From Paracoccus saliphilus (GTDB lineage Bacteria > Pseudomonadota > Alphaproteobacteria > Rhodobacterales > Rhodobacteraceae): a DNA stretch of 64,000 bases. Where the stretch lies: the NCBI RefSeq assembly GCF_028553805.1, contig NZ_CP067141.1, positions 1 to 64,000 of the forward strand. The letters are read 5' to 3'. How positions within the stretch are numbered: the first letter of the stretch is position 1; every line of letters begins with the position of its first letter. Below are positions 1 through 64,000 of the stretch, piece after piece. The notes beneath the pieces are model-generated. The model did not search any database, was not told where the DNA came from, and saw nothing but the letters and a program-made list of their open reading frames with translations. The position numbers and the translations under genes are program-made.

Positions 1-1176
1 ATGCGGCAGAAGACTCGCATCGACAAGCTGGTGGGCGACCATGCACTCGCGCTGTCCGAGCGCCTGCAGGCGCATAGGGCACAGCTTTTTCCACCTGACG
101 CAAGGCGTGAATTGCGCAAGTTCACCAGCGGCGAGGTGGCGGATCTGCTTGGCGTCAAGGACGCCTATCTGCGCAAACTGGACCTTGAAGGCCGTGGCCC
201 CAGCCCCGAGACGCGGGCGGGCGGGCGGCGCTATTATACTCCTGCCGATATCCAGGAATTGCGCAAGCTATTGGAAAAAGGCGCAAAATCTACCGGCACC
301 TACCTTCCCGGACGGCGTGGCGAGGATCACCTGCAGGTCATCACGGTGATTAATTTCAAGGGCGGATCGGGCAAGACCACCACCGCCGCCCACCTGGCGC
401 AGAAGCTGGCGCTGGACGGGTATCGTGTGCTCGGCATCGATCTCGACCCGCAGGCCAGCCTGTCCGCCCTGCACGGGTTCCAGCCGGAATTCGACCTGCT
501 GGATGGCGGCACGCTCTACGATGCGATTCGCTACGAGGATCCGGTGCCGTTGCGCAACGTGATCCAGCGGACCTATTTCACGAATCTCGACCTGATTCCC
601 GGCAATCTCGACCTGATGGAGTTCGAGCACGAGACCCCGCGCGCCATCATCGAACGCGCGGGTAACATCTTTTTCACCAGGATCGGCGACAAGCTGGGCG
701 AGGTCGAGGACGATTACGACGTCGTTGTCATCGACTGCCCGCCACAGCTTGGATTCCTGACCATGTCCGCCCTGTCCGCCGCCACGGCCATCCTTGTCAC
801 CGTGCATCCGCAGATGCTCGACGTCATGTCGATGTGCCAGTTCCTGCTGATGACCTCGAATCTTCTCGGCGTGGTCTCCGAGGCCGGGGGGGACATGACC
901 TATGACTGGATGCGCTATGTCATCACCCGCTACGAGCCCGGGGACGGGCCACAGAACCAGATGGTCAGCTTCATGCGCTCGATGTTCGGCGAGCATGTGC
1001 TGAACCATCCGGTGCTGAAATCCACGGCGATCTCGGATGCCGGGATCACCAAGCAGACGCTGTACGAGATCGAGAAATCACAATTCACCCGCGCCACCTA
1101 TGAGCGCGCGATGGAGAGCCTGAACGCCGTGAATGGCGAGATCGAAGGGCTGATACAGGCGGCATGGGGCCGCTGA
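1..1176 (+). CDS. repA: RepA, ParA-type partition ATPase of a repABC replicon
   Basis: The 391-residue protein has the two-part structure of RepA from repABC plasmids. Residues about 40-95 form a MerR/HTH-like DNA-binding region (FTSGEVADLLGV, then GGRRYYTPADI). The rest is a ParA/MinD-type ATPase with a deviant Walker A motif (FKGGSGKTTTA, about residue 120) and Walker B-type VVVIDCPPQLG. It would segregate the replicon with RepB and repress the repABC operon. The gene starts at the first base of the window, is full length for the family, and is followed 10 bp later by repB. The upstream promoter is outside the window. The family assignment is secure; the exact start cannot be tested here. 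Confidence 0.96.
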   Translation: MRQKTRIDKLVGDHALALSERLQAHRAQLFPPDARRELRKFTSGEVADLLGVKDAYLRKLDLEGRGPSPETRAGGRRYYTPADIQELRKLLEKGAKSTGTYLPGRRGEDHLQVITVINFKGGSGKTTTAAHLAQKLALDGYRVLGIDLDPQASLSALHGFQPEFDLLDGGTLYDAIRYEDPVPLRNVIQRTYFTNLDLIPGNLDLMEFEHETPRAIIERAGNIFFTRIGDKLGEVEDDYDVVVIDCPPQLGFLTMSALSAATAILVTVHPQMLDVMSMCQFLLMTSNLLGVVSEAGGDMTYDWMRYVITRYEPGDGPQNQMVSFMRSMFGEHVLNHPVLKSTAISDAGITKQTLYEIEKSQFTRATYERAMESLNAVNGEIEGLIQAAWGR

Positions 1177-1186
1177 AGGGGGAAAG

Positions 1187-2113
1187 ATGGCACGCAAGGA
1201 CCTGCTGAAGGGATTGATGTCCGAGGGCGCCTCGGCCGCCAAGGACGAATCCCCTGCCCCGCCCCGCTACAGCCGTGGCGCGATCGGCGCTGTCAGCCGC
1301 TCCATCGCCGATCTGAAATCCCGCGCGCTGATCGAGGTGCCGGCGGACATGATCGACGATGCCGGTATCAAGGACCGGCTGGATGACGACCCCGAGGGGA
1401 TCGAGGCGCTGAAGCAATCCATGGCGGAATATGGCCAGCAAGTGCCGGTCCTGCTGCGTCACAGCCCCAATTACGAGGGCCGCTACGAGGTGGTGTTCGG
1501 CCGCCGCCGGGTCCGCGCGCTGCGTGAATTGCAGATGCCGGTCAAGGCGATGCTGCGGCAGCTGAACGACCGCGAGCTGATCGTCGCGCAGGGGCAGGAA
1601 AACAGCGCCCGCAAGGATCTCAGCTTCATCGAGAAGGCCAATTTCGCCGCCCAGATGACCCGGGTCGGCTATGAGCGCAAGATCATCTGCGACGCCCTGT
1701 CAATCGACAAGACGGTGATCTCGCGGATGCTGACCGTCACCGACGCCATCCCCGAAGAGGTGATCCGCGCCATCGGGGCCGCGCCGTCGGCGGGGCGCGA
1801 CCGCTGGCTTGCGCTGGCCGAAAAGGCCAAGGGGCGCGATGCGGATGCGCTGATCGAGGCCGCAAAGGGCCCGGATTCCGATGCGCGTTTCGTGGCCGTG
1901 CTGGCATCATTGGCTGCGCCGAAACCGGCCTCGGCGGCACCGCGCGCCTTGCAGGGGCAGGATGGCGTCAGCTTGGGGAGCGCGCGGAAAACAAAGGGAA
2001 AAACTGTGATCGAACTATCCGGCGAGGGCCGCGCCTTTGCCGATTGGCTAGTCGATCACATGACAGAGCTTCACCGCGACTGGCAAAAAAAGGAAGGCCG
2101 GGCGGGAAGATGA
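1187..2113 (+). CDS. repB: RepB, ParB-type centromere-binding protein
   Basis: The 308-residue protein starts with the conserved RepB amino terminus (MARKDLLKGLM). It carries a ParB/Spo0J domain with the nuclease-like VFGRRRVRALREL box (about residues 105-117), followed by the HTH region (ALSIDKTVISRMLTV, about 172-186). It should bind the parS palindromes found at 2227, 3494 and 3643 and work with RepA in segregation. It follows repA by 10 bp, with AAGGGGGAAAG as the ribosome binding site, so the two are cotranscribed. Length and order are typical of repABC operons. Confidence 0.95.
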   Translation: MARKDLLKGLMSEGASAAKDESPAPPRYSRGAIGAVSRSIADLKSRALIEVPADMIDDAGIKDRLDDDPEGIEALKQSMAEYGQQVPVLLRHSPNYEGRYEVVFGRRRVRALRELQMPVKAMLRQLNDRELIVAQGQENSARKDLSFIEKANFAAQMTRVGYERKIICDALSIDKTVISRMLTVTDAIPEEVIRAIGAAPSAGRDRWLALAEKAKGRDADALIEAAKGPDSDARFVAVLASLAAPKPASAAPRALQGQDGVSLGSARKTKGKTVIELSGEGRAFADWLVDHMTELHRDWQKKEGRAGR

Positions 2114-2152
2114 GGCAAATGAAGCAGCAAGGAGGCACGACACGGTAGAACC

Positions 2153-2206
2153 AAAAGAAAAGCCCCCCAGGACATACATCCCGAAGGGCCGTTTCTCGAT
2201 CTAGCA
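2153..2206 (-). ncRNA. Counter-transcribed RNA (incompatibility RNA) between repB and repC
   Basis: The minus strand carries a good promoter: TTGACA (2241-2236), a 17-bp spacer and TTATCT (2218-2213). It predicts a start near 2206. The transcript would run into a GC-rich stem (GCCCTTCGGGA pairing with TCCTGGGGGGC, 2162-2189) ending in TTTTCTTTT. A short antisense RNA of about 55 nt in the repB-repC gap that limits RepC synthesis is a hallmark of repABC plasmids. The existence and ends of this RNA are inferred from sequence only. Confidence 0.7.
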
Positions 2207-2212
2207 CCTCGA

Positions 2213-2241
2213 AGATAACGGCAAAAGTTGACAGCTGTCAA
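2213..2241 (-). promoter_or_regulatory. Promoter of the repABC counter-transcribed RNA
   Basis: TTGACA at 2241-2236 and TTATCT at 2218-2213 on the minus strand are separated by exactly 17 bp. The -35 hexamer lies inside the parS palindrome at 2227-2242, so RepB binding there would be expected to affect antisense RNA synthesis. Confidence 0.6.
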
Positions 2242-2242
2242 C
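2227..2242. promoter_or_regulatory. parS-type palindrome, copy 1
   Basis: GTTGACAGCTGTCAAC is a perfect 16-bp palindrome matching the known repABC centromere consensus GTTNNNNGCNNNNAAC. It lies between repB and repC. Identical copies occur at 3494 and 3643. Confidence 0.85.
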
Positions 2243-2282
2243 AACGTCCTTGTGGGCGAATGGTGGTTTTTACCCCAGTGAC

Positions 2283-3458
2283 ATGAAAATGAGGCATATT
2301 TCGATGACGCCTTTCGGGCGGCAGCCGGTGACGGCTGGCCTGCTCGCAACCCAGGCATTGGCCGAGGCCCCTGCCCCGGACCACGCGCCCGACAAATGGG
2401 CCGTGCTGCGCGACCTGACCACGGCACGCGCCGCATACGGCATCAGCGACCGCGATCTCGCGGTTCTGGCGGCGCTTCTGTCCTTCCATCCCGGCAAGGA
2501 GCTGGCAGATGACGACAAGCTGATCGTCTTTCCCTCGAATGCCAGCCTGTCAGACCGCGCGCATGGAATGGCCGAAAGCACCCTGCGGCGGCATCTGGCG
2601 GCGCTGGTGCGTGCCGGGCTGCTGCTGCGCCGCGACAGTCCGAATGGGAAGCGCTATGCCACCCGCGATCTTTCCGGTTCGCTGGACCGGGTATTCGGCT
2701 TTGATCTGCGGCCCTTGCTGACCCGATCCGCCGAGATCGCCTCGGCCGCGCAAGAGGCCCGTCATGTCGAATTCACGAAGCGCAGGTTGCGCGAAAGCGC
2801 CGTGATCCGGCTGCGCGACGCGGGCAAGCTGATCCAATGGGGCCGCGAACAGATCGCGGCGAATTGGGACGCGCTCTCGGATGGCTGCGCCTTGCTGCAA
2901 CGCGCGCTTCGTCGCAAGCTGGACACTGGAAAATTGCGCGAACTGGCCGAACGGGCCCAACAGCTTCTGGATCAGGTCAAGGCCGTGATCGCACCTGAAA
3001 CAGAAGAAATGAGCGGCAGTGACAGCGAAACCGAGCGGCACCATCAGAGTTCAGATAAAGAGATCCATGAATCTGAACCATGCGAAGAAAAGCAGGACAG
3101 ACAGTCCGATCATCTCGCGAAGGACCCGCCGATTCCGCTTGGCGTGTTGTTGAAGGCGGCGCCGGATATCCTTGACTATGCTCCGGACGGAATCCGGACC
3201 TGGCGGGACCTGGTGGGGGTTTCCAATTTCGTCTATCCGATGCTCGGGATCAGCCCGGATGCCTGGCGGCAGGCGCAGGACAACATGGGTCACGAAATCG
3301 CGGCCATGACGCTAGCCTGCATGTTGCAACGCGCCGATACGATCATGCGACCGGGTGGTTATCTTCGCTCGCTGACAGCAAAGGCGGTCACAAGCGGATT
3401 CTCTCCCGGACCGATGGTGATGGCCTTGCTGCGAGCCGAAAATCGTCAGGCCCTGTGA
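2283..3458 (+). CDS. repC: RepC, replication initiator of the repABC replicon
   Basis: The product begins with the conserved RepC motif MTPFGRQPVTAGLL and continues with the winged-helix initiator region (residues about 45-140, including LSDRAHGMAESTLRRHLAALV). A charged linker (about 245-290) leads to the conserved C-terminal RepC domain ending near GGYLRSLTAKA. RepC initiates replication, usually from an origin inside its own gene. I chose the ATG at 2283 because the upstream ATG at 2250 adds residues foreign to the family; ATG codons at 2289 and 2304 are alternatives. Expression is probably limited by the antisense RNA encoded just upstream. Length (391 residues) is normal. Confidence 0.93.
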   Translation: MKMRHISMTPFGRQPVTAGLLATQALAEAPAPDHAPDKWAVLRDLTTARAAYGISDRDLAVLAALLSFHPGKELADDDKLIVFPSNASLSDRAHGMAESTLRRHLAALVRAGLLLRRDSPNGKRYATRDLSGSLDRVFGFDLRPLLTRSAEIASAAQEARHVEFTKRRLRESAVIRLRDAGKLIQWGREQIAANWDALSDGCALLQRALRRKLDTGKLRELAERAQQLLDQVKAVIAPETEEMSGSDSETERHHQSSDKEIHESEPCEEKQDRQSDHLAKDPPIPLGVLLKAAPDILDYAPDGIRTWRDLVGVSNFVYPMLGISPDAWRQAQDNMGHEIAAMTLACMLQRADTIMRPGGYLRSLTAKAVTSGFSPGPMVMALLRAENRQAL

Positions 3459-3493
3459 CCGCCTTGATCCGCCAGTCCGGGCAGGGACCTCGT

Positions 3494-3509
3494 GTTGACA
3501 GCTGTCAAC
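3494..3509. promoter_or_regulatory. parS-type palindrome, copy 2
   Basis: GTTGACAGCTGTCAAC, identical to the copy at 2227 and 35 bp after the repC stop codon. It is preceded by GT, as is copy 3. Confidence 0.85.
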
Positions 3510-3642
3510 AATCGGGGTGGGTGAGCGATCGTGAAAATGGCATCTCGAAGCGTTGTCGGGCCCGAATACCGGCAAGCCATATCGAGGCGTTATCCAGGTT
3601 ATCAATCAAGCGGCTCGGATGCTGAAGCGAAGGGCAGGGCGT

Positions 3643-3658
3643 GTTGACAGCTGTCAAC
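3643..3658. promoter_or_regulatory. parS-type palindrome, copy 3
   Basis: GTTGACAGCTGTCAAC, the third identical palindrome, 149 bp from copy 2. The cluster downstream of repC is the likely main RepB loading region. Confidence 0.85.
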
Positions 3659-3836
3659 TTTGCAGCGCGGGCTTTGGTGAGTATCCGTTCGGAAAGCACC
3701 CTTACAAGAGTGGAAAGCAGGGGCTGCACTCCAGCGAGGCACGGACATTCACGCTTCGGGACGCGGGAATCAGTAAAAATCATTATAATTCAATAATATC
3801 TCTGCGTATGATCATTGAAATCGGCGTGCATATCGC

Positions 3837-5684
3837 TCAAATCCCCATCGCTGCCAGCATTGGCCCCCCGAACAGCACCGCGACCCCGAGGATCAGGAAC
3901 AGTGCGGTCCGCATGACTCGTCTTTCCCCGATCAGCCCATGCGAAATCAACCCGCAACCGATGCCGATCTGGACCGCCGCCAACAGCGCAGCCCCCGGAG
4001 TTCCGGCCAGTTCGATCAGCGCCGGATGCGCGATCATCGCCAGCGGGATCAGGTAAAGGCCAACCCCCAGCGCCATGGCCGTCAGCGCGACCTTGATCCA
4101 GTTCTCGCCGATCATGCCCGCCGCGATGAAGACCGCGCCGCAGACCGGCGGCGTGATGGTCGACAGCAGCGCGAACCAGAAGACGAACAGATGCGCCTGA
4201 AGCGGTGTCAGGCCAAGCTGGGTCAGGGCAGGGCCCGCGACGGACACGCAGATGACATAGGCGGCGGTGGTCGGCACCTCCATCCCCAGCACCAGGCAGG
4301 CAAGTGCCGTCAGCAGCAGCGACGGCCACAGCATCCCGCCCGAGACCGACAGGATCAGCGAGGTGATCTTGACCCCCAAGCCGGTCACGGCCAGAACACC
4401 GATGATGATCGAAGCACACAGGATGATGGCCGCAATCATCGAGACCTGCCGGGCTGCGGTGATCAGGGCTTCGCTTATCCGCCCCTTGGCCCGGTGCAGG
4501 TCGATCCGTCCATCCGCACCCGCCAGCAGCAGAACGGCGGCTACCATGATCGACAGGCAGGCCGAGAATTGCGGCGTGTAGCCCATGCCGAACATGGCCA
4601 CCATCAGCACGGTGAAGGGGACCAGGAAGAAGGCCGAGGTAATGGCGACAATGCGCGGCGCAGGGCGATCTTTGGCGTCGATGCCACGCAGATCGAAGCG
4701 CCGGGCATAGGCGTCGATGCCGATCCAGACCACGAGGAAATACGAAAACGCGGGCAGGGCGGCAGCCAGCACGATGCCGGTATAGGGCACCCCGGTCAGT
4801 TCGACCATGACGAAAGCCCCGGCCCCCATCAGTGGCGGCATGATCTGTCCGCCCGACGAGGCGACGGCCTCGACCGCCGCGGCGATGCGGCGCGGATATC
4901 CCAACCGGACCATCGCGGGCATGGTCACGGCCCCGGTCGAGGCGACATTGGCCGAGGCCGATCCCGAGATCGAGCCGAACAGGGCAGAGGCCAGCACGCT
5001 GACCTTGGCCGCCCCTCCGCGCAGGCGACCGGCTGCCGCGGCCGAGAGGTTCATGAACCCCTGTCCGGCCTCGCCCGCGTTCAGCACCGCGCCGAAGATC
5101 ACGAAGATGGCGACGACGCCCACCGATACCCCGGTCAGGGTGCCCCAGATGCCGCCCTCGGCCAGGGTCAGCGTGCCCATCAGGCTGGCATGGGGCAGGG
5201 GGGCATGGCCGAACTCGCCGGGGATCAGGTGGCCCCAGAACGCATATGCCAGCGACAGCGCCGCCACGATCGGCAGCGGCCAGCCAATGGCCCGCCGTGC
5301 CGCCTCAAGAACCGAGATCAACAGCACGGCACCGGTGGCATATTGGAACCCGCTCTCGACAAAGCCGTATTGATCGGACAGCGCATCGGCGTTCCACGCC
5401 ACCCAAACCGAGGCGGCGACCCCAAGCGCGCCCAACACCCATCCGCTGAGCCGCGACACCAGCGAATGGCTGTCGGTGAAAAGGAATATCCAGGGCAGGA
5501 TCAGTGCCATATGCAGCGGGCGGGCGACAAGGTTGGGCGTCAGCCCGTAAAAGATCAGCCCAAGATGGTAAAACACCAGCAGCGCCGCCGCGATCAGCGC
5601 CAGCGGCCGGGCAGGGGGGCTGGCCGTGTCGGCGGTAGAGGGCATCTCGATCGGAGCAGAAACGGATTTCATCGGCGGAACCAT
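3837..5684 (-). CDS. TRAP transporter, fused small and large permease (TAXI type)
   Basis: This 615-residue, strongly hydrophobic protein has the fused 4TM/12TM organisation of TAXI-TRAP permeases. A DctQ-like part (about residues 25-150) is followed by a DctM-like part with conserved loops (FGSISGSASANVASTGA, about 235-251, and SGGQIMPPLMGAGAF). It would import a small anionic solute, driven by an ion gradient, together with the TAXI receptor encoded just upstream in transcription (5877-6827). A repeat element separates the two genes. ATG at 5684 is used; ATG at 5672 is also possible. The substrate cannot be deduced. Confidence 0.9.
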   Translation of the reverse strand: MVPPMKSVSAPIEMPSTADTASPPARPLALIAAALLVFYHLGLIFYGLTPNLVARPLHMALILPWIFLFTDSHSLVSRLSGWVLGALGVAASVWVAWNADALSDQYGFVESGFQYATGAVLLISVLEAARRAIGWPLPIVAALSLAYAFWGHLIPGEFGHAPLPHASLMGTLTLAEGGIWGTLTGVSVGVVAIFVIFGAVLNAGEAGQGFMNLSAAAAGRLRGGAAKVSVLASALFGSISGSASANVASTGAVTMPAMVRLGYPRRIAAAVEAVASSGGQIMPPLMGAGAFVMVELTGVPYTGIVLAAALPAFSYFLVVWIGIDAYARRFDLRGIDAKDRPAPRIVAITSAFFLVPFTVLMVAMFGMGYTPQFSACLSIMVAAVLLLAGADGRIDLHRAKGRISEALITAARQVSMIAAIILCASIIIGVLAVTGLGVKITSLILSVSGGMLWPSLLLTALACLVLGMEVPTTAAYVICVSVAGPALTQLGLTPLQAHLFVFWFALLSTITPPVCGAVFIAAGMIGENWIKVALTAMALGVGLYLIPLAMIAHPALIELAGTPGAALLAAVQIGIGCGLISHGLIGERRVMRTALFLILGVAVLFGGPMLAAMGI

Positions 5685-5762
5685 GCAAAAGGGCTGCGGG
5701 TCAGTTCAAAGGCTCGGGGATCGTTCGTCCAAAAGACCGCAAGCAACCGGCACTCCCGCTCT

Positions 5763-5867
5763 TTCTTCTTCATGCAAATATCCTCTGGGGGTCGCCGGCA
5801 GGTCGCGCCACTGGTTCGAGAGACCAGCCGGCGACGGGGCGAAGCGCCCCCGGCCATCGCGGGACGC
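5763..5867 (-). repeat. Palindromic 3'-end repeat, copy 1 (long form)
   Basis: Read on the minus strand it runs from GCGTCCCGCGATGGCCGG through a GGGGGCGCTTCGCCCC hairpin and an inverted GTCGCCGGC...GCCGGCGAC block to GGATATTTGCATGAAGAAGA. It begins 9 bp after the stop codon of the TAXI receptor gene. Confidence 0.9.
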
Positions 5868-5876
5868 AGGTCCCCC

Positions 5877-6827
5877 TTACTCGCCGGTATCGACGCCCGC
5901 CTCTTCGTAATAGCGCGCTGCGCCGGGATGCAGCTCGCCGATACCGGCCACCTGTTCGGGGCTGACACCCGCCCACCAGGCGGCGGTTTCCGCCAGTTTC
6001 TCGCGGGTTTCCCAGAAATGTTTGGTCAGATCATAGGCGGTCTGTTCATCCATCGCCGTGGTGGTGAAGGCCACGACCGGCAGGCCGGTGGTGACGATCG
6101 GCTCAGCCTGTCCGGGATAGGTTTCCGCGGGGATCTCGACACGGGCCTGGCCGGTTTCCTCGACCTGGGCCTCGCTCAGCGACAGGATGCGGACGCCGGT
6201 GCTGGCCGCCGCCTCGATGATATTCGGCGCGGGCCAGCTGCTGGCCGAGACGAAGGCGTCGATCTGGCCGTTCTTGAGCGCATCCCCGGCATTGGACAAT
6301 TCGGCATCGGCGACGGTCACGTTGTTCTTCAACCCGAACAATTCGAGATATCTTTCCCCCTCGGTGGCGCTGAACGTGCCCTTGCCAAGCAGGATGCGGG
6401 TTCCTTCCAGCACCGACATGTCGGTCGGGCCCTCACTGCCGGTGACGACGAAATGCATGGTCAGCGAGGGGATCGGGAACAGCGCCCGGATGTCCGAGAA
6501 TTTCGGATCGGCCTTGCCCTCGAACGGTCCGGCACCCTCCTTGGCCGAGGCGATCAGCGAAGGCGGCGAGGTGAAGATATAGTCGCCGCCCCGCGCACGC
6601 ACCTCCATCACGTTCTGGACCGAGCCCTGGCTTTCCTCGACCGTCATGATCAGGGCTTCCTGCGAGGCGCTCTTGACGGCTTCGGCCAATTCGACCCCCA
6701 TCTGGTAATAGGATGTGCCGGTCTTGGCGGATTTGAAAGTAAGCTGGGTCTGCGCCATTGCGGGCAGGGCCAGTCCTGCGCAGGACATGAGTGCCATGGC
6801 GGCGGCGATCAGGTTGCGGCGTTTCAT
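5877..6827 (-). CDS. TAXI-family TRAP solute receptor (periplasmic)
   Basis: The 316-residue product opens with a signal peptide (MKRRNLIAAAMALMSCAG, with cleavage near AMAQ). A TAXI-family binding domain follows (FKSAKTGTSYYQMGVELAEA near the mature N terminus). Family members bind glutamate, 2-oxoglutarate or related acids, but the ligand here is unknown. I chose ATG 6827 because AGGAGG lies 7 bp upstream and the signal peptide then starts cleanly; an ATG nine codons upstream adds non-signal residues. It is transcribed before, and probably with, the fused permease at 3837-5684. Confidence 0.9.
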   Translation of the reverse strand: MKRRNLIAAAMALMSCAGLALPAMAQTQLTFKSAKTGTSYYQMGVELAEAVKSASQEALIMTVEESQGSVQNVMEVRARGGDYIFTSPPSLIASAKEGAGPFEGKADPKFSDIRALFPIPSLTMHFVVTGSEGPTDMSVLEGTRILLGKGTFSATEGERYLELFGLKNNVTVADAELSNAGDALKNGQIDAFVSASSWPAPNIIEAAASTGVRILSLSEAQVEETGQARVEIPAETYPGQAEPIVTTGLPVVAFTTTAMDEQTAYDLTKHFWETREKLAETAAWWAGVSPEQVAGIGELHPGAARYYEEAGVDTGE

Positions 6828-6990
6828 CTGGGTCCTCCTCGGGTTTTGCGCCACAGTTTACGCGGACGCGCAATTATGCAACCCGAGTTTGCCGCCATCG
6901 GCAAGCATCCGATGGGTTTGACGATGACCGGATTTGACGGCGGCGCATTCGGATGGCTTATGGCATCAGCGAAAAGCCGGAGGAGCAGAG

Positions 6991-7623
6991 ATGACGCGTG
7001 ATACGACGATGGGGGCCCTGCTCGACCGCCTTGCCGATATGGCGGGAGGCGATCGGCGCGTGCTCGTGGCGCTGGCGGGCGCGCCGGGTGCGGGCAAGAG
7101 CCATGTGGCCGAGGCGCTGGTCGGTGAGCTGGAGGCACGGATGCCCGGACGGGCGGCGGTGCTGGCGATGGACGGCTATCATTTCGACGACATGCTGCTG
7201 GAGGCGCGCGGCCAGCGCGACCGCAAGGGCGCACCGCATACCTATGATGTCGATGGTTTCAGGGTCATGCTGGAACGGCTGGCGCTCGACGATGGCCGCC
7301 CGGTGGTGGTGCCGGTCTTCGACCGCTCCATTGAGATCGCCCGGGCGGGGGCGCAGGAAATCCCCCCGGGGGTACGGCTGATCATCGTCGAGGGGAATTA
7401 CCTTCTGCTCGACCGGCCGGGCTGGTCGGATCTTGCCGGATGCTTTGACCTGTCGGTCTTCATCGACGTGGCCGAGGCGACATTGCGGGACCGCCTTGCC
7501 GCGCGTTGGGCGGGGATGGATGCGGATCTTGCCCGGCGCAAGATGGAGGGCAACGATCTGCCGAACATGCGTCTGGTGCTGGAACATGGCCGTTCGGCGG
7601 ATCTGCGCCTTCCCAACGGCTGA
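6991..7623 (+). CDS. P-loop kinase of the uridine kinase/pantothenate kinase-like family
   Basis: The 210-residue protein has a Walker A motif (ALAGAPGAGKSHVAEAL, about residues 27-43). It continues with the DGYHFDD motif and an EGNYLLLDRPGW motif, as in the PRK/CoaA/Udk-like nucleoside or sugar kinases found beside sugar transporters in alphaproteobacteria. The ATG at 6991 follows GGAGGAG. It is divergent from the TAXI-TRAP operon, so a functional link is possible but not shown. It phosphorylates an unknown small molecule, possibly a sugar or nucleoside. A repeat element follows 3 bp after its stop codon. Confidence 0.8.
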   Translation: MTRDTTMGALLDRLADMAGGDRRVLVALAGAPGAGKSHVAEALVGELEARMPGRAAVLAMDGYHFDDMLLEARGQRDRKGAPHTYDVDGFRVMLERLALDDGRPVVVPVFDRSIEIARAGAQEIPPGVRLIIVEGNYLLLDRPGWSDLAGCFDLSVFIDVAEATLRDRLAARWAGMDADLARRKMEGNDLPNMRLVLEHGRSADLRLPNG

Positions 7624-7626
7624 GAT

Positions 7627-7730
7627 GCGTCCCGCGATGGCCGGGGGCTGCCTGCCCCGTCGCCGGCAGGTCTCTCGAACCAGTGGCGCGACCTCCCGTC
7701 GACCCCCCGGGATATTTGCATGAAGAAGAA
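7627..7730 (+). repeat. Palindromic 3'-end repeat, copy 2 (long form)
   Basis: It matches copy 1 along its length (GCGTCCCGCGATGGCCGG to GATATTTGCATGAAGAAGAA) with scattered substitutions. It begins 3 bp after the kinase stop codon, in the same polarity as that gene. Confidence 0.9.
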
Positions 7731-7827
7731 CAGGGGGCGAGCAGGGAAAGCCGCGAATTTGTCGAGACGATGGAATGTCTTGACGGAGAATGTGGCAAAA
7801 ATGGCAGGGCTCTGCCAATTCGCCGCG

Positions 7828-8024
7828 AAAGCGTTTACATTCGACTTTGGTTGTAGCAGATTTTTGCTTGAACTGGACTCGACCTGGTCGAGTGGCTCAT
7901 CCGGGCGCCTATCCCCCGGGCAATTCCGAGCGGGTTCCTGTTGCCATGGGTTCTAGGGTCATGTGGTCGACAGCATTGGTGGCATCGCATGTGAATCTGT
8001 GCTCGCATCGAATGTGAACGCTTT
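7828..8024. repeat. Widely spaced inverted repeat upstream of the cfa-like gene
   Basis: AAAGCGTTTACATTCGA (7828-7844) is the inverted complement of TCGAATGTGAACGCTTT (8008-8024) with one mismatch; 163 bp separate the arms. The arms could be two operator sites for one regulator. No such regulator is identifiable nearby. Confidence 0.5.
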
Positions 8025-8027
8025 GAC

Positions 8028-9314
8028 ATGAAAAAACGCGACTCCCTGTTTCGCCGGATCATACGCGAGAAATTCGAGGATCTGTTGTCGGACACGATCC
8101 GCAAGGGCTCCCTGGTGGTGGAGATGCCATCGGGGGATAGCTGTGCGGGTGGTGACGGTTCGGGGCGGCAGGTCCGGATCCGGATCACGAGCTGGAAAGC
8201 GCTCACGCGGATCGTGCTTTATCCGGATCTGGCGGTCGGCGAGGCCTATATGGATGGCGATCTGGTCATGCTCGATGGCGAGATGTATGACCTGCTCGAC
8301 CTGATCTTCACCAATATGACCGTCGACGAACCGTCCGGGCTGTCAAGCCTCACCCGCCGCCTGGTGCGGCTGTTTGTCAGGCTCCTCGATTACAACTCCC
8401 CCACGCGCTCACGCCGCAATGTCGCCCATCACTACGATCTCGACCGGCGGCTCTATGACCTGTTCCTCGATAGCGACCGGCAATATTCCTGCGGCTATTT
8501 CGAAACCCCGGGCGACGGGCTGGAAGAGGCGCAACTGGCCAAGAAACGGCATCTGGCCGCCAAGATGAACCTGGAACCCGGTCAGCGGGTGCTGGATATC
8601 GGCTCGGGCTGGGGCGGGCTGGCGCTGTATCTTGCGCGGATGTACGATGCGAGCGTGCTGGGCGTCACCCTGTCCGACGAGCAGCTGGCGATCTCGAACG
8701 AGCGCGCCCGCGCGGAAAAGCGCGAGGGGCAGGTGGATTTCAAGCTGCGCGACTATCGCTCGCTGACCGGACGGTTCGACCGGATCGTCTCGGTGGGCAT
8801 GTTCGAGCATGTCGGCAAGCGCAGCTATGGCGAGTTCTTCGCTAAGGTCCGGGACCTGCTGGAGGATGACGGCGTGGGGGTCCTGCACTATATCGGCCGG
8901 ACCACCGCGCCCTATGTCACCAATGGCTGGGTCCGGAAATACATCTTCCCCGGCGGCTACCTGCCGTCGCTGTCCGAGGTGATGCCCGAGATCGAGCGCA
9001 ACGGGTTGACGGTCACCGATGTCGAGGTGCTGCGGCTGCATTACGCCGACACGCTGCGGCATTGGCGCAAGCGCTTCATGGCCAATCGCATGCGGGCGGT
9101 CGAGCTTTACGACAAGCGTTTCGCGCGGATGTGGGAGTTCTACCTGGCCGGCGCGGAGACGGGTTTCCGCTACCAGGGGCTGGTTATCCATCAGATCCAG
9201 TTCGCGAAATCTGTCTCGGCGCTGCCGGTGACCCGCGATTACATGACCGAGAACGAGGAGGGTCTGCGCCAACGGGACCGGGTTTCGGAGCGCTCGCAGA
9301 CGGCGGCGGGATGA
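8028..9314 (+). CDS. Cyclopropane-fatty-acyl-phospholipid synthase family protein
   Basis: The 428-residue protein contains the S-adenosylmethionine-binding motif VLDIGSGWGGLALYLA (about residues 189-204). The preceding QYSCGYF segment and later MFEHVG and HYIGR-type segments are typical of the CFA synthase/mycolic acid methyltransferase family. It would methylenate or methylate unsaturated acyl chains of membrane phospholipids, usually in stress or stationary phase. ATG 8028 agrees with the usual length. It has no obvious Shine-Dalgarno sequence, and a dyad arm ends 3 bp before the start, so expression may be controlled at this site. It is a single gene with no clear operon partner. Confidence 0.88.
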   Translation: MKKRDSLFRRIIREKFEDLLSDTIRKGSLVVEMPSGDSCAGGDGSGRQVRIRITSWKALTRIVLYPDLAVGEAYMDGDLVMLDGEMYDLLDLIFTNMTVDEPSGLSSLTRRLVRLFVRLLDYNSPTRSRRNVAHHYDLDRRLYDLFLDSDRQYSCGYFETPGDGLEEAQLAKKRHLAAKMNLEPGQRVLDIGSGWGGLALYLARMYDASVLGVTLSDEQLAISNERARAEKREGQVDFKLRDYRSLTGRFDRIVSVGMFEHVGKRSYGEFFAKVRDLLEDDGVGVLHYIGRTTAPYVTNGWVRKYIFPGGYLPSLSEVMPEIERNGLTVTDVEVLRLHYADTLRHWRKRFMANRMRAVELYDKRFARMWEFYLAGAETGFRYQGLVIHQIQFAKSVSALPVTRDYMTENEEGLRQRDRVSERSQTAAG

Positions 9315-9421
9315 GGGAACCTGCCCATCGCGGCGATCTCTCGCAAATGTGAGCGGTGAGATGGCACATATTGCGGTTTCGGTGCGTTGCCGGGCCGGAT
9401 TTTCGATACTAGATTGATCTC

Positions 9422-9931
9422 ATGGCATTCGGACGCAGAAATTTCCTTGCCGGCGCGCTTTTATCCGGCATCGCGGCCTGCGGGCCCAGCAAATTCAAAT
9501 CCTATACCGGTCCAAGGGTCACCCGCGTCGTGGTGAACAAGGGCGCGCGGCAGATGTATCTGTTCAGCGGCAAGAGGGCGCTGAAGGTCTATCCCATCGG
9601 GTTGGGCACCTATCCGGTCGGAGACAAGGAATACGAGGGCGATGGCAAGACGCCTGAAGGTCTCTATTACATCGACCGCCGCAATCCCGAGAGCCGCTAT
9701 CACCTGTCGATCGGCATTTCCTATCCCGATGAGCAGGACATCGCGCGGGCGGCCGAACAGGGCCTCCAGGTCGGCAGCGATATCTTCATCCACGGCCAGG
9801 GGCCGGAGGGGCGGGTTCTGGCGCAGCGCGAGCGCGACTGGACCGTCGGCTGCATCGCGGTGACCGATGAACAGGCCGAGGAGATCTATGCCATGGTCGA
9901 GGACGGCACCCCGATCTACATCACCCCCTGA
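9422..9931 (+). CDS. YkuD-family L,D-transpeptidase-like lipoprotein
   Basis: The 169-residue protein starts with a twin-arginine-like signal (GRRNFLAGALLSG) ending in a lipobox (GIAAC, Cys20), so it should be exported and lipidated. The remainder is a YkuD domain with the catalytic HG...GC arrangement: IHGQG near residue 125 and DWTVGCIAV near 140-148. Enzymes of this YafK/ErfK-like class act on peptidoglycan, either cross-linking or cleaving stem peptides or anchoring lipoproteins. The gene stands alone and is followed by a hairpin at 9937-9963. Confidence 0.85.
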   Translation: MAFGRRNFLAGALLSGIAACGPSKFKSYTGPRVTRVVVNKGARQMYLFSGKRALKVYPIGLGTYPVGDKEYEGDGKTPEGLYYIDRRNPESRYHLSIGISYPDEQDIARAAEQGLQVGSDIFIHGQGPEGRVLAQRERDWTVGCIAVTDEQAEEIYAMVEDGTPIYITP

Positions 9932-9936
9932 AACAT

Positions 9937-9963
9937 TCCCGGCGAGGCGCGGAAGCGCCGGGA
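9937..9963 (+). terminator. Hairpin downstream of the YkuD gene
   Basis: TCCCGGCG (9937-9944) pairs with CGCCGGGA (9956-9963), followed by TTTGTC; an alternative inner stem GGCGC/GCGCC exists. It lies 5 bp after the stop codon. The T-run is short, so termination efficiency is uncertain. Confidence 0.55.
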
Positions 9964-10011
9964 TTTGTCATGAATATTGCGTGAAGGACGCTTTCCGGGC
10001 GGAACCCGTTC

Positions 10012-10050
10012 CGGTTCGGGCCGTTTATGCTGCAAGCAAGTTCCGAACCG
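10012..10050. repeat. Inverted repeat upstream of the OmpA-domain gene
   Basis: CGGTTCGG (10012-10019) and CCGAACCG (10043-10050) form a perfect dyad 17 bp before the start codon at 10068. It may be an operator or an mRNA leader hairpin. Confidence 0.35.
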
Positions 10051-10067
10051 TGACATGAGGGCGTCAG

Positions 10068-11798
10068 ATGAAACGCATCGCTCGCAATACAACCGCCATT
10101 GTAACCTGTCTCTCGATGCTGATGCCCCATCTGGTATGGGCGGAGGCTTCGGATGAAAAGGATTTCTCCCAAAGGCTCTCCCAGGAGTTGGAGCGAAAGC
10201 AGGAGCAGTCGGAGAAAGAGCTCAAGCGCAAGGCCGAGGAGAAGAAGAAGGCTGCGGAAGCGAAGCGTGAAGAGCGCAAGGAGCGGCAAGAGGCCAAGCG
10301 TGAGAAACGCAAGGAGGCGCAAGCCCGGAAGGCTCGCGAAGAGGACAAGAAGGCCGCGGAAGCGAAGCGTGAAGAACGCAAGGAGCGGCAGGAGGCCAAG
10401 CGCGAGAAGCGCAAGAAAGCGCAGGCCCGGAAGGCTCGCGAAGAGGACAAGAAGGCCGCGGAAGCGAAGCGCGAAGAGCGCAAGGAGCGGCAGGAGGCCA
10501 AGCGTGAGAAACGCAAGGAAGCGCAGGCCCGGAAGGCCCGCGAAGAGGACAAGAAGGCTGCCGAAAAGGCGCGTCAGCAAGAGCGGAAAGCCGCGGAAAA
10601 GCGCCGCGCTGAAAGGCGCGAGGCCGAAGAACGCCGCGCCGAGAAGCGGCGGACCCGGAGCGCGGCTGCACGGGAGGCCGCCGAGGCGGCGCGTGCGCCC
10701 GAGGCCGCCGCTCTGCACAGCCTGCTCGGTTCGGGGTCGGGCGATGTCATCCGGCAGGTGATTACCGATGGGAATTCACGCTCGTCCGACGAGGATTTCG
10801 CCACCAGCCTGCGCGATGCGATGTCGGGGGACCGGAACAAGCGGCGCGAAAACGAGTCCCGCTGGCGGAAAGAGGAGCGCAAGAGGCAGGAAGCCCGCGA
10901 CGATGACGACGACGACAACGATCTGACCAAGGCGCTGCTTCTGGGGCTTGGTGCGCTCGCGGTGGGCTCGATGCTGAACAATAACCGCCAGGTCGCGCTC
11001 AGCTCGCCCGACCGGGTGGTGACGACGCGCCCGGATGGCAGCCAGGAAATCGTCCGGGACGATGTGGCGCTGCTGCGCCAGCCCGGTTCGAATGTCGAGA
11101 CCGAGCGTTTCGATGACGGGTCCTCGCGGACGGTGGTGACACGGGCCGATGGCAGCAAGGTCGTCACCATTCGCGACGCCAACATGCAGATCCTGCGCCG
11201 CACGCTGATCTCGCCGGATGGCCGCACGAGCCGGCTGATCGACGATACGGAAGATGTCCGGCCCGTCGATATCGACAGCCTTCCGGAACCGGCCCCGGTC
11301 ACGGAACTCGGCAATTCCATGGATGAAGAGGCGCTGCGCGCGGCGCTGAACCGCGAGGCCAATATCGACCGTCGCTTCACGCTCGGCCAGATCCGCAACA
11401 TCCCCGAGGTGCGCTCGCTAGTCGCGACGGTGGATATCCCGGCGATCACCTTCGATACCGGTTCGGCGGCGATCCCGCCCGGCCAGGCAGAACATCTTTC
11501 GGCCCTGGGACGGGTGATGGAGGATCGAATCCGCGAGAACCCGCGCGAGATGTACATGGTCGAGGGATATACCGACACGGTCGGGGATTCGGCGATGAAT
11601 CTCGCGCTGTCGGACCGGCGGGCGGAATCCGTGGCGCTGGCGCTGACCGAGTATTTCGATGTGCCGCCCGAGAACCTGGTGGTTCAGGGCTATGGCGAAG
11701 AATTCCTGAAAACCGGGGAGGCGGGGGATGTCCGCGCCAATCGCCGAAGCTCGGTCCGCCGGATCACCGACCTGCTGCAGACCGCGTCTTCGGAATAG
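10068..11798 (+). CDS. OmpA-family protein with long charged repeat region
   Basis: The 576-residue protein has a signal peptide (residues 1-25, ending HLVWA). Residues about 40-210 are almost entirely K/R/E/A/Q and should form an extended helix or coiled coil. Three tandem 34-residue units (about 61-162) lie inside it. A linker (RDDDDDDNDLTKALLLGLGALAVG, about 282-305) contains a short hydrophobic stretch. The C-terminal OmpA domain (about 460-570) has the peptidoglycan-binding signature (GYTDTVGDSAMNLALSDRRA, then ANRRSSVRRI). It probably bridges the outer membrane region and peptidoglycan. Homologues in Rhodobacteraceae are annotated as OmpA family proteins; the exact role is unknown. Confidence 0.85.
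   Translation: MKRIARNTTAIVTCLSMLMPHLVWAEASDEKDFSQRLSQELERKQEQSEKELKRKAEEKKKAAEAKREERKERQEAKREKRKEAQARKAREEDKKAAEAKREERKERQEAKREKRKKAQARKAREEDKKAAEAKREERKERQEAKREKRKEAQARKAREEDKKAAEKARQQERKAAEKRRAERREAEERRAEKRRTRSAAAREAAEAARAPEAAALHSLLGSGSGDVIRQVITDGNSRSSDEDFATSLRDAMSGDRNKRRENESRWRKEERKRQEARDDDDDDNDLTKALLLGLGALAVGSMLNNNRQVALSSPDRVVTTRPDGSQEIVRDDVALLRQPGSNVETERFDDGSSRTVVTRADGSKVVTIRDANMQILRRTLISPDGRTSRLIDDTEDVRPVDIDSLPEPAPVTELGNSMDEEALRAALNREANIDRRFTLGQIRNIPEVRSLVATVDIPAITFDTGSAAIPPGQAEHLSALGRVMEDRIRENPREMYMVEGYTDTVGDSAMNLALSDRRAESVALALTEYFDVPPENLVVQGYGEEFLKTGEAGDVRANRRSSVRRITDLLQTASSE
10248..10553 (+). repeat. Three tandem 102-bp repeats inside the OmpA-domain gene
   Basis: Units start at 10248, 10350 and 10452 and are nearly identical at the DNA level. 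Each encodes 34 residues beginning KAAEAKREERKERQEAKREK. The period is a multiple of three, so copy number can change without a frameshift. Confidence 0.9.
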
Positions 11799-11846
11799 GG
11801 TAACGTTCTCTGCGCGGCGTCTTCCCGGTTGAAATACCTTCGGTGC

Positions 11847-11877
11847 GCGCCGCCCCGCCGTAACAGCGGGGCGGCGC
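11847..11877. terminator. Bidirectional terminator hairpin between convergent genes
   Basis: GCGCCGCCCCGC (11847-11858) and GCGGGGCGGCGC (11866-11877) form a perfect 12-bp stem with a 7-nt loop. It sits between the ends of the OmpA-domain gene and the leftward dctM. No strong T-tract is present. Confidence 0.65.
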
Positions 11878-11879
11878 CG

Positions 11880-13184
11880 TTACATCGAAGCCGGAAGCCA
11901 GAGGGCGATGGCCGGGAACAGGATGATCAATAGCAGCCTGATGATATCGGCTCCAAGAAACGGCATGATACCGTGGAAGATTGTACCGAGCGGGATATCC
12001 TTACGGACGCCGTGCATCACGAAGACATTGATCCCGATGGGCGGTGTAATCATGCCGATCTCGATCACCACGATCATGACGATCCCCCACCAGATCGGAT
12101 CATAGCCAAGCCCCTCGGTCACCAGCGGGAACACGAATGGCAGTGTGATGACCATCGCCGCGATCGAGTCGAAGATCGCCCCAAGAGCGATATACATCGC
12201 CGCGAGCAACAGGATGACCGCGAGTGGCGCGAGGCCCAGGGAAATGACCGCATCGACCAGGGCCGAGGGCATATGCGTCAGGGTGACGAAATTCGAGAAG
12301 ATATGCGCGCCGATGAGGATCACATAGAGCATCCCGACGCTATGCGCGGTCTCGGCCACGACGCGCTTGAGATCCGCGAGGTTCAGCTTGCCCCTCGCCC
12401 ATGCGAAGAGGAATGTCACCAGCACGCCCGCCGCCGCTGCCTCGGTGACGGTGAAGATTCCGCCATAGAGGCCGACGGTCATGATCAGGATGACCAGGAT
12501 GATCCCCCAGGTGGACAGCGCGACCCGGCCTGCCTCTGCCCAGCTCGACCGCTCGCCGGCGGGCGCGAGGGAGGGTTTCCTGCGGACCAGCAGGTAGATC
12601 GCGAGCCCGTAGATGCCGATGGTCAGAAGCCCCGGAAGGATACCGGCGATGAACAGGTCAACGACGAATTGCTCGGTCAGGAAGGCATAGATCAGCATGA
12701 TCGACGAGGGCGGGATCAGCGAGCCCAGGGTGCCGCCCGCCGCGATGCAGCCGGTGCCGAGGCTGCGCGAATAGTTGCGGCTCTCCATTTCCGGCAGGGC
12801 GATCCGCGCCATGGTGGCGGTGGTCGCGATGGATGAGCCGCAGGCGGCGCCGAATCCGCCGCAGCCCGCGATGGTCGCCATGGCCAGCCCGCCCTTGCGA
12901 TGCCCGATCAGGGCATTGGCGAGACGGTAGAGATCGCCCGCCAATCCGGATATCCCGGCAAGCGAGCCCATCAGCAGGAACATCGGGATGATGATCAGTT
13001 CCGGGCTGGCGATGGCGCCCGCGGTCTCGGTACCGAACATGGCGATCCCGGCCGAGATATTGCCGGTCAGGAAGGAAAAGCCCACGACCCCCGCCAGGGC
13101 CATCGCGATTCCGATAGGCACATGAAGGGCGATGAGAAGGAGCATGCCGAGAAAGCCGAGCATGCCGATCGTGATGGGATCCAT
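11880..13184 (-). CDS. dctM: TRAP transporter large permease DctM (system 2)
   Basis: The 434-residue protein has the many transmembrane helices and conserved loops of DctM, including GFGAACGSSIATTATM and AAGGTLGSLIPPS. It forms the transport channel with the DctQ subunit encoded 10 bp upstream in transcription (13194-13730) and accepts solute from the DctP receptor (13791-14828). The three genes form a leftward operon dctP-dctQ-dctM ending at the hairpin near 11860. The neighbouring ornithine-cyclodeaminase-family gene suggests an amino-acid-like or imine substrate, but this is a guess. Confidence 0.92.
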   Translation of the reverse strand: MDPITIGMLGFLGMLLLIALHVPIGIAMALAGVVGFSFLTGNISAGIAMFGTETAGAIASPELIIIPMFLLMGSLAGISGLAGDLYRLANALIGHRKGGLAMATIAGCGGFGAACGSSIATTATMARIALPEMESRNYSRSLGTGCIAAGGTLGSLIPPSSIMLIYAFLTEQFVVDLFIAGILPGLLTIGIYGLAIYLLVRRKPSLAPAGERSSWAEAGRVALSTWGIILVILIMTVGLYGGIFTVTEAAAAGVLVTFLFAWARGKLNLADLKRVVAETAHSVGMLYVILIGAHIFSNFVTLTHMPSALVDAVISLGLAPLAVILLLAAMYIALGAIFDSIAAMVITLPFVFPLVTEGLGYDPIWWGIVMIVVIEIGMITPPIGINVFVMHGVRKDIPLGTIFHGIMPFLGADIIRLLLIILFPAIALWLPASM

Positions 13185-13193
13185 GGTCTGTTC

Positions 13194-13730
13194 CTATATG
13201 CCTTCTTCGAGTTCGGGATGCTCGTCTTCCAGTGGCTGGCCCCTGCGCATATTCGCGAATGTCTCGGCGGTGACGAGGCACTGGATGGGCAGGCAGAGAA
13301 CCAGCAGCAGGCTGGTCAGCAGCCAGAACGGCCAGGTCGGTATGCCCAACAGCCAGGTGACCTGCTGGTTGGCAAACATTTCCCAGCTATAGACGGCCAC
13401 CCGCCAGGTCACCCCCAGGATGAAGAGCAGGACGGCAACCTGGCCCAGAAGCTCGACGGCCTGGCCGGGGCGGGGTGGCAGGGCGCGGCCGAGAAAGCGG
13501 ATGGTGATGTTCTGCCGGGCAGCGAGGGCCACCGGCAGGCAGGAGGCGACGATCGGCGGGGTGACGATCTCGATCAGGTCGCTGAACCCGTAGATCGGGC
13601 TGTTGAAAACCGTGCGCATGACGACATCGGCAATCGTCGCGACTGACAGCGCCAACAGTCCGACAAGCCCGATGGCCGCGATCAGCTCGCTGCGCGCCAG
13701 CCATCTGGTGATGAGCGATGTGGATTGCAT
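13194..13730 (-). CDS. dctQ: TRAP transporter small permease DctQ (system 2)
   Basis: The 178-residue protein has four predicted transmembrane segments and the DctQ motif RTVFNSPIYGFSDLIE (about residues 39-54). It pairs with DctM to form the membrane part of the transporter. It lies between dctP and dctM with short gaps, consistent with one transcript. Confidence 0.88.
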   Translation of the reverse strand: MQSTSLITRWLARSELIAAIGLVGLLALSVATIADVVMRTVFNSPIYGFSDLIEIVTPPIVASCLPVALAARQNITIRFLGRALPPRPGQAVELLGQVAVLLFILGVTWRVAVYSWEMFANQQVTWLLGIPTWPFWLLTSLLLVLCLPIQCLVTAETFANMRRGQPLEDEHPELEEGI

Positions 13731-13790
13731 CTTTCCGTCTTTCGATAGCTGAACCAGACAGGGGCCCCCGCTGTCCGGGGGCCATGCGCA

Positions 13791-14828
13791 TCAATTCGCG
13801 TCGCTGCGGACCTCTTCGATCGCGCTGACGGCTTCCTCGTAGAGATTGGCGCCATCCGCGTTGGGCTGGTCCCATTCCTCGCGCACCGGCGCCAGCAATT
13901 CCCGCGCCTCTTCGATCTGGGCCTCGGACCATTCATGAACGGTCTGGTTGCCGTCCTCCCTGATCTTGGCCATGCTTTCTTCCTGCTGCTTGTCCAGGCC
14001 TTCGCCCAGAACGCGGGTGAACCATTCGCCGGAATAGGTGTCGAAGGCCTCTTTCGCCTTGGGCGGAAGCTTTTCATAGGTGTCGCGGCGGATCGGGAAG
14101 ATGACCGCGACCGAACCCAGTTTCAGATCCCACAGGTGATGGGTCGCCGCATCCGAGATCCGGAAGTTGTAGAGGTTGCCGGGGGCCATCATGGTGCCGC
14201 CGATCAACCCGCGCGAGATGTTCTCGGCGATCTGCGGGGCGGGGATATTGCCGACCGGGGCGGCGCCGAGCAGATTGGCCATTTCCGTCTGGATCGGTCC
14301 GCCGACCCGCAGCCGCTGGCCGTTCAGATCCTCGAGCGAGGTGATCGGATCGGTCGAGGACAGGCCATATGGTCCGGTCATGATGATGCCGACCAGCATC
14401 AGCTCCTCGAAATCCGAGACCAGCCCCTTCTCATAGAGCTTGTAGGCGGCCAGTCCCGCCTCGACATTGGATTCGGCGAGGAAGGGAAGTTCGAAGACCG
14501 ACAATTCGGGGAACCGGCCGGGCGTGTAGGAGGTCACCACCTCGGCGATATCGACAATGCCGTTCTCGACCATGGAAAGTTGCTGGGGCGGGCTTTTTCC
14601 CAGGGTTCCGCCGGGAAAATGCTCGATCTTCAGCGTCCCTTCCGAGGCTTCCTCGACCGCCTCGATGAAGGCGGGAACGCTGATGCGGTTATTCGCGCTC
14701 ATGGGCGAGAACGCACTCGCGAATCGCAATGTCACCTGCTCTTGCGCGGCGCCCGGTTGCCCGGTTCCGGCATTCAGCAGCAGGCCGAGCCCGGCCGCCA
14801 GAGTGAGGTTTCTCAAAAGCTTAGCCAT
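13791..14828 (-). CDS. dctP: TRAP transporter solute receptor DctP (system 2)
   Basis: The 345-residue product begins with a signal peptide (MAKLLRNLTLAAGLGLLL, cleavage near GAAQEQ). A DctP-family binding domain follows, with LRFASAFSP at the mature N terminus and LRVGGPIQTEMANLLGAAPV in the hinge region where the conserved arginine binds ligand carboxylates. ATG 14828 is preceded by GGGAGAACG; an upstream in-frame ATG at 14924 would add a non-signal extension. It is divergent from the GntR gene, whose operator box GTATATAC lies in the shared interval. Confidence 0.9.
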   Translation of the reverse strand: MAKLLRNLTLAAGLGLLLNAGTGQPGAAQEQVTLRFASAFSPMSANNRISVPAFIEAVEEASEGTLKIEHFPGGTLGKSPPQQLSMVENGIVDIAEVVTSYTPGRFPELSVFELPFLAESNVEAGLAAYKLYEKGLVSDFEELMLVGIIMTGPYGLSSTDPITSLEDLNGQRLRVGGPIQTEMANLLGAAPVGNIPAPQIAENISRGLIGGTMMAPGNLYNFRISDAATHHLWDLKLGSVAVIFPIRRDTYEKLPPKAKEAFDTYSGEWFTRVLGEGLDKQQEESMAKIREDGNQTVHEWSEAQIEEARELLAPVREEWDQPNADGANLYEEAVSAIEEVRSDAN

Positions 14829-14917
14829 CGTGACGTTCTCCCTGTTCTTGTGCTGCCGAGATATGTGGGCAGTGTGAGCGTAGAAGTTTCGCGATCTTCG
14901 AGTCGCCGCGTCAGTCG

Positions 14918-14945
14918 TTGACAAGTCTATGCAGGTATATACAAT
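14918..14945 (+). promoter_or_regulatory. Promoter of the GntR gene with overlapping GTATATAC operator
   Basis: TTGACA (14918-14923), a 16-bp spacer and TACAAT (14940-14945) form a strong sigma-70-type promoter. GTATATAC (14935-14942) overlaps the -10 box and recurs at 19435. The predicted transcript starts near 14952. This rules out the ATG at 14929 as translation start from this promoter. Confidence 0.6.
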
Positions 14946-14979
14946 TAATGCAACGGTAATCTTTGGGCAGGTTTGGAAT

Positions 14980-15732
14980 TTGATTGTGGATCAGTTGAAG
15001 AAGCAGGCGCAGACCCCGATCAGTCAGCAGATCAAGGAGTTCATCCTTGAAGAGATCGAGTCCGGGACGCTGGCGGTGGGGGACAAGGTGCCGTCAGAGG
15101 CGCAACTGGCCACGAAATTCTCTGCCTCGCGCATGACCGTGAACCGTGCGGTCAAGGAATTGACGGTCGAGGGCCGGTTGAACCGGGTGCAGGGGCTGGG
15201 AACTTTCGTGGCGGAGTACAAGCCGCTGGCCCCGCTGATCGAGATCCGCAGCATCGCGCAGGATATCGCGTTGCGTGGCGGGGTGCATTCCTGTGTTCCG
15301 ATCGATATCAGCGAGGGAATGATCGGCGATGACGAGGCGGAACGGTTGGGCCTGCCGCTTCGGGCGCGGGTCTATCAGCTACAGGCGGTGCATAAATGCG
15401 ACGGCGTGCCGATCCAGCTCGAGAACAGGGTGGTGAACCCGGCTTTCTCCCCGGATTTCCTCGAGCAGGATTTCAGCAAGGCGACCGCGTCGGACTACCT
15501 TCTGAAGAACGTGAATTTCACCGAGGTCGAGCACAAGGTCGACGCGATCCGGCCGACCGCGGAAATGAGCCGGCTGCTCGAGATCGGCGAAAGCGATCCC
15601 TGCCTGCGCCTGGTGCGCCGGACATGGTCGGGGAACAGGCTGATCACCTATGTCCAGCTTGTCCATCCCGGCGAGTCCTTCCGCTTGGGCGGCCGGTTCC
15701 AGGGGCCCGGAATCGCACGGGAAATCGCGTGA
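14980..15732 (+). CDS. GntR-family regulator (HutC/FadR-like UTRA subgroup)
   Basis: The product has an N-terminal winged helix (QTPISQQIKEFILEEIESG, then PSEAQLATKFSASRMTVNRAV). A UTRA effector domain follows (ALRGGVHSCVPIDIS onward to LVHPGESFRLGGRF). I propose the TTG at 14980, with GGGCAGG 8 bp upstream; GTG 14986 is an alternative. The ATG at 14929 would place the operator and -10 box inside the gene. It probably controls the adjacent TRAP operon, itself and the ornithine-cyclodeaminase-family/TPR genes, because the same GTATATAC box is found at 19435. The effector is unknown. Confidence 0.85.
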   Translation: MIVDQLKKQAQTPISQQIKEFILEEIESGTLAVGDKVPSEAQLATKFSASRMTVNRAVKELTVEGRLNRVQGLGTFVAEYKPLAPLIEIRSIAQDIALRGGVHSCVPIDISEGMIGDDEAERLGLPLRARVYQLQAVHKCDGVPIQLENRVVNPAFSPDFLEQDFSKATASDYLLKNVNFTEVEHKVDAIRPTAEMSRLLEIGESDPCLRLVRRTWSGNRLITYVQLVHPGESFRLGGRFQGPGIAREIA

Positions 15733-16535
15733 TGATCGCCTGCACCCGCATGTATGACGTCACCCCTACCGTGGCCGGGCTGTGGCGAGAGCTGATCACC
15801 CGGATATCGGCGCAGGCCGGTCACCCGTTGGAGGTGGTGGATTATCCTGCCCCCGCGCCGCTGGATGAATTGTGGAACCGGGCGGATCTGGGGGCGGTGT
15901 TCATGTGCGGCTGGCCGTTCCGGAAAAGATCGCCGGGACCGCAGATCGTCGCCGCGCCGGTGCCGGTTGACCGCGATTGCAGCGGACCGAGCTATTGCAC
16001 CGACATGGTGGTCGATGCCGCCAGCCCCTACCACAGGCTCGAGGATACGTTCGGAGGCCGGATTGCCTGGACGGATGCGGGGTCGCAATCGGGGTTCAAC
16101 GCGCCCCGGCGGATGCTCTTGAAGTTCAGCAGGGATGGCGCGCCTCTCTATCGTGAAAGCCTCGGGCCGCTGGTCACGCCGCGGGCCTCGCTGCGTTCGG
16201 TCCTGGAGGGGAAGGCCGATATCGCCCCGCTGGACAGCTATTTCCATGCCCTGCTCAGGCGCCACGAACCGGAGACCGCGCAACGGTTGCGGATCGTCGC
16301 CAGAACCGAACCGACGCCGATCCCTCTTCTCATCGCCTCCAGGGAGATCGATCCGAAGATCGTCGAGGCGCTTGGCCGGGCATTCGAGAATGCTGCCGCC
16401 GATCCCGTCCTGCGCCCACTTCTGGAAGATCTCTGCCTGTCCGGTTTCGCCCGTATCCCCGATCCCGAACGCTATGGCATCACCGAAGAATGGGATCGCG
16501 AAGCGCTTGCGGCGGGCTATCCGGTGCCCAGCTGA
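15732..16535 (+). CDS. PhnD-like substrate-binding-domain protein without signal peptide
   Basis: The start codon overlaps the stop codon of the GntR gene (TGATG), so the two are translationally coupled. The 267-residue product resembles the PhnD/SsuA-type periplasmic binding fold: an early MYDVTP segment, then a LGAVFMCGWPF region, an AWTDAGSQSGFNAPRRML hinge and an IAPLDSYFHALL segment. No signal peptide or lipobox is visible and no ABC permease or ATPase is nearby. It may therefore act in the cytoplasm, perhaps as a ligand sensor or carrier working with the GntR protein. The fold call is moderately sure and the role is unknown. Confidence 0.7.
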   Translation: MIACTRMYDVTPTVAGLWRELITRISAQAGHPLEVVDYPAPAPLDELWNRADLGAVFMCGWPFRKRSPGPQIVAAPVPVDRDCSGPSYCTDMVVDAASPYHRLEDTFGGRIAWTDAGSQSGFNAPRRMLLKFSRDGAPLYRESLGPLVTPRASLRSVLEGKADIAPLDSYFHALLRRHEPETAQRLRIVARTEPTPIPLLIASREIDPKIVEALGRAFENAAADPVLRPLLEDLCLSGFARIPDPERYGITEEWDREALAAGYPVPS

Positions 16536-16569
16536 AAGGCCCGGCGATGCCCTTCGCCGAGCTAGCCCT

Positions 16570-16672
16570 TTCTTCTTCATACAAATATCCTCTGGGGTCG
16601 GCGGCGGGTGCGCCACTGGTTCGAGAACCAGCCGGCGACGGGGTGTGAACCCCCCCAGCCATCGCGGGACGC
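16570..16672 (-). repeat. Palindromic 3'-end repeat, copy 3 (long form)
   Basis: Minus-strand copy starting 8 bp after the stop codon of the TPR gene, with the inner inverted block (CGTCGCCGGC... region) retained. GTATGAAGAAGA replaces GCATGAAGAAGA at its end. Confidence 0.88.
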
Positions 16673-16680
16673 AGCCCGCG

Positions 16681-18348
16681 CTAGCCGCTGCCGCGGCAGA
16701 AGCAGGCGCTGGTCACGGCAACATCCGCACGCGCCTCGGCAATGGCGAGTTTCTGCGCGATCATCGCCTGCCCGCTGCGATCCCCCTTGTGCTCGAGACA
16801 TTCCAGAAGCCCGCGCAGGGCCCAGATATTGTCCGGATGCCGGGTGCAGCGGGCGATCTGGTCGTCGAGCCCGAGATCGGCGCGATAGGCTTCTTCGGCT
16901 TGCGCGAAATGCCCCTGCTCGGCCAGAAGCGCGCCAAGCGCGTGGCGGGGCGGATGCATCCAGGCCCAGGGCTCTGTATAGGTCAGGTTGTCGTCGCGTT
17001 CGACGGCCAGGCGCAGGGCGCGGAAGGCCCGGTCGTAATTGCCCTTGCGATATTCCAGCTCGCCTTCCAGCATCGCCTCGCCGACGGCCAGCATCTCGGT
17101 CACCGGGTTGCTGAGGAAAACCGCCTCGCCGGGGATATTCGCGAGGATGTCGTGAAAACGGCGCTGCGCCATTTCGGCCTCATCGACATTGCCCAGGGCG
17201 GAATGGGCCACCCCCTTGCCGTAGGCATCCATCGCCGCGCGGATCGGGGTGCGTTCGGCGTCATGCACCTGCTCGGCGGCGATCAGGTCGGACCAGCGGC
17301 CAAAGCGGACCAGGACATGCACGCGCATCGCCGAATAGCCGTCGAGGATCGCGGCCATGAAGGGAAAGCTTTCGGCGATCAGTTCCGGGGTGGCCGTCCC
17401 GCAGATCCGGTCCGCGGCATAAAGGGCGCTGCGATACTGGCCCAGCATCATGGCCGCGAACATGTAGAGATGCAGGTCGTGGCAGCGGGCGGTGGTATAG
17501 AAGTTCCGCGCCCCGCGTTCGGCGAGATATTTGTCATCCCTCGCGACAGCGCGTTTGCTGACGGCGAGGGATTGGGCATAGTCGCCGCATTGCACATAGA
17601 TATGCGCCGGCATGTGGTGGAAATGCCCCTCGTCCTGCGCCAGGTCCCGCAGGGTATCGGCGGCCAGCAGTGCCTTTTCGGGCTCCTGCGACATTTCCAT
17701 CGCGTGCAGATACATGTGGATGATGCCGGGATGGGGCGTGGCCCCGGGGGCGGTCATGCCGCGCATGGCCCGGTCCAGCACCTCGACCGCTTCGACGATA
17801 TCCGAGCCCGGAAGGGGTGCGCCCGTCCGGATATTCCACAGCTTGCGGGGCGTGCGGGTCACGGCGGCCTCGACGAACAGCGCGGCGATGTCGAGATCAT
17901 CGGGAAAGGCGCGATGGGCCGCGCGCATCCGGTCGGTGAAATCGTCATGCCAGCGGTTGAGTTCGGCCAGCGGCGCCGGTTCGGCCTGCGGATAGCGGCA
18001 CGGGATCGCCTCGATCAGCGCCTTTTCCTGCGGCGACACCCCTGCGCTTGCCGCGACGGCCCGCGCTGCGGCGTCATGGCAGACGGGCAGGGCTTCGGCG
18101 ATCTCGGATCGCGTGAAGCGGATCCATGGCCGATTGTAGAACGGACCACTGGCATAGGCGATGCCCCACCACGCCATCGCGCAATGGGGGTCATGCTTCA
18201 GGGCCTCGCGGAAGCAGAGAACCGCCTCTTCATGGTTGTAGCCATAGGTCCAGGCCAGGCCCCGGTCGAACCATGTCCGGGCCTGCGGCGAAGAGGTGGT
18301 GACAGGTCTGCGCCAGTCATTCAGATCGAAACGGTAACCCTGTGACAT
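16681..18348 (-). CDS. Tetratricopeptide-repeat protein
   Basis: The 555-residue soluble protein contains TPR-like helical pairs throughout, such as GYNHEEAVLCFREALKHDP at the start, an MPAHIYVQCGDY segment in the middle and GHFAQAEEAYRADLGLD near the end. It has no signal peptide and no catalytic motif that I recognise. It follows the ornithine-cyclodeaminase-family gene by 13 bp on the same strand, so they share an operon. The conserved HFHHMPAHIY stretch could bind metal, but this is speculation. The function is unknown. Confidence 0.75.
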   Translation of the reverse strand: MSQGYRFDLNDWRRPVTTSSPQARTWFDRGLAWTYGYNHEEAVLCFREALKHDPHCAMAWWGIAYASGPFYNRPWIRFTRSEIAEALPVCHDAAARAVAASAGVSPQEKALIEAIPCRYPQAEPAPLAELNRWHDDFTDRMRAAHRAFPDDLDIAALFVEAAVTRTPRKLWNIRTGAPLPGSDIVEAVEVLDRAMRGMTAPGATPHPGIIHMYLHAMEMSQEPEKALLAADTLRDLAQDEGHFHHMPAHIYVQCGDYAQSLAVSKRAVARDDKYLAERGARNFYTTARCHDLHLYMFAAMMLGQYRSALYAADRICGTATPELIAESFPFMAAILDGYSAMRVHVLVRFGRWSDLIAAEQVHDAERTPIRAAMDAYGKGVAHSALGNVDEAEMAQRRFHDILANIPGEAVFLSNPVTEMLAVGEAMLEGELEYRKGNYDRAFRALRLAVERDDNLTYTEPWAWMHPPRHALGALLAEQGHFAQAEEAYRADLGLDDQIARCTRHPDNIWALRGLLECLEHKGDRSGQAMIAQKLAIAEARADVAVTSACFCRGSG

Positions 18349-18361
18349 CGCGGTTCCTGTT

Positions 18362-19366
18362 CTACTTGAATCGCAGCTTCTGGCCGATGCCCATGCCGGC
18401 GGCCTTGCCGATCATCGCGGCGCCGAGCGCGACATCGGTGCTGGACAGGCCGCGATGCCAGAAAAGGATCGTCTCGTCATCGCTTTCCCGGCCCGGTTTC
18501 AGCCCCGCGGCGACTTCGCCCATCTCGGCATAGAGGGTTTCGGGCGTCAGCTTGCCTTCATCCACATGCCGGCGGAGCGAGCCATAGGGCCGCCCGGGGC
18601 CGCATTGCCCCCAGTCATCGACGAGGATCTTGTCCATGATGTCGGTCAGGTCGAATTCGACAGCGCTCATGGTGCCATAGGGCACGACGAATGCGCCTTT
18701 TTTGATCCATTCCGTCTTGAACATCGGCTGTGGCTCGGGCAGGCGCGTTGCTTCGACCATGATGTCGGCGCCTTCGAGGCAATCCTGCCAGTTATCGGTT
18801 ACGACAATCTTCTTGCCGAGATCCCGTTCCAGCCGTTTGGCAAAGGATTCGCGGCTTTCGGGACGGCGGGAATGGACACGGATTTCCTCGAAATCGAAGA
18901 GATGATCCATGAGCCGGATATTCCAGTAAGAGGTTCCCCGCGTGCCGACATGGCCAAGGATCCTGCTGTCCTTGCGGGCCAGGTATTTCGCGCCGATCGC
19001 GGTCACGGCCCCGGTGCGCATCTCGGTGATCGCGGTCGCGTCGACGATCGCCTTGGGAACGCCGGTCTCCGGGTCGAACAGGTTCAGGACCGCCAGTTCG
19101 GATGGCAGGCCCTGCTTGTAATTGTCGACGAAATCCCCGACCACCTTGACGCCGGCCACATCGAGCGGCTTCACATAGCCCCGCAGGACATTGAAATGGC
19201 CCTTTTCCGATGTTTCGGGAACAAGGTGGACCCTGGGTTCGATCACCGTTTCGCCCCGGCCCTGTGCGGCCAGGCAGGTTTCGATGGCATCCAGGATCTC
19301 GTCATTGGTCAGGGCAAGCGCCTCGACATCCAGGGCATTGAGATAATCCATCCAGATCTCGGTCAT
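18362..19366 (-). CDS. Ornithine cyclodeaminase/mu-crystallin family protein
   Basis: The 334-residue protein has the OCD/mu-crystallin layout. A substrate region comes first (MDYLNALDVEAL, PRVHLVPE), followed by a Rossmann-type NAD(P) region around ILGHVGTRGTSYWNIRLMDHL (about residues 145-165) and EIRVHSRRPESRESF. Members are ornithine cyclodeaminases, imine reductases or amino-acid dehydrogenases. Some relatives are annotated as tyramine oxidase subunit B, so I do not assign a reaction. The glycine motif reads GTRGTS rather than GxGxQA, which may affect cofactor binding. It is first in a leftward operon with the TPR gene and has GTATATAC boxes upstream. Confidence 0.75.
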   Translation of the reverse strand: MTEIWMDYLNALDVEALALTNDEILDAIETCLAAQGRGETVIEPRVHLVPETSEKGHFNVLRGYVKPLDVAGVKVVGDFVDNYKQGLPSELAVLNLFDPETGVPKAIVDATAITEMRTGAVTAIGAKYLARKDSRILGHVGTRGTSYWNIRLMDHLFDFEEIRVHSRRPESRESFAKRLERDLGKKIVVTDNWQDCLEGADIMVEATRLPEPQPMFKTEWIKKGAFVVPYGTMSAVEFDLTDIMDKILVDDWGQCGPGRPYGSLRRHVDEGKLTPETLYAEMGEVAAGLKPGRESDDETILFWHRGLSSTDVALGAAMIGKAAGMGIGQKLRFK

Positions 19367-19434
19367 TCCAGCATTCCCTCCGCTATGTGCCGTGACGCCG
19401 GGTGGTGGCGTGGCGTTGACCCGGCCACCTTATC

Positions 19435-19452
19435 GTATATACTTATATATAC
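19435..19452. promoter_or_regulatory. GTATATAC operator pair upstream of the OCD-family operon
   Basis: GTATATAC (19435-19442) is followed after two bases by ATATATAC (19445-19452). The first box is identical to the one at 14935 in the GntR promoter. It lies about 70 bp upstream of the OCD-family start codon. Confidence 0.5.
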
Positions 19453-19557
19453 AAGCTAAAAGCCGGATTTTTCCAAGGAGTGGCGACGTGCAATATTGTC
19501 CCGGGTCCCGTAGATCGTTTCGTGACATTTCCAGGGAAAGTACCGGGCTGATACGGC

Positions 19558-20568
19558 ATGCATGAAAAACTGAACGGGCTGCGTAATGGGCTGCGCGGCA
19601 TCGCGCCCGGCCTGATGATCGCGATCTGCGTGGCGCTTGCGGCGCAGTTCCTGTCCGAACATTACGGCGTCCCGGCGATGCTGATGGCCCTGTTGCTCGG
19701 CATGACCCTTGCCTTCCTGTCCGAGACCGGGCGCTGCGTCGAGGGGATCGGGTTCTCTGCCCGGTTCCTGCTGCGCCTTGGCGTTGCGTTGCTGGGCGCG
19801 CGGATCAGCGTCAGCGCCCTGGTCGAGCTTGGCGCTGGCCTGGTCGTGCTGGTCGTGCTGGCGGTGGTCTGCACCATCCTGTTCGGCATCCTGATCGCGC
19901 GGATCATGGGCCGGGGCTGGCGCTTCGGGGTGCTGACCGGCGGTGCGGTGGCGATCTGCGGTGCCTCGGCGGCGATGGCGCTTGCGGCGGTGCTGCCCCG
20001 TAACGAGAAATCCGAACTTAACCTGACCTTCACCGTTCTAGGCGTTACGCTGCTCAGCACCTTGACGATGATCGCCTACCCGATATTGGCGGGCTGGCTG
20101 AATTTCGACGATTTCACCGCCGGGTTCTTTCTTGGCGGCACCATCCATGACGTGGCGCAAGTGGTGGGGGCTGGGTATTCGGTGTCAGAAACCGCCGGCG
20201 ATACCGCCACCCTGGTCAAGTTGATCCGCGTGGCCATGCTGGCCCCGGTCGTCGTCACGCTGGTGGCGCTGACCAATCGTCACGACGGGAAGGTCGGATC
20301 CGGGGCGTCGAAAATCGCGCTGGTGCCGCCCTTCCTGATCGGGTTCATCGCCATCGCCGGGTTGAATTCGCTCGGCCTCCTGCCCGGACCCGTGGTGGCG
20401 GTCGCCAATGACCTGTCGCGCTGGTTGCTTCTGATCGCCATTGCGGCGGTCGGCATGAAGACCTCGCTCAAGACCGTGCTGGAGATCGGACCGCAGGCGA
20501 TCATGCTGCTCGTGCTCGAGACGGCATTCATCGCCTGCTTCGTGGTCATGGGGCTTTATCTGCTGTGA
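19558..20568 (+). CDS. YeiH-family putative sulfate exporter (membrane protein)
   Basis: The 336-residue protein is made of about ten hydrophobic segments. It shows YeiH/UPF0324 hallmarks such as LRLGVALLGARIS and GGAVAICGASAAMA, and FFLGGTIHDVAQVVGAGYS in the middle. Family members are predicted inner-membrane proteins and some are linked to sulfate or taurine metabolism; transport by this protein is not proven. It is divergent from the OCD-family operon and ends at a hairpin shared with hutC. A sulfatase is encoded 13 kb away, but no direct link is visible. Confidence 0.85.
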   Translation: MHEKLNGLRNGLRGIAPGLMIAICVALAAQFLSEHYGVPAMLMALLLGMTLAFLSETGRCVEGIGFSARFLLRLGVALLGARISVSALVELGAGLVVLVVLAVVCTILFGILIARIMGRGWRFGVLTGGAVAICGASAAMALAAVLPRNEKSELNLTFTVLGVTLLSTLTMIAYPILAGWLNFDDFTAGFFLGGTIHDVAQVVGAGYSVSETAGDTATLVKLIRVAMLAPVVVTLVALTNRHDGKVGSGASKIALVPPFLIGFIAIAGLNSLGLLPGPVVAVANDLSRWLLLIAIAAVGMKTSLKTVLEIGPQAIMLLVLETAFIACFVVMGLYLL

Positions 20569-20582
20569 CCTCGGGTGGGTCT

Positions 20583-20604
20583 TGAGCCCGATTTCGCGGG
20601 CTCA
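20583..20604. terminator. Hairpin between yeiH-like gene and hutC
   Basis: TGAGCCCG (20583-20590) and CGGGCTCA (20597-20604) form an 8-bp stem with a 6-nt loop. The right arm includes the hutC stop codon. It could serve both convergent transcripts, but no T-tract follows. Confidence 0.5.
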
Positions 20605-21315
20605 GTTCGTGGTGCTCATGACATAACCCGGATGGCAGGCGATGCGGACGGTCGTTATCGGGCCCGTGTCGTTCCATGTCGTGCGATGCAGGATCAGCAA
20701 CGCCTGTCCCTTCGGGATATGAAGCAGGCGCGCATCCCGCGCATCGGCATTCTCGGCCGAGAAGGCGATATCCGCGCGCAGATAGGGGGCGTTGCGCACC
20801 AGCCATTCATTGGCGTTCTGATGGCGGAAATCGACCTTGTCGAGACCGGGCACCGAATCCGGGTTGATCCAGCGATCCTCGAACTGGAAGGCCCGGTCAT
20901 CGCCGTAATGCACGGCGCGCAGATGGATGAATTCCCGTCCGGCCGGGACGCCGATCCGCGCGGCCGTCGGATCCGGGACCGGACTGCGCCGCTGCGCGAT
21001 GACGCGATGGCTGTATTCCATCCCGGCGCGCTCGATCTGTTCGCGGATGATGGGGATCGTGAAGACCGCCTTGCGGGCGGGATTGACCGCCACCCGCGTG
21101 CCTGCCCGCCGCTTGCGGTCCAGCAGCCCCTCATCGGCCAGGAGTTGCAACGCCTTGTTGACCGTCGCCCGCGCGGCGCCGAATTCGACGGCCAGCTCGG
21201 CCTCGTCGGGAATCCGTTCGCCCTGCTGCCATTCTCGCCCGACGATGCGGCGGCGCACCTCGCCCGCGATGAGCTGCGCCTTGGGCGAGGTCAGGCCGGG
21301 TTGACGGTCGGTCAC
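20602..21315 (-). CDS. hutC: HutC, histidine utilisation repressor
   Basis: The 237-residue protein has a GntR winged helix (residues about 10-75: IPDEAELAVEFGAARATVNKAL) and a UTRA domain ending RIACHPGYVMSTTN, as in HutC. HutC normally represses hut genes and is released by urocanate. It overlaps the end of hutF by 4 bp (ATGA), so it is co-translated with hutF. Its likely operators are the two direct repeats at 22729-22741 and 22752-22764 in the hutF-hutI divergent promoter. Confidence 0.92.
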   Translation of the reverse strand: MTDRQPGLTSPKAQLIAGEVRRRIVGREWQQGERIPDEAELAVEFGAARATVNKALQLLADEGLLDRKRRAGTRVAVNPARKAVFTIPIIREQIERAGMEYSHRVIAQRRSPVPDPTAARIGVPAGREFIHLRAVHYGDDRAFQFEDRWINPDSVPGLDKVDFRHQNANEWLVRNAPYLRADIAFSAENADARDARLLHIPKGQALLILHRTTWNDTGPITTVRIACHPGYVMSTTN

Positions 21316-22676
21316 ATCCGCTCCTGCAAACGGGCGATCCGGGCCAGGTAGTCGGCACTGATCCGGTCACGGTCGATATGCCGCCCGTCGCGGACCACAT
21401 GTCGTCCCGCCGCCCAGACATCGCGGATCAATCCATCGCCGCCCGCGAAGATCAGGCTGTCCAGCATCTGGTCGCCGTCGCGCGCGACCATCACCGGGTT
21501 CTGTCGCGACACCGCGCAGAGATCGGCCCAGAGTCCTTCGCGGATCGCGCCGCTTTCGCGTCCGGCGGCACGTGCGCCGCCTTCCAGTCCGGCCTCGTAG
21601 AGCACCCGCCCGGTCGAGCGTTCGGGCTGCGCGAGGATGGCGCGGGCAGTGTCACGCAGGCGCTGGCTGTATTCCAGCGTGCGCAGTTCCTCGATCAGCG
21701 AGATACGGATATTGCTGTCCGAGCCGAAGCCGAGCCGACCCCCGGCCTCGCGCCAGATCGTGCCGTTGAAGATGCCGTCGCCAAGGCTGGATTCGGTGAT
21801 CGGGCACAGCCCCGCCACCGCGCCGGTCGCGGCCAGCCTGCGGGTTTCGTCCTCGGTCATATGGGTCAGGTGGATCAGCGTCCAGTTGTGGTCCGGGGCG
21901 TGGTTTTCCAGCAGCCACTCGACCGGGCGGCGGCCATGGGTCGCCTGCACCTCCTCGATCTCGGGAATCTGCTCGGCTAGGTGCATATGCAGGGGGCGGC
22001 CCGGACGCAGCCCGGTGCAGGCCGCCAAGCCTTCCGGGCTGACGGCGCGCAGGGAATGCGGCGCCACCCCGATTCCGGCGTCAGAGGGCAGGCCGCGCAG
22101 GCTGGCCTCGGCAGCGTCGAGCAGGCGGGCGAAGCCATCCGGGTCGGTGCCGAAACGCGCCTGTCCGGGGCCGAGCGGCCGCCCGTCGCAGCCGCCGAAC
22201 TGGTAATGCACCGGCAAGAGCGTCAGCCCGATCCCGGTCCGGCTGGCGGCAGCGGCGATTCGCTCGGACATCTCGGCGATATTGTCATAGCCCGCGCCGC
22301 CGGGGCGGTGATGCAGGTAATGGAATTCGACATTGGTGGCATAGCCCGCCTCGAGCATCTCCATCTGCACCAGCGCGGCGATGGCCTCGACATCCTCGGG
22401 GGTCAGGTGATCGAGAAAGCGGAACATGATCTGCCGCCATGTCCAGAACGTGTCGCGGGGATGGGGGCCGCGCGACTCGGACAGCCCGGCCATGGCGCGC
22501 TGGAAGGCGTGGGAATGCAGATTGGCCATCGCGGGCAGCAGCAGCTCGACCCGCTGCCCATCCGGCGCGGAATCCGTCGTGACACCGGCGATCCGGCCGT
22601 CTGGCGTCAGTTCGATCCGGGTATTGCTGGCCCATCCGCCGGGCAATAATGCGCGTTCCGCCCATAGCACAGTCAT
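21312..22676 (-). CDS. hutF: HutF, formimidoylglutamate deiminase
   Basis: The 454-residue amidohydrolase carries the metal-binding LHSHAFQRAMAG motif (about residues 55-66). It has the HMHLAEQ and GSDSNIRIS segments typical of HutF. It converts N-formimino-glutamate to N-formylglutamate and ammonia. The N-formylglutamate is then hydrolysed by HutG, encoded in the divergent operon. It is first in the leftward hutF-hutC operon. Confidence 0.95.
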   Translation of the reverse strand: MTVLWAERALLPGGWASNTRIELTPDGRIAGVTTDSAPDGQRVELLLPAMANLHSHAFQRAMAGLSESRGPHPRDTFWTWRQIMFRFLDHLTPEDVEAIAALVQMEMLEAGYATNVEFHYLHHRPGGAGYDNIAEMSERIAAAASRTGIGLTLLPVHYQFGGCDGRPLGPGQARFGTDPDGFARLLDAAEASLRGLPSDAGIGVAPHSLRAVSPEGLAACTGLRPGRPLHMHLAEQIPEIEEVQATHGRRPVEWLLENHAPDHNWTLIHLTHMTEDETRRLAATGAVAGLCPITESSLGDGIFNGTIWREAGGRLGFGSDSNIRISLIEELRTLEYSQRLRDTARAILAQPERSTGRVLYEAGLEGGARAAGRESGAIREGLWADLCAVSRQNPVMVARDGDQMLDSLIFAGGDGLIRDVWAAGRHVVRDGRHIDRDRISADYLARIARLQERM

Positions 22677-22714
22677 CTCGATCCCCTTTTTCGCCGGTCC
22701 GGGCCGGACAGTGT

Positions 22715-22764
22715 TTGACCTGTAATAGGTTTATACATATAACAGGAATAAGTTTAAACATATA
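22715..22764 (+). promoter_or_regulatory. hut divergent promoter with two HutC-type direct repeats
   Basis: TTGACC (22715-22720), a 17-bp spacer and TATAAC (22738-22743) form the predicted hutI promoter. GTTTATACATATA (22729-22741) and GTTTAAACATATA (22752-22764) are direct repeats 23 bp apart, the first overlapping the -10 box. This placement fits repression by HutC, possibly of hutF as well. Confidence 0.6.
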
Positions 22765-22797
22765 TCGCTGCCAAAAGCAATCGAAAGCGGGTGTGCC

Positions 22798-24000
22798 ATG
22801 CAACTTCTCGGGAATGCAAAGCTTGCCGTGATTGACGGTAAATCAGGGCATTACACGGTAACAGACCCGTCCACCCTTGTGATGGAGGGCGGTCGAATCG
22901 CCTGGATCGGCGACGCGGCCGCGCTTCCAAAGCGTTTCGCCGCTGCGCCTTGCCGTGATCTGGGCGGGCGGATCGTCACGCCGGGGCTGATCGATTGTCA
23001 CAGCCATATCGTCTTTGGCGGCGACCGCGCCCGCGAATTCGAGATGCGGCTGGAAGGCGCGGGTTACGAAGAGATCGCGCGGGCGGGCGGCGGCATCCTG
23101 TCGACCGTCAAGCACACCCGCGAGGCGGATGAGGCCAGCCTGCTGGCCTCGGCCCTGCCGCGCGTCGATGCGCTGCTGGCCGAGGGCGTGACCGCGCTGG
23201 AGATCAAGTCCGGCTATGGTCTGGATATCGAGACCGAGATGAAGATGCTGCGCGTGGCCCGCCGGATCGGGCAGGAGCGTCGCGTGAGCATCCGCACGAC
23301 ATGGCTGGCCGCCCATGCCCTGCCGCCGGAATACAGCGACGACCGGGCGGGCTATCTGCGCGATGTTGTCATCAAGGGCATGGATCGCGCCCATGCCGAG
23401 GGGCTGATCGACGCGGTGGACGGGTTCTGCGAAGGCATCGCCTTTACACAGGGTGAGATCGCGCAGGTCTTCGATCACGCCGCCCGCCTTGGCCTGCCGG
23501 TCAAGCTGCATGCCGAGCAATTGTCGGATCTGGGCGGTGCGGCGATGGCCGCGAAACATGGCGCGCTGTCGGCGGATCACCTGGAATATCTGGGCGCGGA
23601 TGGGATCGGGGCCATGGCCGCGTCGGGCACGGTGGCGGTGCTGCTGCCCGGCGCCTTCTATACGTTGCGCGAAACGCAATTGCCGCCGGTGCAGGCGCTG
23701 CGCGATGCCGGGGTGCCGATGGCGCTGGCCACGGATTGCAATCCCGGCTCGTCGCCGTTGAGCTCGCTGCTGCTGACCATGAACATGGCGGCGACGCTGT
23801 TCCGCATGACTCCCTCGGAATGCCTGGCGGGGGTGACCGCCCATGCCGCCCGCGCAATTGGCATGGGCGATCGCGGCGTGATCGCGGTGGGCAACCGCGC
23901 CGATCTGGCCATCTGGGACATCACCCATCTGGCCGAACTGAGCTATCGCATCGGGTTCAACCCGCTTCATGCCCGCATTTACGGAGGCGAATTTGCCTGA
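22798..24000 (+). CDS. hutI: HutI, imidazolonepropionase
   Basis: The 400-residue amidohydrolase has the metal motif [15 protein letters not shown] (about residues 64-78), then [22 protein letters not shown] and [10 protein letters not shown]. It opens imidazolonepropionate to N-formimino-L-glutamate. It is the first gene of the hutI-H-G-U operon and overlaps the start of hutH by 8 bp. Confidence 0.95.
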
Positions 24001-25534
24001 ACTGATCCTTGTCCCCGGTGAGACGACACTTGCCCAGCTTGAACGGATCTGGCGCGAGGGTCTGGCCGTCCGGCTGGATGACAGCGCCCGCGCGGGCATC
24101 ATGGCCTCGGCCGCGCAGATCGAGGCCGCCGCGAATGGCGATCGGCCCGTCTATGGCGTGAATACCGGTTTCGGCAAGCTGGCCTCGATCAAGATCCGGG
24201 CCGAGGATACCGCCACGCTGCAACGCAACCTGATCCTGTCGCATTGCTGCGGCGTGGGCGAGCCGGTCGAACCCGAGACCACAAGGCTGATCATGGTGCT
24301 GAAGCTTCTGTCGCTCGGGCGCGGCGCATCCGGGGTGCGCCCCGAGGTGATTGCGCTGATCGAGGGAATGCTGGCCCGCGATGTGCTGCCGGTGATCCCC
24401 GCGCAGGGTTCGGTCGGGGCCTCGGGCGATCTGGCGCCGCTGGCGCATATGGCCGCCGTGATGCTGGGCGAGGGCCGCGCCACCCATGACGGGCAGGAAA
24501 TGAGCGGCGCCGAGGCCTTGGCGGCGGCGGGACTGGCGCCGGTGGTGCTGGCCGCCAAGGAGGGGCTGGCGCTGATCAACGGCACGCAGGTCTCGACCGC
24601 TTTCGCGCTGGCCGGGCTGTTCGAGGCTTTTGCCTCGGCCCGTGCCGCGCTGATCACCTCGGCGCTGTCCACCGACGCGATCATGGGCTCGACCGCGCCT
24701 TTCCTGAACGAGATCCACCAGCTGCGGGGGCATCGCGGCCAGATCCTGTCGGCGCAGGTCATCCGGGGGCTGATGGAGGGCAGCGAGATCCGCGAAAGCC
24801 ACCGCGAGGGCGATGCCCGCGTACAGGACCCTTATTGCATCCGCTGCCAGCCACAGGTCACCGGGGCTTGTCTTGATCTGCTCTGGCAGACGGCAAGCAG
24901 CTTGCAGATCGAGGCGAATGCGGCCACCGACAACCCGCTGGTGCTGGCGGGCGAGGATCGGATCGTCTCGGGGGGGAATTTCCATGCCGAGCCGGTAGCC
25001 TTCGCCGCCGACCAGATCGCGCTGGCCATCGCCGAGATCGGCGCCATCGCGCAGCGGCGTGTCGCGCTGATGGTGGACCCGGCGCTGAGCCATGACCTGC
25101 CGCCTTTCCTGACCCCCGATCCGGGGCTGAACAGCGGGCTGATGATCGCCGAGGTCACCAGCGCCGCGCTGATGAGCGAGAACAAGCATCTGGCCAATCC
25201 CTGCAGCACCGATTCCACGCCCACCAGCGCCAACCAGGAGGATCATGTCAGCATGGCCGCCCATGGCGCGCGGCGCTTGCGGCGCATGAATGCCAACCTG
25301 TCGCAGATCATCGGCATCGAGGCGCTTTGCGCGGCGGCGGGCGTGGAATTCCGCGCGCCCCTGGCGACCTCCGCCCCGTTGCGGGCGGTGATCGGCCGGT
25401 TGCGCGAAACCATTCCGGCGCTGGAGCAGGACCGTTACCTGGCCCCCGACCTGGCCGAGGCGGCCGAGATGGTCCGCTCGGGCGCATTGGTCGCGGCAGT
25501 GCCCGCCGATATTCTGAAGGAGGTATGCCCGTGA
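23993..25534 (+). CDS. hutH: HutH, histidine ammonia-lyase
   Basis: The protein has the [14 protein letters not shown] signature whose Ala-Ser-Gly forms the MIO electrophile; with the start used here these are residues 143-145, close to their usual position in Hut[11 protein letters not shown] near the N terminus and the NPLV-type segment ([13 protein letters not shown]) are also present. It deaminates L-histidine to urocanate. I chose the TTG at 23993, preceded by GGAGG with a 5-bp gap. An ATG at 23969 lies deeper inside hutI and has no such site. The gene overlaps hutG by 4 bp or 10 bp, depending on the hutG start. Confidence 0.94.
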
Positions 25535-26325
25535 ATCCCGTCGACATTATCCAGGGCGACAGCCCGATCATCCTGGGCCTGCCCCATAGTTGCGGCTATC
25601 TGCCCGAGGATATCCGCGCCAAGCTGAACACGAGCGGGCAGGTTCTGGCCGATACGGATTGGCATGTACACCGTCTCTATGACGGGCTTCTGCCCGGCGC
25701 GACCACGGTGCGGGCGCGGTTTCACCGCTATGTCATCGACGCCAATCGCAGCCCTGACGATGCCAGTCTCTATCCCGGGCAGAACACCACCGGGCTTGTG
25801 CCGCTGACCGATTTCGACGGCGAGCCGATCTGGACCGAGGCGCCCGGCCCCGAGGAGATCGCCGAACGCAAGGCGCGTTTCCATGCCCCCTATCACGCCG
25901 CGCTCGCCGCTGAAATCGAGCGGGTGCGGGCGAAACATGGCGTGGCGATCCTGTATGACTGCCACTCGATCCGCAGCGAGATCCCGTTTCTCTTCGAGGG
26001 CAGGCTGCCGGATTTCAATATCGGCACGAATATGGGTGCGAGCTGCGATCCGCGCATCGAGGCCGCCGCACGCGAGGTCGTTGAAGCTACTGGCCTGAGT
26101 TGGGCCGTGAATGGCCGCTTCAAGGGGGGCTGGACGACGCGGCATTACGGCCAGCCCGCGCTTGGTGTTCACGCCATCCAGATGGAACTCGCTCAATCGA
26201 CGCATCTGGTGACGGAGACCCCGCCCTTTGATTACGACGAAGGAAAGGCCGAGGCATTGCGGGATCCCCTGCGCGAGATCCTGGTCCGGTTGGCCGCGTT
26301 GGCGCCGATGCTGCTGGCCGAATAG
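25531..26325 (+). CDS. hutG: HutG, N-formylglutamate deformylase
   Basis: The roughly 264-residue protein belongs to the N-formylglutamate amidohydrolase family ([14 protein letters not shown] near the N terminus, [17 protein letters not shown] in the middle). It releases glutamate and formate and completes the five-step pathway with HutF. GTG 25531 is preferred because AAGGAGGT lies 6 bp upstream and GTGA overlaps the hutH stop; ATG 25525 sits too close to the same site. A short repeat element follows 2 bp after the stop codon. Confidence 0.92.
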
Positions 26326-26327
26326 TT

Positions 26328-26393
26328 GCGTCCCGCGATGGCCGGGGGCGCTTCGCCCCCCGGATCCCCAGAGGATATTTGCGTGAAGAAGAA
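26328..26393 (+). repeat. Palindromic 3'-end repeat, copy 4 (short form)
   Basis: It runs from GCGTCCCGCGATGGCCGG through GGGGGCGCTTCGCCCCC to GAGGATATTTGCGTGAAGAA. It lies between hutG and hutU within an apparent operon, starting 2 bp after the hutG stop codon. Confidence 0.9.
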
Positions 26394-26426
26394 ATACAGG
26401 TTTTCCGATCTGCTTGGGAGCAAGAC

Positions 26427-28091
26427 ATGAACAATCCCCGTCATAACAGCCGCGATATATATCCCGCCACCGGCACCGAGATCACCGCGAAAAGCTGGTT
26501 GACCGAGGCGCCGATGCGGATGCTGATGAATAACCTGCATCCGGACGTGGCCGAGAACCCGCATGAACTGGTCGTCTATGGCGGTATCGGTCGGGCGGCG
26601 CGGACATGGAAGGATTTCGACCTGATCGTGGACAGCCTGAAGGCGCTGGAGGAGGATCAGACCCTGCTGGTCCAGTCCGGCAAGCCGGTCGGCGTGTTCC
26701 AGACCCACAAGGACGCGCCCCGGGTGCTGATCGCCAATTCCAACCTCGTGCCGCATTGGGCCAATTGGGATCATTTCAACGAGCTGGATAAGAAGGGGCT
26801 GGCCATGTATGGCCAGATGACCGCCGGATCCTGGATCTATATCGGCAGCCAGGGCATCGTGCAGGGCACCTACGAGACCTTTGTCGAGGCCGGGCGGCAG
26901 CACTACGAGGGCGATCTGACCGGCCGCTGGATCCTGACCGCCGGGCTTGGCGGGATGGGTGGCGCGCAGCCGCTGGCGGCGGTGATGGCAGGGGCCTGCT
27001 GCCTGGCCGTGGAATGCGACGAGACCCGCGCCGATTTTCGGCAGCGGACTGGCTATGTCGATGAAAAGACCCATAGCCTCGACGAGGCGCTCGCCATGAT
27101 CACCCGCTGGACCAAGGCGGGCGAGGCGAAATCGGTGGCGCTGATCGGCAATGCGGCGGAGGTGTTTCCCGAACTGGTCCGCCGCGGCATCCGCCCCGAT
27201 ATCGTCACCGACCAGACCAGCGCGCATGATCCGGTGCATGGCTATCTGCCAAAGGGCTGGAACGTGGCGGAATGGCGGGCGCGTCAGGAAAGCGATCCCA
27301 AATCCGTCGAAAAGGCCGCCCGCGCCAGCATGCGCGAGCATGTCGCCGCGATGGTGGATTTCTGGAATGGGGGCGTGCCGACACTGGATTACGGCAACAA
27401 TATCCGGCAGGTCGCCAAGGAGGAGGGGCTTGAGAACGCCTTTGCCTTCCCCGGCTTCGTGCCCGCCTATATCCGCCCGCTTTTCTGCCGCGGCATCGGC
27501 CCGTTCCGTTGGGCGGCGCTGTCGGGCGATCCGGAGGATATCTATCGCACCGACGCCAAGGTGAAGGAACTGATAGACGACCCGCATCTGCATAAATGGC
27601 TGGACATGGCCCGCGACCGGATCAGCTTCCAGGGCCTGCCCGCGCGGATTTGCTGGGTCGGGCTGGGGCTGCGCCACAAGCTGGGCCTCGCCTTCAACGA
27701 GATGGTCCGCAATGGCGAATTGAAGGCCCCGATCGTGATCGGCCGCGACCACCTGGATTCCGGCTCGGTCGCCTCGCCCAACCGCGAGACCGAGGCGATG
27801 AAGGACGGCTCGGACGCGGTGTCGGACTGGCCGCTTTTGAATGCGCTGCTGAACACGGCCTCGGGGGCGACATGGGTCAGCTTGCATCACGGCGGCGGCG
27901 TCGGCATGGGCTTTTCGCAGCATTCCGGCATGGTGATCTGCTGCGATGGCAGCAAGGATGCCGATGCGCGGATCGCGCGGGTGCTGTGGAACGACCCGGC
28001 GACCGGGGTGATGCGCCATGCCGATGCGGGCTATGACATCGCCCTCGACTGCGCGCGCGAATATCAGCTGAACCTGCCCGGTATCCTGTAA
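26427..28091 (+). CDS. hutU: HutU, urocanate hydratase
   Basis: The 554-residue protein matches urocanase throughout. It has the NAD-binding [17 protein letters not shown] segment (about residues 173-189), the catalytic-region [17 protein letters not shown], and the closing [19 protein letters not shown]. It hydrates urocanate to imidazolonepropionate. ATG 26427 follows GGGAGCAAGAC; the upstream ATG at 26379 lies within the preceding repeat element. The repeat separates it from hutG, so part of its transcription may depend on read-through. Confidence 0.95.
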
Positions 28092-28111
28092 GGGACCGGG
28101 CCGGGGCGGGG

Positions 28112-28127
28112 GGCCGGCATGCCGGCC
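28112..28127. repeat. Perfect palindrome between hutU and the lyase-like gene
   Basis: GGCCGGCATGCCGGCC is a 16-bp perfect palindrome 20 bp after the hutU stop codon. It could form a strong hairpin that reduces read-through into the lyase-like gene. No T-run follows. Confidence 0.45.
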
Positions 28128-28162
28128 GCTGGAGGAAGTCAATCGAGAGGGAGGGACGTGAC

Positions 28163-29851
28163 ATGAGGATCATGGGCAGGACAGGTGGTGCATATATCCC
28201 TGCATTTCTTGTCTCGGCATTCCTGGCTGGCGACGCCGATGCTGCCAGTTGGGTGTTGGACGGAGAAAGCCTGACGGTGGAGGACGTGGCGGGCCTTGCG
28301 CGCGACACCGAGGCCGAGATCGAGCTGACGGCGCGGGCGCAGGCGCAGATTGAACAGGGTTTTGACCTGGTGATGGAGGCCGCCCTGCAGGACAAGGCGG
28401 TTTACGGGCTGACCGTGGGCGTCGGCTGGAACAAGGACCGGCCGGTCGTGACCATGAAGGATGGCGAGGCGGTGCTTGCCGAGGAATTGCTGACCCAATC
28501 GCGCAAGTTCAACCTCAATTCGCTTCGCGCCCATGGTGCCGGGGCGGGCGATCCGATGCCGGTCGAGACTGTCCGCGCCGGGATGGCGATCCGCCTGAAC
28601 CAGATCGCCACCGGTCAGGCCGGGGTGCAGCCAGAGCTTGCCGAGATGTATCGCCGCCTTCTCGAAGAGGGGATCACGCCGGTCGTTCCCTCGCGCGGGT
28701 CGGTCGGAGAGGCGGATATCACCCTGGCATCGCATATCGGCCTGGCGATGGTCGGCGAGGGCGAGGTGTTCCGAAATGGCGAGCGTATCGCGGCGGCAGA
28801 GGCGCTGGAGCAGGCCGGGATCGAGCCGTTATCGCCGATTGGCAAGGATTTCCTGTCGATCCTCAGCACCAATGCGCTGACGGCCGGCAAGGCCGCGCTT
28901 CTGGCTCATGATCTTCGGGATTACCTGGAAAAGGCGACCGTCGTCTACGCACTGACCCTTGAAGGATTCAACGGCAATGTCGCCCCCTTCCTGGAAGCCA
29001 CGAATGACATCCGCCCCTATCCCGACAATCTCGCAGGGGCCGCGCCGATCCGCGAGGCGCTGCAGGGCAGCTATCTGTGGGAGCCTTCGGAGGATCGGGC
29101 ACTTCAGGATCCGCTGTCCTTCCGGACCATGGCCTATGTGCTGGGAAGCAGCCTGTTGGCCGAGCGGGATCTGCGCGAGGCCCTGCTGATCCAGATCAAT
29201 CACGGCGATGACAACCCCTCGGTGATCGTCGGTGCCTCCGGGCAGGATGCGGAGCCGCAGGTCCGGGGATATCATGTCGAGGGCGATATTTCCGGGGCGA
29301 TCTTCCCGACCGCCAATTTCGAGATGCTGCCGATCGCGACGCGGGTCGAACAGTTGAATGTCTCGCTGGTGCGCCTGTCGCAGGCCATCGCGATGCAGAC
29401 CATCCGTTTCGAGAATCCGGACAAGACGAAACTGCCGCGTTTCCTGTCCGCGCCGGAGAATGACGGCCATGCCTTCGGCGCGATCCAGAAACCGCTTGTG
29501 GCGCTTCTGGCCGAGAACCGGCAGCTTGGCGCACATCCCGCGGTGGAGTCGATCGCGATGTCGGGCAATATCGAGGATCTCAACAGCAATGCGCCGCTCG
29601 CGGTCGCCAATCTGGACGGGATTCTCGACAATCTCTACTGGATGTCGTCGGTGCAGCTTCTGCACGCCGCGCAGGCGGTCGATCTGCGGGAACCGGAAAA
29701 GCTTGGTGCACGGACCGGGCCCTTGCTGGAAAGCTATCGCGAACATGTGCCCTTCGTCGACCAGGACCGGGTGTTTTCCGAGGATTTCAGCGCCGGTTAC
29801 GATTTCCTGACGGCATATCCGGCAGCGCCGGACGGTCAACCGGCACCCTAG
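28163..29851 (+). CDS. HutH-fold (aromatic amino acid lyase family) protein, exported, lacking the MIO triad
   Basis: The 562-residue protein is clearly related to HutH/PAL lyases. It has YGLTVGVGWN where HutH has YGVNTGFG, and RGSVGEADITLASHIGLAM where HutH has [14 protein letters not shown]. The Ala-Ser-Gly that forms the MIO cofactor is absent (residues 183-185 read Glu-Ala-Asp, with one residue fewer), so ordinary ammonia-lyase chemistry is unlikely. Residues 1-28 look like a Sec signal peptide (hydrophobic AYIPAFLVSAFLAG, then DADAAS). The start follows GGGAGGG. It lies 71 bp after hutU on the same strand and converges on a GntR gene. The reaction is unknown; related MIO-less homologues appear to exist, but I cannot confirm their functions. 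Confidence 0.8.
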   Translation: MRIMGRTGGAYIPAFLVSAFLAGDADAASWVLDGESLTVEDVAGLARDTEAEIELTARAQAQIEQGFDLVMEAALQDKAVYGLTVGVGWNKDRPVVTMKDGEAVLAEELLTQSRKFNLNSLRAHGAGAGDPMPVETVRAGMAIRLNQIATGQAGVQPELAEMYRRLLEEGITPVVPSRGSVGEADITLASHIGLAMVGEGEVFRNGERIAAAEALEQAGIEPLSPIGKDFLSILSTNALTAGKAALLAHDLRDYLEKATVVYALTLEGFNGNVAPFLEATNDIRPYPDNLAGAAPIREALQGSYLWEPSEDRALQDPLSFRTMAYVLGSSLLAERDLREALLIQINHGDDNPSVIVGASGQDAEPQVRGYHVEGDISGAIFPTANFEMLPIATRVEQLNVSLVRLSQAIAMQTIRFENPDKTKLPRFLSAPENDGHAFGAIQKPLVALLAENRQLGAHPAVESIAMSGNIEDLNSNAPLAVANLDGILDNLYWMSSVQLLHAAQAVDLREPEKLGARTGPLLESYREHVPFVDQDRVFSEDFSAGYDFLTAYPAAPDGQPAP

Positions 29852-29873
29852 GCGGGGCAGAACCCGCTTCGGC

Positions 29874-30608
29874 TCAGGCGCGCGTCAGGTCGATGGCAAA
29901 GCGGAAATAATCCGACCGATAGACCGCCCGCAGCAATTCAAGCGGGCGGCCATCGGTTGATAATGTCAGCCGCTGCATCTCGATCAGCGCGGTCAGCCCA
30001 TCAAGCTGCAAGAGCCGCTGCTCTTCCCCGGTCGACAGGCGCGCGCTGATGGACTGCCGGGCGGTCCCGATCCGCAGGCCAAGCTCGTCGTCGAAAACCT
30101 GGTACATGCGGATATTGATCAAGTCCCTGTCTTGCAAATCCAGCCCGATATCGGGCGGGTAGAAGGCATGCTCGATGGCGATCGGCATCTGGTCGGCGAA
30201 ACGCACCCGGCGCAATTGCCAGATGGCCCGTTCGTTCAGGGCGGCATGGATATCCTCGCCCGCCGCATTGGTCATGCCCTTGTCGAGGATCTCGGCGCCG
30301 GGGTGATAGCCCTGCTCGGCGATGACTTCCTGAAAGCCAAGCAGCCGGCCCATCCAGCGCTCGGATTCATTGCTGCGCAGGAAGGTGCCGCGACCGGGCG
30401 TGCGTTCGAACAGGCCGCTATCGACCAGCGGCGCGATCGCGCTGCGGATGGTGATGCGGCTGACGCCGAAATGCCGGCCAAGCTGGGCCTCGGTCATCAG
30501 CCGCCCGCTCTCGTCGACCAGCTCGCCGTTCAACGCCTGCCGGCGGATCATCTCGCGCACCTGCACATGCAGGGGCTGGTCAGGTTCGAAGCGGATCTGG
30601 TCTGTCAT
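29874..30608 (-). CDS. GntR-family regulator (UTRA subgroup)
   Basis: The 244-residue protein has an N-terminal winged helix (PLHVQVREMIRRQAL, then MTEAQLGRHFGVSRITIRSAI). The C-terminal UTRA domain includes IWQLRRVRFADQMPIAIEHAFYP. It is the last gene of the leftward operon sulfatase-dctP-dctQ-dctM-gntR. The twin AAATGT-N4-ACATT palindromes between the sulfatase and FGE genes (35292, 35321) are good candidate targets. The effector is unknown. Confidence 0.88.
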   Translation of the reverse strand: MTDQIRFEPDQPLHVQVREMIRRQALNGELVDESGRLMTEAQLGRHFGVSRITIRSAIAPLVDSGLFERTPGRGTFLRSNESERWMGRLLGFQEVIAEQGYHPGAEILDKGMTNAAGEDIHAALNERAIWQLRRVRFADQMPIAIEHAFYPPDIGLDLQDRDLINIRMYQVFDDELGLRIGTARQSISARLSTGEEQRLLQLDGLTALIEMQRLTLSTDGRPLELLRAVYRSDYFRFAIDLTRA

Positions 30609-30644
30609 CGGACGGGCCTCGCGGGAAAAACCGGCAATGCAGGG

Positions 30645-31925
30645 TCAATAGCCGAACCAGCGCGGCAGCCACAGGTAAATCTGCGGCACGAAACCGATCA
30701 GCAGCACCGTCATGAACATCGCGACCAGGTAGGGGACGGCCGCGCGCATCACCCGGCCGACGCTGATCCCGCCGATCCCGGCGGCGACGAAGAGGCACAG
30801 CCCCACCGGCGGCGTCACCAGGCCGAGCGCCAGCGTCATGCAGGTGAACAGCCCGAATTGCACCGGGTCGATGCCATAGCTTTGGGCCAGCGGCGCGAAG
30901 ATCGGCACCAGCATGACCATCGCCGCGGCCTGCTCGATGAACATGCCGACGACCAGGTAGACCACCAGCATGATGGCGATGAACATGACCGGGCTGGCGG
31001 TGACGCCCTGCACGTAATCCGACACGGCGCGCGGCACGCCCTCGATGGTCAGCCACCAGGTCGAGACATTGCCGAAGGCGATGATGATCATCACCACGGC
31101 GGTGACCAGCACGGTGCGCTCCATCGCCGCGAAGACCTGCGCCCAGCTGAGCTCGCGGGTGATGAAGAAGCCTGCGAAAAGCGCATAAACGATGGCCAGG
31201 CAGCCGGCCTCGGTGGGGGTGGCAAAGCCGCCGACCACGCCCGCGACCATGATCACCGGCAGGACGGCCGCGACCAGGAAGCGCCGGGAGATCCTGAATA
31301 TGTCGCGAAGACCGTAGCGGGTGGTGTCGCGCGGATAGTCCTTGCCGCTGACGATCAGCGCCGTCGCGACCAGCAGGGTGATGCCCAACAGGATTCCGGG
31401 CACCACCCCGGCCAGGAACAGCGCCGCGATCGAGACGTTCCCGGCCGCGAAGGCATAGATCAGCATCGGCAGGCTGGGCGGCACGATGGGACCGATCACC
31501 GAGGAGACCGCCGTCACAGCCGCCGCCAGGTCCGGCTCTCCATATTCCTTTTCGGTGGCCTTGATCAGCATCGAGCCCACCGCGCTGGTATCGGCGATGG
31601 CCGAACCGTTGATGCCGCCGAAGAAGATCGACACCAGGACATTGATATGCAGCAGCCCGCCCTTGATCCGTCCGACCAGCAGGCGCGAGAAATCCAGCAG
31701 CCGCGACAGGATGCCCGATCCGCCCATCAGCTCTCCGGCAAGGATGAACAGCGGCAGGGCGACCAGCGTGAACTTGTCCAGCCCGGTCCAGAGCCGCTGC
31801 GCGAAAAGCGACAGTGGCTGGCCGTCCAGCCAGAAGACCGTGACCGTGGCCAGCCCCAGGGAAAAGGCGATGGGAACCGACAGGGTGATCAGAACCAGGA
31901 AGGCGATCAGGTAGATGGCAAGCAT
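30645..31925 (-). CDS. dctM: TRAP transporter large permease DctM (system 3)
   Basis: The 426-residue protein is polytopic, with DctM signatures such as SIFFGGINGSAIADTSAVGSM and the SSVIGPIVPPSLPMLIYAF loop. I start it at ATG 31925, just after the dctQ stop codon, rather than nine codons further upstream inside dctQ. It works with the DctQ (31930-32466) and DctP (32570-33619) subunits. The operon also encodes a sulfatase, so the imported solute may be a sulfate ester or its carbon skeleton. Confidence 0.9.
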   Translation of the reverse strand: MLAIYLIAFLVLITLSVPIAFSLGLATVTVFWLDGQPLSLFAQRLWTGLDKFTLVALPLFILAGELMGGSGILSRLLDFSRLLVGRIKGGLLHINVLVSIFFGGINGSAIADTSAVGSMLIKATEKEYGEPDLAAAVTAVSSVIGPIVPPSLPMLIYAFAAGNVSIAALFLAGVVPGILLGITLLVATALIVSGKDYPRDTTRYGLRDIFRISRRFLVAAVLPVIMVAGVVGGFATPTEAGCLAIVYALFAGFFITRELSWAQVFAAMERTVLVTAVVMIIIAFGNVSTWWLTIEGVPRAVSDYVQGVTASPVMFIAIMLVVYLVVGMFIEQAAAMVMLVPIFAPLAQSYGIDPVQFGLFTCMTLALGLVTPPVGLCLFVAAGIGGISVGRVMRAAVPYLVAMFMTVLLIGFVPQIYLWLPRWFGY

Positions 31926-31929
31926 GGCG

Positions 31930-32466
31930 TCAGATTCCCTGTGTGGCGGCATGGGGCAGTGGGTCTTCGTCTCGCGGTCCGGTCAGGGTGATCCCGGCAG
32001 TCAGCAGCGCCTGCACCACGGCATAGAGCGCGCCGACAGGCACCGACAGATAGGGAATGACCATCGGCACGCCGAAGACGAAGGGGTCGGAAGAGGTCAG
32101 GCCGGACATCGCATATTGCCAGCCATAGACCAGGATCACCGTGAACAGCCCCGCCACGGCCAGCAGGATCGCCAGGGCAAGCCCGCGCCGTATCCGAAGC
32201 GAAAGCCGGTCGGACAGGGCGCTGACCAGCACATGCTCACCCCGGCGCATGGCCAGCCCCACGCCGAGGAAGGCGATCCACTGCATCAGGTATTTCGACA
32301 GCGGATCGGCGAAATTCAGAGGTGTGAAGATAATGAAGCGGGCGAAGATGGCGGCGCTGATGGCGATCACGATCAGTCCCAGCAAGGCGATGCAGATCGC
32401 CCGAACGGTGACATAAAGCGAATGCTCGATCCGCAACAGCCTTGCGTGAATCCGGTCCCGCGTCAT
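31930..32466 (-). CDS. dctQ: TRAP transporter small permease DctQ (system 3)
   Basis: The 178-residue protein has four hydrophobic segments, and the region RFIIFTPLNFADPLSKYLMQWIAFLG matches DctQ. It is encoded between dctP and dctM. A repeat element lies between dctP and this gene, starting 9 bp after the dctP stop codon. Confidence 0.86.
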   Translation of the reverse strand: MTRDRIHARLLRIEHSLYVTVRAICIALLGLIVIAISAAIFARFIIFTPLNFADPLSKYLMQWIAFLGVGLAMRRGEHVLVSALSDRLSLRIRRGLALAILLAVAGLFTVILVYGWQYAMSGLTSSDPFVFGVPMVIPYLSVPVGALYAVVQALLTAGITLTGPRDEDPLPHAATQGI

Positions 32467-32491
32467 CTATCCAGTATCCTGCCCGTCTTGT

Positions 32492-32560
32492 TTCTTCTTC
32501 ATGCAAATATCCCGCGGGGGGTGCCGGGGGGCGCGAAGCCCCCCGGCCGGCGCGGGACGC
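32492..32560 (-). repeat. Palindromic 3'-end repeat, copy 5 (short form)
   Basis: Minus-strand copy starting 9 bp after the dctP stop codon, with a GGGGGGCTTCGCGCCCCCC-type hairpin and a TGAAGAAGAA end. It lies inside the operon, between dctP and dctQ. Confidence 0.9.
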
Positions 32561-32569
32561 AAGTCCCGA

Positions 32570-33619
32570 TCACTCGATACTGTAGCCCCAACCGCCATCG
32601 CCGATCTCTCCGGCTTCGGACTGGATCAGGTCGATCTTGTCCTGCTCCATCCCCGGCTGGCCCACGAATTCGCCCCAGACCTTGTCGATGGTCATCTCCT
32701 TGACCTTCTCGTATTCCTCGGGCGGTAGGCTATAGACCTCGACACCCGCCTCCTTCATCTCGGCGACATTCCGGGTGACGTAATCGGCCACGTAATCGAC
32801 ATGCCATTCATGCGCTTCCTGCGCGGCTTCCTCCAGAACGGATGTCACGTCCTCGGGAAGCGCGGCATATTTCTCGGCATTGACCACCAGGACAGAGGCG
32901 TAGTTCTGGAAATTCAGGTCCAGCATGTACTTGATCAGCCCGCCCTCGTGGAACTTGGCCGAATAAAAGCTGGCATAGGGCACGGTCAGTCCGTCCACCA
33001 TGCCAAGCCGCACCGATTCCGGGGTCTGCGGCCAGTCCACCGTGACGCCCGCCGCGCCCCAGGCCTCGTGGCTGCCGATCTCCAGCGGCGAGCGCGAGGC
33101 GCGGAACTTCATCCCGGCCAGATCCTCGGCCGTCTCGATCTTCTTCGTCGAGGTGCCGACCTCGCGCGGGCCGCCGATCTCGAAGGTCGAGAACCATTTG
33201 AGGTTGACGGGTTCCAGTTCCCCGTTGACGCGCTCCTGCACCTTTTCGCTTCCCATGGCGTTCAGCAACTGGGCGCGGCTCTCGAACAGGAACGGAAAAT
33301 GGAAGACCTCGAAAGCCGGGGTGATCGAGGCCAGGTTGGCGAAGCTGTCGGCGGCGAAATCCAGGTTGCCGTTCTTGACCGCCTCGAATGTCTCGACACC
33401 CGAGCCGAGCTGGCCGCCATGGAAGACCTCGATGGTGATCCGGCCGTCGGATTTCTCGTTGACCAGTTCGGCAAATTTTTCGACGCCCGCGGCGGTCACA
33501 TCCGTGGATGACAGCACATTGGCCAGCCGGAACGTATGGCTTTCCTGTGCGAAGGCCCCGGAACACAGCGCCATGATCCCGGCGCCTGCCAGCAGGCTGC
33601 GTCTTGCAATATCGAACAT
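32570..33619 (-). CDS. dctP: TRAP transporter solute receptor DctP (system 3)
   Basis: The 349-residue product has a signal peptide (MFDIARRSLLAGAGIMALCSG, cleavage near AFAQ) and the DctP fold (FRLANVLSSTDV, then the conserved region GMKFRASRSPLEI with the ligand-binding arginine). ATG 33619 follows GGGAGGAG. It is encoded 34 bp downstream of the sulfatase gene, so receptor and sulfatase are probably produced together. The ligand is unknown. Confidence 0.9.
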   Translation of the reverse strand: MFDIARRSLLAGAGIMALCSGAFAQESHTFRLANVLSSTDVTAAGVEKFAELVNEKSDGRITIEVFHGGQLGSGVETFEAVKNGNLDFAADSFANLASITPAFEVFHFPFLFESRAQLLNAMGSEKVQERVNGELEPVNLKWFSTFEIGGPREVGTSTKKIETAEDLAGMKFRASRSPLEIGSHEAWGAAGVTVDWPQTPESVRLGMVDGLTVPYASFYSAKFHEGGLIKYMLDLNFQNYASVLVVNAEKYAALPEDVTSVLEEAAQEAHEWHVDYVADYVTRNVAEMKEAGVEVYSLPPEEYEKVKEMTIDKVWGEFVGQPGMEQDKIDLIQSEAGEIGDGGWGYSIE

Positions 33620-33653
33620 CTTTTCTCCTCCCGTTTCGTACCTGATTTTCGGG

Positions 33654-35267
33654 TCAGGCATCCTCTTCCCAGAACGCTTCGACGCCCTGTGCTTTCATGA
33701 TTTCAAGGATCTTCTCGCGCGGGATCACCCCGCAGCGATCCGCCCATTCCTGCCAGCCGGCCGCCATCCGCTCGACCCGGTCGGGATGCTGCCCGGCCAT
33801 GTCATGCATCTCGGTCCGGTCGGCCTCCATGTCGTAAAGCTCCCATGGGCCGGGATAGCGGCGGACCAGTTTCCACTTGCCGTCGCGCATGGCGGCATTG
33901 CCCTCGTGTTCCCAGAACAGCGGTTCCTCGCGCGTGACGTCCTGCCGGAACGAGGGGCGAAGGCTGACGCCTTCGCAGGGCGGGATGGCATGGCCGTCGC
34001 GCGCTGCCGGATATTCGGCCCCGGTGATGTCCAGGATCGTCGCCATGATATCGGGCAGCTGACCGGGAACATGACGGATACCGCCTGCTTCGACCTCTTC
34101 GGGCCAATGCACGATCAGCGGTGTGGCGATCCCGCCCTCATGGGTAAAATGCTTGTAGAGCCGGAATGGTGAATTGGACAGGTTGGCCCAGGGGATGCCA
34201 TAGCTTTGATAGGTGTCCTCGCCCCCCGGCATGATCGACGGATCGTTGCCGATGGTGACCGGGCGGCCGTCGCGGGTCCGGTACTGGGCGATCTTCAGAT
34301 CCTCGACCAGTTGCCGGGGATCGACATCCTCGGGGATATCCTCGGCGCAGCCGCCATTATCCGACAGAAAGACGATGATCGTGTTGTCCATCTGGCCGTT
34401 CTGTTCCAGCGCCTCCAATATCCGCCCGATGCCCTGGTCCATCCGGTCGATCTGCGCGGCATAGACCTCCATCAGCCGGCACAGCCATTCCTTGTTCCCG
34501 GCCTCCTCGAAGGGCGGTTGCGACGGATCGCGATCGGTCAGCTGCCACGACGCGTCGATCAGCCCGGCGCGCACCAGCCGGTCCAGCCGTTCCTCGCGCA
34601 GCCGATCCCAACCGGCGTCGAAGCGGCCCTTGTAGCGGGCGATATCCTCGTCATGCGCGTGCAGGGGCCAATGCGGCGCGGTATAGGCGACATACATGAA
34701 GAAGGGTTGATCGGCATGAGCGGCCTTGTGCCCGCGCACATAATCCGCCGCCTGGTCCGAGATCGCGTCGGTATAGAAGAATTCCGGGTTCCCGACCGCC
34801 TCATGCTCGACATTCTCCAGCCCGCGGGTGAGGGTATTGGGGTGATAGAAGCTGCCCGCGCCGATCACCGTGCCGTAGAATTCGTCGAAGCCCCGTTCGG
34901 TTGGCCATGCGCCGTTGGGTTTCTCCAGATCCGCCGCGACATGCCATTTGCCGGACATGTAGGTGCGATAGCCGCGTGATTTCAGCAGTTCGGGAATGGT
35001 GATGCATTCATCGACCAGGTTGCCGACATAGCCCTCGGGGCCGATGCTGTAGGTCAGCACGCCGATGCCGGTCTGATGCGGATGCAGGCCGGTCATCAGC
35101 GATGCGCGCGAGGGCGAGCAGCGGGCGGTGTTGTAGAATTGCGAATAGCGCAGACCGTTTTGCGCCAGCCGGTCCAGGTTGGGGGTCTCAACCTCGCCGC
35201 CGTAACAGCCGATATCGGAATATCCCATGTCGTCATTGAGGATCAGAACGATGTTCGGCTGGTTCAT
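33654..35267 (-). CDS. Type I sulfatase (arylsulfatase family)
   Basis: The 537-residue protein has the metal-binding NIVLILNDDMGYSD segment at its N terminus and the CSPSRASLMTG active-site motif, whose cysteine (residue 50) must be converted to formylglycine. Later SNSPFRLYKHFTHEGGIATP resembles bacterial arylsulfatases. No signal peptide is visible, so it probably hydrolyses sulfate esters in the cytoplasm after import. The gene for a matching formylglycine-generating enzyme is divergent from it. It heads the operon with dctPQM and gntR. Confidence 0.92.
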   Translation of the reverse strand: MNQPNIVLILNDDMGYSDIGCYGGEVETPNLDRLAQNGLRYSQFYNTARCSPSRASLMTGLHPHQTGIGVLTYSIGPEGYVGNLVDECITIPELLKSRGYRTYMSGKWHVAADLEKPNGAWPTERGFDEFYGTVIGAGSFYHPNTLTRGLENVEHEAVGNPEFFYTDAISDQAADYVRGHKAAHADQPFFMYVAYTAPHWPLHAHDEDIARYKGRFDAGWDRLREERLDRLVRAGLIDASWQLTDRDPSQPPFEEAGNKEWLCRLMEVYAAQIDRMDQGIGRILEALEQNGQMDNTIIVFLSDNGGCAEDIPEDVDPRQLVEDLKIAQYRTRDGRPVTIGNDPSIMPGGEDTYQSYGIPWANLSNSPFRLYKHFTHEGGIATPLIVHWPEEVEAGGIRHVPGQLPDIMATILDITGAEYPAARDGHAIPPCEGVSLRPSFRQDVTREEPLFWEHEGNAAMRDGKWKLVRRYPGPWELYDMEADRTEMHDMAGQHPDRVERMAAGWQEWADRCGVIPREKILEIMKAQGVEAFWEEDA

Positions 35268-35291
35268 GATGATTGCATCCCACGCTGACTT

Positions 35292-35307
35292 AAATGTTAT
35301 GACATTT
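35292..35307. promoter_or_regulatory. Operator palindrome 1 between sulfatase and FGE genes
   Basis: AAATGTTATGACATTT is a perfect dyad (AAATGT-N4-ACATTT). A second near-identical site lies 29 bp away in the same divergent promoter interval. The GntR protein encoded at 29874-30608 is the likely binder. Confidence 0.6.
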
Positions 35308-35320
35308 GCCTCTTCAACCG

Positions 35321-35336
35321 AAATGTGCTGACATTA
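35321..35336. promoter_or_regulatory. Operator palindrome 2 between sulfatase and FGE genes
   Basis: AAATGTGCTGACATTA repeats the first palindrome with one mismatch in the outer position. Two sites spaced 29 bp apart could allow cooperative repression of both divergent transcripts. Confidence 0.6.
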
Positions 35337-35446
35337 GTGATTCTTGTCAACAATAAAGTCCGGCGGGAGAAAGCCACGTCCGCCGGGACTTGAATCCGGG
35401 GCAGGCCGGGTTCAGAACGTTGAATGCAACGACCGGGAGGCGAATG

Positions 35447-36436
35447 ATGGGCAAGGATGGCGAAGGGAAAACCTGTTGTGGCGCATCGCGTGCCATGCTG
35501 TCATCCGATCCGATGGAGCGCGATGCATGGTTCCTGCAGCAGGCCGAAGAGGTCAGCCGCGCCCCGGCAAGCGTGACCGATGAATTGCGCGGGCGGCTGA
35601 AGCCGATCCCCGGCGGAATCTACGAGATGGGCGCCCGCCGTTCGAGCTTTCCGGCGGATCTGGACAGCCCGCGGCGCAAGGTGAAGGTCTCGCCCTTCCT
35701 GATGTCGCCCCATAGCGTGACCAATGCCGATTATGCCCGCTTCGTCGAGGCCAGCGGCTACCTGACCGTGGCCGAGCAGGAGGGCTGGAGTTTTGTCTTC
35801 CACCTTTTCCTGGCCGACCGGGCGGCATGGCCGATCAGCCCGCCGGGGCTTCGCTGGTGGCGCAGGGTGGATGGCGCCTGCTGGTCGGCGCCCGAGGGGC
35901 CAGGTTCGGACATCACCGGTCGCGAGGACCATCCGGCCGTGCATATCGCCTGGTATGACGCGCTGGCCTATTGCAACTGGGCGGGGCTGCGCCTGCCGCG
36001 CGAAGCCGAATGGGAGCGGGCGGCCCGCGGCGGGCTGGTCAAGCGCAAGTTCCCCTGGGGCGACGAGATGATGCCTGGCGGTGCCTTCGCGATGAACACC
36101 TTTCAGGGAAAATTCCCGGATCTGAACACCGCCGAGGATGGCTGGCCCGGCACCGCCCCCGTCGATGCCTTCGAGGCGAATGGCCATGGCATGTTCAACA
36201 TGACCGGCAATGTCTGGGAATGGGTGCAGGACCGCTTCGGCCCACGCCCCCCGGCGGGACGCCTGCCCGAGACCGATCCCGCCGGACCCACCGAGGGCCA
36301 TGCGCGGGTCCAGCGCGGCGGGTCATATCTGTGCCATGCCAGCTATTGCGACCGCTATCATGTCCATTCCCGGACCCGCAACGACCCCGACAGCTCGACC
36401 GGGAATTGCGGTTTCCGGGTGGCCGCCGATCCGTAA
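35447..36436 (+). CDS. Formylglycine-generating enzyme (SUMF1 family), sulfatase activator
   Basis: The 329-residue protein has the FGE-sulfatase domain from about residue 50. It shows IPGGIYEMGA near the start, PVTNADYARF-like SVTNADYARFVEA, RLPREAEWERAARGG, NMTGNVWEWVQD, and the C-terminal RVQRGGSYLCHASYC with the two cysteines of genuine FGE. It oxidises the active-site cysteine of sulfatases, here most likely the one encoded divergently. ATG 35447 follows GGGAGG by 6 bp; an upstream ATG at 35390 is less likely. No signal peptide is visible, consistent with cytoplasmic activation. Confidence 0.92.
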   Translation: MGKDGEGKTCCGASRAMLSSDPMERDAWFLQQAEEVSRAPASVTDELRGRLKPIPGGIYEMGARRSSFPADLDSPRRKVKVSPFLMSPHSVTNADYARFVEASGYLTVAEQEGWSFVFHLFLADRAAWPISPPGLRWWRRVDGACWSAPEGPGSDITGREDHPAVHIAWYDALAYCNWAGLRLPREAEWERAARGGLVKRKFPWGDEMMPGGAFAMNTFQGKFPDLNTAEDGWPGTAPVDAFEANGHGMFNMTGNVWEWVQDRFGPRPPAGRLPETDPAGPTEGHARVQRGGSYLCHASYCDRYHVHSRTRNDPDSSTGNCGFRVAADP

Positions 36437-36457
36437 TGCCCGGCGGCAGGCCGGTTC

Positions 36458-37756
36458 CTATTGCCAGATGATCAGCCCGGGCAGCCAGATCAGGGTGAGG
36501 ATCAGGACCAGCGTGCAGGCCAGGTAGGGCAGGCAGGCGCGCACGACCTCCCAGATGGAGGTGCCTTTCGGTGCCACTCCGAGCATGACGAACAGCAGCA
36601 ACCCGAAGGGCGGCGTGGCAAGGCTCAGCTCCAGCGCCAGCAGCATGATGATGCCGAATTGCAGCGGATCGATCCCCTGCATGGCGATCAGCGGCATGAA
36701 GATCGGCAGGGTCAGCATCATGATCGACAACTGGTCCATGAACATCCCGAGCAGGACCAGCACCGCCAGCATGGCGAGCAAGGTGGCATGCGGTCCAAGC
36801 TCGAATCCCGCCATCCATGCGACCAGCCCCGCAGAGGCGCCGGAAAAGGCCAGAAGTTGCGAGAAGGTCGAGGAGGCGAGGATGATCACCAGCATCATGA
36901 CCGAGACCGACAATGTGCCCCATAGGGCCTTCTCGACCGCCGGCCAGCGCAGCTTGCCATAGAACAGCGCCAGGATTGCCACTGCCAGCACCCCGAAGGC
37001 GGCGGATTCGGTCGGGCTGGCCACGCCGAGGATGATCAGCCCGATCACGGCGAAGATCACCAGCCCCATCGGCGCGACATCGCGAAGCATCGCCAGCGCC
37101 TTTTCGCGGGTCGGCACCGAGACAGGCGAGACCGGCGGCGCGGCCTCGGGGTCGATCCAGACATGCAGCCGGATCACCGCCAGATACATGACCGACAGGA
37201 TGATCCCCGGCACCACGCCCGCCAGAAGCAACGCGCCGACATCGATCTTGGCCAGCGAGCCCAACAGCACCGCCAGCGACGAGGGCGGGATGATCATCGC
37301 GATGCTGCCGGTGGCGATGATCGGGCCCATGATCAGGCTTTTCTTGTAGCCGCGCTTTTCCATGTCGGGCATCAGGGTCGAGCCGAGCATGGCGGTATTG
37401 GCGATCGAACTGCCTGACAGCGTGGCGAAGATCGTGCCGCCGATCACCGTCAGATAGGCCAGCCGCGCCCGGATCGCGCCAAGGATCTTGTCCAGCGCGT
37501 CGAAGACCCGCACCGCCATGCCGGTATGGAACAGCAGCTCTCCCATCAGGATGAAGAGCGGCACCGGGACCAGCGCGAAAGAGGTGATCGAGGAGGTCGC
37601 ATTGGCGATCAGCTGGTCGATCCCGCCCAGCCCGCCCATGAAGGCCACCGCGCCGATCAGGTTGACCGTCAGGAAGGCGATGACCACGGGCGTGCCCAGG
37701 GCCATCAGGAACATGACTCCGCCACCCAAAAGCAGCGCCGCCGCTTGCCAGCTCAT
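36458..37756 (-). CDS. dctM: TRAP transporter large permease DctM (system 4)
   Basis: The 432-residue polytopic protein has the DctM loops (SGSSIANTAMLGSTLMPDM; SIAMIIPPSSLAVLLG). It is the last gene of the leftward unit opine-dehydrogenase-like / HAD / dctP / dctQ / dctM. The transcript ends close to the convergent FGE gene, with only 21 bp between them. The substrate is unknown, but the co-transcribed dehydrogenases suggest a carboxylic acid. Confidence 0.92.
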   Translation of the reverse strand: MSWQAAALLLGGGVMFLMALGTPVVIAFLTVNLIGAVAFMGGLGGIDQLIANATSSITSFALVPVPLFILMGELLFHTGMAVRVFDALDKILGAIRARLAYLTVIGGTIFATLSGSSIANTAMLGSTLMPDMEKRGYKKSLIMGPIIATGSIAMIIPPSSLAVLLGSLAKIDVGALLLAGVVPGIILSVMYLAVIRLHVWIDPEAAPPVSPVSVPTREKALAMLRDVAPMGLVIFAVIGLIILGVASPTESAAFGVLAVAILALFYGKLRWPAVEKALWGTLSVSVMMLVIILASSTFSQLLAFSGASAGLVAWMAGFELGPHATLLAMLAVLVLLGMFMDQLSIMMLTLPIFMPLIAMQGIDPLQFGIIMLLALELSLATPPFGLLLFVMLGVAPKGTSIWEVVRACLPYLACTLVLILTLIWLPGLIIWQ

Positions 37757-37768
37757 CCTTGCCCCTCC

Positions 37769-38272
37769 CTATGCCGAGACCGAGCCCTGCGGCTCGAAAC
37801 GTCGTTGCAGGATCAGCCGCAGGCATTCGGTGCCCATCAGGATGAAGCCGGTGGCGAGGATGCCGTAAGAAATCCATTCCGGCACCGCGATGGACCGGAC
37901 ATCCATGCCGCCCCGCAACCACTTGTCATATCCGACCATCGCCGAGCGCCAGCCGAGGATCAGCAGCGTGAGCGTCGAGATGGCGAGGGCCAGCGCCCCG
38001 GCGAATTTCCGGCCTGTGGGCGGGAGCAGCTCGACCAGCGAGGTGACGGTGATATGCCCGCGCCGGCGCATCAGCCATGGCGCCCCAAGCATGGTCGCGA
38101 AGAGCAGCGCATATTCGATCAGCGTGCTCGAGGCCCGGATGGAGCCCAGCCCCAGAAAGCGCATTGTCACATCGCCAAGGATCAGCCCGGTTGCCACCAG
38201 AAGCGAGATCACGGCAAATCCCGCTAGCAGGTGAATCAGGCCCGAATACAGCTTGCCCAGAATGGCCATCAT
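37769..38272 (-). CDS. dctQ: TRAP transporter small permease DctQ (system 4)
   Basis: The 167-residue protein has four hydrophobic segments with DctQ-type spacing. I start it at ATG 38272 (ATG 38269 is also possible), after GAGGG and just past the dctP stop codon. The longer frame begins inside dctP and lacks family character. It partners the DctM encoded 12 bp downstream. Confidence 0.85.
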   Translation of the reverse strand: MMAILGKLYSGLIHLLAGFAVISLLVATGLILGDVTMRFLGLGSIRASSTLIEYALLFATMLGAPWLMRRRGHITVTSLVELLPPTGRKFAGALALAISTLTLLILGWRSAMVGYDKWLRGGMDVRSIAVPEWISYGILATGFILMGTECLRLILQRRFEPQGSVSA

Positions 38273-38276
38273 GCCC

Positions 38277-39272
38277 TCAGCGATCGTAGAAGGTTTCGCG
38301 CAGCCGGTCGTAATAGGCCGACCCCGAATCCTCCAATGCCTGCCACGAAGTGTCATAGGCGGCATCGAGGAATGCCTCGGCGGCCTCGCCTTCAAGCTGG
38401 AAGGTCTCGACCCCGGCTTCGGCAAGCTCGGCCTCGGTTTCCTTGGCCAGTTCCGTGAAATGTTCGCCGCTCTGGACTTCCCAATCGGCGGCGGCCTGTG
38501 TCAGCAACTCTTGTGCCTCGGGCGCCAGCCCCTCCCAGGCTTCGGGATTGAGCACGATCGACAGATCGCCCTGGAAGAAACCCGGATCGATGCGGTATTT
38601 CAGGAACTTGTCCCAGGACAAATCGCGTATCCCGATCATCGGAAAGCCCAGCCCGTCGAAGGTGTTCCGCTCCAGCCCGGTATAGACATCGGGCACCGGA
38701 ACCGAGATCGGCACCGCGCCAAGGGATTCGAAGAACTTGTTATAGATCGGCAGGGCGCGAAGCTGCATGCCCGACAGGTCCACGCCGCCATCCTCGGTGC
38801 GCTTTGGCTCGCCGACGGTGTAGATATAGAAGCGAATATCCGAATCCGGGCGGCCAAGCAGATAGACGCCCAGCTTCTCGAGCATCGCCTCGCGCATCAC
38901 TTCCAGCCCGCCATTCTCGCGGGTTTCCACCGGATCGACGGTGCCGCCGACAAAGGCATAGGCCTCGGGCAGCGAGCCGATGGAGTAGGTGGCGGGGCCG
39001 TATTGCATATCGACGATGCCACGGCTGACGGCGTCGATTTGCTGGTTGGGCGGAAAGACCTCGGGCCCGCCCATCATCTGGATCTGCACCACGCCCTTGC
39101 CGCGTTCGTTCACCAGTTCGACGAAGCCCTGGAAGCTCTGCGCGAAGGCAAGGTTCGGCGGAAAGGCCGAGACGGCCTTGAGCGTGGTTTCGGCATAAGC
39201 CGCCGCGCTGCCCATAAGCGCGACGAGGCCGCTGGCGGCGAATAGTCTGAACATCTGGCGGGGGGGTTTCAT
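38277..39272 (-). CDS. dctP: TRAP transporter solute receptor DctP (system 4)
   Basis: The 331-residue protein starts with a signal peptide (MKPPRQMFRLFAASGLVALM, cleavage near AYAE). The DctP domain follows (LKAVSAFPPN; later GMQLRALPIYNKFFESLGAVPI with the ligand arginine). It lies 18 bp downstream of the 3-hydroxyacyl-CoA dehydrogenase gene in the same leftward operon. A second receptor for the same island (50431-51459) suggests that two related solutes are taken up. Confidence 0.9.
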   Translation of the reverse strand: MKPPRQMFRLFAASGLVALMGSAAAYAETTLKAVSAFPPNLAFAQSFQGFVELVNERGKGVVQIQMMGGPEVFPPNQQIDAVSRGIVDMQYGPATYSIGSLPEAYAFVGGTVDPVETRENGGLEVMREAMLEKLGVYLLGRPDSDIRFYIYTVGEPKRTEDGGVDLSGMQLRALPIYNKFFESLGAVPISVPVPDVYTGLERNTFDGLGFPMIGIRDLSWDKFLKYRIDPGFFQGDLSIVLNPEAWEGLAPEAQELLTQAAADWEVQSGEHFTELAKETEAELAEAGVETFQLEGEAAEAFLDAAYDTSWQALEDSGSAYYDRLRETFYDR

Positions 39273-39290
39273 TCGGTCAACTCCTGCTGG

Positions 39291-40307
39291 TCATTGTTCT
39301 GGCGGGGATCGGCGCGGCTCATCCGCGCTCGTGACGGGCTGGTTCCACAGTCCCGCATTGCGGACCGCCGCCAGGAACGCCCCAAGCCGTTCGCGGCGAT
39401 AGGCGTCGATGTCGCGGTCCGAGTAATCAAAGAAGCCCTGTCCGGTCCGCAGACCGATCTGGCCGTTCTCCATCTTGTCATTGACGATGGCGGGGGCGGC
39501 AAAGCGCTGCTCCCCGGTCGCCTGCGTCATGTAGCGGCTGGCGTGAAACAGGATGTCGCCACCGCCCCAATCGATGAATTCCAACAGCCCCAGAACCCCG
39601 AAGCGCAGGCCGAAGCCGTATTTCACCGCGCGGTCGACGTCTTCGGCGCTGGCCACGCCCTCTTCGACCAGCCGCGCCGCCTCGTTCATCGCCAATGCCT
39701 GGATGCGCGGGACGATATAGCCGGGCGAAGCCTTGCAGCGCACCGGAACCTTGCCAAGCTGTTCGAGGATCCGTTCCAGCCGGGCGAGGGTGTCGGGCTC
39801 GGTCTGGTCGCTCGGGCTGATCTCGACCAGCGGCACGAGGAAGGCGGGGTTGAGCCAATGCGCGTTCAGCGTCCGGCCGGGCAGGGCGGTCAGGCCCGCC
39901 AGTTCGGTTGCCAGCATGGTGGAGGTGGTCGAGGCAAGGATCGCGTCGCTTTCCGCGTGGCGATCCACCAGCGCAAAAGCGGCGGCCTTGGCGTCGTGGG
40001 TTTCCGGCACCGCCTCGAAGATCAGCTCGGCCCCGGCAAAAGCGGCCTCGGCCCGATCCGCCGGGTGGACCGAGACCCGGCCAAGGATGTCACCGACAAG
40101 CGCGGGATCGAACCCGCCCAGATCCGCGACCATGCTCAGGCTGCTGCCGATTTCGGCCAGCGCCTCGTCTTTCAGGCGCCGGAAATCCGCCGGATCGCGG
40201 GGTTTCATGTCCAGAAGCCGGACATCATGCCCGCCATGCGCCATGGCATGGGCGATCCCCCGGCCCATCCGGCCCGCGCCGAGGCAGAGGACCGGCCGCC
40301 GGCTCAT
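39291..40307 (-). CDS. 3-hydroxyacyl-CoA dehydrogenase family protein
   Basis: The 338-residue protein has an N-terminal NAD-binding domain (CLGAGRMGRGIAHAMAHGGH) and the HAD signature region around STTSTMLATELAG and NAHWLNPAFLVPLVEI. A C-terminal dimerisation domain (SPGYIVPRIQALAMNEA) follows. It would oxidise a 3-hydroxyacyl-CoA or a related hydroxy acid. The start at 40307 overlaps the stop of the opine-dehydrogenase-like gene by 4 bp (ATGA); a longer upstream frame overlaps that gene and has no family character. Confidence 0.88.
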   Translation of the reverse strand: MSRRPVLCLGAGRMGRGIAHAMAHGGHDVRLLDMKPRDPADFRRLKDEALAEIGSSLSMVADLGGFDPALVGDILGRVSVHPADRAEAAFAGAELIFEAVPETHDAKAAAFALVDRHAESDAILASTTSTMLATELAGLTALPGRTLNAHWLNPAFLVPLVEISPSDQTEPDTLARLERILEQLGKVPVRCKASPGYIVPRIQALAMNEAARLVEEGVASAEDVDRAVKYGFGLRFGVLGLLEFIDWGGGDILFHASRYMTQATGEQRFAAPAIVNDKMENGQIGLRTGQGFFDYSDRDIDAYRRERLGAFLAAVRNAGLWNQPVTSADEPRRSPPEQ

Positions 40308-41392
40308 GCCGCCGCCCCGGCCAGTGACAGCTTGCCACCCTGCAAAAGCTCGGTCATCTCGGCCCGGCTCAGGCCCGACAGACCCATCGCCTCGATCGTG
40401 CGCGGCCCGTGGCGCAGATCCCGCCCGGTCACCGCAGAGGCCAGCGCCAGCAGCCCCTTGGCCACCGGCACATCGACCCCGGCCCAATCGGCGACCGAGA
40501 CCAGCAGCGCAAGGCCATAGGCGATGTCTTCGCTCATGTAGCGGTGATCGTCGAGATTCAGCTTTTCATGCCAATCGCCCGAGCCCACCAGCTTGTCATG
40601 GGCCAGGTTGCCATACATCCACTGGTCGGTCTCGTAATGATCTCGCAGCGGGAAATGCGGGGCGGTATATCCAAGCGTCTCGCGCAGGGTGATGCGTTCC
40701 CCGTCCAGCGCGTCATGGATTCGGCGGATCGAGGGTTGCGTGCCCTCGTTATGGATATCCCAACGGTCGAAATGCTCGATCGGTCCGGCATTCATCAGGA
40801 TCAGCGGCGGGTGGATGATCGGCCCGGCATTCATCAGCGCGCCGGACAATGCGTCCTCGGACCGTTCGATCACGCCGGGAAAGGCGCGTCCTATAATCTC
40901 CAGGGCGCGATCGGTCAGCCTTGCGGGAAAGACACCGGTCGGCAGGCGCGAGGCGCGGGTGGTGATGCGCACGGCATCCGGCCCCTGCTTGCGCGCGAGC
41001 CATGGCAAGGTGCCGGTTTCGGCCAGCGCGATATCGGCGCTGCAACCGGCCTCGCGCAGGATTTGCGCCATGCGCAGGCTGCCGAAACTGCCGGGGGCGA
41101 GGAAGATCACCTGCCCGTCCCGCAGATGCGGGGCAAGGCTGCGGGCGATATCTTCCTGCGAGAAGGCGGGCGTCGGGATAAAGATCAGCTCGGCGCCGTC
41201 CAGCGCCGCTGCCAGATCATCGGTCGCCCGGACGGCAATCTCGCGGCTGCCCTTGTGGTCGATCAGGGTCAGCTCGGATGCGTCGGATTGCGGCCCGTTA
41301 CGCCGCCACCAGCCAATCTGATGCCCGGCCTCGGCGAAATCCGCCACGGCGGCAAAACACCCATTCCCTCCGCCTATCACTGCTATCTTCAT
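40304..41392 (-). CDS. Opine (octopine/nopaline) dehydrogenase family protein
   Basis: The 362-residue protein begins with a nucleotide-binding motif (MKIAVIGGGNGCFAAVADFA). Its C-terminal half carries the octopine-dehydrogenase domain, including NAGPIIHPPLILMNAGPIEH and MYGNLAHDKLV. Family members reduce or oxidise the imine linking an amino acid and a 2-oxo acid. It is first in a leftward five-gene unit with HAD and dctPQM. The promoter region contains a 16-bp sequence (41480-41495) repeated in inverted orientation at 53912, suggesting MarR control shared with the isatin-hydrolase/Ior genes. Confidence 0.85.
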   Translation of the reverse strand: MKIAVIGGGNGCFAAVADFAEAGHQIGWWRRNGPQSDASELTLIDHKGSREIAVRATDDLAAALDGAELIFIPTPAFSQEDIARSLAPHLRDGQVIFLAPGSFGSLRMAQILREAGCSADIALAETGTLPWLARKQGPDAVRITTRASRLPTGVFPARLTDRALEIIGRAFPGVIERSEDALSGALMNAGPIIHPPLILMNAGPIEHFDRWDIHNEGTQPSIRRIHDALDGERITLRETLGYTAPHFPLRDHYETDQWMYGNLAHDKLVGSGDWHEKLNLDDHRYMSEDIAYGLALLVSVADWAGVDVPVAKGLLALASAVTGRDLRHGPRTIEAMGLSGLSRAEMTELLQGGKLSLAGAAA

Positions 41393-41479
41393 CTTTCCTC
41401 CTGTTCATCGATGTCACTGCGAATAGATTGATGAAAATGAGCAGATGCCACGCCTTGCTATAATAATATTTCAAATTTG

Positions 41480-41495
41480 TAAATATGCATTTGCA
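41480..41495 (-). promoter_or_regulatory. Candidate MarR operator, site A
   Basis: On the minus strand this reads TGCAAATGCATATTTA, identical over 16 bp to 53912-53927. It lies about 90 bp upstream of the opine-dehydrogenase-like start codon, in an AT-rich promoter (TTTACA near 41478; TATTAT or TATAGC near 41460). Confidence 0.6.
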
Positions 41496-41552
41496 CATAT
41501 AAGCGCGGACCAACTCATTTCGCGGATTGCTCCTTTGGGCGGCCCGCGTGTC

Positions 41553-41617
41553 TCTTCTTCATGCAAATATCCTCTGGGGGTCCGGGGGGCGAAGCGCCCC
41601 CGGCCATCGCGGGACGC
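41553..41617 (-). repeat. Palindromic 3'-end repeat, copy 6 (short form)
   Basis: Minus-strand copy starting 16 bp after the SDR stop codon (41634) and ending before the site A promoter. It separates the SDR end of one leftward unit from the next. Confidence 0.9.
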
Positions 41618-41633
41618 AATCCTGCCCGCGCCT

Positions 41634-42353
41634 CTAGATCGGCACCCCGCCGATACTCGCGCCGCCGCAAACATAAAGCGTTTGCCCGGAGACGAACCCG
41701 GCCTCGGGTTCGGCAAAGAACATGAAGGCGCGGGTGATATCCTCGACCGTGCCGAGCCGTCCGACCGGCAGGCGCGCGGCAAGGTCGCTTTCGGCATCGC
41801 TGCCTTTCGGGACGATGCCCCAGAAATTGTCGGTCTGCACCGGACCGGGGGCGACGACATTGACGGTGATCCCATGCGGGGCAAGCTCCAGCGCCCATGT
41901 CCGGGCCATGCCGATGATGCCCGCCTTGCTGGCCGAATAGGATGTCCGCGTCTTCGCCCCGAGCGCCGCGCGAGAGCCGTTGAACAGCACTCGCCCGAAA
42001 CCCCGCTCTTTCATCGCGGGCAGGAAGGCCTGTAGTAATTGCAGTGCCGCGCCCAAGTGAAGCTGGGTGAGGGTCTGCATCTCTTCGACGCGGGCATCCT
42101 CGATCAGGTTGGGCAGGATGATCCCGGCATTATGGACCAGATGCGTCACCCGGTGCCGCGCGGCGATCTCGGCTGCGGTTTGGGTCACGGCCTGCTGATC
42201 GGCCAGATCGGCGGTGACCTCCTCGATCCCCTCGGCCCCGGATCGGTGCCGCGCGATCGAGACGACATGCCAGCCCCGCCCCCGCATCGCCTGCGCCAGA
42301 TCGGCGCCGATGCCCTTGTTTCCGCCGGTGATGACGGCCGTGTAATCGCTCAT
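41634..42353 (-). CDS. Short-chain dehydrogenase/reductase (classical SDR)
   Basis: The 239-residue protein has a complete classical SDR set: ITGGNKGIGADLA cofactor loop, HNAGI, a serine (NGSRAALG) and the catalytic YSASKAG (YxxxK), then VAPGPVQT. It would oxidise or reduce a secondary alcohol or ketone in the catabolic island. It follows the cyclase-family gene with a 4-bp gap on the same strand, so they form one unit. The substrate is unknown. Confidence 0.9.
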   Translation of the reverse strand: MSDYTAVITGGNKGIGADLAQAMRGRGWHVVSIARHRSGAEGIEEVTADLADQQAVTQTAAEIAARHRVTHLVHNAGIILPNLIEDARVEEMQTLTQLHLGAALQLLQAFLPAMKERGFGRVLFNGSRAALGAKTRTSYSASKAGIIGMARTWALELAPHGITVNVVAPGPVQTDNFWGIVPKGSDAESDLAARLPVGRLGTVEDITRAFMFFAEPEAGFVSGQTLYVCGGASIGGVPI

Positions 42354-42357
42354 TCTC

Positions 42358-43140
42358 TCAGCCCTCCTTCTCGATCAGTGCCAGCACCCGCAGCGGACTG
42401 CCAGAGCCGTTCTCGATCTTGAGTGGCGCCGCGAGCAGGATGGCCCCGGCCGCCGGCAACCGGTCCAGATCGCACATGCATTGCAGCCCGTAGCGCCCCG
42501 CGCCATGCAGGGTGGCATGGGCCGGGTAGGGCGGATCCAGATGCCCCGCCTGCCCGGCATCGGTTCCCACCGTCTCGGTTCCGAAGCCGCGGATGTCGCG
42601 TTCCTCGACCAGGAAGCGGATCGCCTCGGGCGAGGGGCCGGGGGAATGCGCGCCATCCTCGCGCAGGTTCAGATAGGCCGCGCCCTGGCGTTTCGACCAG
42701 TCGGTGCGCAGAAAGACCCAGCAATCGGCGGGGACCCGTCCGTGGAGATCCTCCCATGCGTGGATATGCGCGACCTCCAGAAGTGCATCCTCGTCCGCTG
42801 CGGCCTCTGCGGTGAAATCGATCACCACGACCGGGCCGACGAAATTGCGCACCGGGATAGAGTCGGTGGCGCCATTGGGCACGTCCCGGCCGGTGATCCA
42901 ATGGCTTGGCGCGTCGAAATGCGTGCCGGTATGCTCGTTCATGGTGATCTCGTTCCAGCGCCATGCCGGGCCGCGATGGTCATAGGCGCTGACCTCGGTC
43001 TTGCGGAAGGCCGCGCATTGGGCGAATTCCGCTGGCAGGACCATGACCGGGAAATCCGGGGTCAGCCGGTGGGTGAGGTCAACTACCTCGACCCGGCCCA
43101 AGGCGAGCGCGCCGGATAATTGCGCGAGTATGCCGGTCAT
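42358..43140 (-). CDS. Cyclase-family hydrolase (PF04199), isatin-hydrolase/kynurenine-formamidase-like
   Basis: The 260-residue protein carries the metal-binding HTGTHFDAPSHW motif (about residues 76-87) of the cyclase family, which includes isatin hydrolase and bacterial kynurenine formamidase. It is a paralogue of the protein encoded at 54014-54805; both share openings like GRVEVVDLT, the VGTDAGQAG region and an ending of APLKxxNGxGSPxRxLAL. ATG 43140 follows GGAG. It would hydrolyse an amide or lactam ring. Whether the two paralogues have different substrates cannot be told from sequence. Confidence 0.85.
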   Translation of the reverse strand: MTGILAQLSGALALGRVEVVDLTHRLTPDFPVMVLPAEFAQCAAFRKTEVSAYDHRGPAWRWNEITMNEHTGTHFDAPSHWITGRDVPNGATDSIPVRNFVGPVVVIDFTAEAAADEDALLEVAHIHAWEDLHGRVPADCWVFLRTDWSKRQGAAYLNLREDGAHSPGPSPEAIRFLVEERDIRGFGTETVGTDAGQAGHLDPPYPAHATLHGAGRYGLQCMCDLDRLPAAGAILLAAPLKIENGSGSPLRVLALIEKEG

Positions 43141-43189
43141 GTGACTGCTCCTTTGCTGCATCGATTCGGTTGGAGCCGGGGTGCTGGTT

Positions 43190-43255
43190 GCGTCCCGCGA
43201 TGGCCGGGGGCGCTTCGCCCCCCGGACCCCCAGAGGATATTTGCATGAAGAAGAA
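43190..43255 (+). repeat. Palindromic repeat, copy 7 (short form), reversed relative to neighbouring genes
   Basis: A plus-strand copy in the gap between the cyclase start (43140) and the DUF35/SDR stop (43273), both leftward genes. Unlike most copies it is antisense to its neighbours. Its GAAGAAGAA end lies 17 bp from the stop codon of the upstream-transcribed gene. Confidence 0.9.
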
Positions 43256-43272
43256 ATGCAGGTGATCTCATG

Positions 43273-44517
43273 TCATTTCGCCAGTGCTTCGCGGATGGCC
43301 AGAGCCGGGTCGTCGCGCCAGCGGGCATGGAGGTCGCGGGCGATCTCTCCGGCCGTTGCCTCTTCCTGCCCAGCGATCAAGGCCGAGACGATCGCGCGGG
43401 CCAGCGCCGAGGGCGTCACTTTCGGGGGCGGCAATTCCTGGTGCCATTCGTCGTCCACCGGCCCGGTATAGAGGTTCATCACCCGTACGCCGCTGCCACG
43501 CATATCGGCGCGCATGCCATGCGACATCGCCAGCGCGGCGGCGCCCGTGGCCGAGGTCATGCCATGGACGGGCTGAGGCACCAGCGCGCCGATGGGCAGG
43601 ATATTGACCCATGCGGTGGCGTTGTTCACTCCGTCCTCGCCCCGCGCGACCATGGCGCGGCCGAATGTCTGCGCCAGCCGCATCAGGCCAAGGCAGCCGG
43701 TCTCGATTTCCTGTCTTGCGAAGATCGTGTCCGGGCGCGCCAACGCGCCGCCCGGGCGGATGAAGCGGGCATTGTTGATCAGGATATCGGTCTTGCCGCC
43801 GATCTGGGCGGCCAGCTCCCGGGCCGAGTCGATATCGGTCACGTCCAGCGGCATGATGCTGCAATTCCCGATCTCTTCCAGCTCGCGGCGGGCGGGGAAG
43901 GGTTTCCACGCTTCGGGCAGGCCCAGGAAGATGTGCGATGCACCGGCCTTTTGCAAGGCGCGGGCGAGGGCGGGAGCCTCGGGCGCGCGGGCGTCGGTGA
44001 TCAGCACGCGGCGGTGGCGCGGATCGCAGGACAGGGCGCGCAGGGCGGGATCGTCTTGCATATGGGGGACCTCCTTGAGGGGCAGGGCGAGCAGGATCGC
44101 CTGGCCGGCAGCGTCGATGCGGTTGATCACCCGCACCCGGTCATCGCCCGAGACATCGCCATGCAACCGGCAGATCAGCGATGGCCCGGCATCCAGAAGC
44201 ACCGTGCCGATGCGGATCGGCAGCCGGTCGCGGAAATGCGTGTCGGGGGTGGCGCGGATCGTGGTTTCGGCGATCAACTGGCCCATCGGATCGGTATCAC
44301 GCCATTCCAGCGCTTCGGACAGGCAGCTGCGGCACAGGTCGCGGGGCGGATACTGGATGCGCCCGCAATCGGCGCAATGTTGCAGCGCGAACCGGCCCTC
44401 GGCGGCCATGACGCTCAGGCCGGTCGCGGCGCGAGACCGGGTTCCGGGCGGCGAAACCGGCACCCGCGTCCGCTTGAGCGGGTTCTTTTTCGGCGGTGGT
44501 TGCAGGGGTTTGGTCAT
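43273..44517 (-). CDS. DUF35 OB-fold/zinc-ribbon protein fused to a degenerate SDR domain
   Basis: Residues about 35-155 of this 414-residue protein are a DUF35-type module: a rubredoxin-like zinc ribbon (Cys48, Cys51, Cys62, Cys65 in CADCG...LCRSC) followed by an OB fold. Residues about 165-414 are SDR-like, but the glycine cofactor loop reads VLITDARAPEAPALA and the YxxxK site reads TSATGAAAL, so this domain is probably not a catalyst. DUF35 proteins are obligate partners of lipid-transfer-type thiolases and aldolases; the thiolase gene overlaps this one by 4 bp. I infer an accessory subunit of that enzyme. Confidence 0.8.
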   Translation of the reverse strand: MTKPLQPPPKKNPLKRTRVPVSPPGTRSRAATGLSVMAAEGRFALQHCADCGRIQYPPRDLCRSCLSEALEWRDTDPMGQLIAETTIRATPDTHFRDRLPIRIGTVLLDAGPSLICRLHGDVSGDDRVRVINRIDAAGQAILLALPLKEVPHMQDDPALRALSCDPRHRRVLITDARAPEAPALARALQKAGASHIFLGLPEAWKPFPARRELEEIGNCSIMPLDVTDIDSARELAAQIGGKTDILINNARFIRPGGALARPDTIFARQEIETGCLGLMRLAQTFGRAMVARGEDGVNNATAWVNILPIGALVPQPVHGMTSATGAAALAMSHGMRADMRGSGVRVMNLYTGPVDDEWHQELPPPKVTPSALARAIVSALIAGQEEATAGEIARDLHARWRDDPALAIREALAK

Positions 44518-45686
44518 GCGCCCTCACCTTCGATGATCGCGGCGGCCGAGCAGATGCCGCGGTCGTAATTGACCATGCCGAAGCCCGAGACCAGCGCCCT
44601 TGCTGCTTTTGCCACCTGTGTCGGCCCGGCGGTTGCGGTGACCTGGCGGACTGCCTCGGTCAGGCCAAGGAAACCGCCCGCCGCCCCGGCCTGTCCGGCC
44701 GAAAGCTGCCCGCCCGAGCTGTTATGCGGGAAATCCCCGTCTGTGGTCGTGTCGCGGGAGGCGAGAAAGCGCGCGCCCTCGCCCTTGGGGCAAAAGCCCA
44801 GATCCTCGGCCTGCATGGCGCAGATCACCGGGTAATCGTCATAGGTCTGCAGCAGGTCGATATCGCTCGGCCCGATCCCGGCGGCGTCCCACATGTCCGG
44901 CGCGTCTGCGGTCCAGCCGCCGCGATATTGGGCGGGATCGTCGGGAAAGGCGTTGTGACGTTCTATCGTGGCGCGGATGCGGGCATGGGGCAGGCGCAGC
45001 GCGCGGGCGCGATCCTCGGACATGACCAGGAACGCTTCGGCCCCGGCGCAGGGCATGACGCAATCGAACAGGCAGAGCGGGTCCGAGATCATCCGCGCGC
45101 CAAGGTAATCGTCAAGGCCGAGCGCGCCGCGCAGCAAGGCCTGCGGGTTGCGGCGGGCATTGGCGCGTTGGGCGGTGGCGATCCTGCCAAAATCCTCGCG
45201 CGTGGCGCCGTATTTTCGCATGTAGTGATCGGTCAGCAGAGCAAAGACCGCGTTCGGGCCGCCCGCCCCATAGGGATAGCTGGCATCCATCGCGAAACGG
45301 CTGAAGGATTGCAGCAATCGGCGGAAACTGTCGGGCTCGTTGGCGTCCCCGGCGGTGCAGGCGACGATCTCGGCCTCGCCCATTTGCACGGCGCGGGCGG
45401 CGCGGCGCAGGGCGACGACACCGCAGGCGCCGCCGACCGTCACGGTTTCCAGCCAGCGCAGGTCGAGGCCGAGATGATCGGCCAGGCCCGGCGCAGAGTC
45501 TGGAAACAGCGAGAAGGATGACACCGTCAGCCCGTCGATTTCGCGCGGGGTCAGCCCTGCCGCCTTCAGCGATCCACGCAGGGCGGAGCCGAGCCAGTAT
45601 TGCGCCGGATGCGGAGAGAACCGCGTATAGGGCATGGTGAACGGCGCGGCGACGACCACGCCGTCATAGGGGGCGGGGGCGGTCAT
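44514..45686 (-). CDS. Thiolase-fold acyltransferase/aldolase (SCP2/lipid-transfer type)
   Basis: The 390-residue protein has the thiolase fold with a nucleophile-region cysteine (VGGACGVVAL, Cys88). The C-terminal glycine region reads GGQLSAGQAGAAGG, without the usual GHP histidine, as in several lipid-transfer thiolase-like enzymes. Such proteins paired with DUF35 partners can act as retro-aldolases that shorten side chains, as known for Ltp2 with ChsH-type DUF35 proteins in steroid degradation. It is coupled by 4-bp overlaps to the CoA ligase upstream and the DUF35/SDR gene downstream. Thiolysis versus aldol cleavage is undecided. Confidence 0.82.
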   Translation of the reverse strand: MTAPAPYDGVVVAAPFTMPYTRFSPHPAQYWLGSALRGSLKAAGLTPREIDGLTVSSFSLFPDSAPGLADHLGLDLRWLETVTVGGACGVVALRRAARAVQMGEAEIVACTAGDANEPDSFRRLLQSFSRFAMDASYPYGAGGPNAVFALLTDHYMRKYGATREDFGRIATAQRANARRNPQALLRGALGLDDYLGARMISDPLCLFDCVMPCAGAEAFLVMSEDRARALRLPHARIRATIERHNAFPDDPAQYRGGWTADAPDMWDAAGIGPSDIDLLQTYDDYPVICAMQAEDLGFCPKGEGARFLASRDTTTDGDFPHNSSGGQLSAGQAGAAGGFLGLTEAVRQVTATAGPTQVAKAARALVSGFGMVNYDRGICSAAAIIEGEGA

Positions 45687-47419
45687 GCCTGCCTCTTTTT
45701 CAGATGCCGCAGGTCATGGGTTTCCGGCTGCCCGACCAGCGCGGCGGCGCGGGTTTTCAGCTCGGCCCGTTGCAGTTTGTTGGTCGCGGTCAGCGGCAGG
45801 GCGTCGGTCAGCGCGATATAGCCGGGGATCTTGTAATAGGCCATGCGATCCAGCGCCCATGCGGCAAGGTCTTCGGGTGCAATATCGGCGCGGGGGACGA
45901 TCAGCGCGAAAACCTCATCGCCGCGCAGCTCATCGGGGACGGCGGCAATGCCGACCGAGGCAATGGCGGGGTGGCGGGCAAGGATCGACTCGACCTCGAC
46001 CGCGGCGATATTCTCGCCCGAGCGGCGGATCACGTTCTTCTTGCGGTCGACGAAATGGATCTGCCCGTCCGGGGCGCGGCGGACGATATCGCCGGTATGG
46101 AACCAGCCGCCTTGCCATGCCTCGGCGGTGGCGTCGGGGTCGTGCAGATATTCGCGGAAGAAGCCCTGATGCGGATCGAAACCCGCAGCGCGGACCAGCA
46201 ATTCGCCCTGTTCGGCGGGATTGCCGTCCTCGCCCTCGATTCGCATTTCCATCGCCGGGCCCGGTTGGCCGAGTGCGCTCTGGCCCACGCTGCGGGGCGT
46301 CCGGCTGGCGGCGATGACTGCGCCCGCGCCGGTCTCGGTCATCGCCCATGCCTCGATCAGCGGAAAGCCGAAGCGGTCCTCGAATGGCCCGTGCAGCTTG
46401 GGATCGACCCCGGCGCCAAAGCCGAAGCGGACGGAATGGCTGCGGTCCAGCGGGCTGTCCGGCAGTCCCATCAGGATCGAGGGCATGACGCCAAGGTAGT
46501 GCAGGCAGGTCGCGCCGCTCTCTGCGACCGATTGCCACCAGCTGCGCGGATGGAACCGGTCCAGCGCGATCAGGCAGCCGCCCACCGCGATCATCGCCAT
46601 GAAGGAATAGGCCATGGCGTTCATGTGAAAGATCGGCAGCGGGGTCAGCATCCGCTCTCCATCGGAGGACAATGCGCAGAGGCTGCCCTCTTGCGCATAC
46701 CACTGGCCCGCCCGCAGGAAATATTCATTCGTCAGTACGCAGCCCTTGGGCCTGCCGGTGCTGCCCGAGGTGAACAGCACCGCCGTCTCGTGGGTGCGGC
46801 CGGGGATGTCGTCGAAGACCGGTCCCGACGTCAGTTGCGCGATGGCCTCCCCCGGCGCATGGACCGGCACGCCGGGGATGGCGGCCTGTAGATCGGCGTG
46901 GCGGGACCGGATCGCGATGATCAGCGCCGGGCGGGTCAGGCTGGCCATATGTTCCAGCTCGGCGGCGCGCAGATCGGGATTGATCGGCACGACCGACAGG
47001 CCGAGTCCGTTGGCGGCCAGCCAATACAGGAAGAAATCCGGGCGGTTTTCCAGAAGCAGCATCAGCCGCATGCCCCGAACCGCCCCGGCGGCCTGGAGGG
47101 ATTCGCGGATCGCCCGCACCCGGGTTGCGGCCTCGGCATAGGTCAGTTCGATTGCGTCCCGCGATGGCTGGGGGCCAGCCCCCGTCGCCGGGTGGTTCTC
47201 GAACCAGTGGCGCACCACCCGACAACCCCCGGGATATTTGGATGAAGAAGAAGCCGGCGGAGAAGAGCGTTTGTCTCGATCGGCGGAGGGGGCGTCATCG
47301 AGTGAAATGCCATAGGCCCGCGCGGTTTCCGGCAGCACGCAAAGGAATGGGCGATCTGGCCAGCGGTTTGCGGCGGTGGCGAAGGCGTCTGCGACGGTAT
47401 CGGCCTGCATCGGGTTCAT
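45683..47419 (-). CDS. AMP-dependent CoA ligase with an in-frame repeat-element insertion
   Basis: The 578-residue protein is an acyl/aryl-CoA synthetase, with TAVLFTSGSTGRPKGC (P-loop), AWAMTETGAGA, GWFHTGDIVRRAPDG and a C-terminal lysine-rich DRKKNVIRRSGENI region. It should activate a carboxylic acid for the thiolase step. The start at 47419 overlaps the beta-subunit stop by 4 bp. Residues about 56-89 (SSSSKYPGGCRVVRHWFENH onward) are encoded by a long-form copy of the 3'-end repeat, antisense to the gene. They sit between RAYGIS and IELTYAEAA, where relatives normally continue directly. The reading frame stays open. Activity with this extra loop is untested. Confidence 0.85.
   Translation of the reverse strand: MNPMQADTVADAFATAANRWPDRPFLCVLPETARAYGISLDDAPSADRDKRSSPPASSSSKYPGGCRVVRHWFENHPATGAGPQPSRDAIELTYAEAATRVRAIRESLQAAGAVRGMRLMLLLENRPDFFLYWLAANGLGLSVVPINPDLRAAELEHMASLTRPALIIAIRSRHADLQAAIPGVPVHAPGEAIAQLTSGPVFDDIPGRTHETAVLFTSGSTGRPKGCVLTNEYFLRAGQWYAQEGSLCALSSDGERMLTPLPIFHMNAMAYSFMAMIAVGGCLIALDRFHPRSWWQSVAESGATCLHYLGVMPSILMGLPDSPLDRSHSVRFGFGAGVDPKLHGPFEDRFGFPLIEAWAMTETGAGAVIAASRTPRSVGQSALGQPGPAMEMRIEGEDGNPAEQGELLVRAAGFDPHQGFFREYLHDPDATAEAWQGGWFHTGDIVRRAPDGQIHFVDRKKNVIRRSGENIAAVEVESILARHPAIASVGIAAVPDELRGDEVFALIVPRADIAPEDLAAWALDRMAYYKIPGYIALTDALPLTATNKLQRAELKTRAAALVGQPETHDLRHLKKRQA
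47154..47253 (+). repeat. Palindromic repeat, copy 8 (long form), inside the CoA ligase gene
   Basis: It runs from GCGTCCCGCGATGGCTGG, through GGGGGCCAGCCCCC and the inner block GTCGCCGGGTGGT...ACCACCCGAC, to GATATTTGGATGAAGAAGAA. It lies wholly within coding sequence, antisense to the ligase, and is translated through. Confidence 0.92.
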
Positions 47420-47883
47420 GGCAGCAACTGGATATTGCCGAAGGCGGCGTCGCAATTCAGGATATCGACCCGCTTCCCGGCGATCATGATCTTGCCGTCC
47501 ACCCGCTTGAGGTGATGGCGCACGGTCAGGGCCAGCAGCATCTGCTCGTCCAGCCGCGTCTCGACATAGTGCATCTGCGTGACCACCCGCGCCTCGTCAT
47601 CCGAGACTTCCTCGATGCGGGGGCGGTTCAGCACATGGTGACAGCGGCTTTTCGGTTTCTGGCTGAAGGTGCGCGCGCCGTGCAGCCGCTCGACCCGCAG
47701 GCGCAGCATGAAATTGTCTTCATAGAGCAGCGAGGTCTCGTTGATCGGGTCCTGCTGGTTCCAGTTCAGCGGCATCCAGTAGATGGCCTCGGGCAGCCAC
47801 AGATCCAGCCAGTCGTGAAACTGGCCCTGGTCCAGCATCCATGCCTCGTCATAAACGAAATCGGTGATCTCTTCGGGTTTCAT
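47416..47883 (-). CDS. Aromatic ring-hydroxylating dioxygenase, beta subunit
   Basis: The 155-residue protein has the small-subunit fold of Rieske oxygenases: YDEAWMLDQGQFHDWLDLW near the start and RVERLHGARTFSQKPKSR in the middle. It stabilises the alpha-beta oligomer and is not itself catalytic. Start 47883 overlaps the alpha-subunit stop by 4 bp (ATGA). The longer frame upstream lies inside the alpha gene. Confidence 0.9.
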   Translation of the reverse strand: MKPEEITDFVYDEAWMLDQGQFHDWLDLWLPEAIYWMPLNWNQQDPINETSLLYEDNFMLRLRVERLHGARTFSQKPKSRCHHVLNRPRIEEVSDDEARVVTQMHYVETRLDEQMLLALTVRHHLKRVDGKIMIAGKRVDILNCDAAFGNIQLLP

Positions 47884-49205
47884 GCCGCACCCCCGATCAT
47901 GAAGCGCTTCCAGGCGTTGAACTGGTTGCGCATCTGCCGCTCGGTCGTGCCGTTCAGCACGGCCTCTTGCGACAGGTCCTCGCCCTCTTCGTAGAGCCGC
48001 TGGACATTCACCCATTCAAGCCCGTCGGCCATCAACCCCTCCTGCGCGCGCTCATACATTTCCAGATCGTCATGCCCGACCATCGAGGTTGGCGCGTTGA
48101 TCATCCGGTTATACATCGCGGTGCGGGCGACAAGCTGGTCGGGGGCGCCGTCCAGCCGGAAGATCCAGCTTTCCACCAGCGTCTTGTCGGCGGCAAGCGG
48201 GATGAAGTTGCGCAATTGCTGGATCGGGCCCTTGATCATGATATTGGGGAAATAGACCGTGTTATGCCGGTTCTCGCCGAGGATTTCCTTGGCGCGATCC
48301 TCTCCGTAAGCCTCGACCATCGACTCGAAATAGCCGGGGATCGCCGAGTAATCCGAATGGATCGAGTGATGCACCCCGGTATGGCCGTGCCCGTTTGGCC
48401 ATGTGCGGATGCCCATGTTCTCAAAGAATTCATAGGGCGACATGAAGGGCGCGATAATCTCCATCGCCGGGGGCTTTGGGGTGTCCTCGGTCTTGTCCAT
48501 CGACTCCCAAATCTTCACGGCGGTGCCGGCGCTGGATTCATGCGCGACCATCGGGTGGCACGTGTCGGTCTGGTTCTCGACCAGCATCTTCCAGTTGCAG
48601 CGATGCATGTAGCGCAGCGGCGCGCCCGCCACTGTCAGGCTGCCCACCGGCGAGCGGTCCACCATGTTGTCCAGCGAGGACAGCGAGTCGCCGAAGAAAT
48701 CCTCGAAAGCGATCCCCTCGCGCGCCAGCCGGGCAAAGATGAAGCCGCGGTAATTATGCCATGAGCCGACCGCGGCCATGCCCTTGGCGGCCTCGGTCCC
48801 CTCCAGTCCAGTGCCCTGATAGCCCTTTTTCAGTGGGATCGCGAGCAGGCAGCCATCGGTCTTGAAGGACCATGCGTGATAGGGACAGCGAAAGAACTTG
48901 CCGGTATTGCCCGCCTTGTCGATGGCGATCTTGGTGCCCTTATGCGGGCAGCGGTTATACAGCACCTTGATCTCGCCATCCGAATGGCGGACCTGCAACA
49001 GCGGCTGATCGCCGATCTGCGTGGTGATGTAATCGCCGGGATTGGGGGTCTGGCTTTCATGGCCGACATAGACCCAGCTATTGGGAAACAGGTTGCGCAT
49101 TTCCAGCCGGAAGATCCCGGGGCTGGTATAGACATCGCGATGCACCTGTTCGGGCCGGATCACGCGGTCGATGACCTCGTGGATCTGTTGTGTTTCATCG
49201 GTCAT
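47880..49205 (-). CDS. Aromatic ring-hydroxylating dioxygenase, alpha subunit (Rieske)
   Basis: The 441-residue protein has a Rieske [2Fe-2S] domain (CPHKGTKIA about residue 85, then CPYHAWSF). The catalytic mononuclear iron site lies around NQTDTCHPMVAHESS. It would hydroxylate an aromatic or indolic carboxylate using electrons from the reductase encoded next to it. ATG 49205 follows CAGGGAGAG. With the CoA ligase, isatin-hydrolase-like and Ior genes nearby, oxidation of the indole ring of an auxin-like acid is my best inference. The substrate is not proven. Confidence 0.92.
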   Translation of the reverse strand: MTDETQQIHEVIDRVIRPEQVHRDVYTSPGIFRLEMRNLFPNSWVYVGHESQTPNPGDYITTQIGDQPLLQVRHSDGEIKVLYNRCPHKGTKIAIDKAGNTGKFFRCPYHAWSFKTDGCLLAIPLKKGYQGTGLEGTEAAKGMAAVGSWHNYRGFIFARLAREGIAFEDFFGDSLSSLDNMVDRSPVGSLTVAGAPLRYMHRCNWKMLVENQTDTCHPMVAHESSAGTAVKIWESMDKTEDTPKPPAMEIIAPFMSPYEFFENMGIRTWPNGHGHTGVHHSIHSDYSAIPGYFESMVEAYGEDRAKEILGENRHNTVYFPNIMIKGPIQQLRNFIPLAADKTLVESWIFRLDGAPDQLVARTAMYNRMINAPTSMVGHDDLEMYERAQEGLMADGLEWVNVQRLYEEGEDLSQEAVLNGTTERQMRNQFNAWKRFMIGGAA

Positions 49206-49237
49206 TTGCTTCTCTCCCTGTTTGCCCCCGGATCTCG

Positions 49238-50230
49238 TCAGAGGTCCAGCTTGAGCCGGGACGACAAGGCCCGGCTGACACAGATCTGCATGACATCGCC
49301 GGCGCTGCGCTCGGCGTCGGACAACACCACGTCGCGGTGATCGGGTGTGCCCTCCAGCACCGCGGTCTGGCAGATCCCGCAATCGCCGCGCTGGCAATCA
49401 TAGATGACGTCGAGGCCGTTTTCCTCCAGCACCTCGATGATGGTCTGTCCCGGCGGCACGGTAAAGACCTGCCCGGTCGAGGCGATCTCGACCTCGAAGG
49501 GGCTGTCGCCCGCCTCGGGTTCGGGCGTGTCGAACAGTTCGGTATGGATACGCTCGGGCGTGAAACCCGCCGCCTCGGCCGCCTGCCGCGTGGCATCGAT
49601 CATCGGACGCGGGCCGCAGACATAGACATGCGTGCCCGGTGCCGCCGCCGCGACCAGATCGGCGACGGGCAGGGGGCCGCCCGCCTCGTCATCGCGATGC
49701 AGCGCGATCTGCTCGCCATGCGCGCCCGTCAGGTGATCGGCATAGGCGGCGACTGCCGCCGAGCGGGCCGCGTAATGCATCCGCCAGTCCCGTCCGCCGC
49801 GCGCCAGCGCAGTCGCCATCGAGATCAGCGGCGTGACCCCGATCCCCCCGGCCAGCAACAGCGCGGGCGCGTCCCCGGTATCCAGCGGAAAATCATTCTG
49901 CGGACCGCGCGCCGTGATCTGGTCGCCCACACCTAGGTGATGCATCCACTTGGAGCCGCCCGCGCCCGCATCGTCGCGGCGGATTGCCAGCAGGTATTCT
50001 TCCGGGTTTTCGGCATCACTGCCAAGGTCGATCAATGAATATGCATTGGTCTTTCCGCCAGGCAGAGCCACCCGGATATGCGCCCCGGCATCATAGGCGG
50101 GCAGCTTCCCGCCATCCGCCGGGACCAGTGCGATCTCGCGGATACCATCGCCCGGATCGGCGATTCGCGTCACGGTCAATTCAAGCTCTTGGGCGGCAGA
50201 CCCGGTCGGGGAAGGCTGTGTCGTCGGCAT
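49238..50230 (-). CDS. Oxygenase reductase (FNR-type with plant-type [2Fe-2S] ferredoxin domain)
   Basis: The 330-residue protein has an FNR-like flavin/NAD region, with NAYSLIDLG for flavin binding, LLLAGGIGVTPLISMATAL for NAD binding and YVCGPRPMI. A C-terminal plant-type ferredoxin with YDCQRGDCGICQTAV and a distal cysteine (MQICVSRAL) follows. This is the VanB/PDR arrangement. It passes electrons from NADH to the Rieske oxygenase. It is the first gene of the leftward catabolic unit, transcribed from the divergent promoter near 50.3 kb. ATG 50254 is an alternative start. Confidence 0.9.
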   Translation of the reverse strand: MPTTQPSPTGSAAQELELTVTRIADPGDGIREIALVPADGGKLPAYDAGAHIRVALPGGKTNAYSLIDLGSDAENPEEYLLAIRRDDAGAGGSKWMHHLGVGDQITARGPQNDFPLDTGDAPALLLAGGIGVTPLISMATALARGGRDWRMHYAARSAAVAAYADHLTGAHGEQIALHRDDEAGGPLPVADLVAAAAPGTHVYVCGPRPMIDATRQAAEAAGFTPERIHTELFDTPEPEAGDSPFEVEIASTGQVFTVPPGQTIIEVLEENGLDVIYDCQRGDCGICQTAVLEGTPDHRDVVLSDAERSAGDVMQICVSRALSSRLKLDL

Positions 50231-50298
50231 TGTCCGATCCTGTTGGCGTTGCACAAATTCCTGCGCTGGCTGGCGATCTTGGGGCCGCCCTGTTTCGG

Positions 50299-50364
50299 AA
50301 AATATGAAATATCATGCTTTCTCCTGTCAATCTTTAAACTTAAAAAAATGCAGTTTCATATTTT
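50299..50364. promoter_or_regulatory. Divergent promoter region with a long-spaced perfect inverted repeat
   Basis: AAAATATGAAA (50299-50309) and TTTCATATTTT (50354-50364) are perfect 11-bp inverted copies 44 bp apart. They lie in the AT-rich interval between the reductase gene and dctP (system 5). One half-site faces each gene, which fits a dimeric MarR regulator acting on both. The half-sites share AAATATG with the sites at 41480 and 53912. Confidence 0.5.
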
Positions 50365-50430
50365 TCTTGCGTGAAGGGGGCGTTTGGTGAGAGGCTTTCG
50401 GAAAAAGATTCGTCAACCGGGAGCCACCTC

Positions 50431-51459
50431 ATGAAGCATTTCAATACCCGCCTTCTGGCAGCCACGGCCGCCCTGTGCCTGTCGGCCCTGCCATCGCTTG
50501 CGCAGGACGTGACCCTGCGCCTTTCCAACTGGCTGCCGGTGTCGCATCCGGTGGTCAAGGATATCATGGTGCCCTGGGCCGAACAGGTGAAGGAAGCGAC
50601 CGAGGGCCGGGTCGAAGTCCAGATCCTCGACGCCCCCCTGGGCCCGCCGCCCGCGCATTTCGACCTTGTCTCGTCGGGCGCGGCCGATATCGCATTCTCG
50701 GCGCATAGCTATACGCCGGGGCGTTTCTCGCTGACGCAGCTTGCCGAACTGCCCTTCCTGACCCCGAGTTCCGAGGCGAATTCAGTCGCCTTCTGGCGGG
50801 TGTGGGAAGAGATGCTGGCCGAGCAGAACGAACATGCCGGGGTCAAGGTGCTGGCGCTGTTCGGGCATGGGCCGGGGCAGCTTTTCACCACCTCGAAACC
50901 GGTCAGTCCCGTCTCGGGGCTCGAAGGGGCCAAGATCCGTGTCGCGGGCGAGGTGACGGATCAGCTTGTCACGAATCTGGGCATGGTCTCGGTCCAGGCG
51001 CCTTCCTCGGAAAGTTACGAGTTGCTGCATAACGGCGTCGCCGACGGGATCGTGTTCCCCTATGAATCCGTGCCCTTCTTCAAGCTGGACGATACGGTGA
51101 AGCAGGCGCTGACCGTCGATGGCGGCATGTATAACGTGTCCTTTTTCATGGTCATGAACCAGGCGCGCTATGACAGCCTGTCAGAGGCCGACCGTGCCGC
51201 GATCGACAAGGTCTCGGGCGAGGCGCTGGTGCGCATGGCGGGCAAGGCATGGGATGCCGCCGACAAGGCCGGGCGCGAGGCGATGGAGGGCAAGGTCGCC
51301 TTCACCCCCGCCGAGGGCGATGACCTGGCCGCGCTGCAGGCCGCGTCGGATTCGATCTATGAATCTGTGCGCGGGAAATACGAGGCCAAGGGCGTCGATT
51401 TCGACGCGGCACTGGAGATGTTCAAATCCGAGATCGAGAAAGTGCAGGCCGGGGAATGA
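50431..51459 (+). CDS. dctP: TRAP transporter solute receptor DctP (system 5)
   Basis: The 342-residue product has a signal peptide (MKHFNTRLLAATAALCLSA, cleavage near SLAQD) and a DctP binding domain (LRLSNWLPVSHPVVKDIMVP; later GAKIRVAGEVTDQLVTNLG with the ligand arginine). ATG 50431 follows GGGAG by 8 bp. It is divergent from the dioxygenase operon and coupled to dctQ by an ATGA overlap. By context it should bind the aromatic or indolic acid degraded by this island. Confidence 0.9.
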   Translation: MKHFNTRLLAATAALCLSALPSLAQDVTLRLSNWLPVSHPVVKDIMVPWAEQVKEATEGRVEVQILDAPLGPPPAHFDLVSSGAADIAFSAHSYTPGRFSLTQLAELPFLTPSSEANSVAFWRVWEEMLAEQNEHAGVKVLALFGHGPGQLFTTSKPVSPVSGLEGAKIRVAGEVTDQLVTNLGMVSVQAPSSESYELLHNGVADGIVFPYESVPFFKLDDTVKQALTVDGGMYNVSFFMVMNQARYDSLSEADRAAIDKVSGEALVRMAGKAWDAADKAGREAMEGKVAFTPAEGDDLAALQAASDSIYESVRGKYEAKGVDFDAALEMFKSEIEKVQAGE

Positions 51460-51935
51460 CGGTCGAGCAGCTGCGTGCCGGCATGCGAACCGTCACCGCG
51501 GTTCTTCTGGGCGTGCTGCTGGTCGCACTGACCGCGGTGACGGTGGTGGACGTGGTCGGCCGTTACGTTTTCAACAGCCCGCTATCGGGAGGCACGGAAC
51601 TGACCGAGCTTCTGGTCATGGGCGTCGTCTTTGCCGGGCTGCCCGCCATCACGCTGGATGACGGCCATATCACCGCCGATCTGTTCACCCAGCTATTCAG
51701 CTCGCGCGGCAAGGAAATACAGCTTTTCTTCGCGCGCGTCCTGTCCGCTGTCGCATTGGCGTTTGGAGGCTGGCAGCTATGGGAGCACGGGGCGCGGCTG
51801 GCCGGCTACAACCAGACCACGCTCTACCTGAAAATCCCGATGGGTCCGGTGGCACAATTTGCCGCCGTGATCTGTGTGGTCTCGGCGGCGATGGTCCTTG
51901 CAATGGCGGTGCTGCGGGTCCGGCGCGCCGAATAA
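51456..51935 (+). CDS. dctQ: TRAP transporter small permease DctQ (system 5)
   Basis: The 159-residue protein has four hydrophobic segments and the DctQ signature GRYVFNSPLSGGTELTELL (about residues 35-53). It overlaps the dctP stop codon by 4 bp and precedes dctM. Confidence 0.88.
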   Translation: MTVEQLRAGMRTVTAVLLGVLLVALTAVTVVDVVGRYVFNSPLSGGTELTELLVMGVVFAGLPAITLDDGHITADLFTQLFSSRGKEIQLFFARVLSAVALAFGGWQLWEHGARLAGYNQTTLYLKIPMGPVAQFAAVICVVSAAMVLAMAVLRVRRAE

Positions 51936-51969
51936 GATCAACCGAATATGGCTCTGGCAGGGAGGTAAC

Positions 51970-53256
51970 ATGGACTGGCCCTTTGGGATGGCGATCCTGT
52001 TCGCGATGCTGTTTCTGGGAATCCCGATCGGGTTCTCGCTGGTCCTGGTCGGCATTGTCGGCATTTCCAGCATCATCGGCCTGGACCCCGCCCTGTCCAT
52101 GCTGGGGCAGATCTTTTTCGACACCGCGCGCAGCTATTCCCTGTCGGTCGTGCCGATGTTCCTGCTGATGGGCAATTTCATCGTGCAGTCAGGGGTCGCC
52201 GACGAGATCTATGACGCCGCCAATGCGTGGCTGCGGCACCGCAAGGGCGGGTTGGCGATGGCGACCGTGGTGGCCTGCGGCGGGTTCGGCTCGGTCTGCG
52301 GCTCGTCTCTGGCGACGGCGGCGACGATGGGCAAGATTGCGCTGCCCGCGATGCGGCGGCACGGCTATTCCGACAGTCTTGCCACTGGCAGCATCGCTGC
52401 GGGCGGCACGCTTGGGATCATCATCCCGCCATCGGTCATCCTGGTGATCTATGGCATCCTGACGCAGCAGGATATCGGCAAGCTGTTTCTGGCAGGCATC
52501 ATTCCTGGCCTGCTCGGGGTGATCGGCTACATGATCGCCGTGCGGATTTCCCTGTGGATGCGTCCCGAGCATCTGACCCAGATGTCGCCGCTACCCTTGC
52601 GCGAACGGCTGCTGGCCCTGCGCGGCGTGCTGCCCGCGATGGTGCTGTTCGCCTTTGTGCTTGGCGGCATCTATCTGGGCGTTTTCACCGCCACCGAGGC
52701 GGCGGGAATGGGTGCGGGCGGGGCGATCCTGCTGACGGCCCTGCGCGGCAAGCTGACGGCGAGGGCCACGCTGACCACGCTGTTCGATTCGGGCAAGACC
52801 ACGGCGGCGATGTTCTTCATCCTGATCGGCGCGCTGTATTTCATGAATTACGTGAACCTGTCGGGCCTGTCCTCGGATATCAAGAATGGCGTTCTGTCGC
52901 TGAACATGCCGCCCTTCGGCATCCTGCTGATGATCTCGCTTTTGCTGCTGGTGCTGGGTTCGCTTCTGGAGAGCCTGTCGATGGTGACGCTGGTCGTGCC
53001 GGTGCTGTTCCCGATCGTCACCTCGCTTGGCATCGATCCGATCTGGTTCGGGATCTTCATCGTCGTGGCAGCCGAACTCAGCTATATCACCCCGCCGATG
53101 GGGATGAATGTCTTTGTCCTGCGCGTGGTCGCGCGCGAAGTGCCGGTGGGGCAGATATTCCGTGGTGTGACGCCCTTCGTGCTGATGGATATCGTCAGGT
53201 TGTTGCTGCTCATGCTGTTCCCGGCATTGGCTCTGGTCATTCCGAACTCGATGTAG
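51970..53256 (+). CDS. dctM: TRAP transporter large permease DctM (system 5)
   Basis: The 428-residue polytopic protein has DctM loops (CGGFGSVCGSSLATAATMGK; AAGGTLGIIIPPSVILVIYG; ELSYITPPMGMNVFVLR). ATG 51970 follows GGAGG by 5 bp; the longer frame begins inside dctQ. It completes a dctPQM transporter next to the dioxygenase genes, and is followed 3 bp later by a marR gene, so regulator and transporter are co-expressed. Confidence 0.92.
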   Translation: MDWPFGMAILFAMLFLGIPIGFSLVLVGIVGISSIIGLDPALSMLGQIFFDTARSYSLSVVPMFLLMGNFIVQSGVADEIYDAANAWLRHRKGGLAMATVVACGGFGSVCGSSLATAATMGKIALPAMRRHGYSDSLATGSIAAGGTLGIIIPPSVILVIYGILTQQDIGKLFLAGIIPGLLGVIGYMIAVRISLWMRPEHLTQMSPLPLRERLLALRGVLPAMVLFAFVLGGIYLGVFTATEAAGMGAGGAILLTALRGKLTARATLTTLFDSGKTTAAMFFILIGALYFMNYVNLSGLSSDIKNGVLSLNMPPFGILLMISLLLLVLGSLLESLSMVTLVVPVLFPIVTSLGIDPIWFGIFIVVAAELSYITPPMGMNVFVLRVVAREVPVGQIFRGVTPFVLMDIVRLLLLMLFPALALVIPNSM

Positions 53257-53259
53257 TCA

Positions 53260-53757
53260 ATGGATGACATGAGCGATCATAACAGCGACAAGCCGGAGGC
53301 CGAAGAGCCGTTCCTGGCTGATTACCTGCAATTCCTGTTGGCCACCGCCAGCGGATTGGCGAGCCATGGGTTCCACGTGCAGGCGGCTGCCGCGGGCGTG
53401 TCGGTCGCTGAATGGCGGGTGCTGGCCTGCCTGAGCGATTGCGACGGCCAGTCGGTGACCGAACTGGCCCGGCTTGCGCAGATGGAGCAGTCGCGCCTGA
53501 CCCGGGTGATCGAGCGGATGGACAATCGCGGCCATGTCACCCGCAAACGCTGTCAGGACGACCGGCGCAAGGTCTATGTCTGGCTGACCGAGCAGGGCGC
53601 AGGGATCGGCCGCGATCTTGTCGCCCGCGCCAGGACGCATGAGGCCGAGTTCATCGAAAGCTGCCTGAGCCCGGCCGAAGGCCGCCGCCTCAAGGCACTG
53701 CTGACCCGGCTGATCGAGCGCGCCGGCAAGGGCAAGGTCCACGCCATCCGCCGTTGA
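53260..53757 (+). CDS. MarR-family regulator 1
   Basis: The 165-residue protein has the MarR winged helix: VSVAEWRVLACLSDCDGQSVTELARLAQMEQSRLTRVIERM, then the basic wing KRCQDDRRKVYVWLTEQG. It would bind a palindromic operator and release it on binding an aromatic acid. It is the last gene of the dctPQM unit. Its targets may be the 50.3 kb divergent promoter or the shared sites at 41480 and 53912; the sequence alone cannot decide between it and the second MarR. Confidence 0.9.
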   Translation: MDDMSDHNSDKPEAEEPFLADYLQFLLATASGLASHGFHVQAAAAGVSVAEWRVLACLSDCDGQSVTELARLAQMEQSRLTRVIERMDNRGHVTRKRCQDDRRKVYVWLTEQGAGIGRDLVARARTHEAEFIESCLSPAEGRRLKALLTRLIERAGKGKVHAIRR

Positions 53758-53870
53758 TCCGAGCCGGCTGCTGCCCGCGATGAGATCCAGATATATCCAT
53801 TTTCATTTATTTTGACCCGCGCGGTGGCGGTCTCGCGTCATGCGTTCATGGTATGCTACCTGTAGCGACG

Positions 53871-53907
53871 AATTCCTGCAGCAGGCCTGGCCTGTCTTGC
53901 AGGAATT
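53871..53907. repeat. Perfect inverted repeat upstream of the isatin-hydrolase-like gene
   Basis: AATTCCTGCA (53871-53880) and TGCAGGAATT (53898-53907) are exact inverted copies 17 bp apart, enclosing a smaller CAGGCC...CCTG dyad. It is either an operator next to the 16-bp site or a hairpin ending the marR transcript. There is no T-run. Confidence 0.5.
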
Positions 53908-53911
53908 TAGT

Positions 53912-53927
53912 TGCAAATGCATATTTA
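53912..53927 (+). promoter_or_regulatory. Candidate MarR operator, site B
   Basis: TGCAAATGCATATTTA, identical to site A at 41480-41495 (opposite strand). TATGAT at 53944-53949 is a plausible -10 box, placing the site over the -35 region of the promoter for the isatin-hydrolase-like/marR/ior operon. Confidence 0.6.
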
Positions 53928-54013
53928 AATGCGTAGCCTTCACTATGATCTGGATCGGCGGCATCGAGTCGCGATGCCTATGTCCGATCCGCTACTGACA
54001 GGGGGGGAAATCG

Positions 54014-54805
54014 ATGACTGCAAGTGAAACTCTTGGCGCATTGGCCGGTCTGCTCGCCTCGGGCAAGGTCGAGGTCGTGGACCTGACGGCGACGCTCGGT
54101 CCCGATACGCCATTGCTGAAATTGCCGCCCGAGCTGGCCGTGGACACGCCGCCGGTGAAGATCCACAAGATCAGCGAATATGATAATAACGGCCCGTTCT
54201 GGGCCTGGAACTGGCTGGAGCTGGGCGAACATTCCGGCACTCATTTCGACGCGCCGCATCACTGGGTCACCGGCAAGGATTATGCCGAAGGCTATACCGA
54301 CACGCTGGATGTCCAGCGGCTGATCGCGCCCGTGAACGTGCTGGATTTCAGCAAGGAATCCACCGAAGATCCCGATTTCCTGCTGACGGTCGAACATATC
54401 AAGGCATGGGAGGCCGAGCACGGCGAAATCGGCGCGGGCGAATGGGTGGTTCTGCGTAGCGATTGGGATCGCCGCAACCATGACGAGGCACAGTTTCTCA
54501 ACGCTGACGAGACCGGCCCGCATACGCCCGGACCGACCCATGACGCGATCCAGTACCTGATCGACAAGGATATCGTCGGATGGGGCAGCCAATGCATCGG
54601 CACCGATGCCGGGCAGGCCGCGACGATGGACCCGATCTTTCCGGCCCATAACCTGCTGCACAAGCATAACCGCTTCGGCCTCGCCTCGCTGACCAACCTC
54701 GATCGCCTGCCGCCAAAAGGCGCGATCCTGATCCCGGCGCCGCTGAAATTCCTGAACGGCACCGGCTCGCCCATCAGGGCATTGGCGCTTGTGGCGCGGG
54801 GGTAG
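54014..54805 (+). CDS. Isatin-hydrolase-like cyclase-family enzyme
   Basis: The 263-residue protein has the metal motif HSGTHFDAPHHW (His73, His77, Asp79, His83 region). Its overall sequence strongly resembles, from memory, the manganese-dependent isatin hydrolase of Labrenzia aggregata, including EIHKISEYD-like and WGSQCIGTDAGQA segments. Isatin hydrolase opens isatin to isatinate. The gene is first in an operon with marR and ior genes. Isatinate is a 2-oxo acid and so a natural substrate for the Ior-type enzyme encoded downstream. The exact substrate is inferred. A kynurenine formamidase role is the main alternative. Confidence 0.75.
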   Translation: MTASETLGALAGLLASGKVEVVDLTATLGPDTPLLKLPPELAVDTPPVKIHKISEYDNNGPFWAWNWLELGEHSGTHFDAPHHWVTGKDYAEGYTDTLDVQRLIAPVNVLDFSKESTEDPDFLLTVEHIKAWEAEHGEIGAGEWVVLRSDWDRRNHDEAQFLNADETGPHTPGPTHDAIQYLIDKDIVGWGSQCIGTDAGQAATMDPIFPAHNLLHKHNRFGLASLTNLDRLPPKGAILIPAPLKFLNGTGSPIRALALVARG

Positions 54806-54853
54806 GTTCCGGATGATCCGGTTCCAGTCTCCCGCAGAAGGAAGGCCCATGCG

Positions 54854-55336
54854 ATGACCCAGGATGATCACAGCCAAACCGCCGCCGCTCCCCGGCTCGG
54901 GGAAATCGGGCTTGCGAATTTCGCGCCCTACCTGATGAACCGGATCATGGGGCGCTATAACGCCTCGTTGCGCGACGAAATGGCGAGGCTCGGTCTCAGC
55001 ACGCCCAAGATGCGCGCGCTGGCGGTGCTGTCGGTCATTGACGGGCCGCTGATCCGCGAGCTGGCGATCTATGCCGTGGTGGAACAGTCCACCCTGTCGC
55101 GCGCCCTCGATCAACTGGTCGGTGACGGGCTGATCCGGCGCGCGCAGGATAGCAGCGACAGCCGCGCGACGCGGGTCTATCTGACCGAAGCGGGGCGGGC
55201 GTCATTCGACCGGCTCTGGCCGCATATGGCCGCCGCCGAGGCCGAGATGTTCCGGGGCGTCCCCGACGAGGACAAGCGCGTCTTCGTGGGCACCCTGCAG
55301 AGAGTTCTGAAAAACATACGCAAACACGAGATCTAA
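54854..55336 (+). CDS. MarR-family regulator 2
   Basis: The 160-residue protein has a long N-terminal helix region (FAPYLMNRIMGRYNASLRDE), then the winged helix with VVEQSTLSRALDQLVGDGLI as the recognition region and RAQDSSDSRATRVYLTEAG as the wing. It lies between the isatin-hydrolase-like and ior genes in one operon, 48 bp and 54 bp from its neighbours. Auxin-degradation loci of the iad type are known to be controlled by MarR proteins, so an indolic acid is a plausible effector. Binding to the shared 16-bp sites is my inference. Confidence 0.9.
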   Translation: MTQDDHSQTAAAPRLGEIGLANFAPYLMNRIMGRYNASLRDEMARLGLSTPKMRALAVLSVIDGPLIRELAIYAVVEQSTLSRALDQLVGDGLIRRAQDSSDSRATRVYLTEAGRASFDRLWPHMAAAEAEMFRGVPDEDKRVFVGTLQRVLKNIRKHEI

Positions 55337-55390
55337 TCCGGGCCCGGCAGGTCCGGCCCGCGTGCTCGTGCGTAGCCGAAGGAGAAGAAG

Positions 55391-57538
55391 ATGGCAGAGC
55401 GATCATTCAAGGCCGAGGTCAAGCATCTGCGCCTCGGCGCGGGCGAGAGCTTTACCGGCGAAGGTATTCTGGCCATCACCAAGGCGCTTCTGGAAAACGG
55501 CGTGGGCTATGTCGGCGGCTATCAGGGCGCGCCGATCAGCCATCTGATGGATGTTCTGGCCGATGCCGAGGAATTGCTGACCGAACTGGGCGTTCGTTTC
55601 GAAGCCAATGCGAACGAGGCGGCGGCGGCGGCAATGCTGGCGGCCTCGGTACATTACCCGATCCGGGGCGCGGTGACCTTCAAGGGCTCGGTCGGGGTGA
55701 ACGTGGCCTCGGATGCGCTGGCGAACCTGGCCTCGTCGGGGGTGAATGGCGGCGCGCTGGTGATCGTGGGCGAAGATTACGGCGAAGGCTCCTCGATCAT
55801 GCAGGAGCGGACCCATGGTTTCGCGATGAAATCGCAATTCTGGCTGCTGGATCCGCGCCCCAACCTGCCCTCGATCGTCAAGGCGGTGGGGGATGGTTTC
55901 GAGCTGTCCGAGGCGTCGAATACCCCGGTCATGCTGATGGTGCGGATCCGCGCCTGCCACGTGACCGGCAGTTTCCCCACCCGCGACAATCAAAGCCCCA
56001 GGCTGAGCGTCCGCGACGCCCTGTCCAATCCGCAATCGGATTTCTCGCGCGTGGTGCTGCCGCCGATGAGCTTCGCGCATGAGCAGGACAAGATCGACAA
56101 CCGCCGTCCCGCCGCCGAAGGCTACATCCGCGATCACAAGCTGAACGAGGTTTTCGGCCCGCGCGAGGCGCCTGTCGGGCTGGTCCTTCAGGGCGGCATG
56201 TATAACAGCGTGATCCGCGCGCTGCAGCGGCTTGGCCTGGCCGATATTCATGGCGAAAGCCAGGTGCCGCTTTACGTGCTGAACGTCACCTATCCGCTGG
56301 TTCCCGACGAGTTCCTGTCCTTCTGCGAGGGCAAGGAGCAGGTGCTGACCATCGAAGAGGGTCAGCCGGAATTCATCGAGCAACAGCTATCGACCTATCT
56401 TTACCGTGCCGGATCGACGGTCAAGTTGCGCGGCAAGGACGTTCTGCCGATGGCCGGGGAATATACCGGGCAGGTGATGCTGGACGGGATCGGCCAGTTC
56501 CTGCGCGAGGCCGCACCCGGTATCCTGCCCGCGCAAGTCCTGGCCCCGAACGAGGAACGCCCGCCGCTTCCCGATCTGTCCAAGACCGTGCCGATCCGCC
56601 CGCCCGGCTTCTGCATCGGCTGCCCCGAGCGCCCGATTTTCGCGGCGATGAAACTGGTGCAAAAGGAAACCGGCAAGCTGCAGATCTCGGCCGATATCGG
56701 CTGCCATCTCTTTGCCGCGCTGCCGCCTTTCGAGATCGGCGGGGCGACCATGGGTTACGGGCTTGGACCCGCCGCGAATGCCGCTTTCGACGGCGGCGGC
56801 GAGCGCAGGCCAGTGGCGGTGATCGGCGATGGCGGGTTCTGGCATAACGGCTTGTCGTCCAGCTTCACCAACATGGCCTTCAACAAGTCCGATGGCGTGG
56901 CGGTGATCGTGGACAATTACTATTCCGCCGCGACAGGCGGGCAGGACGTGATGTCGTCCCGCGCCGACAACCCGACGAAATCCACGAAGAACCCCATCTC
57001 CAAGGCGTTGAAGGGGATCGGCATCAATTGGGTGCGGCAGGTCGATCGCACCTATGATGTCGGCAAGATGCGCGACGTGTTGCGCGAGGCGCTGACCACC
57101 GATGCGCCGGGACCGCGCGTCATCGTCGCCTCGTCGGAATGCATGCTGAACCGGCAGCGCCGGGAAAAGCCGCAGCGCGCGCAGGCGATCCGCGATGGCC
57201 GCCGGGTCGAGGCGCCGCGCTTCGGCGTGGACGAGGATGTCTGCACCGGCGATCACGCCTGTATCCGGCTGTCGGGCTGCCCCTCGCTCGGGCTGAAGCG
57301 GCTGGACGATCCGCTGCGCGACGACCCGGTCGCCTCGATCGATCAAAGCTGCGTCGGCTGCGGCAATTGCGGCGAGGTGGCGGATGCCGCCGTGCTCTGC
57401 CCCTCGTTCTACCGTGCGGATCTTGTCCATAACCCCGGCAAATGGGAGACCCGGCTGGCCCGGTTCCGCGCCCGCATCATCGGCTGGCTGCAGGCCCGCC
57501 GCAACGCCAGCCGCCTGACATTCGAGGCCCAGTCATGA
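55391..57538 (+). CDS. Indolepyruvate ferredoxin oxidoreductase-like alpha subunit
   Basis: The 715-residue protein has the order pyrimidine-binding domain (N terminus, GYQGAPISHLMDVLAD), central region, thiamine-diphosphate domain (FCIGCPERPIFAA, then GDGGFWHNGLSSSFTNMAFN), and C-terminal ferredoxin-like region. The second cluster motif CVGCGNCGEVADAAVLCPSF is standard. The first reads CTGDHACIRLSGCPSL and has altered spacing. Such enzymes oxidatively decarboxylate aryl 2-oxo acids to acyl-CoA. With isatin hydrolase upstream, isatinate is the likely substrate, giving anthraniloyl-CoA or anthranilate. It overlaps the beta gene by 4 bp. Confidence 0.88.
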   Translation: MAERSFKAEVKHLRLGAGESFTGEGILAITKALLENGVGYVGGYQGAPISHLMDVLADAEELLTELGVRFEANANEAAAAAMLAASVHYPIRGAVTFKGSVGVNVASDALANLASSGVNGGALVIVGEDYGEGSSIMQERTHGFAMKSQFWLLDPRPNLPSIVKAVGDGFELSEASNTPVMLMVRIRACHVTGSFPTRDNQSPRLSVRDALSNPQSDFSRVVLPPMSFAHEQDKIDNRRPAAEGYIRDHKLNEVFGPREAPVGLVLQGGMYNSVIRALQRLGLADIHGESQVPLYVLNVTYPLVPDEFLSFCEGKEQVLTIEEGQPEFIEQQLSTYLYRAGSTVKLRGKDVLPMAGEYTGQVMLDGIGQFLREAAPGILPAQVLAPNEERPPLPDLSKTVPIRPPGFCIGCPERPIFAAMKLVQKETGKLQISADIGCHLFAALPPFEIGGATMGYGLGPAANAAFDGGGERRPVAVIGDGGFWHNGLSSSFTNMAFNKSDGVAVIVDNYYSAATGGQDVMSSRADNPTKSTKNPISKALKGIGINWVRQVDRTYDVGKMRDVLREALTTDAPGPRVIVASSECMLNRQRREKPQRAQAIRDGRRVEAPRFGVDEDVCTGDHACIRLSGCPSLGLKRLDDPLRDDPVASIDQSCVGCGNCGEVADAAVLCPSFYRADLVHNPGKWETRLARFRARIIGWLQARRNASRLTFEAQS

Positions 57539-59082
57539 CCCTGCACCAGCATCTGCCATCCGCCCCTGCCGATCCGCGCCTGGACGGGATCATCAAGCTC
57601 GCGATCCTTGCGGTCGGCGGGCAGGGGGGCGGCGTGTTGACCAACTGGATCGAGGCGCTGGCCCGCCGCAACGGCTATGTGGCGCAAGCCACCAGCGTCG
57701 CGGGCGTGGCGCAGCGCACCGGCGCGACGGTCTATTACATCGAGATGGCGCCGCAGGCTGACGCCGCCCAGGTTTTCGCGCTGGCGCCCTCGACTGGTGA
57801 TGTCGATATCATGATCGCCGCCGAGATGATGGAGGCAGGGCGCTCGATCCAGCGCGGCTTCGTGACCCCTGACCGGACGGTGCTGATCGCCTCGACCCAT
57901 CGCGCGCTTGCGGTATCGGAAAAGATGGTGCCGGGTGACGGCATTGCCTCGTCCGAAGAGGTGATCGCAGCGGCAGAGATCGCCGCGCGGCAGTTCATCT
58001 CGGCCGATTTCGACCAGATGGCCATCAATAATGGATCGGTCATCTCGGCCTCGCTGTTCGGGGCCCTGGCCGGGTCGGGCGCGCTGCCTTTCCCGCGCGA
58101 GGCTTTCGAGGATGCGATCCGGGCGGGCGGCAAGGGGGTGGAAGGCTCGCTTCGCGCCTTTGCCGCAGCATATGACTATGCGCGTGCGCCTGCAGAGGAA
58201 TCGACGTCGACCGAGCCGGGGACAGTGACTGCCCCGCGCCCATCGGGCCCCGCGCGGCTGGTCACGCAGTGGCGGGAATTGGAGGCGAGAGCCACCGCAC
58301 TGCCCGCACAGGTCACCGAGATGGCCCTGCCCGGCCTGCGCAAGGTGGTCGAGTTCCAGGATCTTGCCTATGGGCGGGAATACCTGGACCGGCTTGACGA
58401 AGTGCTAACGCAGGACGATGCCGAACATGATTTCATGCTGACGCGGGAAGCGGCGAAATATATCGCCAATGCGATGGCTTATGACGATGTGATCCGGGTG
58501 GCCGATCTCAAGACCCGGTCCAGCCGGATGACCCGGATCCAGGCCGAGATGCGGGCGGGCGAAGACAACCTGATGCAGGTGACGGAATACATGCATCCCC
58601 GCGCCGAGGAAATCGCCGGAATGCTGCCTGCCGGATTGGGTCAGAAGGCGATGGACAGCCCGAAATGGATGAAGCGGCTGGATCGCTGGTTCAACAAGGG
58701 CCGCCGGTTGCGCAGCGACAGTCTGCGCGGCTATGTCATGCTGCATATGTTGGGCGGATTGAAGGGCTGGCGCCGCCGCACCCTGCGCCACGCGCAGGAA
58801 CAGGCGCATCTGGCCGATTGGCTGAGCCGGGCGATGGACTACCGCGCGGCCAATTACGATCTGGCGGTCGAGCTGGTCCGCTGCCGTCGCCTGGTCAAGG
58901 GTTATTCGGACACCCATGCCCGTGGGTTGTCGAAATTCGATCTTGTGCTGGAGGGGATCGCCACCGTCGCCGCCCGTCCGGATGCTGCGGATTGGGCACG
59001 TCGGTTGCGCGAAGCCGCGCTGCAGGACGAGGAAGGCAAGGCCCTTGAGGGCGCCATCGGGACGATCCGGAGTTTTGCCTGA
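57535..59082 (+). CDS. Indolepyruvate oxidoreductase-like beta subunit with C-terminal DUF6537-type extension
   Basis: Residues about 20-200 of this 515-residue protein are the gamma/beta domain of 2-oxoacid:ferredoxin oxidoreductases (AILAVGGQGGGVLTNWIEALA; VAGVAQRTGATVYYIEM). The remaining ~300 residues form a helical extension of the DUF6537 type that accompanies this subclass. ATG 57535 overlaps the alpha stop codon (ATGA); the longer frame lies inside the alpha gene. A repeat element starts 18 bp after its stop codon, probably marking the end of the operon. Confidence 0.87.
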   Translation: MTLHQHLPSAPADPRLDGIIKLAILAVGGQGGGVLTNWIEALARRNGYVAQATSVAGVAQRTGATVYYIEMAPQADAAQVFALAPSTGDVDIMIAAEMMEAGRSIQRGFVTPDRTVLIASTHRALAVSEKMVPGDGIASSEEVIAAAEIAARQFISADFDQMAINNGSVISASLFGALAGSGALPFPREAFEDAIRAGGKGVEGSLRAFAAAYDYARAPAEESTSTEPGTVTAPRPSGPARLVTQWRELEARATALPAQVTEMALPGLRKVVEFQDLAYGREYLDRLDEVLTQDDAEHDFMLTREAAKYIANAMAYDDVIRVADLKTRSSRMTRIQAEMRAGEDNLMQVTEYMHPRAEEIAGMLPAGLGQKAMDSPKWMKRLDRWFNKGRRLRSDSLRGYVMLHMLGGLKGWRRRTLRHAQEQAHLADWLSRAMDYRAANYDLAVELVRCRRLVKGYSDTHARGLSKFDLVLEGIATVAARPDAADWARRLREAALQDEEGKALEGAIGTIRSFA

Positions 59083-59100
59083 AGCGGTGGGCCTTGGCTG

Positions 59101-59165
59101 GCGTCCCGCGATGGCCGGGGGTTTCACACCCCCGGACCCCCGTGGGATATTTGGATGAAGAAGAT
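59101..59165 (+). repeat. Palindromic 3'-end repeat, copy 9 (short form)
   Basis: It begins 18 bp after the Ior beta stop codon in the same polarity, with a GGGGGTTTCACACCCCC hairpin and a GGATATTTGGATGAAGAAGA end. It also separates this operon from the convergent cueR gene. Confidence 0.9.
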
Positions 59166-59183
59166 GAAAAAAGTTGGCGTGAG

Positions 59184-59585
59184 CTAGCCGCGCGCAGCCC
59201 CCGAGCTGCCAAGTTCATCGAGAATCGCGCAGTCCGGGTCGGTATCGCCACGGCATTCGGTGATCAGGTCCTGCAGCTTCCGTTCCAGAGATTGCAACTG
59301 GGCGATCTTTTCCCGGATCTCGGAGAGATGAGCGACGGCCAGGTCGCGGACATCGCGGCTGGCGCGGTTTTCATCGCAGTAAAGCCCCATCAGGCGGCGG
59401 CATTCCTCGAGCGAAAAGCCAAGGCTGCGGGCTTGTGACAGGAAATGCAGCCGGGTCAGTTGCTGGCCGCTGAAGTCGCGATAGCCGTTATCGCCGCGAT
59501 CCGGGGCGACAAGGCCGATTTCCTCGTAGTAGCGGATCGTCTTGACCGGCAGCCCGGTCGTCTCTGCGGCTTCACCGATATTCAT
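59184..59585 (-). CDS. cueR: CueR-like copper-responsive MerR regulator
   Basis: The 133-residue protein starts with the MerR-type helix (MNIGEAAETTGLPVKTIRYYEEIGL). It ends with the metal-binding loop ECRGDTDPDCAIL, whose two cysteines match the Cu(I) site of CueR. It follows copA on the same strand, so it is probably produced from the copA promoter and activates it. ATG 59585 is used because AGGAG lies 6 bp upstream; ATG 59588 is also possible. Confidence 0.88.
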   Translation of the reverse strand: MNIGEAAETTGLPVKTIRYYEEIGLVAPDRGDNGYRDFSGQQLTRLHFLSQARSLGFSLEECRRLMGLYCDENRASRDVRDLAVAHLSEIREKIAQLQSLERKLQDLITECRGDTDPDCAILDELGSSGAARG

Positions 59586-59670
59586 CATCTGCTCCTGCGC
59601 TCTGGCGGGTGAAAGAAAACTGGTCATGGCGGGCAGCGGTTTCAAGCGCCCGCCATGACTGGTGAGACCC

Positions 59671-62199
<2,529 letters not shown>

Positions 62200-62236
62200 C
62201 ATGCTGCTCCGTCCATGAATTCCCGTTCTCGGCATC

Positions 62237-62268
62237 TTACCTAGGGCTTCCAGTTACTGGAGGGTCAA
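62237..62268 (-). promoter_or_regulatory. CueR-type promoter of copA
   Basis: On the minus strand TTGACC (62268-62263) and TAGGTA (62243-62238) are separated by 19 bp. That is the long spacer typical of MerR-activated promoters. The dyad TCCAGTTACTGGA (62249-62261) sits in the spacer, like known CueR boxes. Confidence 0.75.
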
Positions 62269-62330
62269 GGGGTGATTCCAAAAATGTTCTTCAAAGCTGA
62301 GCTCCGATCCGCGCCACCTAAACGCGCCGC

Positions 62331-62397
62331 TTCTTCTTCATGAAAATATCCCCGGGGGTGCCGGGGGGCAGGCAGCCCCCCGGCCATCGCGGGACGC
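62331..62397 (-). repeat. Palindromic 3'-end repeat, copy 10 (short form)
   Basis: Minus-strand copy starting 19 bp after the nadC stop codon, with a GGGGGGCTGCCTGCCCCCC-type hairpin and a TTTCATGAAGAAGAA end. Confidence 0.9.
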
Positions 62398-62416
62398 AAT
62401 CCCGGATTGGCCAGTC

Positions 62417-63262
62417 TCAGAAATCCAACCCCAGATCCAGCGTCCGGGCCGAATGGGTCAGGGCGCCGGACGAGATGTAATCCACCCCGGTTGCAGCCAC
62501 TTCGGCGATGCGCTCCAGCCGCATATTGCCCGAGGCTTCCAGCACCACGCGCCCCGCCGCCATGGCGACCGCTTCGCGCAGCGTGGGGGTGTCCATGTTG
62601 TCCAACAGCACGACATCCGCACCGCCCTCGTCCAGCACCTCGGCAAGCTGCTCGAGGCTGTCCACCTCTATTTCGGTGCGGATCATATGCGATGCGCGGG
62701 ACTTGACTGCCTGCAGGACAGGGCGGATGCCGCCCGCCGCGGCGATATGGTTGTCCTTGATCAGGATGGCGTCGGACAGGGAGAAACGGTGATTGAAGCC
62801 GCCGCCATGCAGCACCGCCTGTTTCTCGACCAGCCGCAGGCCCGGTGTGGTTTTGCGCGTGCAGGTGATCCGCGTGGCGCACCCCTCGGTCCGGGCGACG
62901 AAAGCGGCGGTCAGGCTGGCGATGCCGCACATCCGGCCGGCGAAATTCAGCGCCACACGCTCGGCCGAGAGGATCGAGGCGGCGCTGCCCTCGATCTCCA
63001 TCAGCAACTCGCCGGGTTGGAAAGGGGTGCCGTCCGGGCAGGCGATGCGCAGAGCCAATCCCGGATCAACCAGCCGGAAGGCCATCGCGGCCAGTTGCAT
63101 CCCCGAGGCCACGCCCGCCTCGCGCGCACGCAGATGCGCGGTATAGCGCAGATCCGCCGGGATGACCGTGCGCGTGGTGACATCGCCCTGGCTGCCCAGA
63201 TCCTCGGCCAGCGCGGCACGGATCAGGGGTTCGACAAGCAGGTCGGGCAGGGACGGGATCAT
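62417..63262 (-). CDS. nadC: NadC, nicotinate-nucleotide pyrophosphorylase (carboxylating)
   Basis: The 281-residue protein shows the quinolinate phosphoribosyltransferase pattern: LAEDLGSQGDVTTRTVIP near the N terminus, RVALNFAGRMCGIA, TRKTTPGLRLVEKQAVLHGGG and IKDNHIAAAGG. It converts quinolinate and PRPP to nicotinate mononucleotide. ATG 63262 overlaps the nadB stop codon (ATGA). A much longer upstream frame lies inside nadB and was rejected. Confidence 0.95.
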   Translation of the reverse strand: MIPSLPDLLVEPLIRAALAEDLGSQGDVTTRTVIPADLRYTAHLRAREAGVASGMQLAAMAFRLVDPGLALRIACPDGTPFQPGELLMEIEGSAASILSAERVALNFAGRMCGIASLTAAFVARTEGCATRITCTRKTTPGLRLVEKQAVLHGGGFNHRFSLSDAILIKDNHIAAAGGIRPVLQAVKSRASHMIRTEIEVDSLEQLAEVLDEGGADVVLLDNMDTPTLREAVAMAAGRVVLEASGNMRLERIAEVAATGVDYISSGALTHSARTLDLGLDF

Positions 63263-64000
63263 GGGGTGGTCTCCGGTGAAAATGCGTCGCGGATCGCCAT
63301 GGCCTCGGTCAGCGTAAACCGGCTGCGGTGAGGCTCGGGCAGGCTGTCGGGGAAATCGCGGCGGCAATGCGCGCCGCGGCTTTCCTGTCGTTGCAGGGCG
63401 GCGGCGGCGATCAGCGTGGCGGTGGCGGTCATGTTGGAGAGCGAAGGACAATCGGGCTGCGCGGCCTCGATGGTGGCGATCTCGCGCAGGCAGCGGGTCA
63501 GGCCATCCGCGTCGCGCAACACCCCGGCGCCCTCGGTCATCGCCTGTCGCAAGCGCGAGACCAGTTCCGGGCGCGGCAAGGCGGCATCTGGCAGATCGGG
63601 CAGTTGCAACCATGCGGATGCGTTTGGCCCCTTGCCCATGCTGTCCGAGATATCCCGTGCACATCGCGCCGCAAAGACCAGCCCTTCCAACAGCCCGTTC
63701 GAGGCCAGCCGGTTCGCCCCATGCAGCCCGGTTGACGCTGCCTCACCGCAGACCCAAAGACCGTCAAGGCTGGCGTGCCCGTTAGTATCCGTGGCGATGC
63801 CGCCCATATGGTAATGCGCGGCGGCGGCGATGGGGATCGGCTGCGTGACCGGGTCGATACCGGCCTTTTCGCAGGCTTCCGCAAGGGCGGGAAACTCGGT
63901 CAGGATACGCGGGCCAAGACAGGCACAGCTGTTCAGCATCGGCTCCAGCCCGGCCTGCGTCTGCGCATAGACCGCGCGGGCGACGATATCGCGGGGGGCA
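63259..64000 (-). CDS. nadB: NadB, L-aspartate oxidase (C-terminal part, cut by window edge)
   Basis: The visible 3' part encodes PIPIAAAAHYHMGGIATDTNG, WVCGEAASTGLHGANRLASNGLLEGLVF and the helical C-terminal domain of L-aspartate oxidase. Its reading frame continues to the window edge (VARAVYAQTQAG precedes the first internal methionine). It oxidises aspartate to iminoaspartate for quinolinate synthesis. It is translationally coupled to nadC. The N-terminal FAD-binding part lies beyond the window. Confidence 0.93.
   Translation of the reverse strand, partial: APRDIVARAVYAQTQAGLEPMLNSCACLGPRILTEFPALAEACEKAGIDPVTQPIPIAAAAHYHMGGIATDTNGHASLDGLWVCGEAASTGLHGANRLASNGLLEGLVFAARCARDISDSMGKGPNASAWLQLPDLPDAALPRPELVSRLRQAMTEGAGVLRDADGLTRCLREIATIEAAQPDCPSLSNMTATATLIAAAALQRQESRGAHCRRDFPDSLPEPHRSRFTLTEAMAIRDAFSPETTP

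Follow-up and report, generated by a model that had tools for sequence, protein, structure and literature searches.

Does the island at positions 36458..59082 of Paracoccus saliphilus NZ_CP067141.1 encode the breakdown of an indolic acid such as the auxin indole-3-acetate (IAA), and how would the two-carbon side chain then be removed? The island belongs to the window, by which we mean the whole stretch of 64,000 nucleotides analysed, and is formed of two divergent blocks of open reading frames. It is very probably an iad-like IAA catabolism locus, a class already described; this assignment is based on the match to iadC-J, the iadA/iadB genes, the nearest solved relative of IadD, both isatin hydrolases and the carboxylate contacts of MarR1. 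Judged from its sequence, the gene set looks complete for both auxin uptake and breakdown. Compared with known iad loci, its variant features are TRAP genes in the place of ABC uptake, a conserved promoter palindrome and an optional opine-dehydrogenase module. The 242,883 bp replicon opens with parA- and repB/parB-type genes and is therefore probably a plasmid.

Gene content and conservation

Homologues were counted in the best 80 of at least 568 confirmed relatives (below, the 80 best loci), some of them on short contigs, using an identity of at least 45% unless another threshold is stated. The earlier locus count gave each place to the best-scoring query and its raw values included weak matches, and the recount used 45%; the dctQ1, dctQ2 and IorAB figures below come from the earlier count. 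Since places were assigned in this way there, isatin hydrolase B is under-counted where it competes with A.

All genes named by the original prediction are present as open reading frames (ORFs) where it had located them, with family evidence behind their assignment except for dctQ1, which relies on position and relatives. Its list missed the octopine/nopaline-dehydrogenase-family gene, and its HAD protein could be refined into a 3-hydroxyacyl-CoA dehydrogenase. The features are:

36458..37756, minus: dctM1, TRAP large permease (TIGR00786, 265.6 bits, just under the cut-off of 268.45)
37769..38278, minus: dctQ1, TRAP small permease (position between dctM1 and dctP1; homologues in 15 of the 80 best loci)
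38277..39272, minus: dctP1, TRAP solute-binding protein (nearest solved 4mnc/4mni, by sequence and model)
39291..40310, minus: 3-hydroxyacyl-CoA dehydrogenase-family protein (NF006125, 471 bits for a cut-off of 427; ORF listed to 40487)
40304..41392, minus: octopine/nopaline dehydrogenase-family protein (PF02317)
41634..42353, minus: iadJ, SDR dehydrogenase (motifs TGGNKGIG and YSASK intact)
42358..43161, minus: iadI, isatin hydrolase A (5nna, E 5e-124)
43273..44517, minus: iadH, fusion of DUF35 with a degenerate SDR domain (PF12172, PF01796, adh_short)
44514..45686, minus: iadG, thiolase-fold protein, proposed retro-aldolase (9myr match, Foldseek, YDDYPV)
45683..47416, minus: iadF, acyl-CoA ligase (AMP-binding domains; ORF listed to 47455)
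47416..47883, minus: iadE, Rieske oxygenase beta subunit (PF00866; ORF listed to 48015)
47880..49199, minus: iadD, alpha subunit of the Rieske oxygenase (the ORF stays open to 49397)
49238..50254, minus: iadC, oxygenase reductase with a 2Fe-2S domain (Fer2 and NAD_binding_1 domains)
50304..50315, no strand: palindrome ATGA-N4-TCAT in the divergent promoter, candidate IadR operator
50371..51459, plus: dctP2, TRAP solute-binding protein, aromatic-acid type
51456..51935, plus: dctQ2, TRAP small permease (weak YiaM match, E 6e-4; homologues in 56 of the 80 best loci)
51874..53256, plus: dctM2, TRAP large permease (TIGR00786, 315 bits, above cut-off)
53260..53757, plus: MarR1, IadR-like regulator (3cdh, then 7kfo/7kki, MarR_73)
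54014..54805, plus: isatin hydrolase B (4j0n, E 2.5e-136)
54854..55336, plus: MarR2, MarR family, next to IorAB (beside IorA in several loci)
55391..57538, plus: iadA, large subunit of an Ior-type TPP oxidoreductase (TIGR03336 match of 267 bits, short of the equivalog cut-off of 651)
57442..59082, plus: iadB, Ior-type gamma domain and DUF6537 (NF006179, 690 bits for a cut-off of 348; PF01558, PF20169)

The minus-strand block 41634-50254 carries homologues of iadC-D-E-F-G-H-I-J, in set and order as in the Variovorax iad genes (roles from PMC12633357, order from the gene names and IMG numbers of PMC10374108). The plus-strand block holds the Ior-like iadA and iadB, the two MarR genes, the second isatin hydrolase and a TRAP transporter. 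Homologues of D and E were each detected in all 80 best loci, of C in 76, J in 72, F in 64, H and I in 63 each and G in 62. The whole C-J run is contiguous, in order and on a single strand in 54 of these loci, several of the remaining 26 being short contigs; this gene order is far beyond chance. D, E and J are contiguous without F-I between them in 13 of the 80, and iadD-J also occur in order in L125, a locus from a genome of another class. Paracoccus alkanivorans and Roseibium aggregatum are further carriers of the iadC-J run. An IadD homologue (E up to 1e-80) was found in 8/398 phylum genomes and 12/121 genus genomes, the genome studied being included in both counts.

The best solved relatives of IadD are the Variovorax IadD 9o71 (E 7e-172) and 7yls/8h2t (E 5e-170), and its Rieske CxH/CxxH and DxxHxxxxH ligands are retained. 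The indolic-acid reading of the original prediction thus holds, the nearest solved relatives being Variovorax IadD, both isatin hydrolases (A and B) and IadR, the last ranking after the uncharacterised 3cdh; the protein searches did not place the closest characterised homologues in an unrelated aromatic pathway. In the proposed route, IadCDE would oxygenate the indole ring of IAA, dehydrogenation by IadJ would yield dioxindole-3-acetate (DOAA), and IadF would convert it to DOAA-CoA. Published work on Variovorax covers the oxygenase and IadJ reactions as well as the requirement for IadF-I.

Isatin opening and the IorAB oxidoreductase

The two proteins first read as cyclase-family hydrolases match isatin hydrolases A (5nna) and B (4j0n). 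All LaIHA Mn-binding and catalytic residues given in PMC6117287 (His69, His73, Asp75, His79, Asp193, His207, Gln219, Trp59 and Trp61) are found in the iadI product at an offset of +8. IadI and the second copy would open the ring of isatin to give isatinate, which IorAB (IadAB) would decarboxylate oxidatively, most likely to anthraniloyl-CoA. On its chromosome the strain has an operon of the aryl-CoA monooxygenase/reductase (hydroxylase) type, by which anthraniloyl-CoA could be degraded.

We lean towards anthraniloyl-CoA as the plausible product of IorAB from isatinate. It is also quite possible that IorAB acts on aryl pyruvates or other 2-oxo acids instead and that isatinate reaches anthranilate through 2-aminobenzaldehyde by the action of other enzymes. 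IorA falls under the IOR equivalog cut-off, and its substrate was therefore not assigned. The Variovorax region iadC-K2 was able to restore anthranilate although it lacks iadAB, which are therefore dispensable for this product there, and C7H7NO was detected (PMC12633357). Moreover, a benzoate-CoA-ligase-family gene close to the chromosomal hydroxylase operon could take free anthranilate. Against another substrate argues the co-occurrence of IorAB with IadD: IorAB is present in 12/12 IadD-positive and 7/109 IadD-negative genus genomes (Fisher p 4e-12, relatedness of the genomes being ignored). Its neighbours argue in the same direction: among 15 plasmid loci with IorAB, hand-chosen from database records (one listing, n=49), isatin hydrolase is near IorAB in 8, the stretches of all 8 lacking IadD, and an aryl-CoA hydroxylase in 3. 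In the opposite direction point the 5 of these 15 in which neither of them is near IorAB, and the presence of IorAB within the fetched stretches of only 12-13 of the 80 best loci. The iadA and iadB Ior genes are described as exclusive markers of the iad-like class (PMC9613470); following this definition, both markers (iorB/iadB and iotA/iadA) are present in the island, matched at the family level.

Removal of the side chain

The original prediction attributed side-chain removal to a CoA ligase and a thiolase with a DUF35 partner. The ligase stands, as does DUF35, in the form of a single DUF35-SDR fusion; the thiolase probably does not, IadG being devoid of the thiolase residues, and a retro-aldolase is the better explanation. 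The best PDB sequence match of IadG is 9myr, a Sal aldolase, and a model built with 38 sequences retrieved Sal and Ltp2 aldolase chains at ranks 1-3 in Foldseek. The catalytic-base Tyr of the YDxF/Y motif is kept (motif roles from PMC12329534). No iadG homologue at 45% identity or more was detected in the fetched stretch of 18 of the 80 best loci. The general acid of Sal (Cys304) or Ltp2 (Tyr344) is not matched in IadG, which is therefore filed with neither. Asp284 occupies the place of the essential Sal Cys304 and may substitute for the general acid. Ltp2 Tyr344 corresponds to Sal Gln352 (PMC12329534), aligned to IadG Gln332, whereas a direct alignment of IadG with 6ok1 pairs Tyr344 with Gly334.

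IadH is one protein, formed of an N-terminal DUF35 zinc ribbon/OB fold with zinc-finger cysteines spaced C-x2-C-x10-C-x2-C and of an SDR-like domain which seems dead. IadG together with the DUF35 part of IadH would perform the retro-aldol cleavage of DOAA-CoA into isatin and acetyl-CoA. We consider it likely that such a step operates at this locus in place of a ketothiolase and a dehydrogenase. With slightly more reserve, we extend this proposal to iad pathways at large: DUF35-partnered aldolases of a new branch (IadG acting with the IadH fusion) would detach the two-carbon side chain of auxin there, converting dioxindole-3-acetyl-CoA directly to isatin and acetyl-CoA, with neither thiolysis nor a dehydrogenase step.

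The published annotation, in which IadG acts as a ketothiolase and IadH as an alcohol dehydrogenase, leading to dioxindole that is oxidised later, appears unlikely. It is the one given by the preprint, which annotates an acyl-CoA synthase, a ketothiolase and a dehydrogenase, and where C8H7NO2, the formula of dioxindole and not of isatin, builds up without iadI (PMC12633357). The fold of IadG is also that of a thiolase, true thiolases being among its high-ranking structures. However, alignment by eye with 7yvy places Gly86 at the column of the thiolase nucleophile Cys and Gln332 at that of the GHP His, both columns being invariant in the 38 sequences. The Cys of the SCP-2 thiolase HDCF motif is likewise absent, YDDY standing there, and YDDYPV is invariant in 63/63 sequences (the window and 62 loci). 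In IadH, the SDR catalytic Lys is lost from 64/64 sequences and the Tyr is kept in 5/64. From chemical reasoning, a thiolase would need a beta-keto thioester, and DOAA-CoA, being a tertiary alcohol, cannot be turned into one. Side-chain loss in the iad pathway has so far been explained from annotation only; the aldolase reading is specific and cheap to test.

Regulators and promoter palindrome

Homologues of MarR1 with at least 40% identity occur in 74 of the 80 best loci. In an alignment by eye with 7kki, 5 of the 7 IAA contacts of MarR_73 are identical in MarR1 (Tyr15, Ser28, His32, Trp45 and Arg46), the two others being changed from Ala18 to Phe and from Val65 to Leu; all 3 carboxylate contacts of auxin-binding IadR are kept. 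IAA binding by IadR has been published for Variovorax. The palindrome ATGA-N4-TCAT was found in 59/77 upstream regions versus a shuffle mean of 0.5, the shuffles ignoring relatedness; a scan of nine distant loci (L084, L085, L120-L126) did not detect it. MarR1 would repress the divergent promoter through this candidate operator and be released by IAA.

Another element, AATTCCTGC, was rejected as operator in favour of ATGA-N4-TCAT. The window contains 3 copies, all of them in island promoter regions (3/100 shuffles reach 3), but the element is absent from the L003 and L005 promoters, and is present in 1/77 upstream regions versus a shuffle mean of 0.3.

Uptake and the opine-dehydrogenase module

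The solved relatives of DctP2 are 4p56 (E 3.5e-76), 7nr2 (E 2e-50), 5i5p and 5iga. The structures nearest to DctP1 (4mnc/4mni) and to DctP2 (4p56) were reportedly solved with benzoylformate and mandelate. IAA would be taken up by the TRAP system DctPQM2, the TRAP ligands at the locus being putative. TRAP uptake had been presented as a new arrangement; it does differ from the Variovorax ABC system but is common in relatives, a TRAP large permease being found in 62 of the 80 best loci (the TRAP tallies also admit binding proteins with roughly 33-41% identity). Only 22 of them have a binding protein whose identity to DctP2 reaches 50%.

The opine dehydrogenase gene was detected in 14 of the 80 best loci, adjoined in all 14 by the 3-hydroxyacyl-CoA dehydrogenase gene and in 10 accompanied by a dctP1 homologue with at least 50% identity. 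It is present in 5/12 IadD-positive versus 2/109 IadD-negative genus genomes (p 7.5e-5, relatedness again ignored). A convincing role for the module was sought in locus and genome co-occurrence and none was found. This module, the two TRAP systems and the plasmid stretches carrying isatin hydrolase B, MarR2 and IorAB without IadD (Tritonibacter, Sulfitobacter, Alloyangia, Paracoccus) would fit a locus for another indolic or aryl acid (e.g. indole-3-lactate, indole-3-carboxylate or isatin itself), which is improbable in view of the full iadC-J set, the IadR carboxylate contacts retained in MarR1 and the nearest solved IadD being an IAA enzyme.

Comparison with known systems

The iad locus of Variovorax paradoxus CL14/CL014 has the same iadC-J set and order, the iadAB markers and two MarR regulators (PMC9613470, PMC10374108, PMC12633357). 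IadD is 56% identical to that of L125, which by eye closely resembles the Variovorax protein. The Variovorax locus differs by its ABC binding proteins in place of TRAP; here iadAB, MarR2 and the second isatin hydrolase form part of a divergent block of their own, an extra opineDH-3HCDH-TRAP module is present and the location is probably on a plasmid. With this locus, iad genes are seen to be combined with TRAP uptake in many relatives, most of them alphaproteobacteria, and the auxin-sensing repressor gains a candidate operator. Bacteria that degrade auxin influence root growth, and work is under way to engineer iad genes into root bacteria (PMC12633357).

The steroid side-chain aldolases Sal-Shy(DUF35) and Ltp2-ChsH2(DUF35) share with IadG the thiolase fold, the catalytic Tyr and a DUF35 partner. 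IadG also has the two Gln residues located close to the active site of Sal, and Sal, as proposed for IadG, releases acetyl-CoA (PMC12329534). IadG differs by YDDY instead of YDCY or YDHF, by a DUF35 partner fused to a pseudo-SDR and by its presumed oxindole, rather than steroid, substrate. Both Labrenzia (Roseibium) aggregata isatin hydrolases, A and B, are alike in sequence and, for A, in metal and catalytic residues (PMC6117287); here the A-type gene is inside the iad operon and the B-type gene in the IorAB block. The A-type gene is inside the iad operon in the Roseibium aggregatum locus L027 too.

Finally, general family scans assigned none of the scanned island genes to iacA/iacB/iacI-like families. 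The iac loci (Pseudomonas putida 1290) have Rieske-type genes and the IAA substrate in common with the island, but their route leads to catechol, whereas the route expected here would lead to anthraniloyl compounds (PMC9613470).

Gene organisation and replicon

Searches for open reading frames and protein families bore out the gene inventory of the original prediction for the region 36458-59082, to which an opine-dehydrogenase gene has to be added, and resolved the region into two divergent blocks:

Minus-strand block, in gene order: reductase (iadC), Rieske alpha subunit (iadD), Rieske beta subunit (iadE), CoA ligase (iadF), thiolase-fold protein (iadG), DUF35-SDR fusion (iadH), cyclase (iadI), SDR (iadJ), opine-dehydrogenase-family protein, 3-hydroxyacyl-CoA dehydrogenase, dctPQM
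Plus-strand block, in gene order: dctPQM, MarR, cyclase, MarR, Ior large subunit, Ior small subunit
50304-50315: palindrome ATGA-N4-TCAT, candidate IadR operator

The replicon, of which the window makes up the first 64 kb, is 242,883 bp long, opens with parA- and repB/parB-type genes and is accompanied by a contig of 4.38 Mb; the iad-like locus is probably plasmid-borne. At the island border (32570-36436), a sulfatase gene diverges from a formylglycine-generating-enzyme-type gene, next to a further TRAP binding protein. The same replicon carries a histidine-utilisation-like cluster at 21312-30608 (HutF-like protein, amidohydrolase, urocanase, aromatic amino acid lyase and GntR-UTRA regulator).

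Assignment to the iad type

In Variovorax, iadC is described as a reductase, iadDE as a Rieske oxygenase, iadF as an acyl-CoA synthase and iadJ as a dehydrogenase, with iadG, iadH and iadI annotated as acetyl-CoA acetyltransferase, alcohol dehydrogenase and kynurenine formamidase (PMC12633357). The same eight kinds of genes are found in the minus block, arranged as the names run, an order also suggested by the IMG numbers of the Variovorax genes (PMC10374108). The Ior genes correspond to iadA and iadB, reported as exclusive iad markers (PMC9613470). In a PDB sequence search, the Rieske alpha subunit came closest to 7yls/8h2t and 9o71, the latter being IadDE of V. paradoxus CL014 (PMC12633357). 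A locus from a genome of another class (L125) carries iadD-E-F-G-H-I-J in the same order with 44-59% identity to the window, and its IadD is, judged by eye, very similar to the 9o71 chain; through L125 the window is linked to the characterised iad type. Among the best 80 of at least 568 related loci, the iadC-J run was complete, contiguous and in order in 54, the closest being that of Paracoccus alkanivorans (97% identity for the Rieske alpha subunit), which makes Paracoccus the probable host. These comparisons give good support to the reading of the island as a TRAP-type, iad-like locus for auxin catabolism.

In 13 of the 80 loci, iadD-E-J are contiguous, with F-I not between them (L004, L006, L007, L008, L013, L017, L028, L040, L041, L063, L071, L074, L075). 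In L063 and L071, F-G-H-I make up a unit of their own, which suggests two sub-modules of the iad pathway. Another genus genome (G415; contigs C12 and C19, loci L118, L119, L142 and L147) matches the Rieske alpha subunit, IorA and opine dehydrogenase each in two pieces, three of them with an internal stop; its iad locus seems to be decaying.

TRAP uptake

The original prediction held TRAP uptake to be new for such a locus. The TRAP arrangement is real; it is, however, common among the iad relatives examined: within the fetched stretch, 62/80 loci carry a TRAP large permease and 63/80 a TRAP binding protein. On other plasmids, two ABC transporters lie close to IorAB (L083, L136); their binding proteins matched none of the 80 loci, and a peptide-type one (L127) matched two. 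L125 lacks TRAP and carries an ABC binding protein similar to that of L083. A binding protein like DctP2, at 50% identity or more, was present in only 22/80 loci, and there is therefore more than one TRAP type among them. Among solved proteins, DctP2 is similar to 4p56, to the coumarate/cinnamate protein 7nr2/7nra and to the aromatic-acid-specific 5i5p/5iga. A narrow literature search found, among the titles listed, no paper joining indole-3-acetate (IAA) catabolism, isatin and a TRAP transporter.

Isatin hydrolases

Both cyclases match solved isatin hydrolases, the minus-block one (IadI) type A (5nna, E 5e-124) and the plus-block one type B (4j0n, E 2.5e-136). IadI keeps, with the numbering shifted by +8, all nine residues reported for LaIHA: His69, His73, Asp75, His79, Trp59, Trp61, Asp193, His207 and Gln219 (PMC6117287). 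IadI looks to be the core enzyme and the second hydrolase (IHB) optional, because P. alkanivorans has no IHB copy between its two MarR genes. On Tritonibacter, Sulfitobacter and Alloyangia plasmids (L084, L127, L129), IHB, MarR2 and IorAB lie beside NAD(P)/FAD-dependent oxidoreductases and an ABC transporter, in stretches lacking IadD; these groups may be a module for the degradation of indole or isatin.

MarR1 and a candidate operator

The best solved match of MarR1 was 3cdh (E 3.5e-32), followed by 7kfo, 7kki and 7krh, the codes of the IadR paper, where 7kfo is Variovorax MarR_73 with IAA, contacted through seven residues (PMC9613470). In the 7kki alignment, read by eye, five of these are identical in MarR1 (Tyr15, Ser28, His32, Trp45, Arg46), including all three carboxylate contacts, and two differ (Ala18 to Phe, Val65 to Leu).

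The palindrome ATGA-N4-TCAT (consensus TTATATGAAATTTCATATTT) lies 5' of iadC in 59/77 upstream regions, the window among them; 30 shuffles gave 0.5 on average and 2 at most. This count ignores kinship among loci, and the motif was picked after inspecting three sequences. Only 80 copies occur in all 80 loci (1.57 Mb). It occupies this upstream position in 58/76 loci tested, and in 54 of the 58 a -35-like TTGAC box precedes it by at most 22 bases. We propose that it would serve as the IadR operator; the 24-base IadR site of Variovorax is reported between iadR and iadA (PMC9613470).

IorAB and the isatinate step

Among 121 genus genomes, IorA was detected in 12/12 IadD-positive and 7/109 IadD-negative ones (Fisher p 4e-12, kinship ignored), with 80-100% and 66-67% identity to that of the window, respectively. 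In a hand-chosen set of 15 plasmid loci carrying window-type IorA, an isatin hydrolase lies near IorA in 8, none of these stretches containing IadD (in one, Sulfitobacter faviae NZ_CP116420, IadD is elsewhere on the same plasmid), a 'salicylyl-CoA 5-hydroxylase'-type gene in 3, and neither in 5. The chromosome of the strain encodes such a hydroxylase (NF006101, 1299 bits for a cut-off of 1078), accompanied by enoyl-CoA hydratase, acyl-CoA dehydrogenase and SDR genes, and near it a benzoate-CoA-ligase-family gene just below cut-off (368 bits for 375). We take this hydroxylase family to include anthraniloyl-CoA enzymes. The co-occurrence of IorAB and the chromosomal operon fit with anthraniloyl-CoA as the product of the isatinate step. 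We infer this product and keep it conditional because iadAB are dispensable for anthranilate in Variovorax, where the iadC-K2 region without them is reported to have restored it (PMC12633357), and because free anthranilate could be a substrate of the ligase-family protein.

Opine-dehydrogenase module

The opine-dehydrogenase gene was found in 14/80 loci, with the 3-hydroxyacyl-CoA dehydrogenase gene in 14/14 and a close dctP1 in 10/14, and is enriched with IadD (5/12 IadD-positive versus 2/109 IadD-negative genus genomes). Together with a second TRAP system, these genes form a recurrent module beside the iad genes, at 36458-41392 in the window and also in L016, L037, L045, L051, L054, L057, L060 and L061. 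The module is optional.

Proposed side-chain removal by IadG and IadH

The published scheme assigns side-chain removal to a ketothiolase (IadG) and an alcohol dehydrogenase (IadH) on the basis of annotation (PMC12633357), and the original prediction likewise invoked a CoA ligase and a thiolase. A thiolase-fold gene is indeed there; thiolase chemistry is put in doubt by the missing nucleophile Cys and GHP His, replaced in IadG by Gly and Gln (by eye, 7yvy alignment). The solved matches of IadG were, by rank, the Sal-Shy(DUF35) aldolase 9myr (E 5e-50), the putative thiolase 4u4e and the Ltp2-ChsH2(DUF35) aldolase 6ok1, Sal and Ltp2 being steroid side-chain aldolases. With an AlphaFold2 model (38 sequences, mean pLDDT 81.6; residues 129-142, 200-208 and 372-376 below 50), Foldseek ranked chains of the same two aldolases 1 to 3, followed at similar scores by TbSLP and thiolases. 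The catalytic base is reported as the Tyr of YDHF in TcLtp2 and of YDCY in CtSal, where SCP-2 thiolases have HDCF (PMC12329534); IadG has YDDY, invariant in 63/63 sequences, and retains the two Gln (GGQL, GQ) with a proposed tuning role in the active site of Sal.

IadH has the canonical DUF35 zinc-finger cysteines. In its SDR half, the catalytic Lys is absent in 64/64 sequences, Tyr is present in only 5/64 and the nucleotide motif has Asp for its first glycine in 64/64; with these losses, a working dehydrogenase is unlikely. The SDR motifs of IadJ, unlike those of IadH, are intact. In IadH of L125, the Lys is kept and the Tyr is replaced by Phe.

As a beta-hydroxy thioester whose alcohol is tertiary, dioxindole-3-acetyl-CoA is closed to thiolysis. 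Its retro-aldol cleavage would yield acetyl-CoA together with isatin, on which the next enzyme acts. As far as their sequences go, IadG and IadH suggest such a cleavage and point away from a ketothiolase and a dehydrogenase. A narrow literature search turned up no prior description of this mechanism for the IAA side chain; the one paper that it matched was a broad review of metabolic engineering.

On an Azospirillum thermophilum plasmid (L085, 5339-21385), IorAB, iadCDEF and iadJ are directly followed by a salicylyl-CoA 5-hydroxylase-type gene, then SDR, enoyl-CoA hydratase, acyl-CoA dehydrogenase, thioesterase and RidA genes. The stretch is devoid of iadG, iadH and iadI and may use another route for side-chain processing.

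Three comparisons stand against retro-aldol cleavage by IadG. Its Asp284 takes the place of the essential general acid Cys304 of Sal, whose Ala, Ser and His variants are all reported dead (PMC12329534); Tyr344 of Ltp2 has no counterpart; and Variovorax lacking iadI is reported to accumulate C8H7NO2, not isatin (PMC12633357), for which cellular reduction of isatin to dioxindole would account. The aldolase reading offers one testable mechanistic revision of the iad pathway, in which acetyl-CoA would be released as it is by Sal (PMC12329534).
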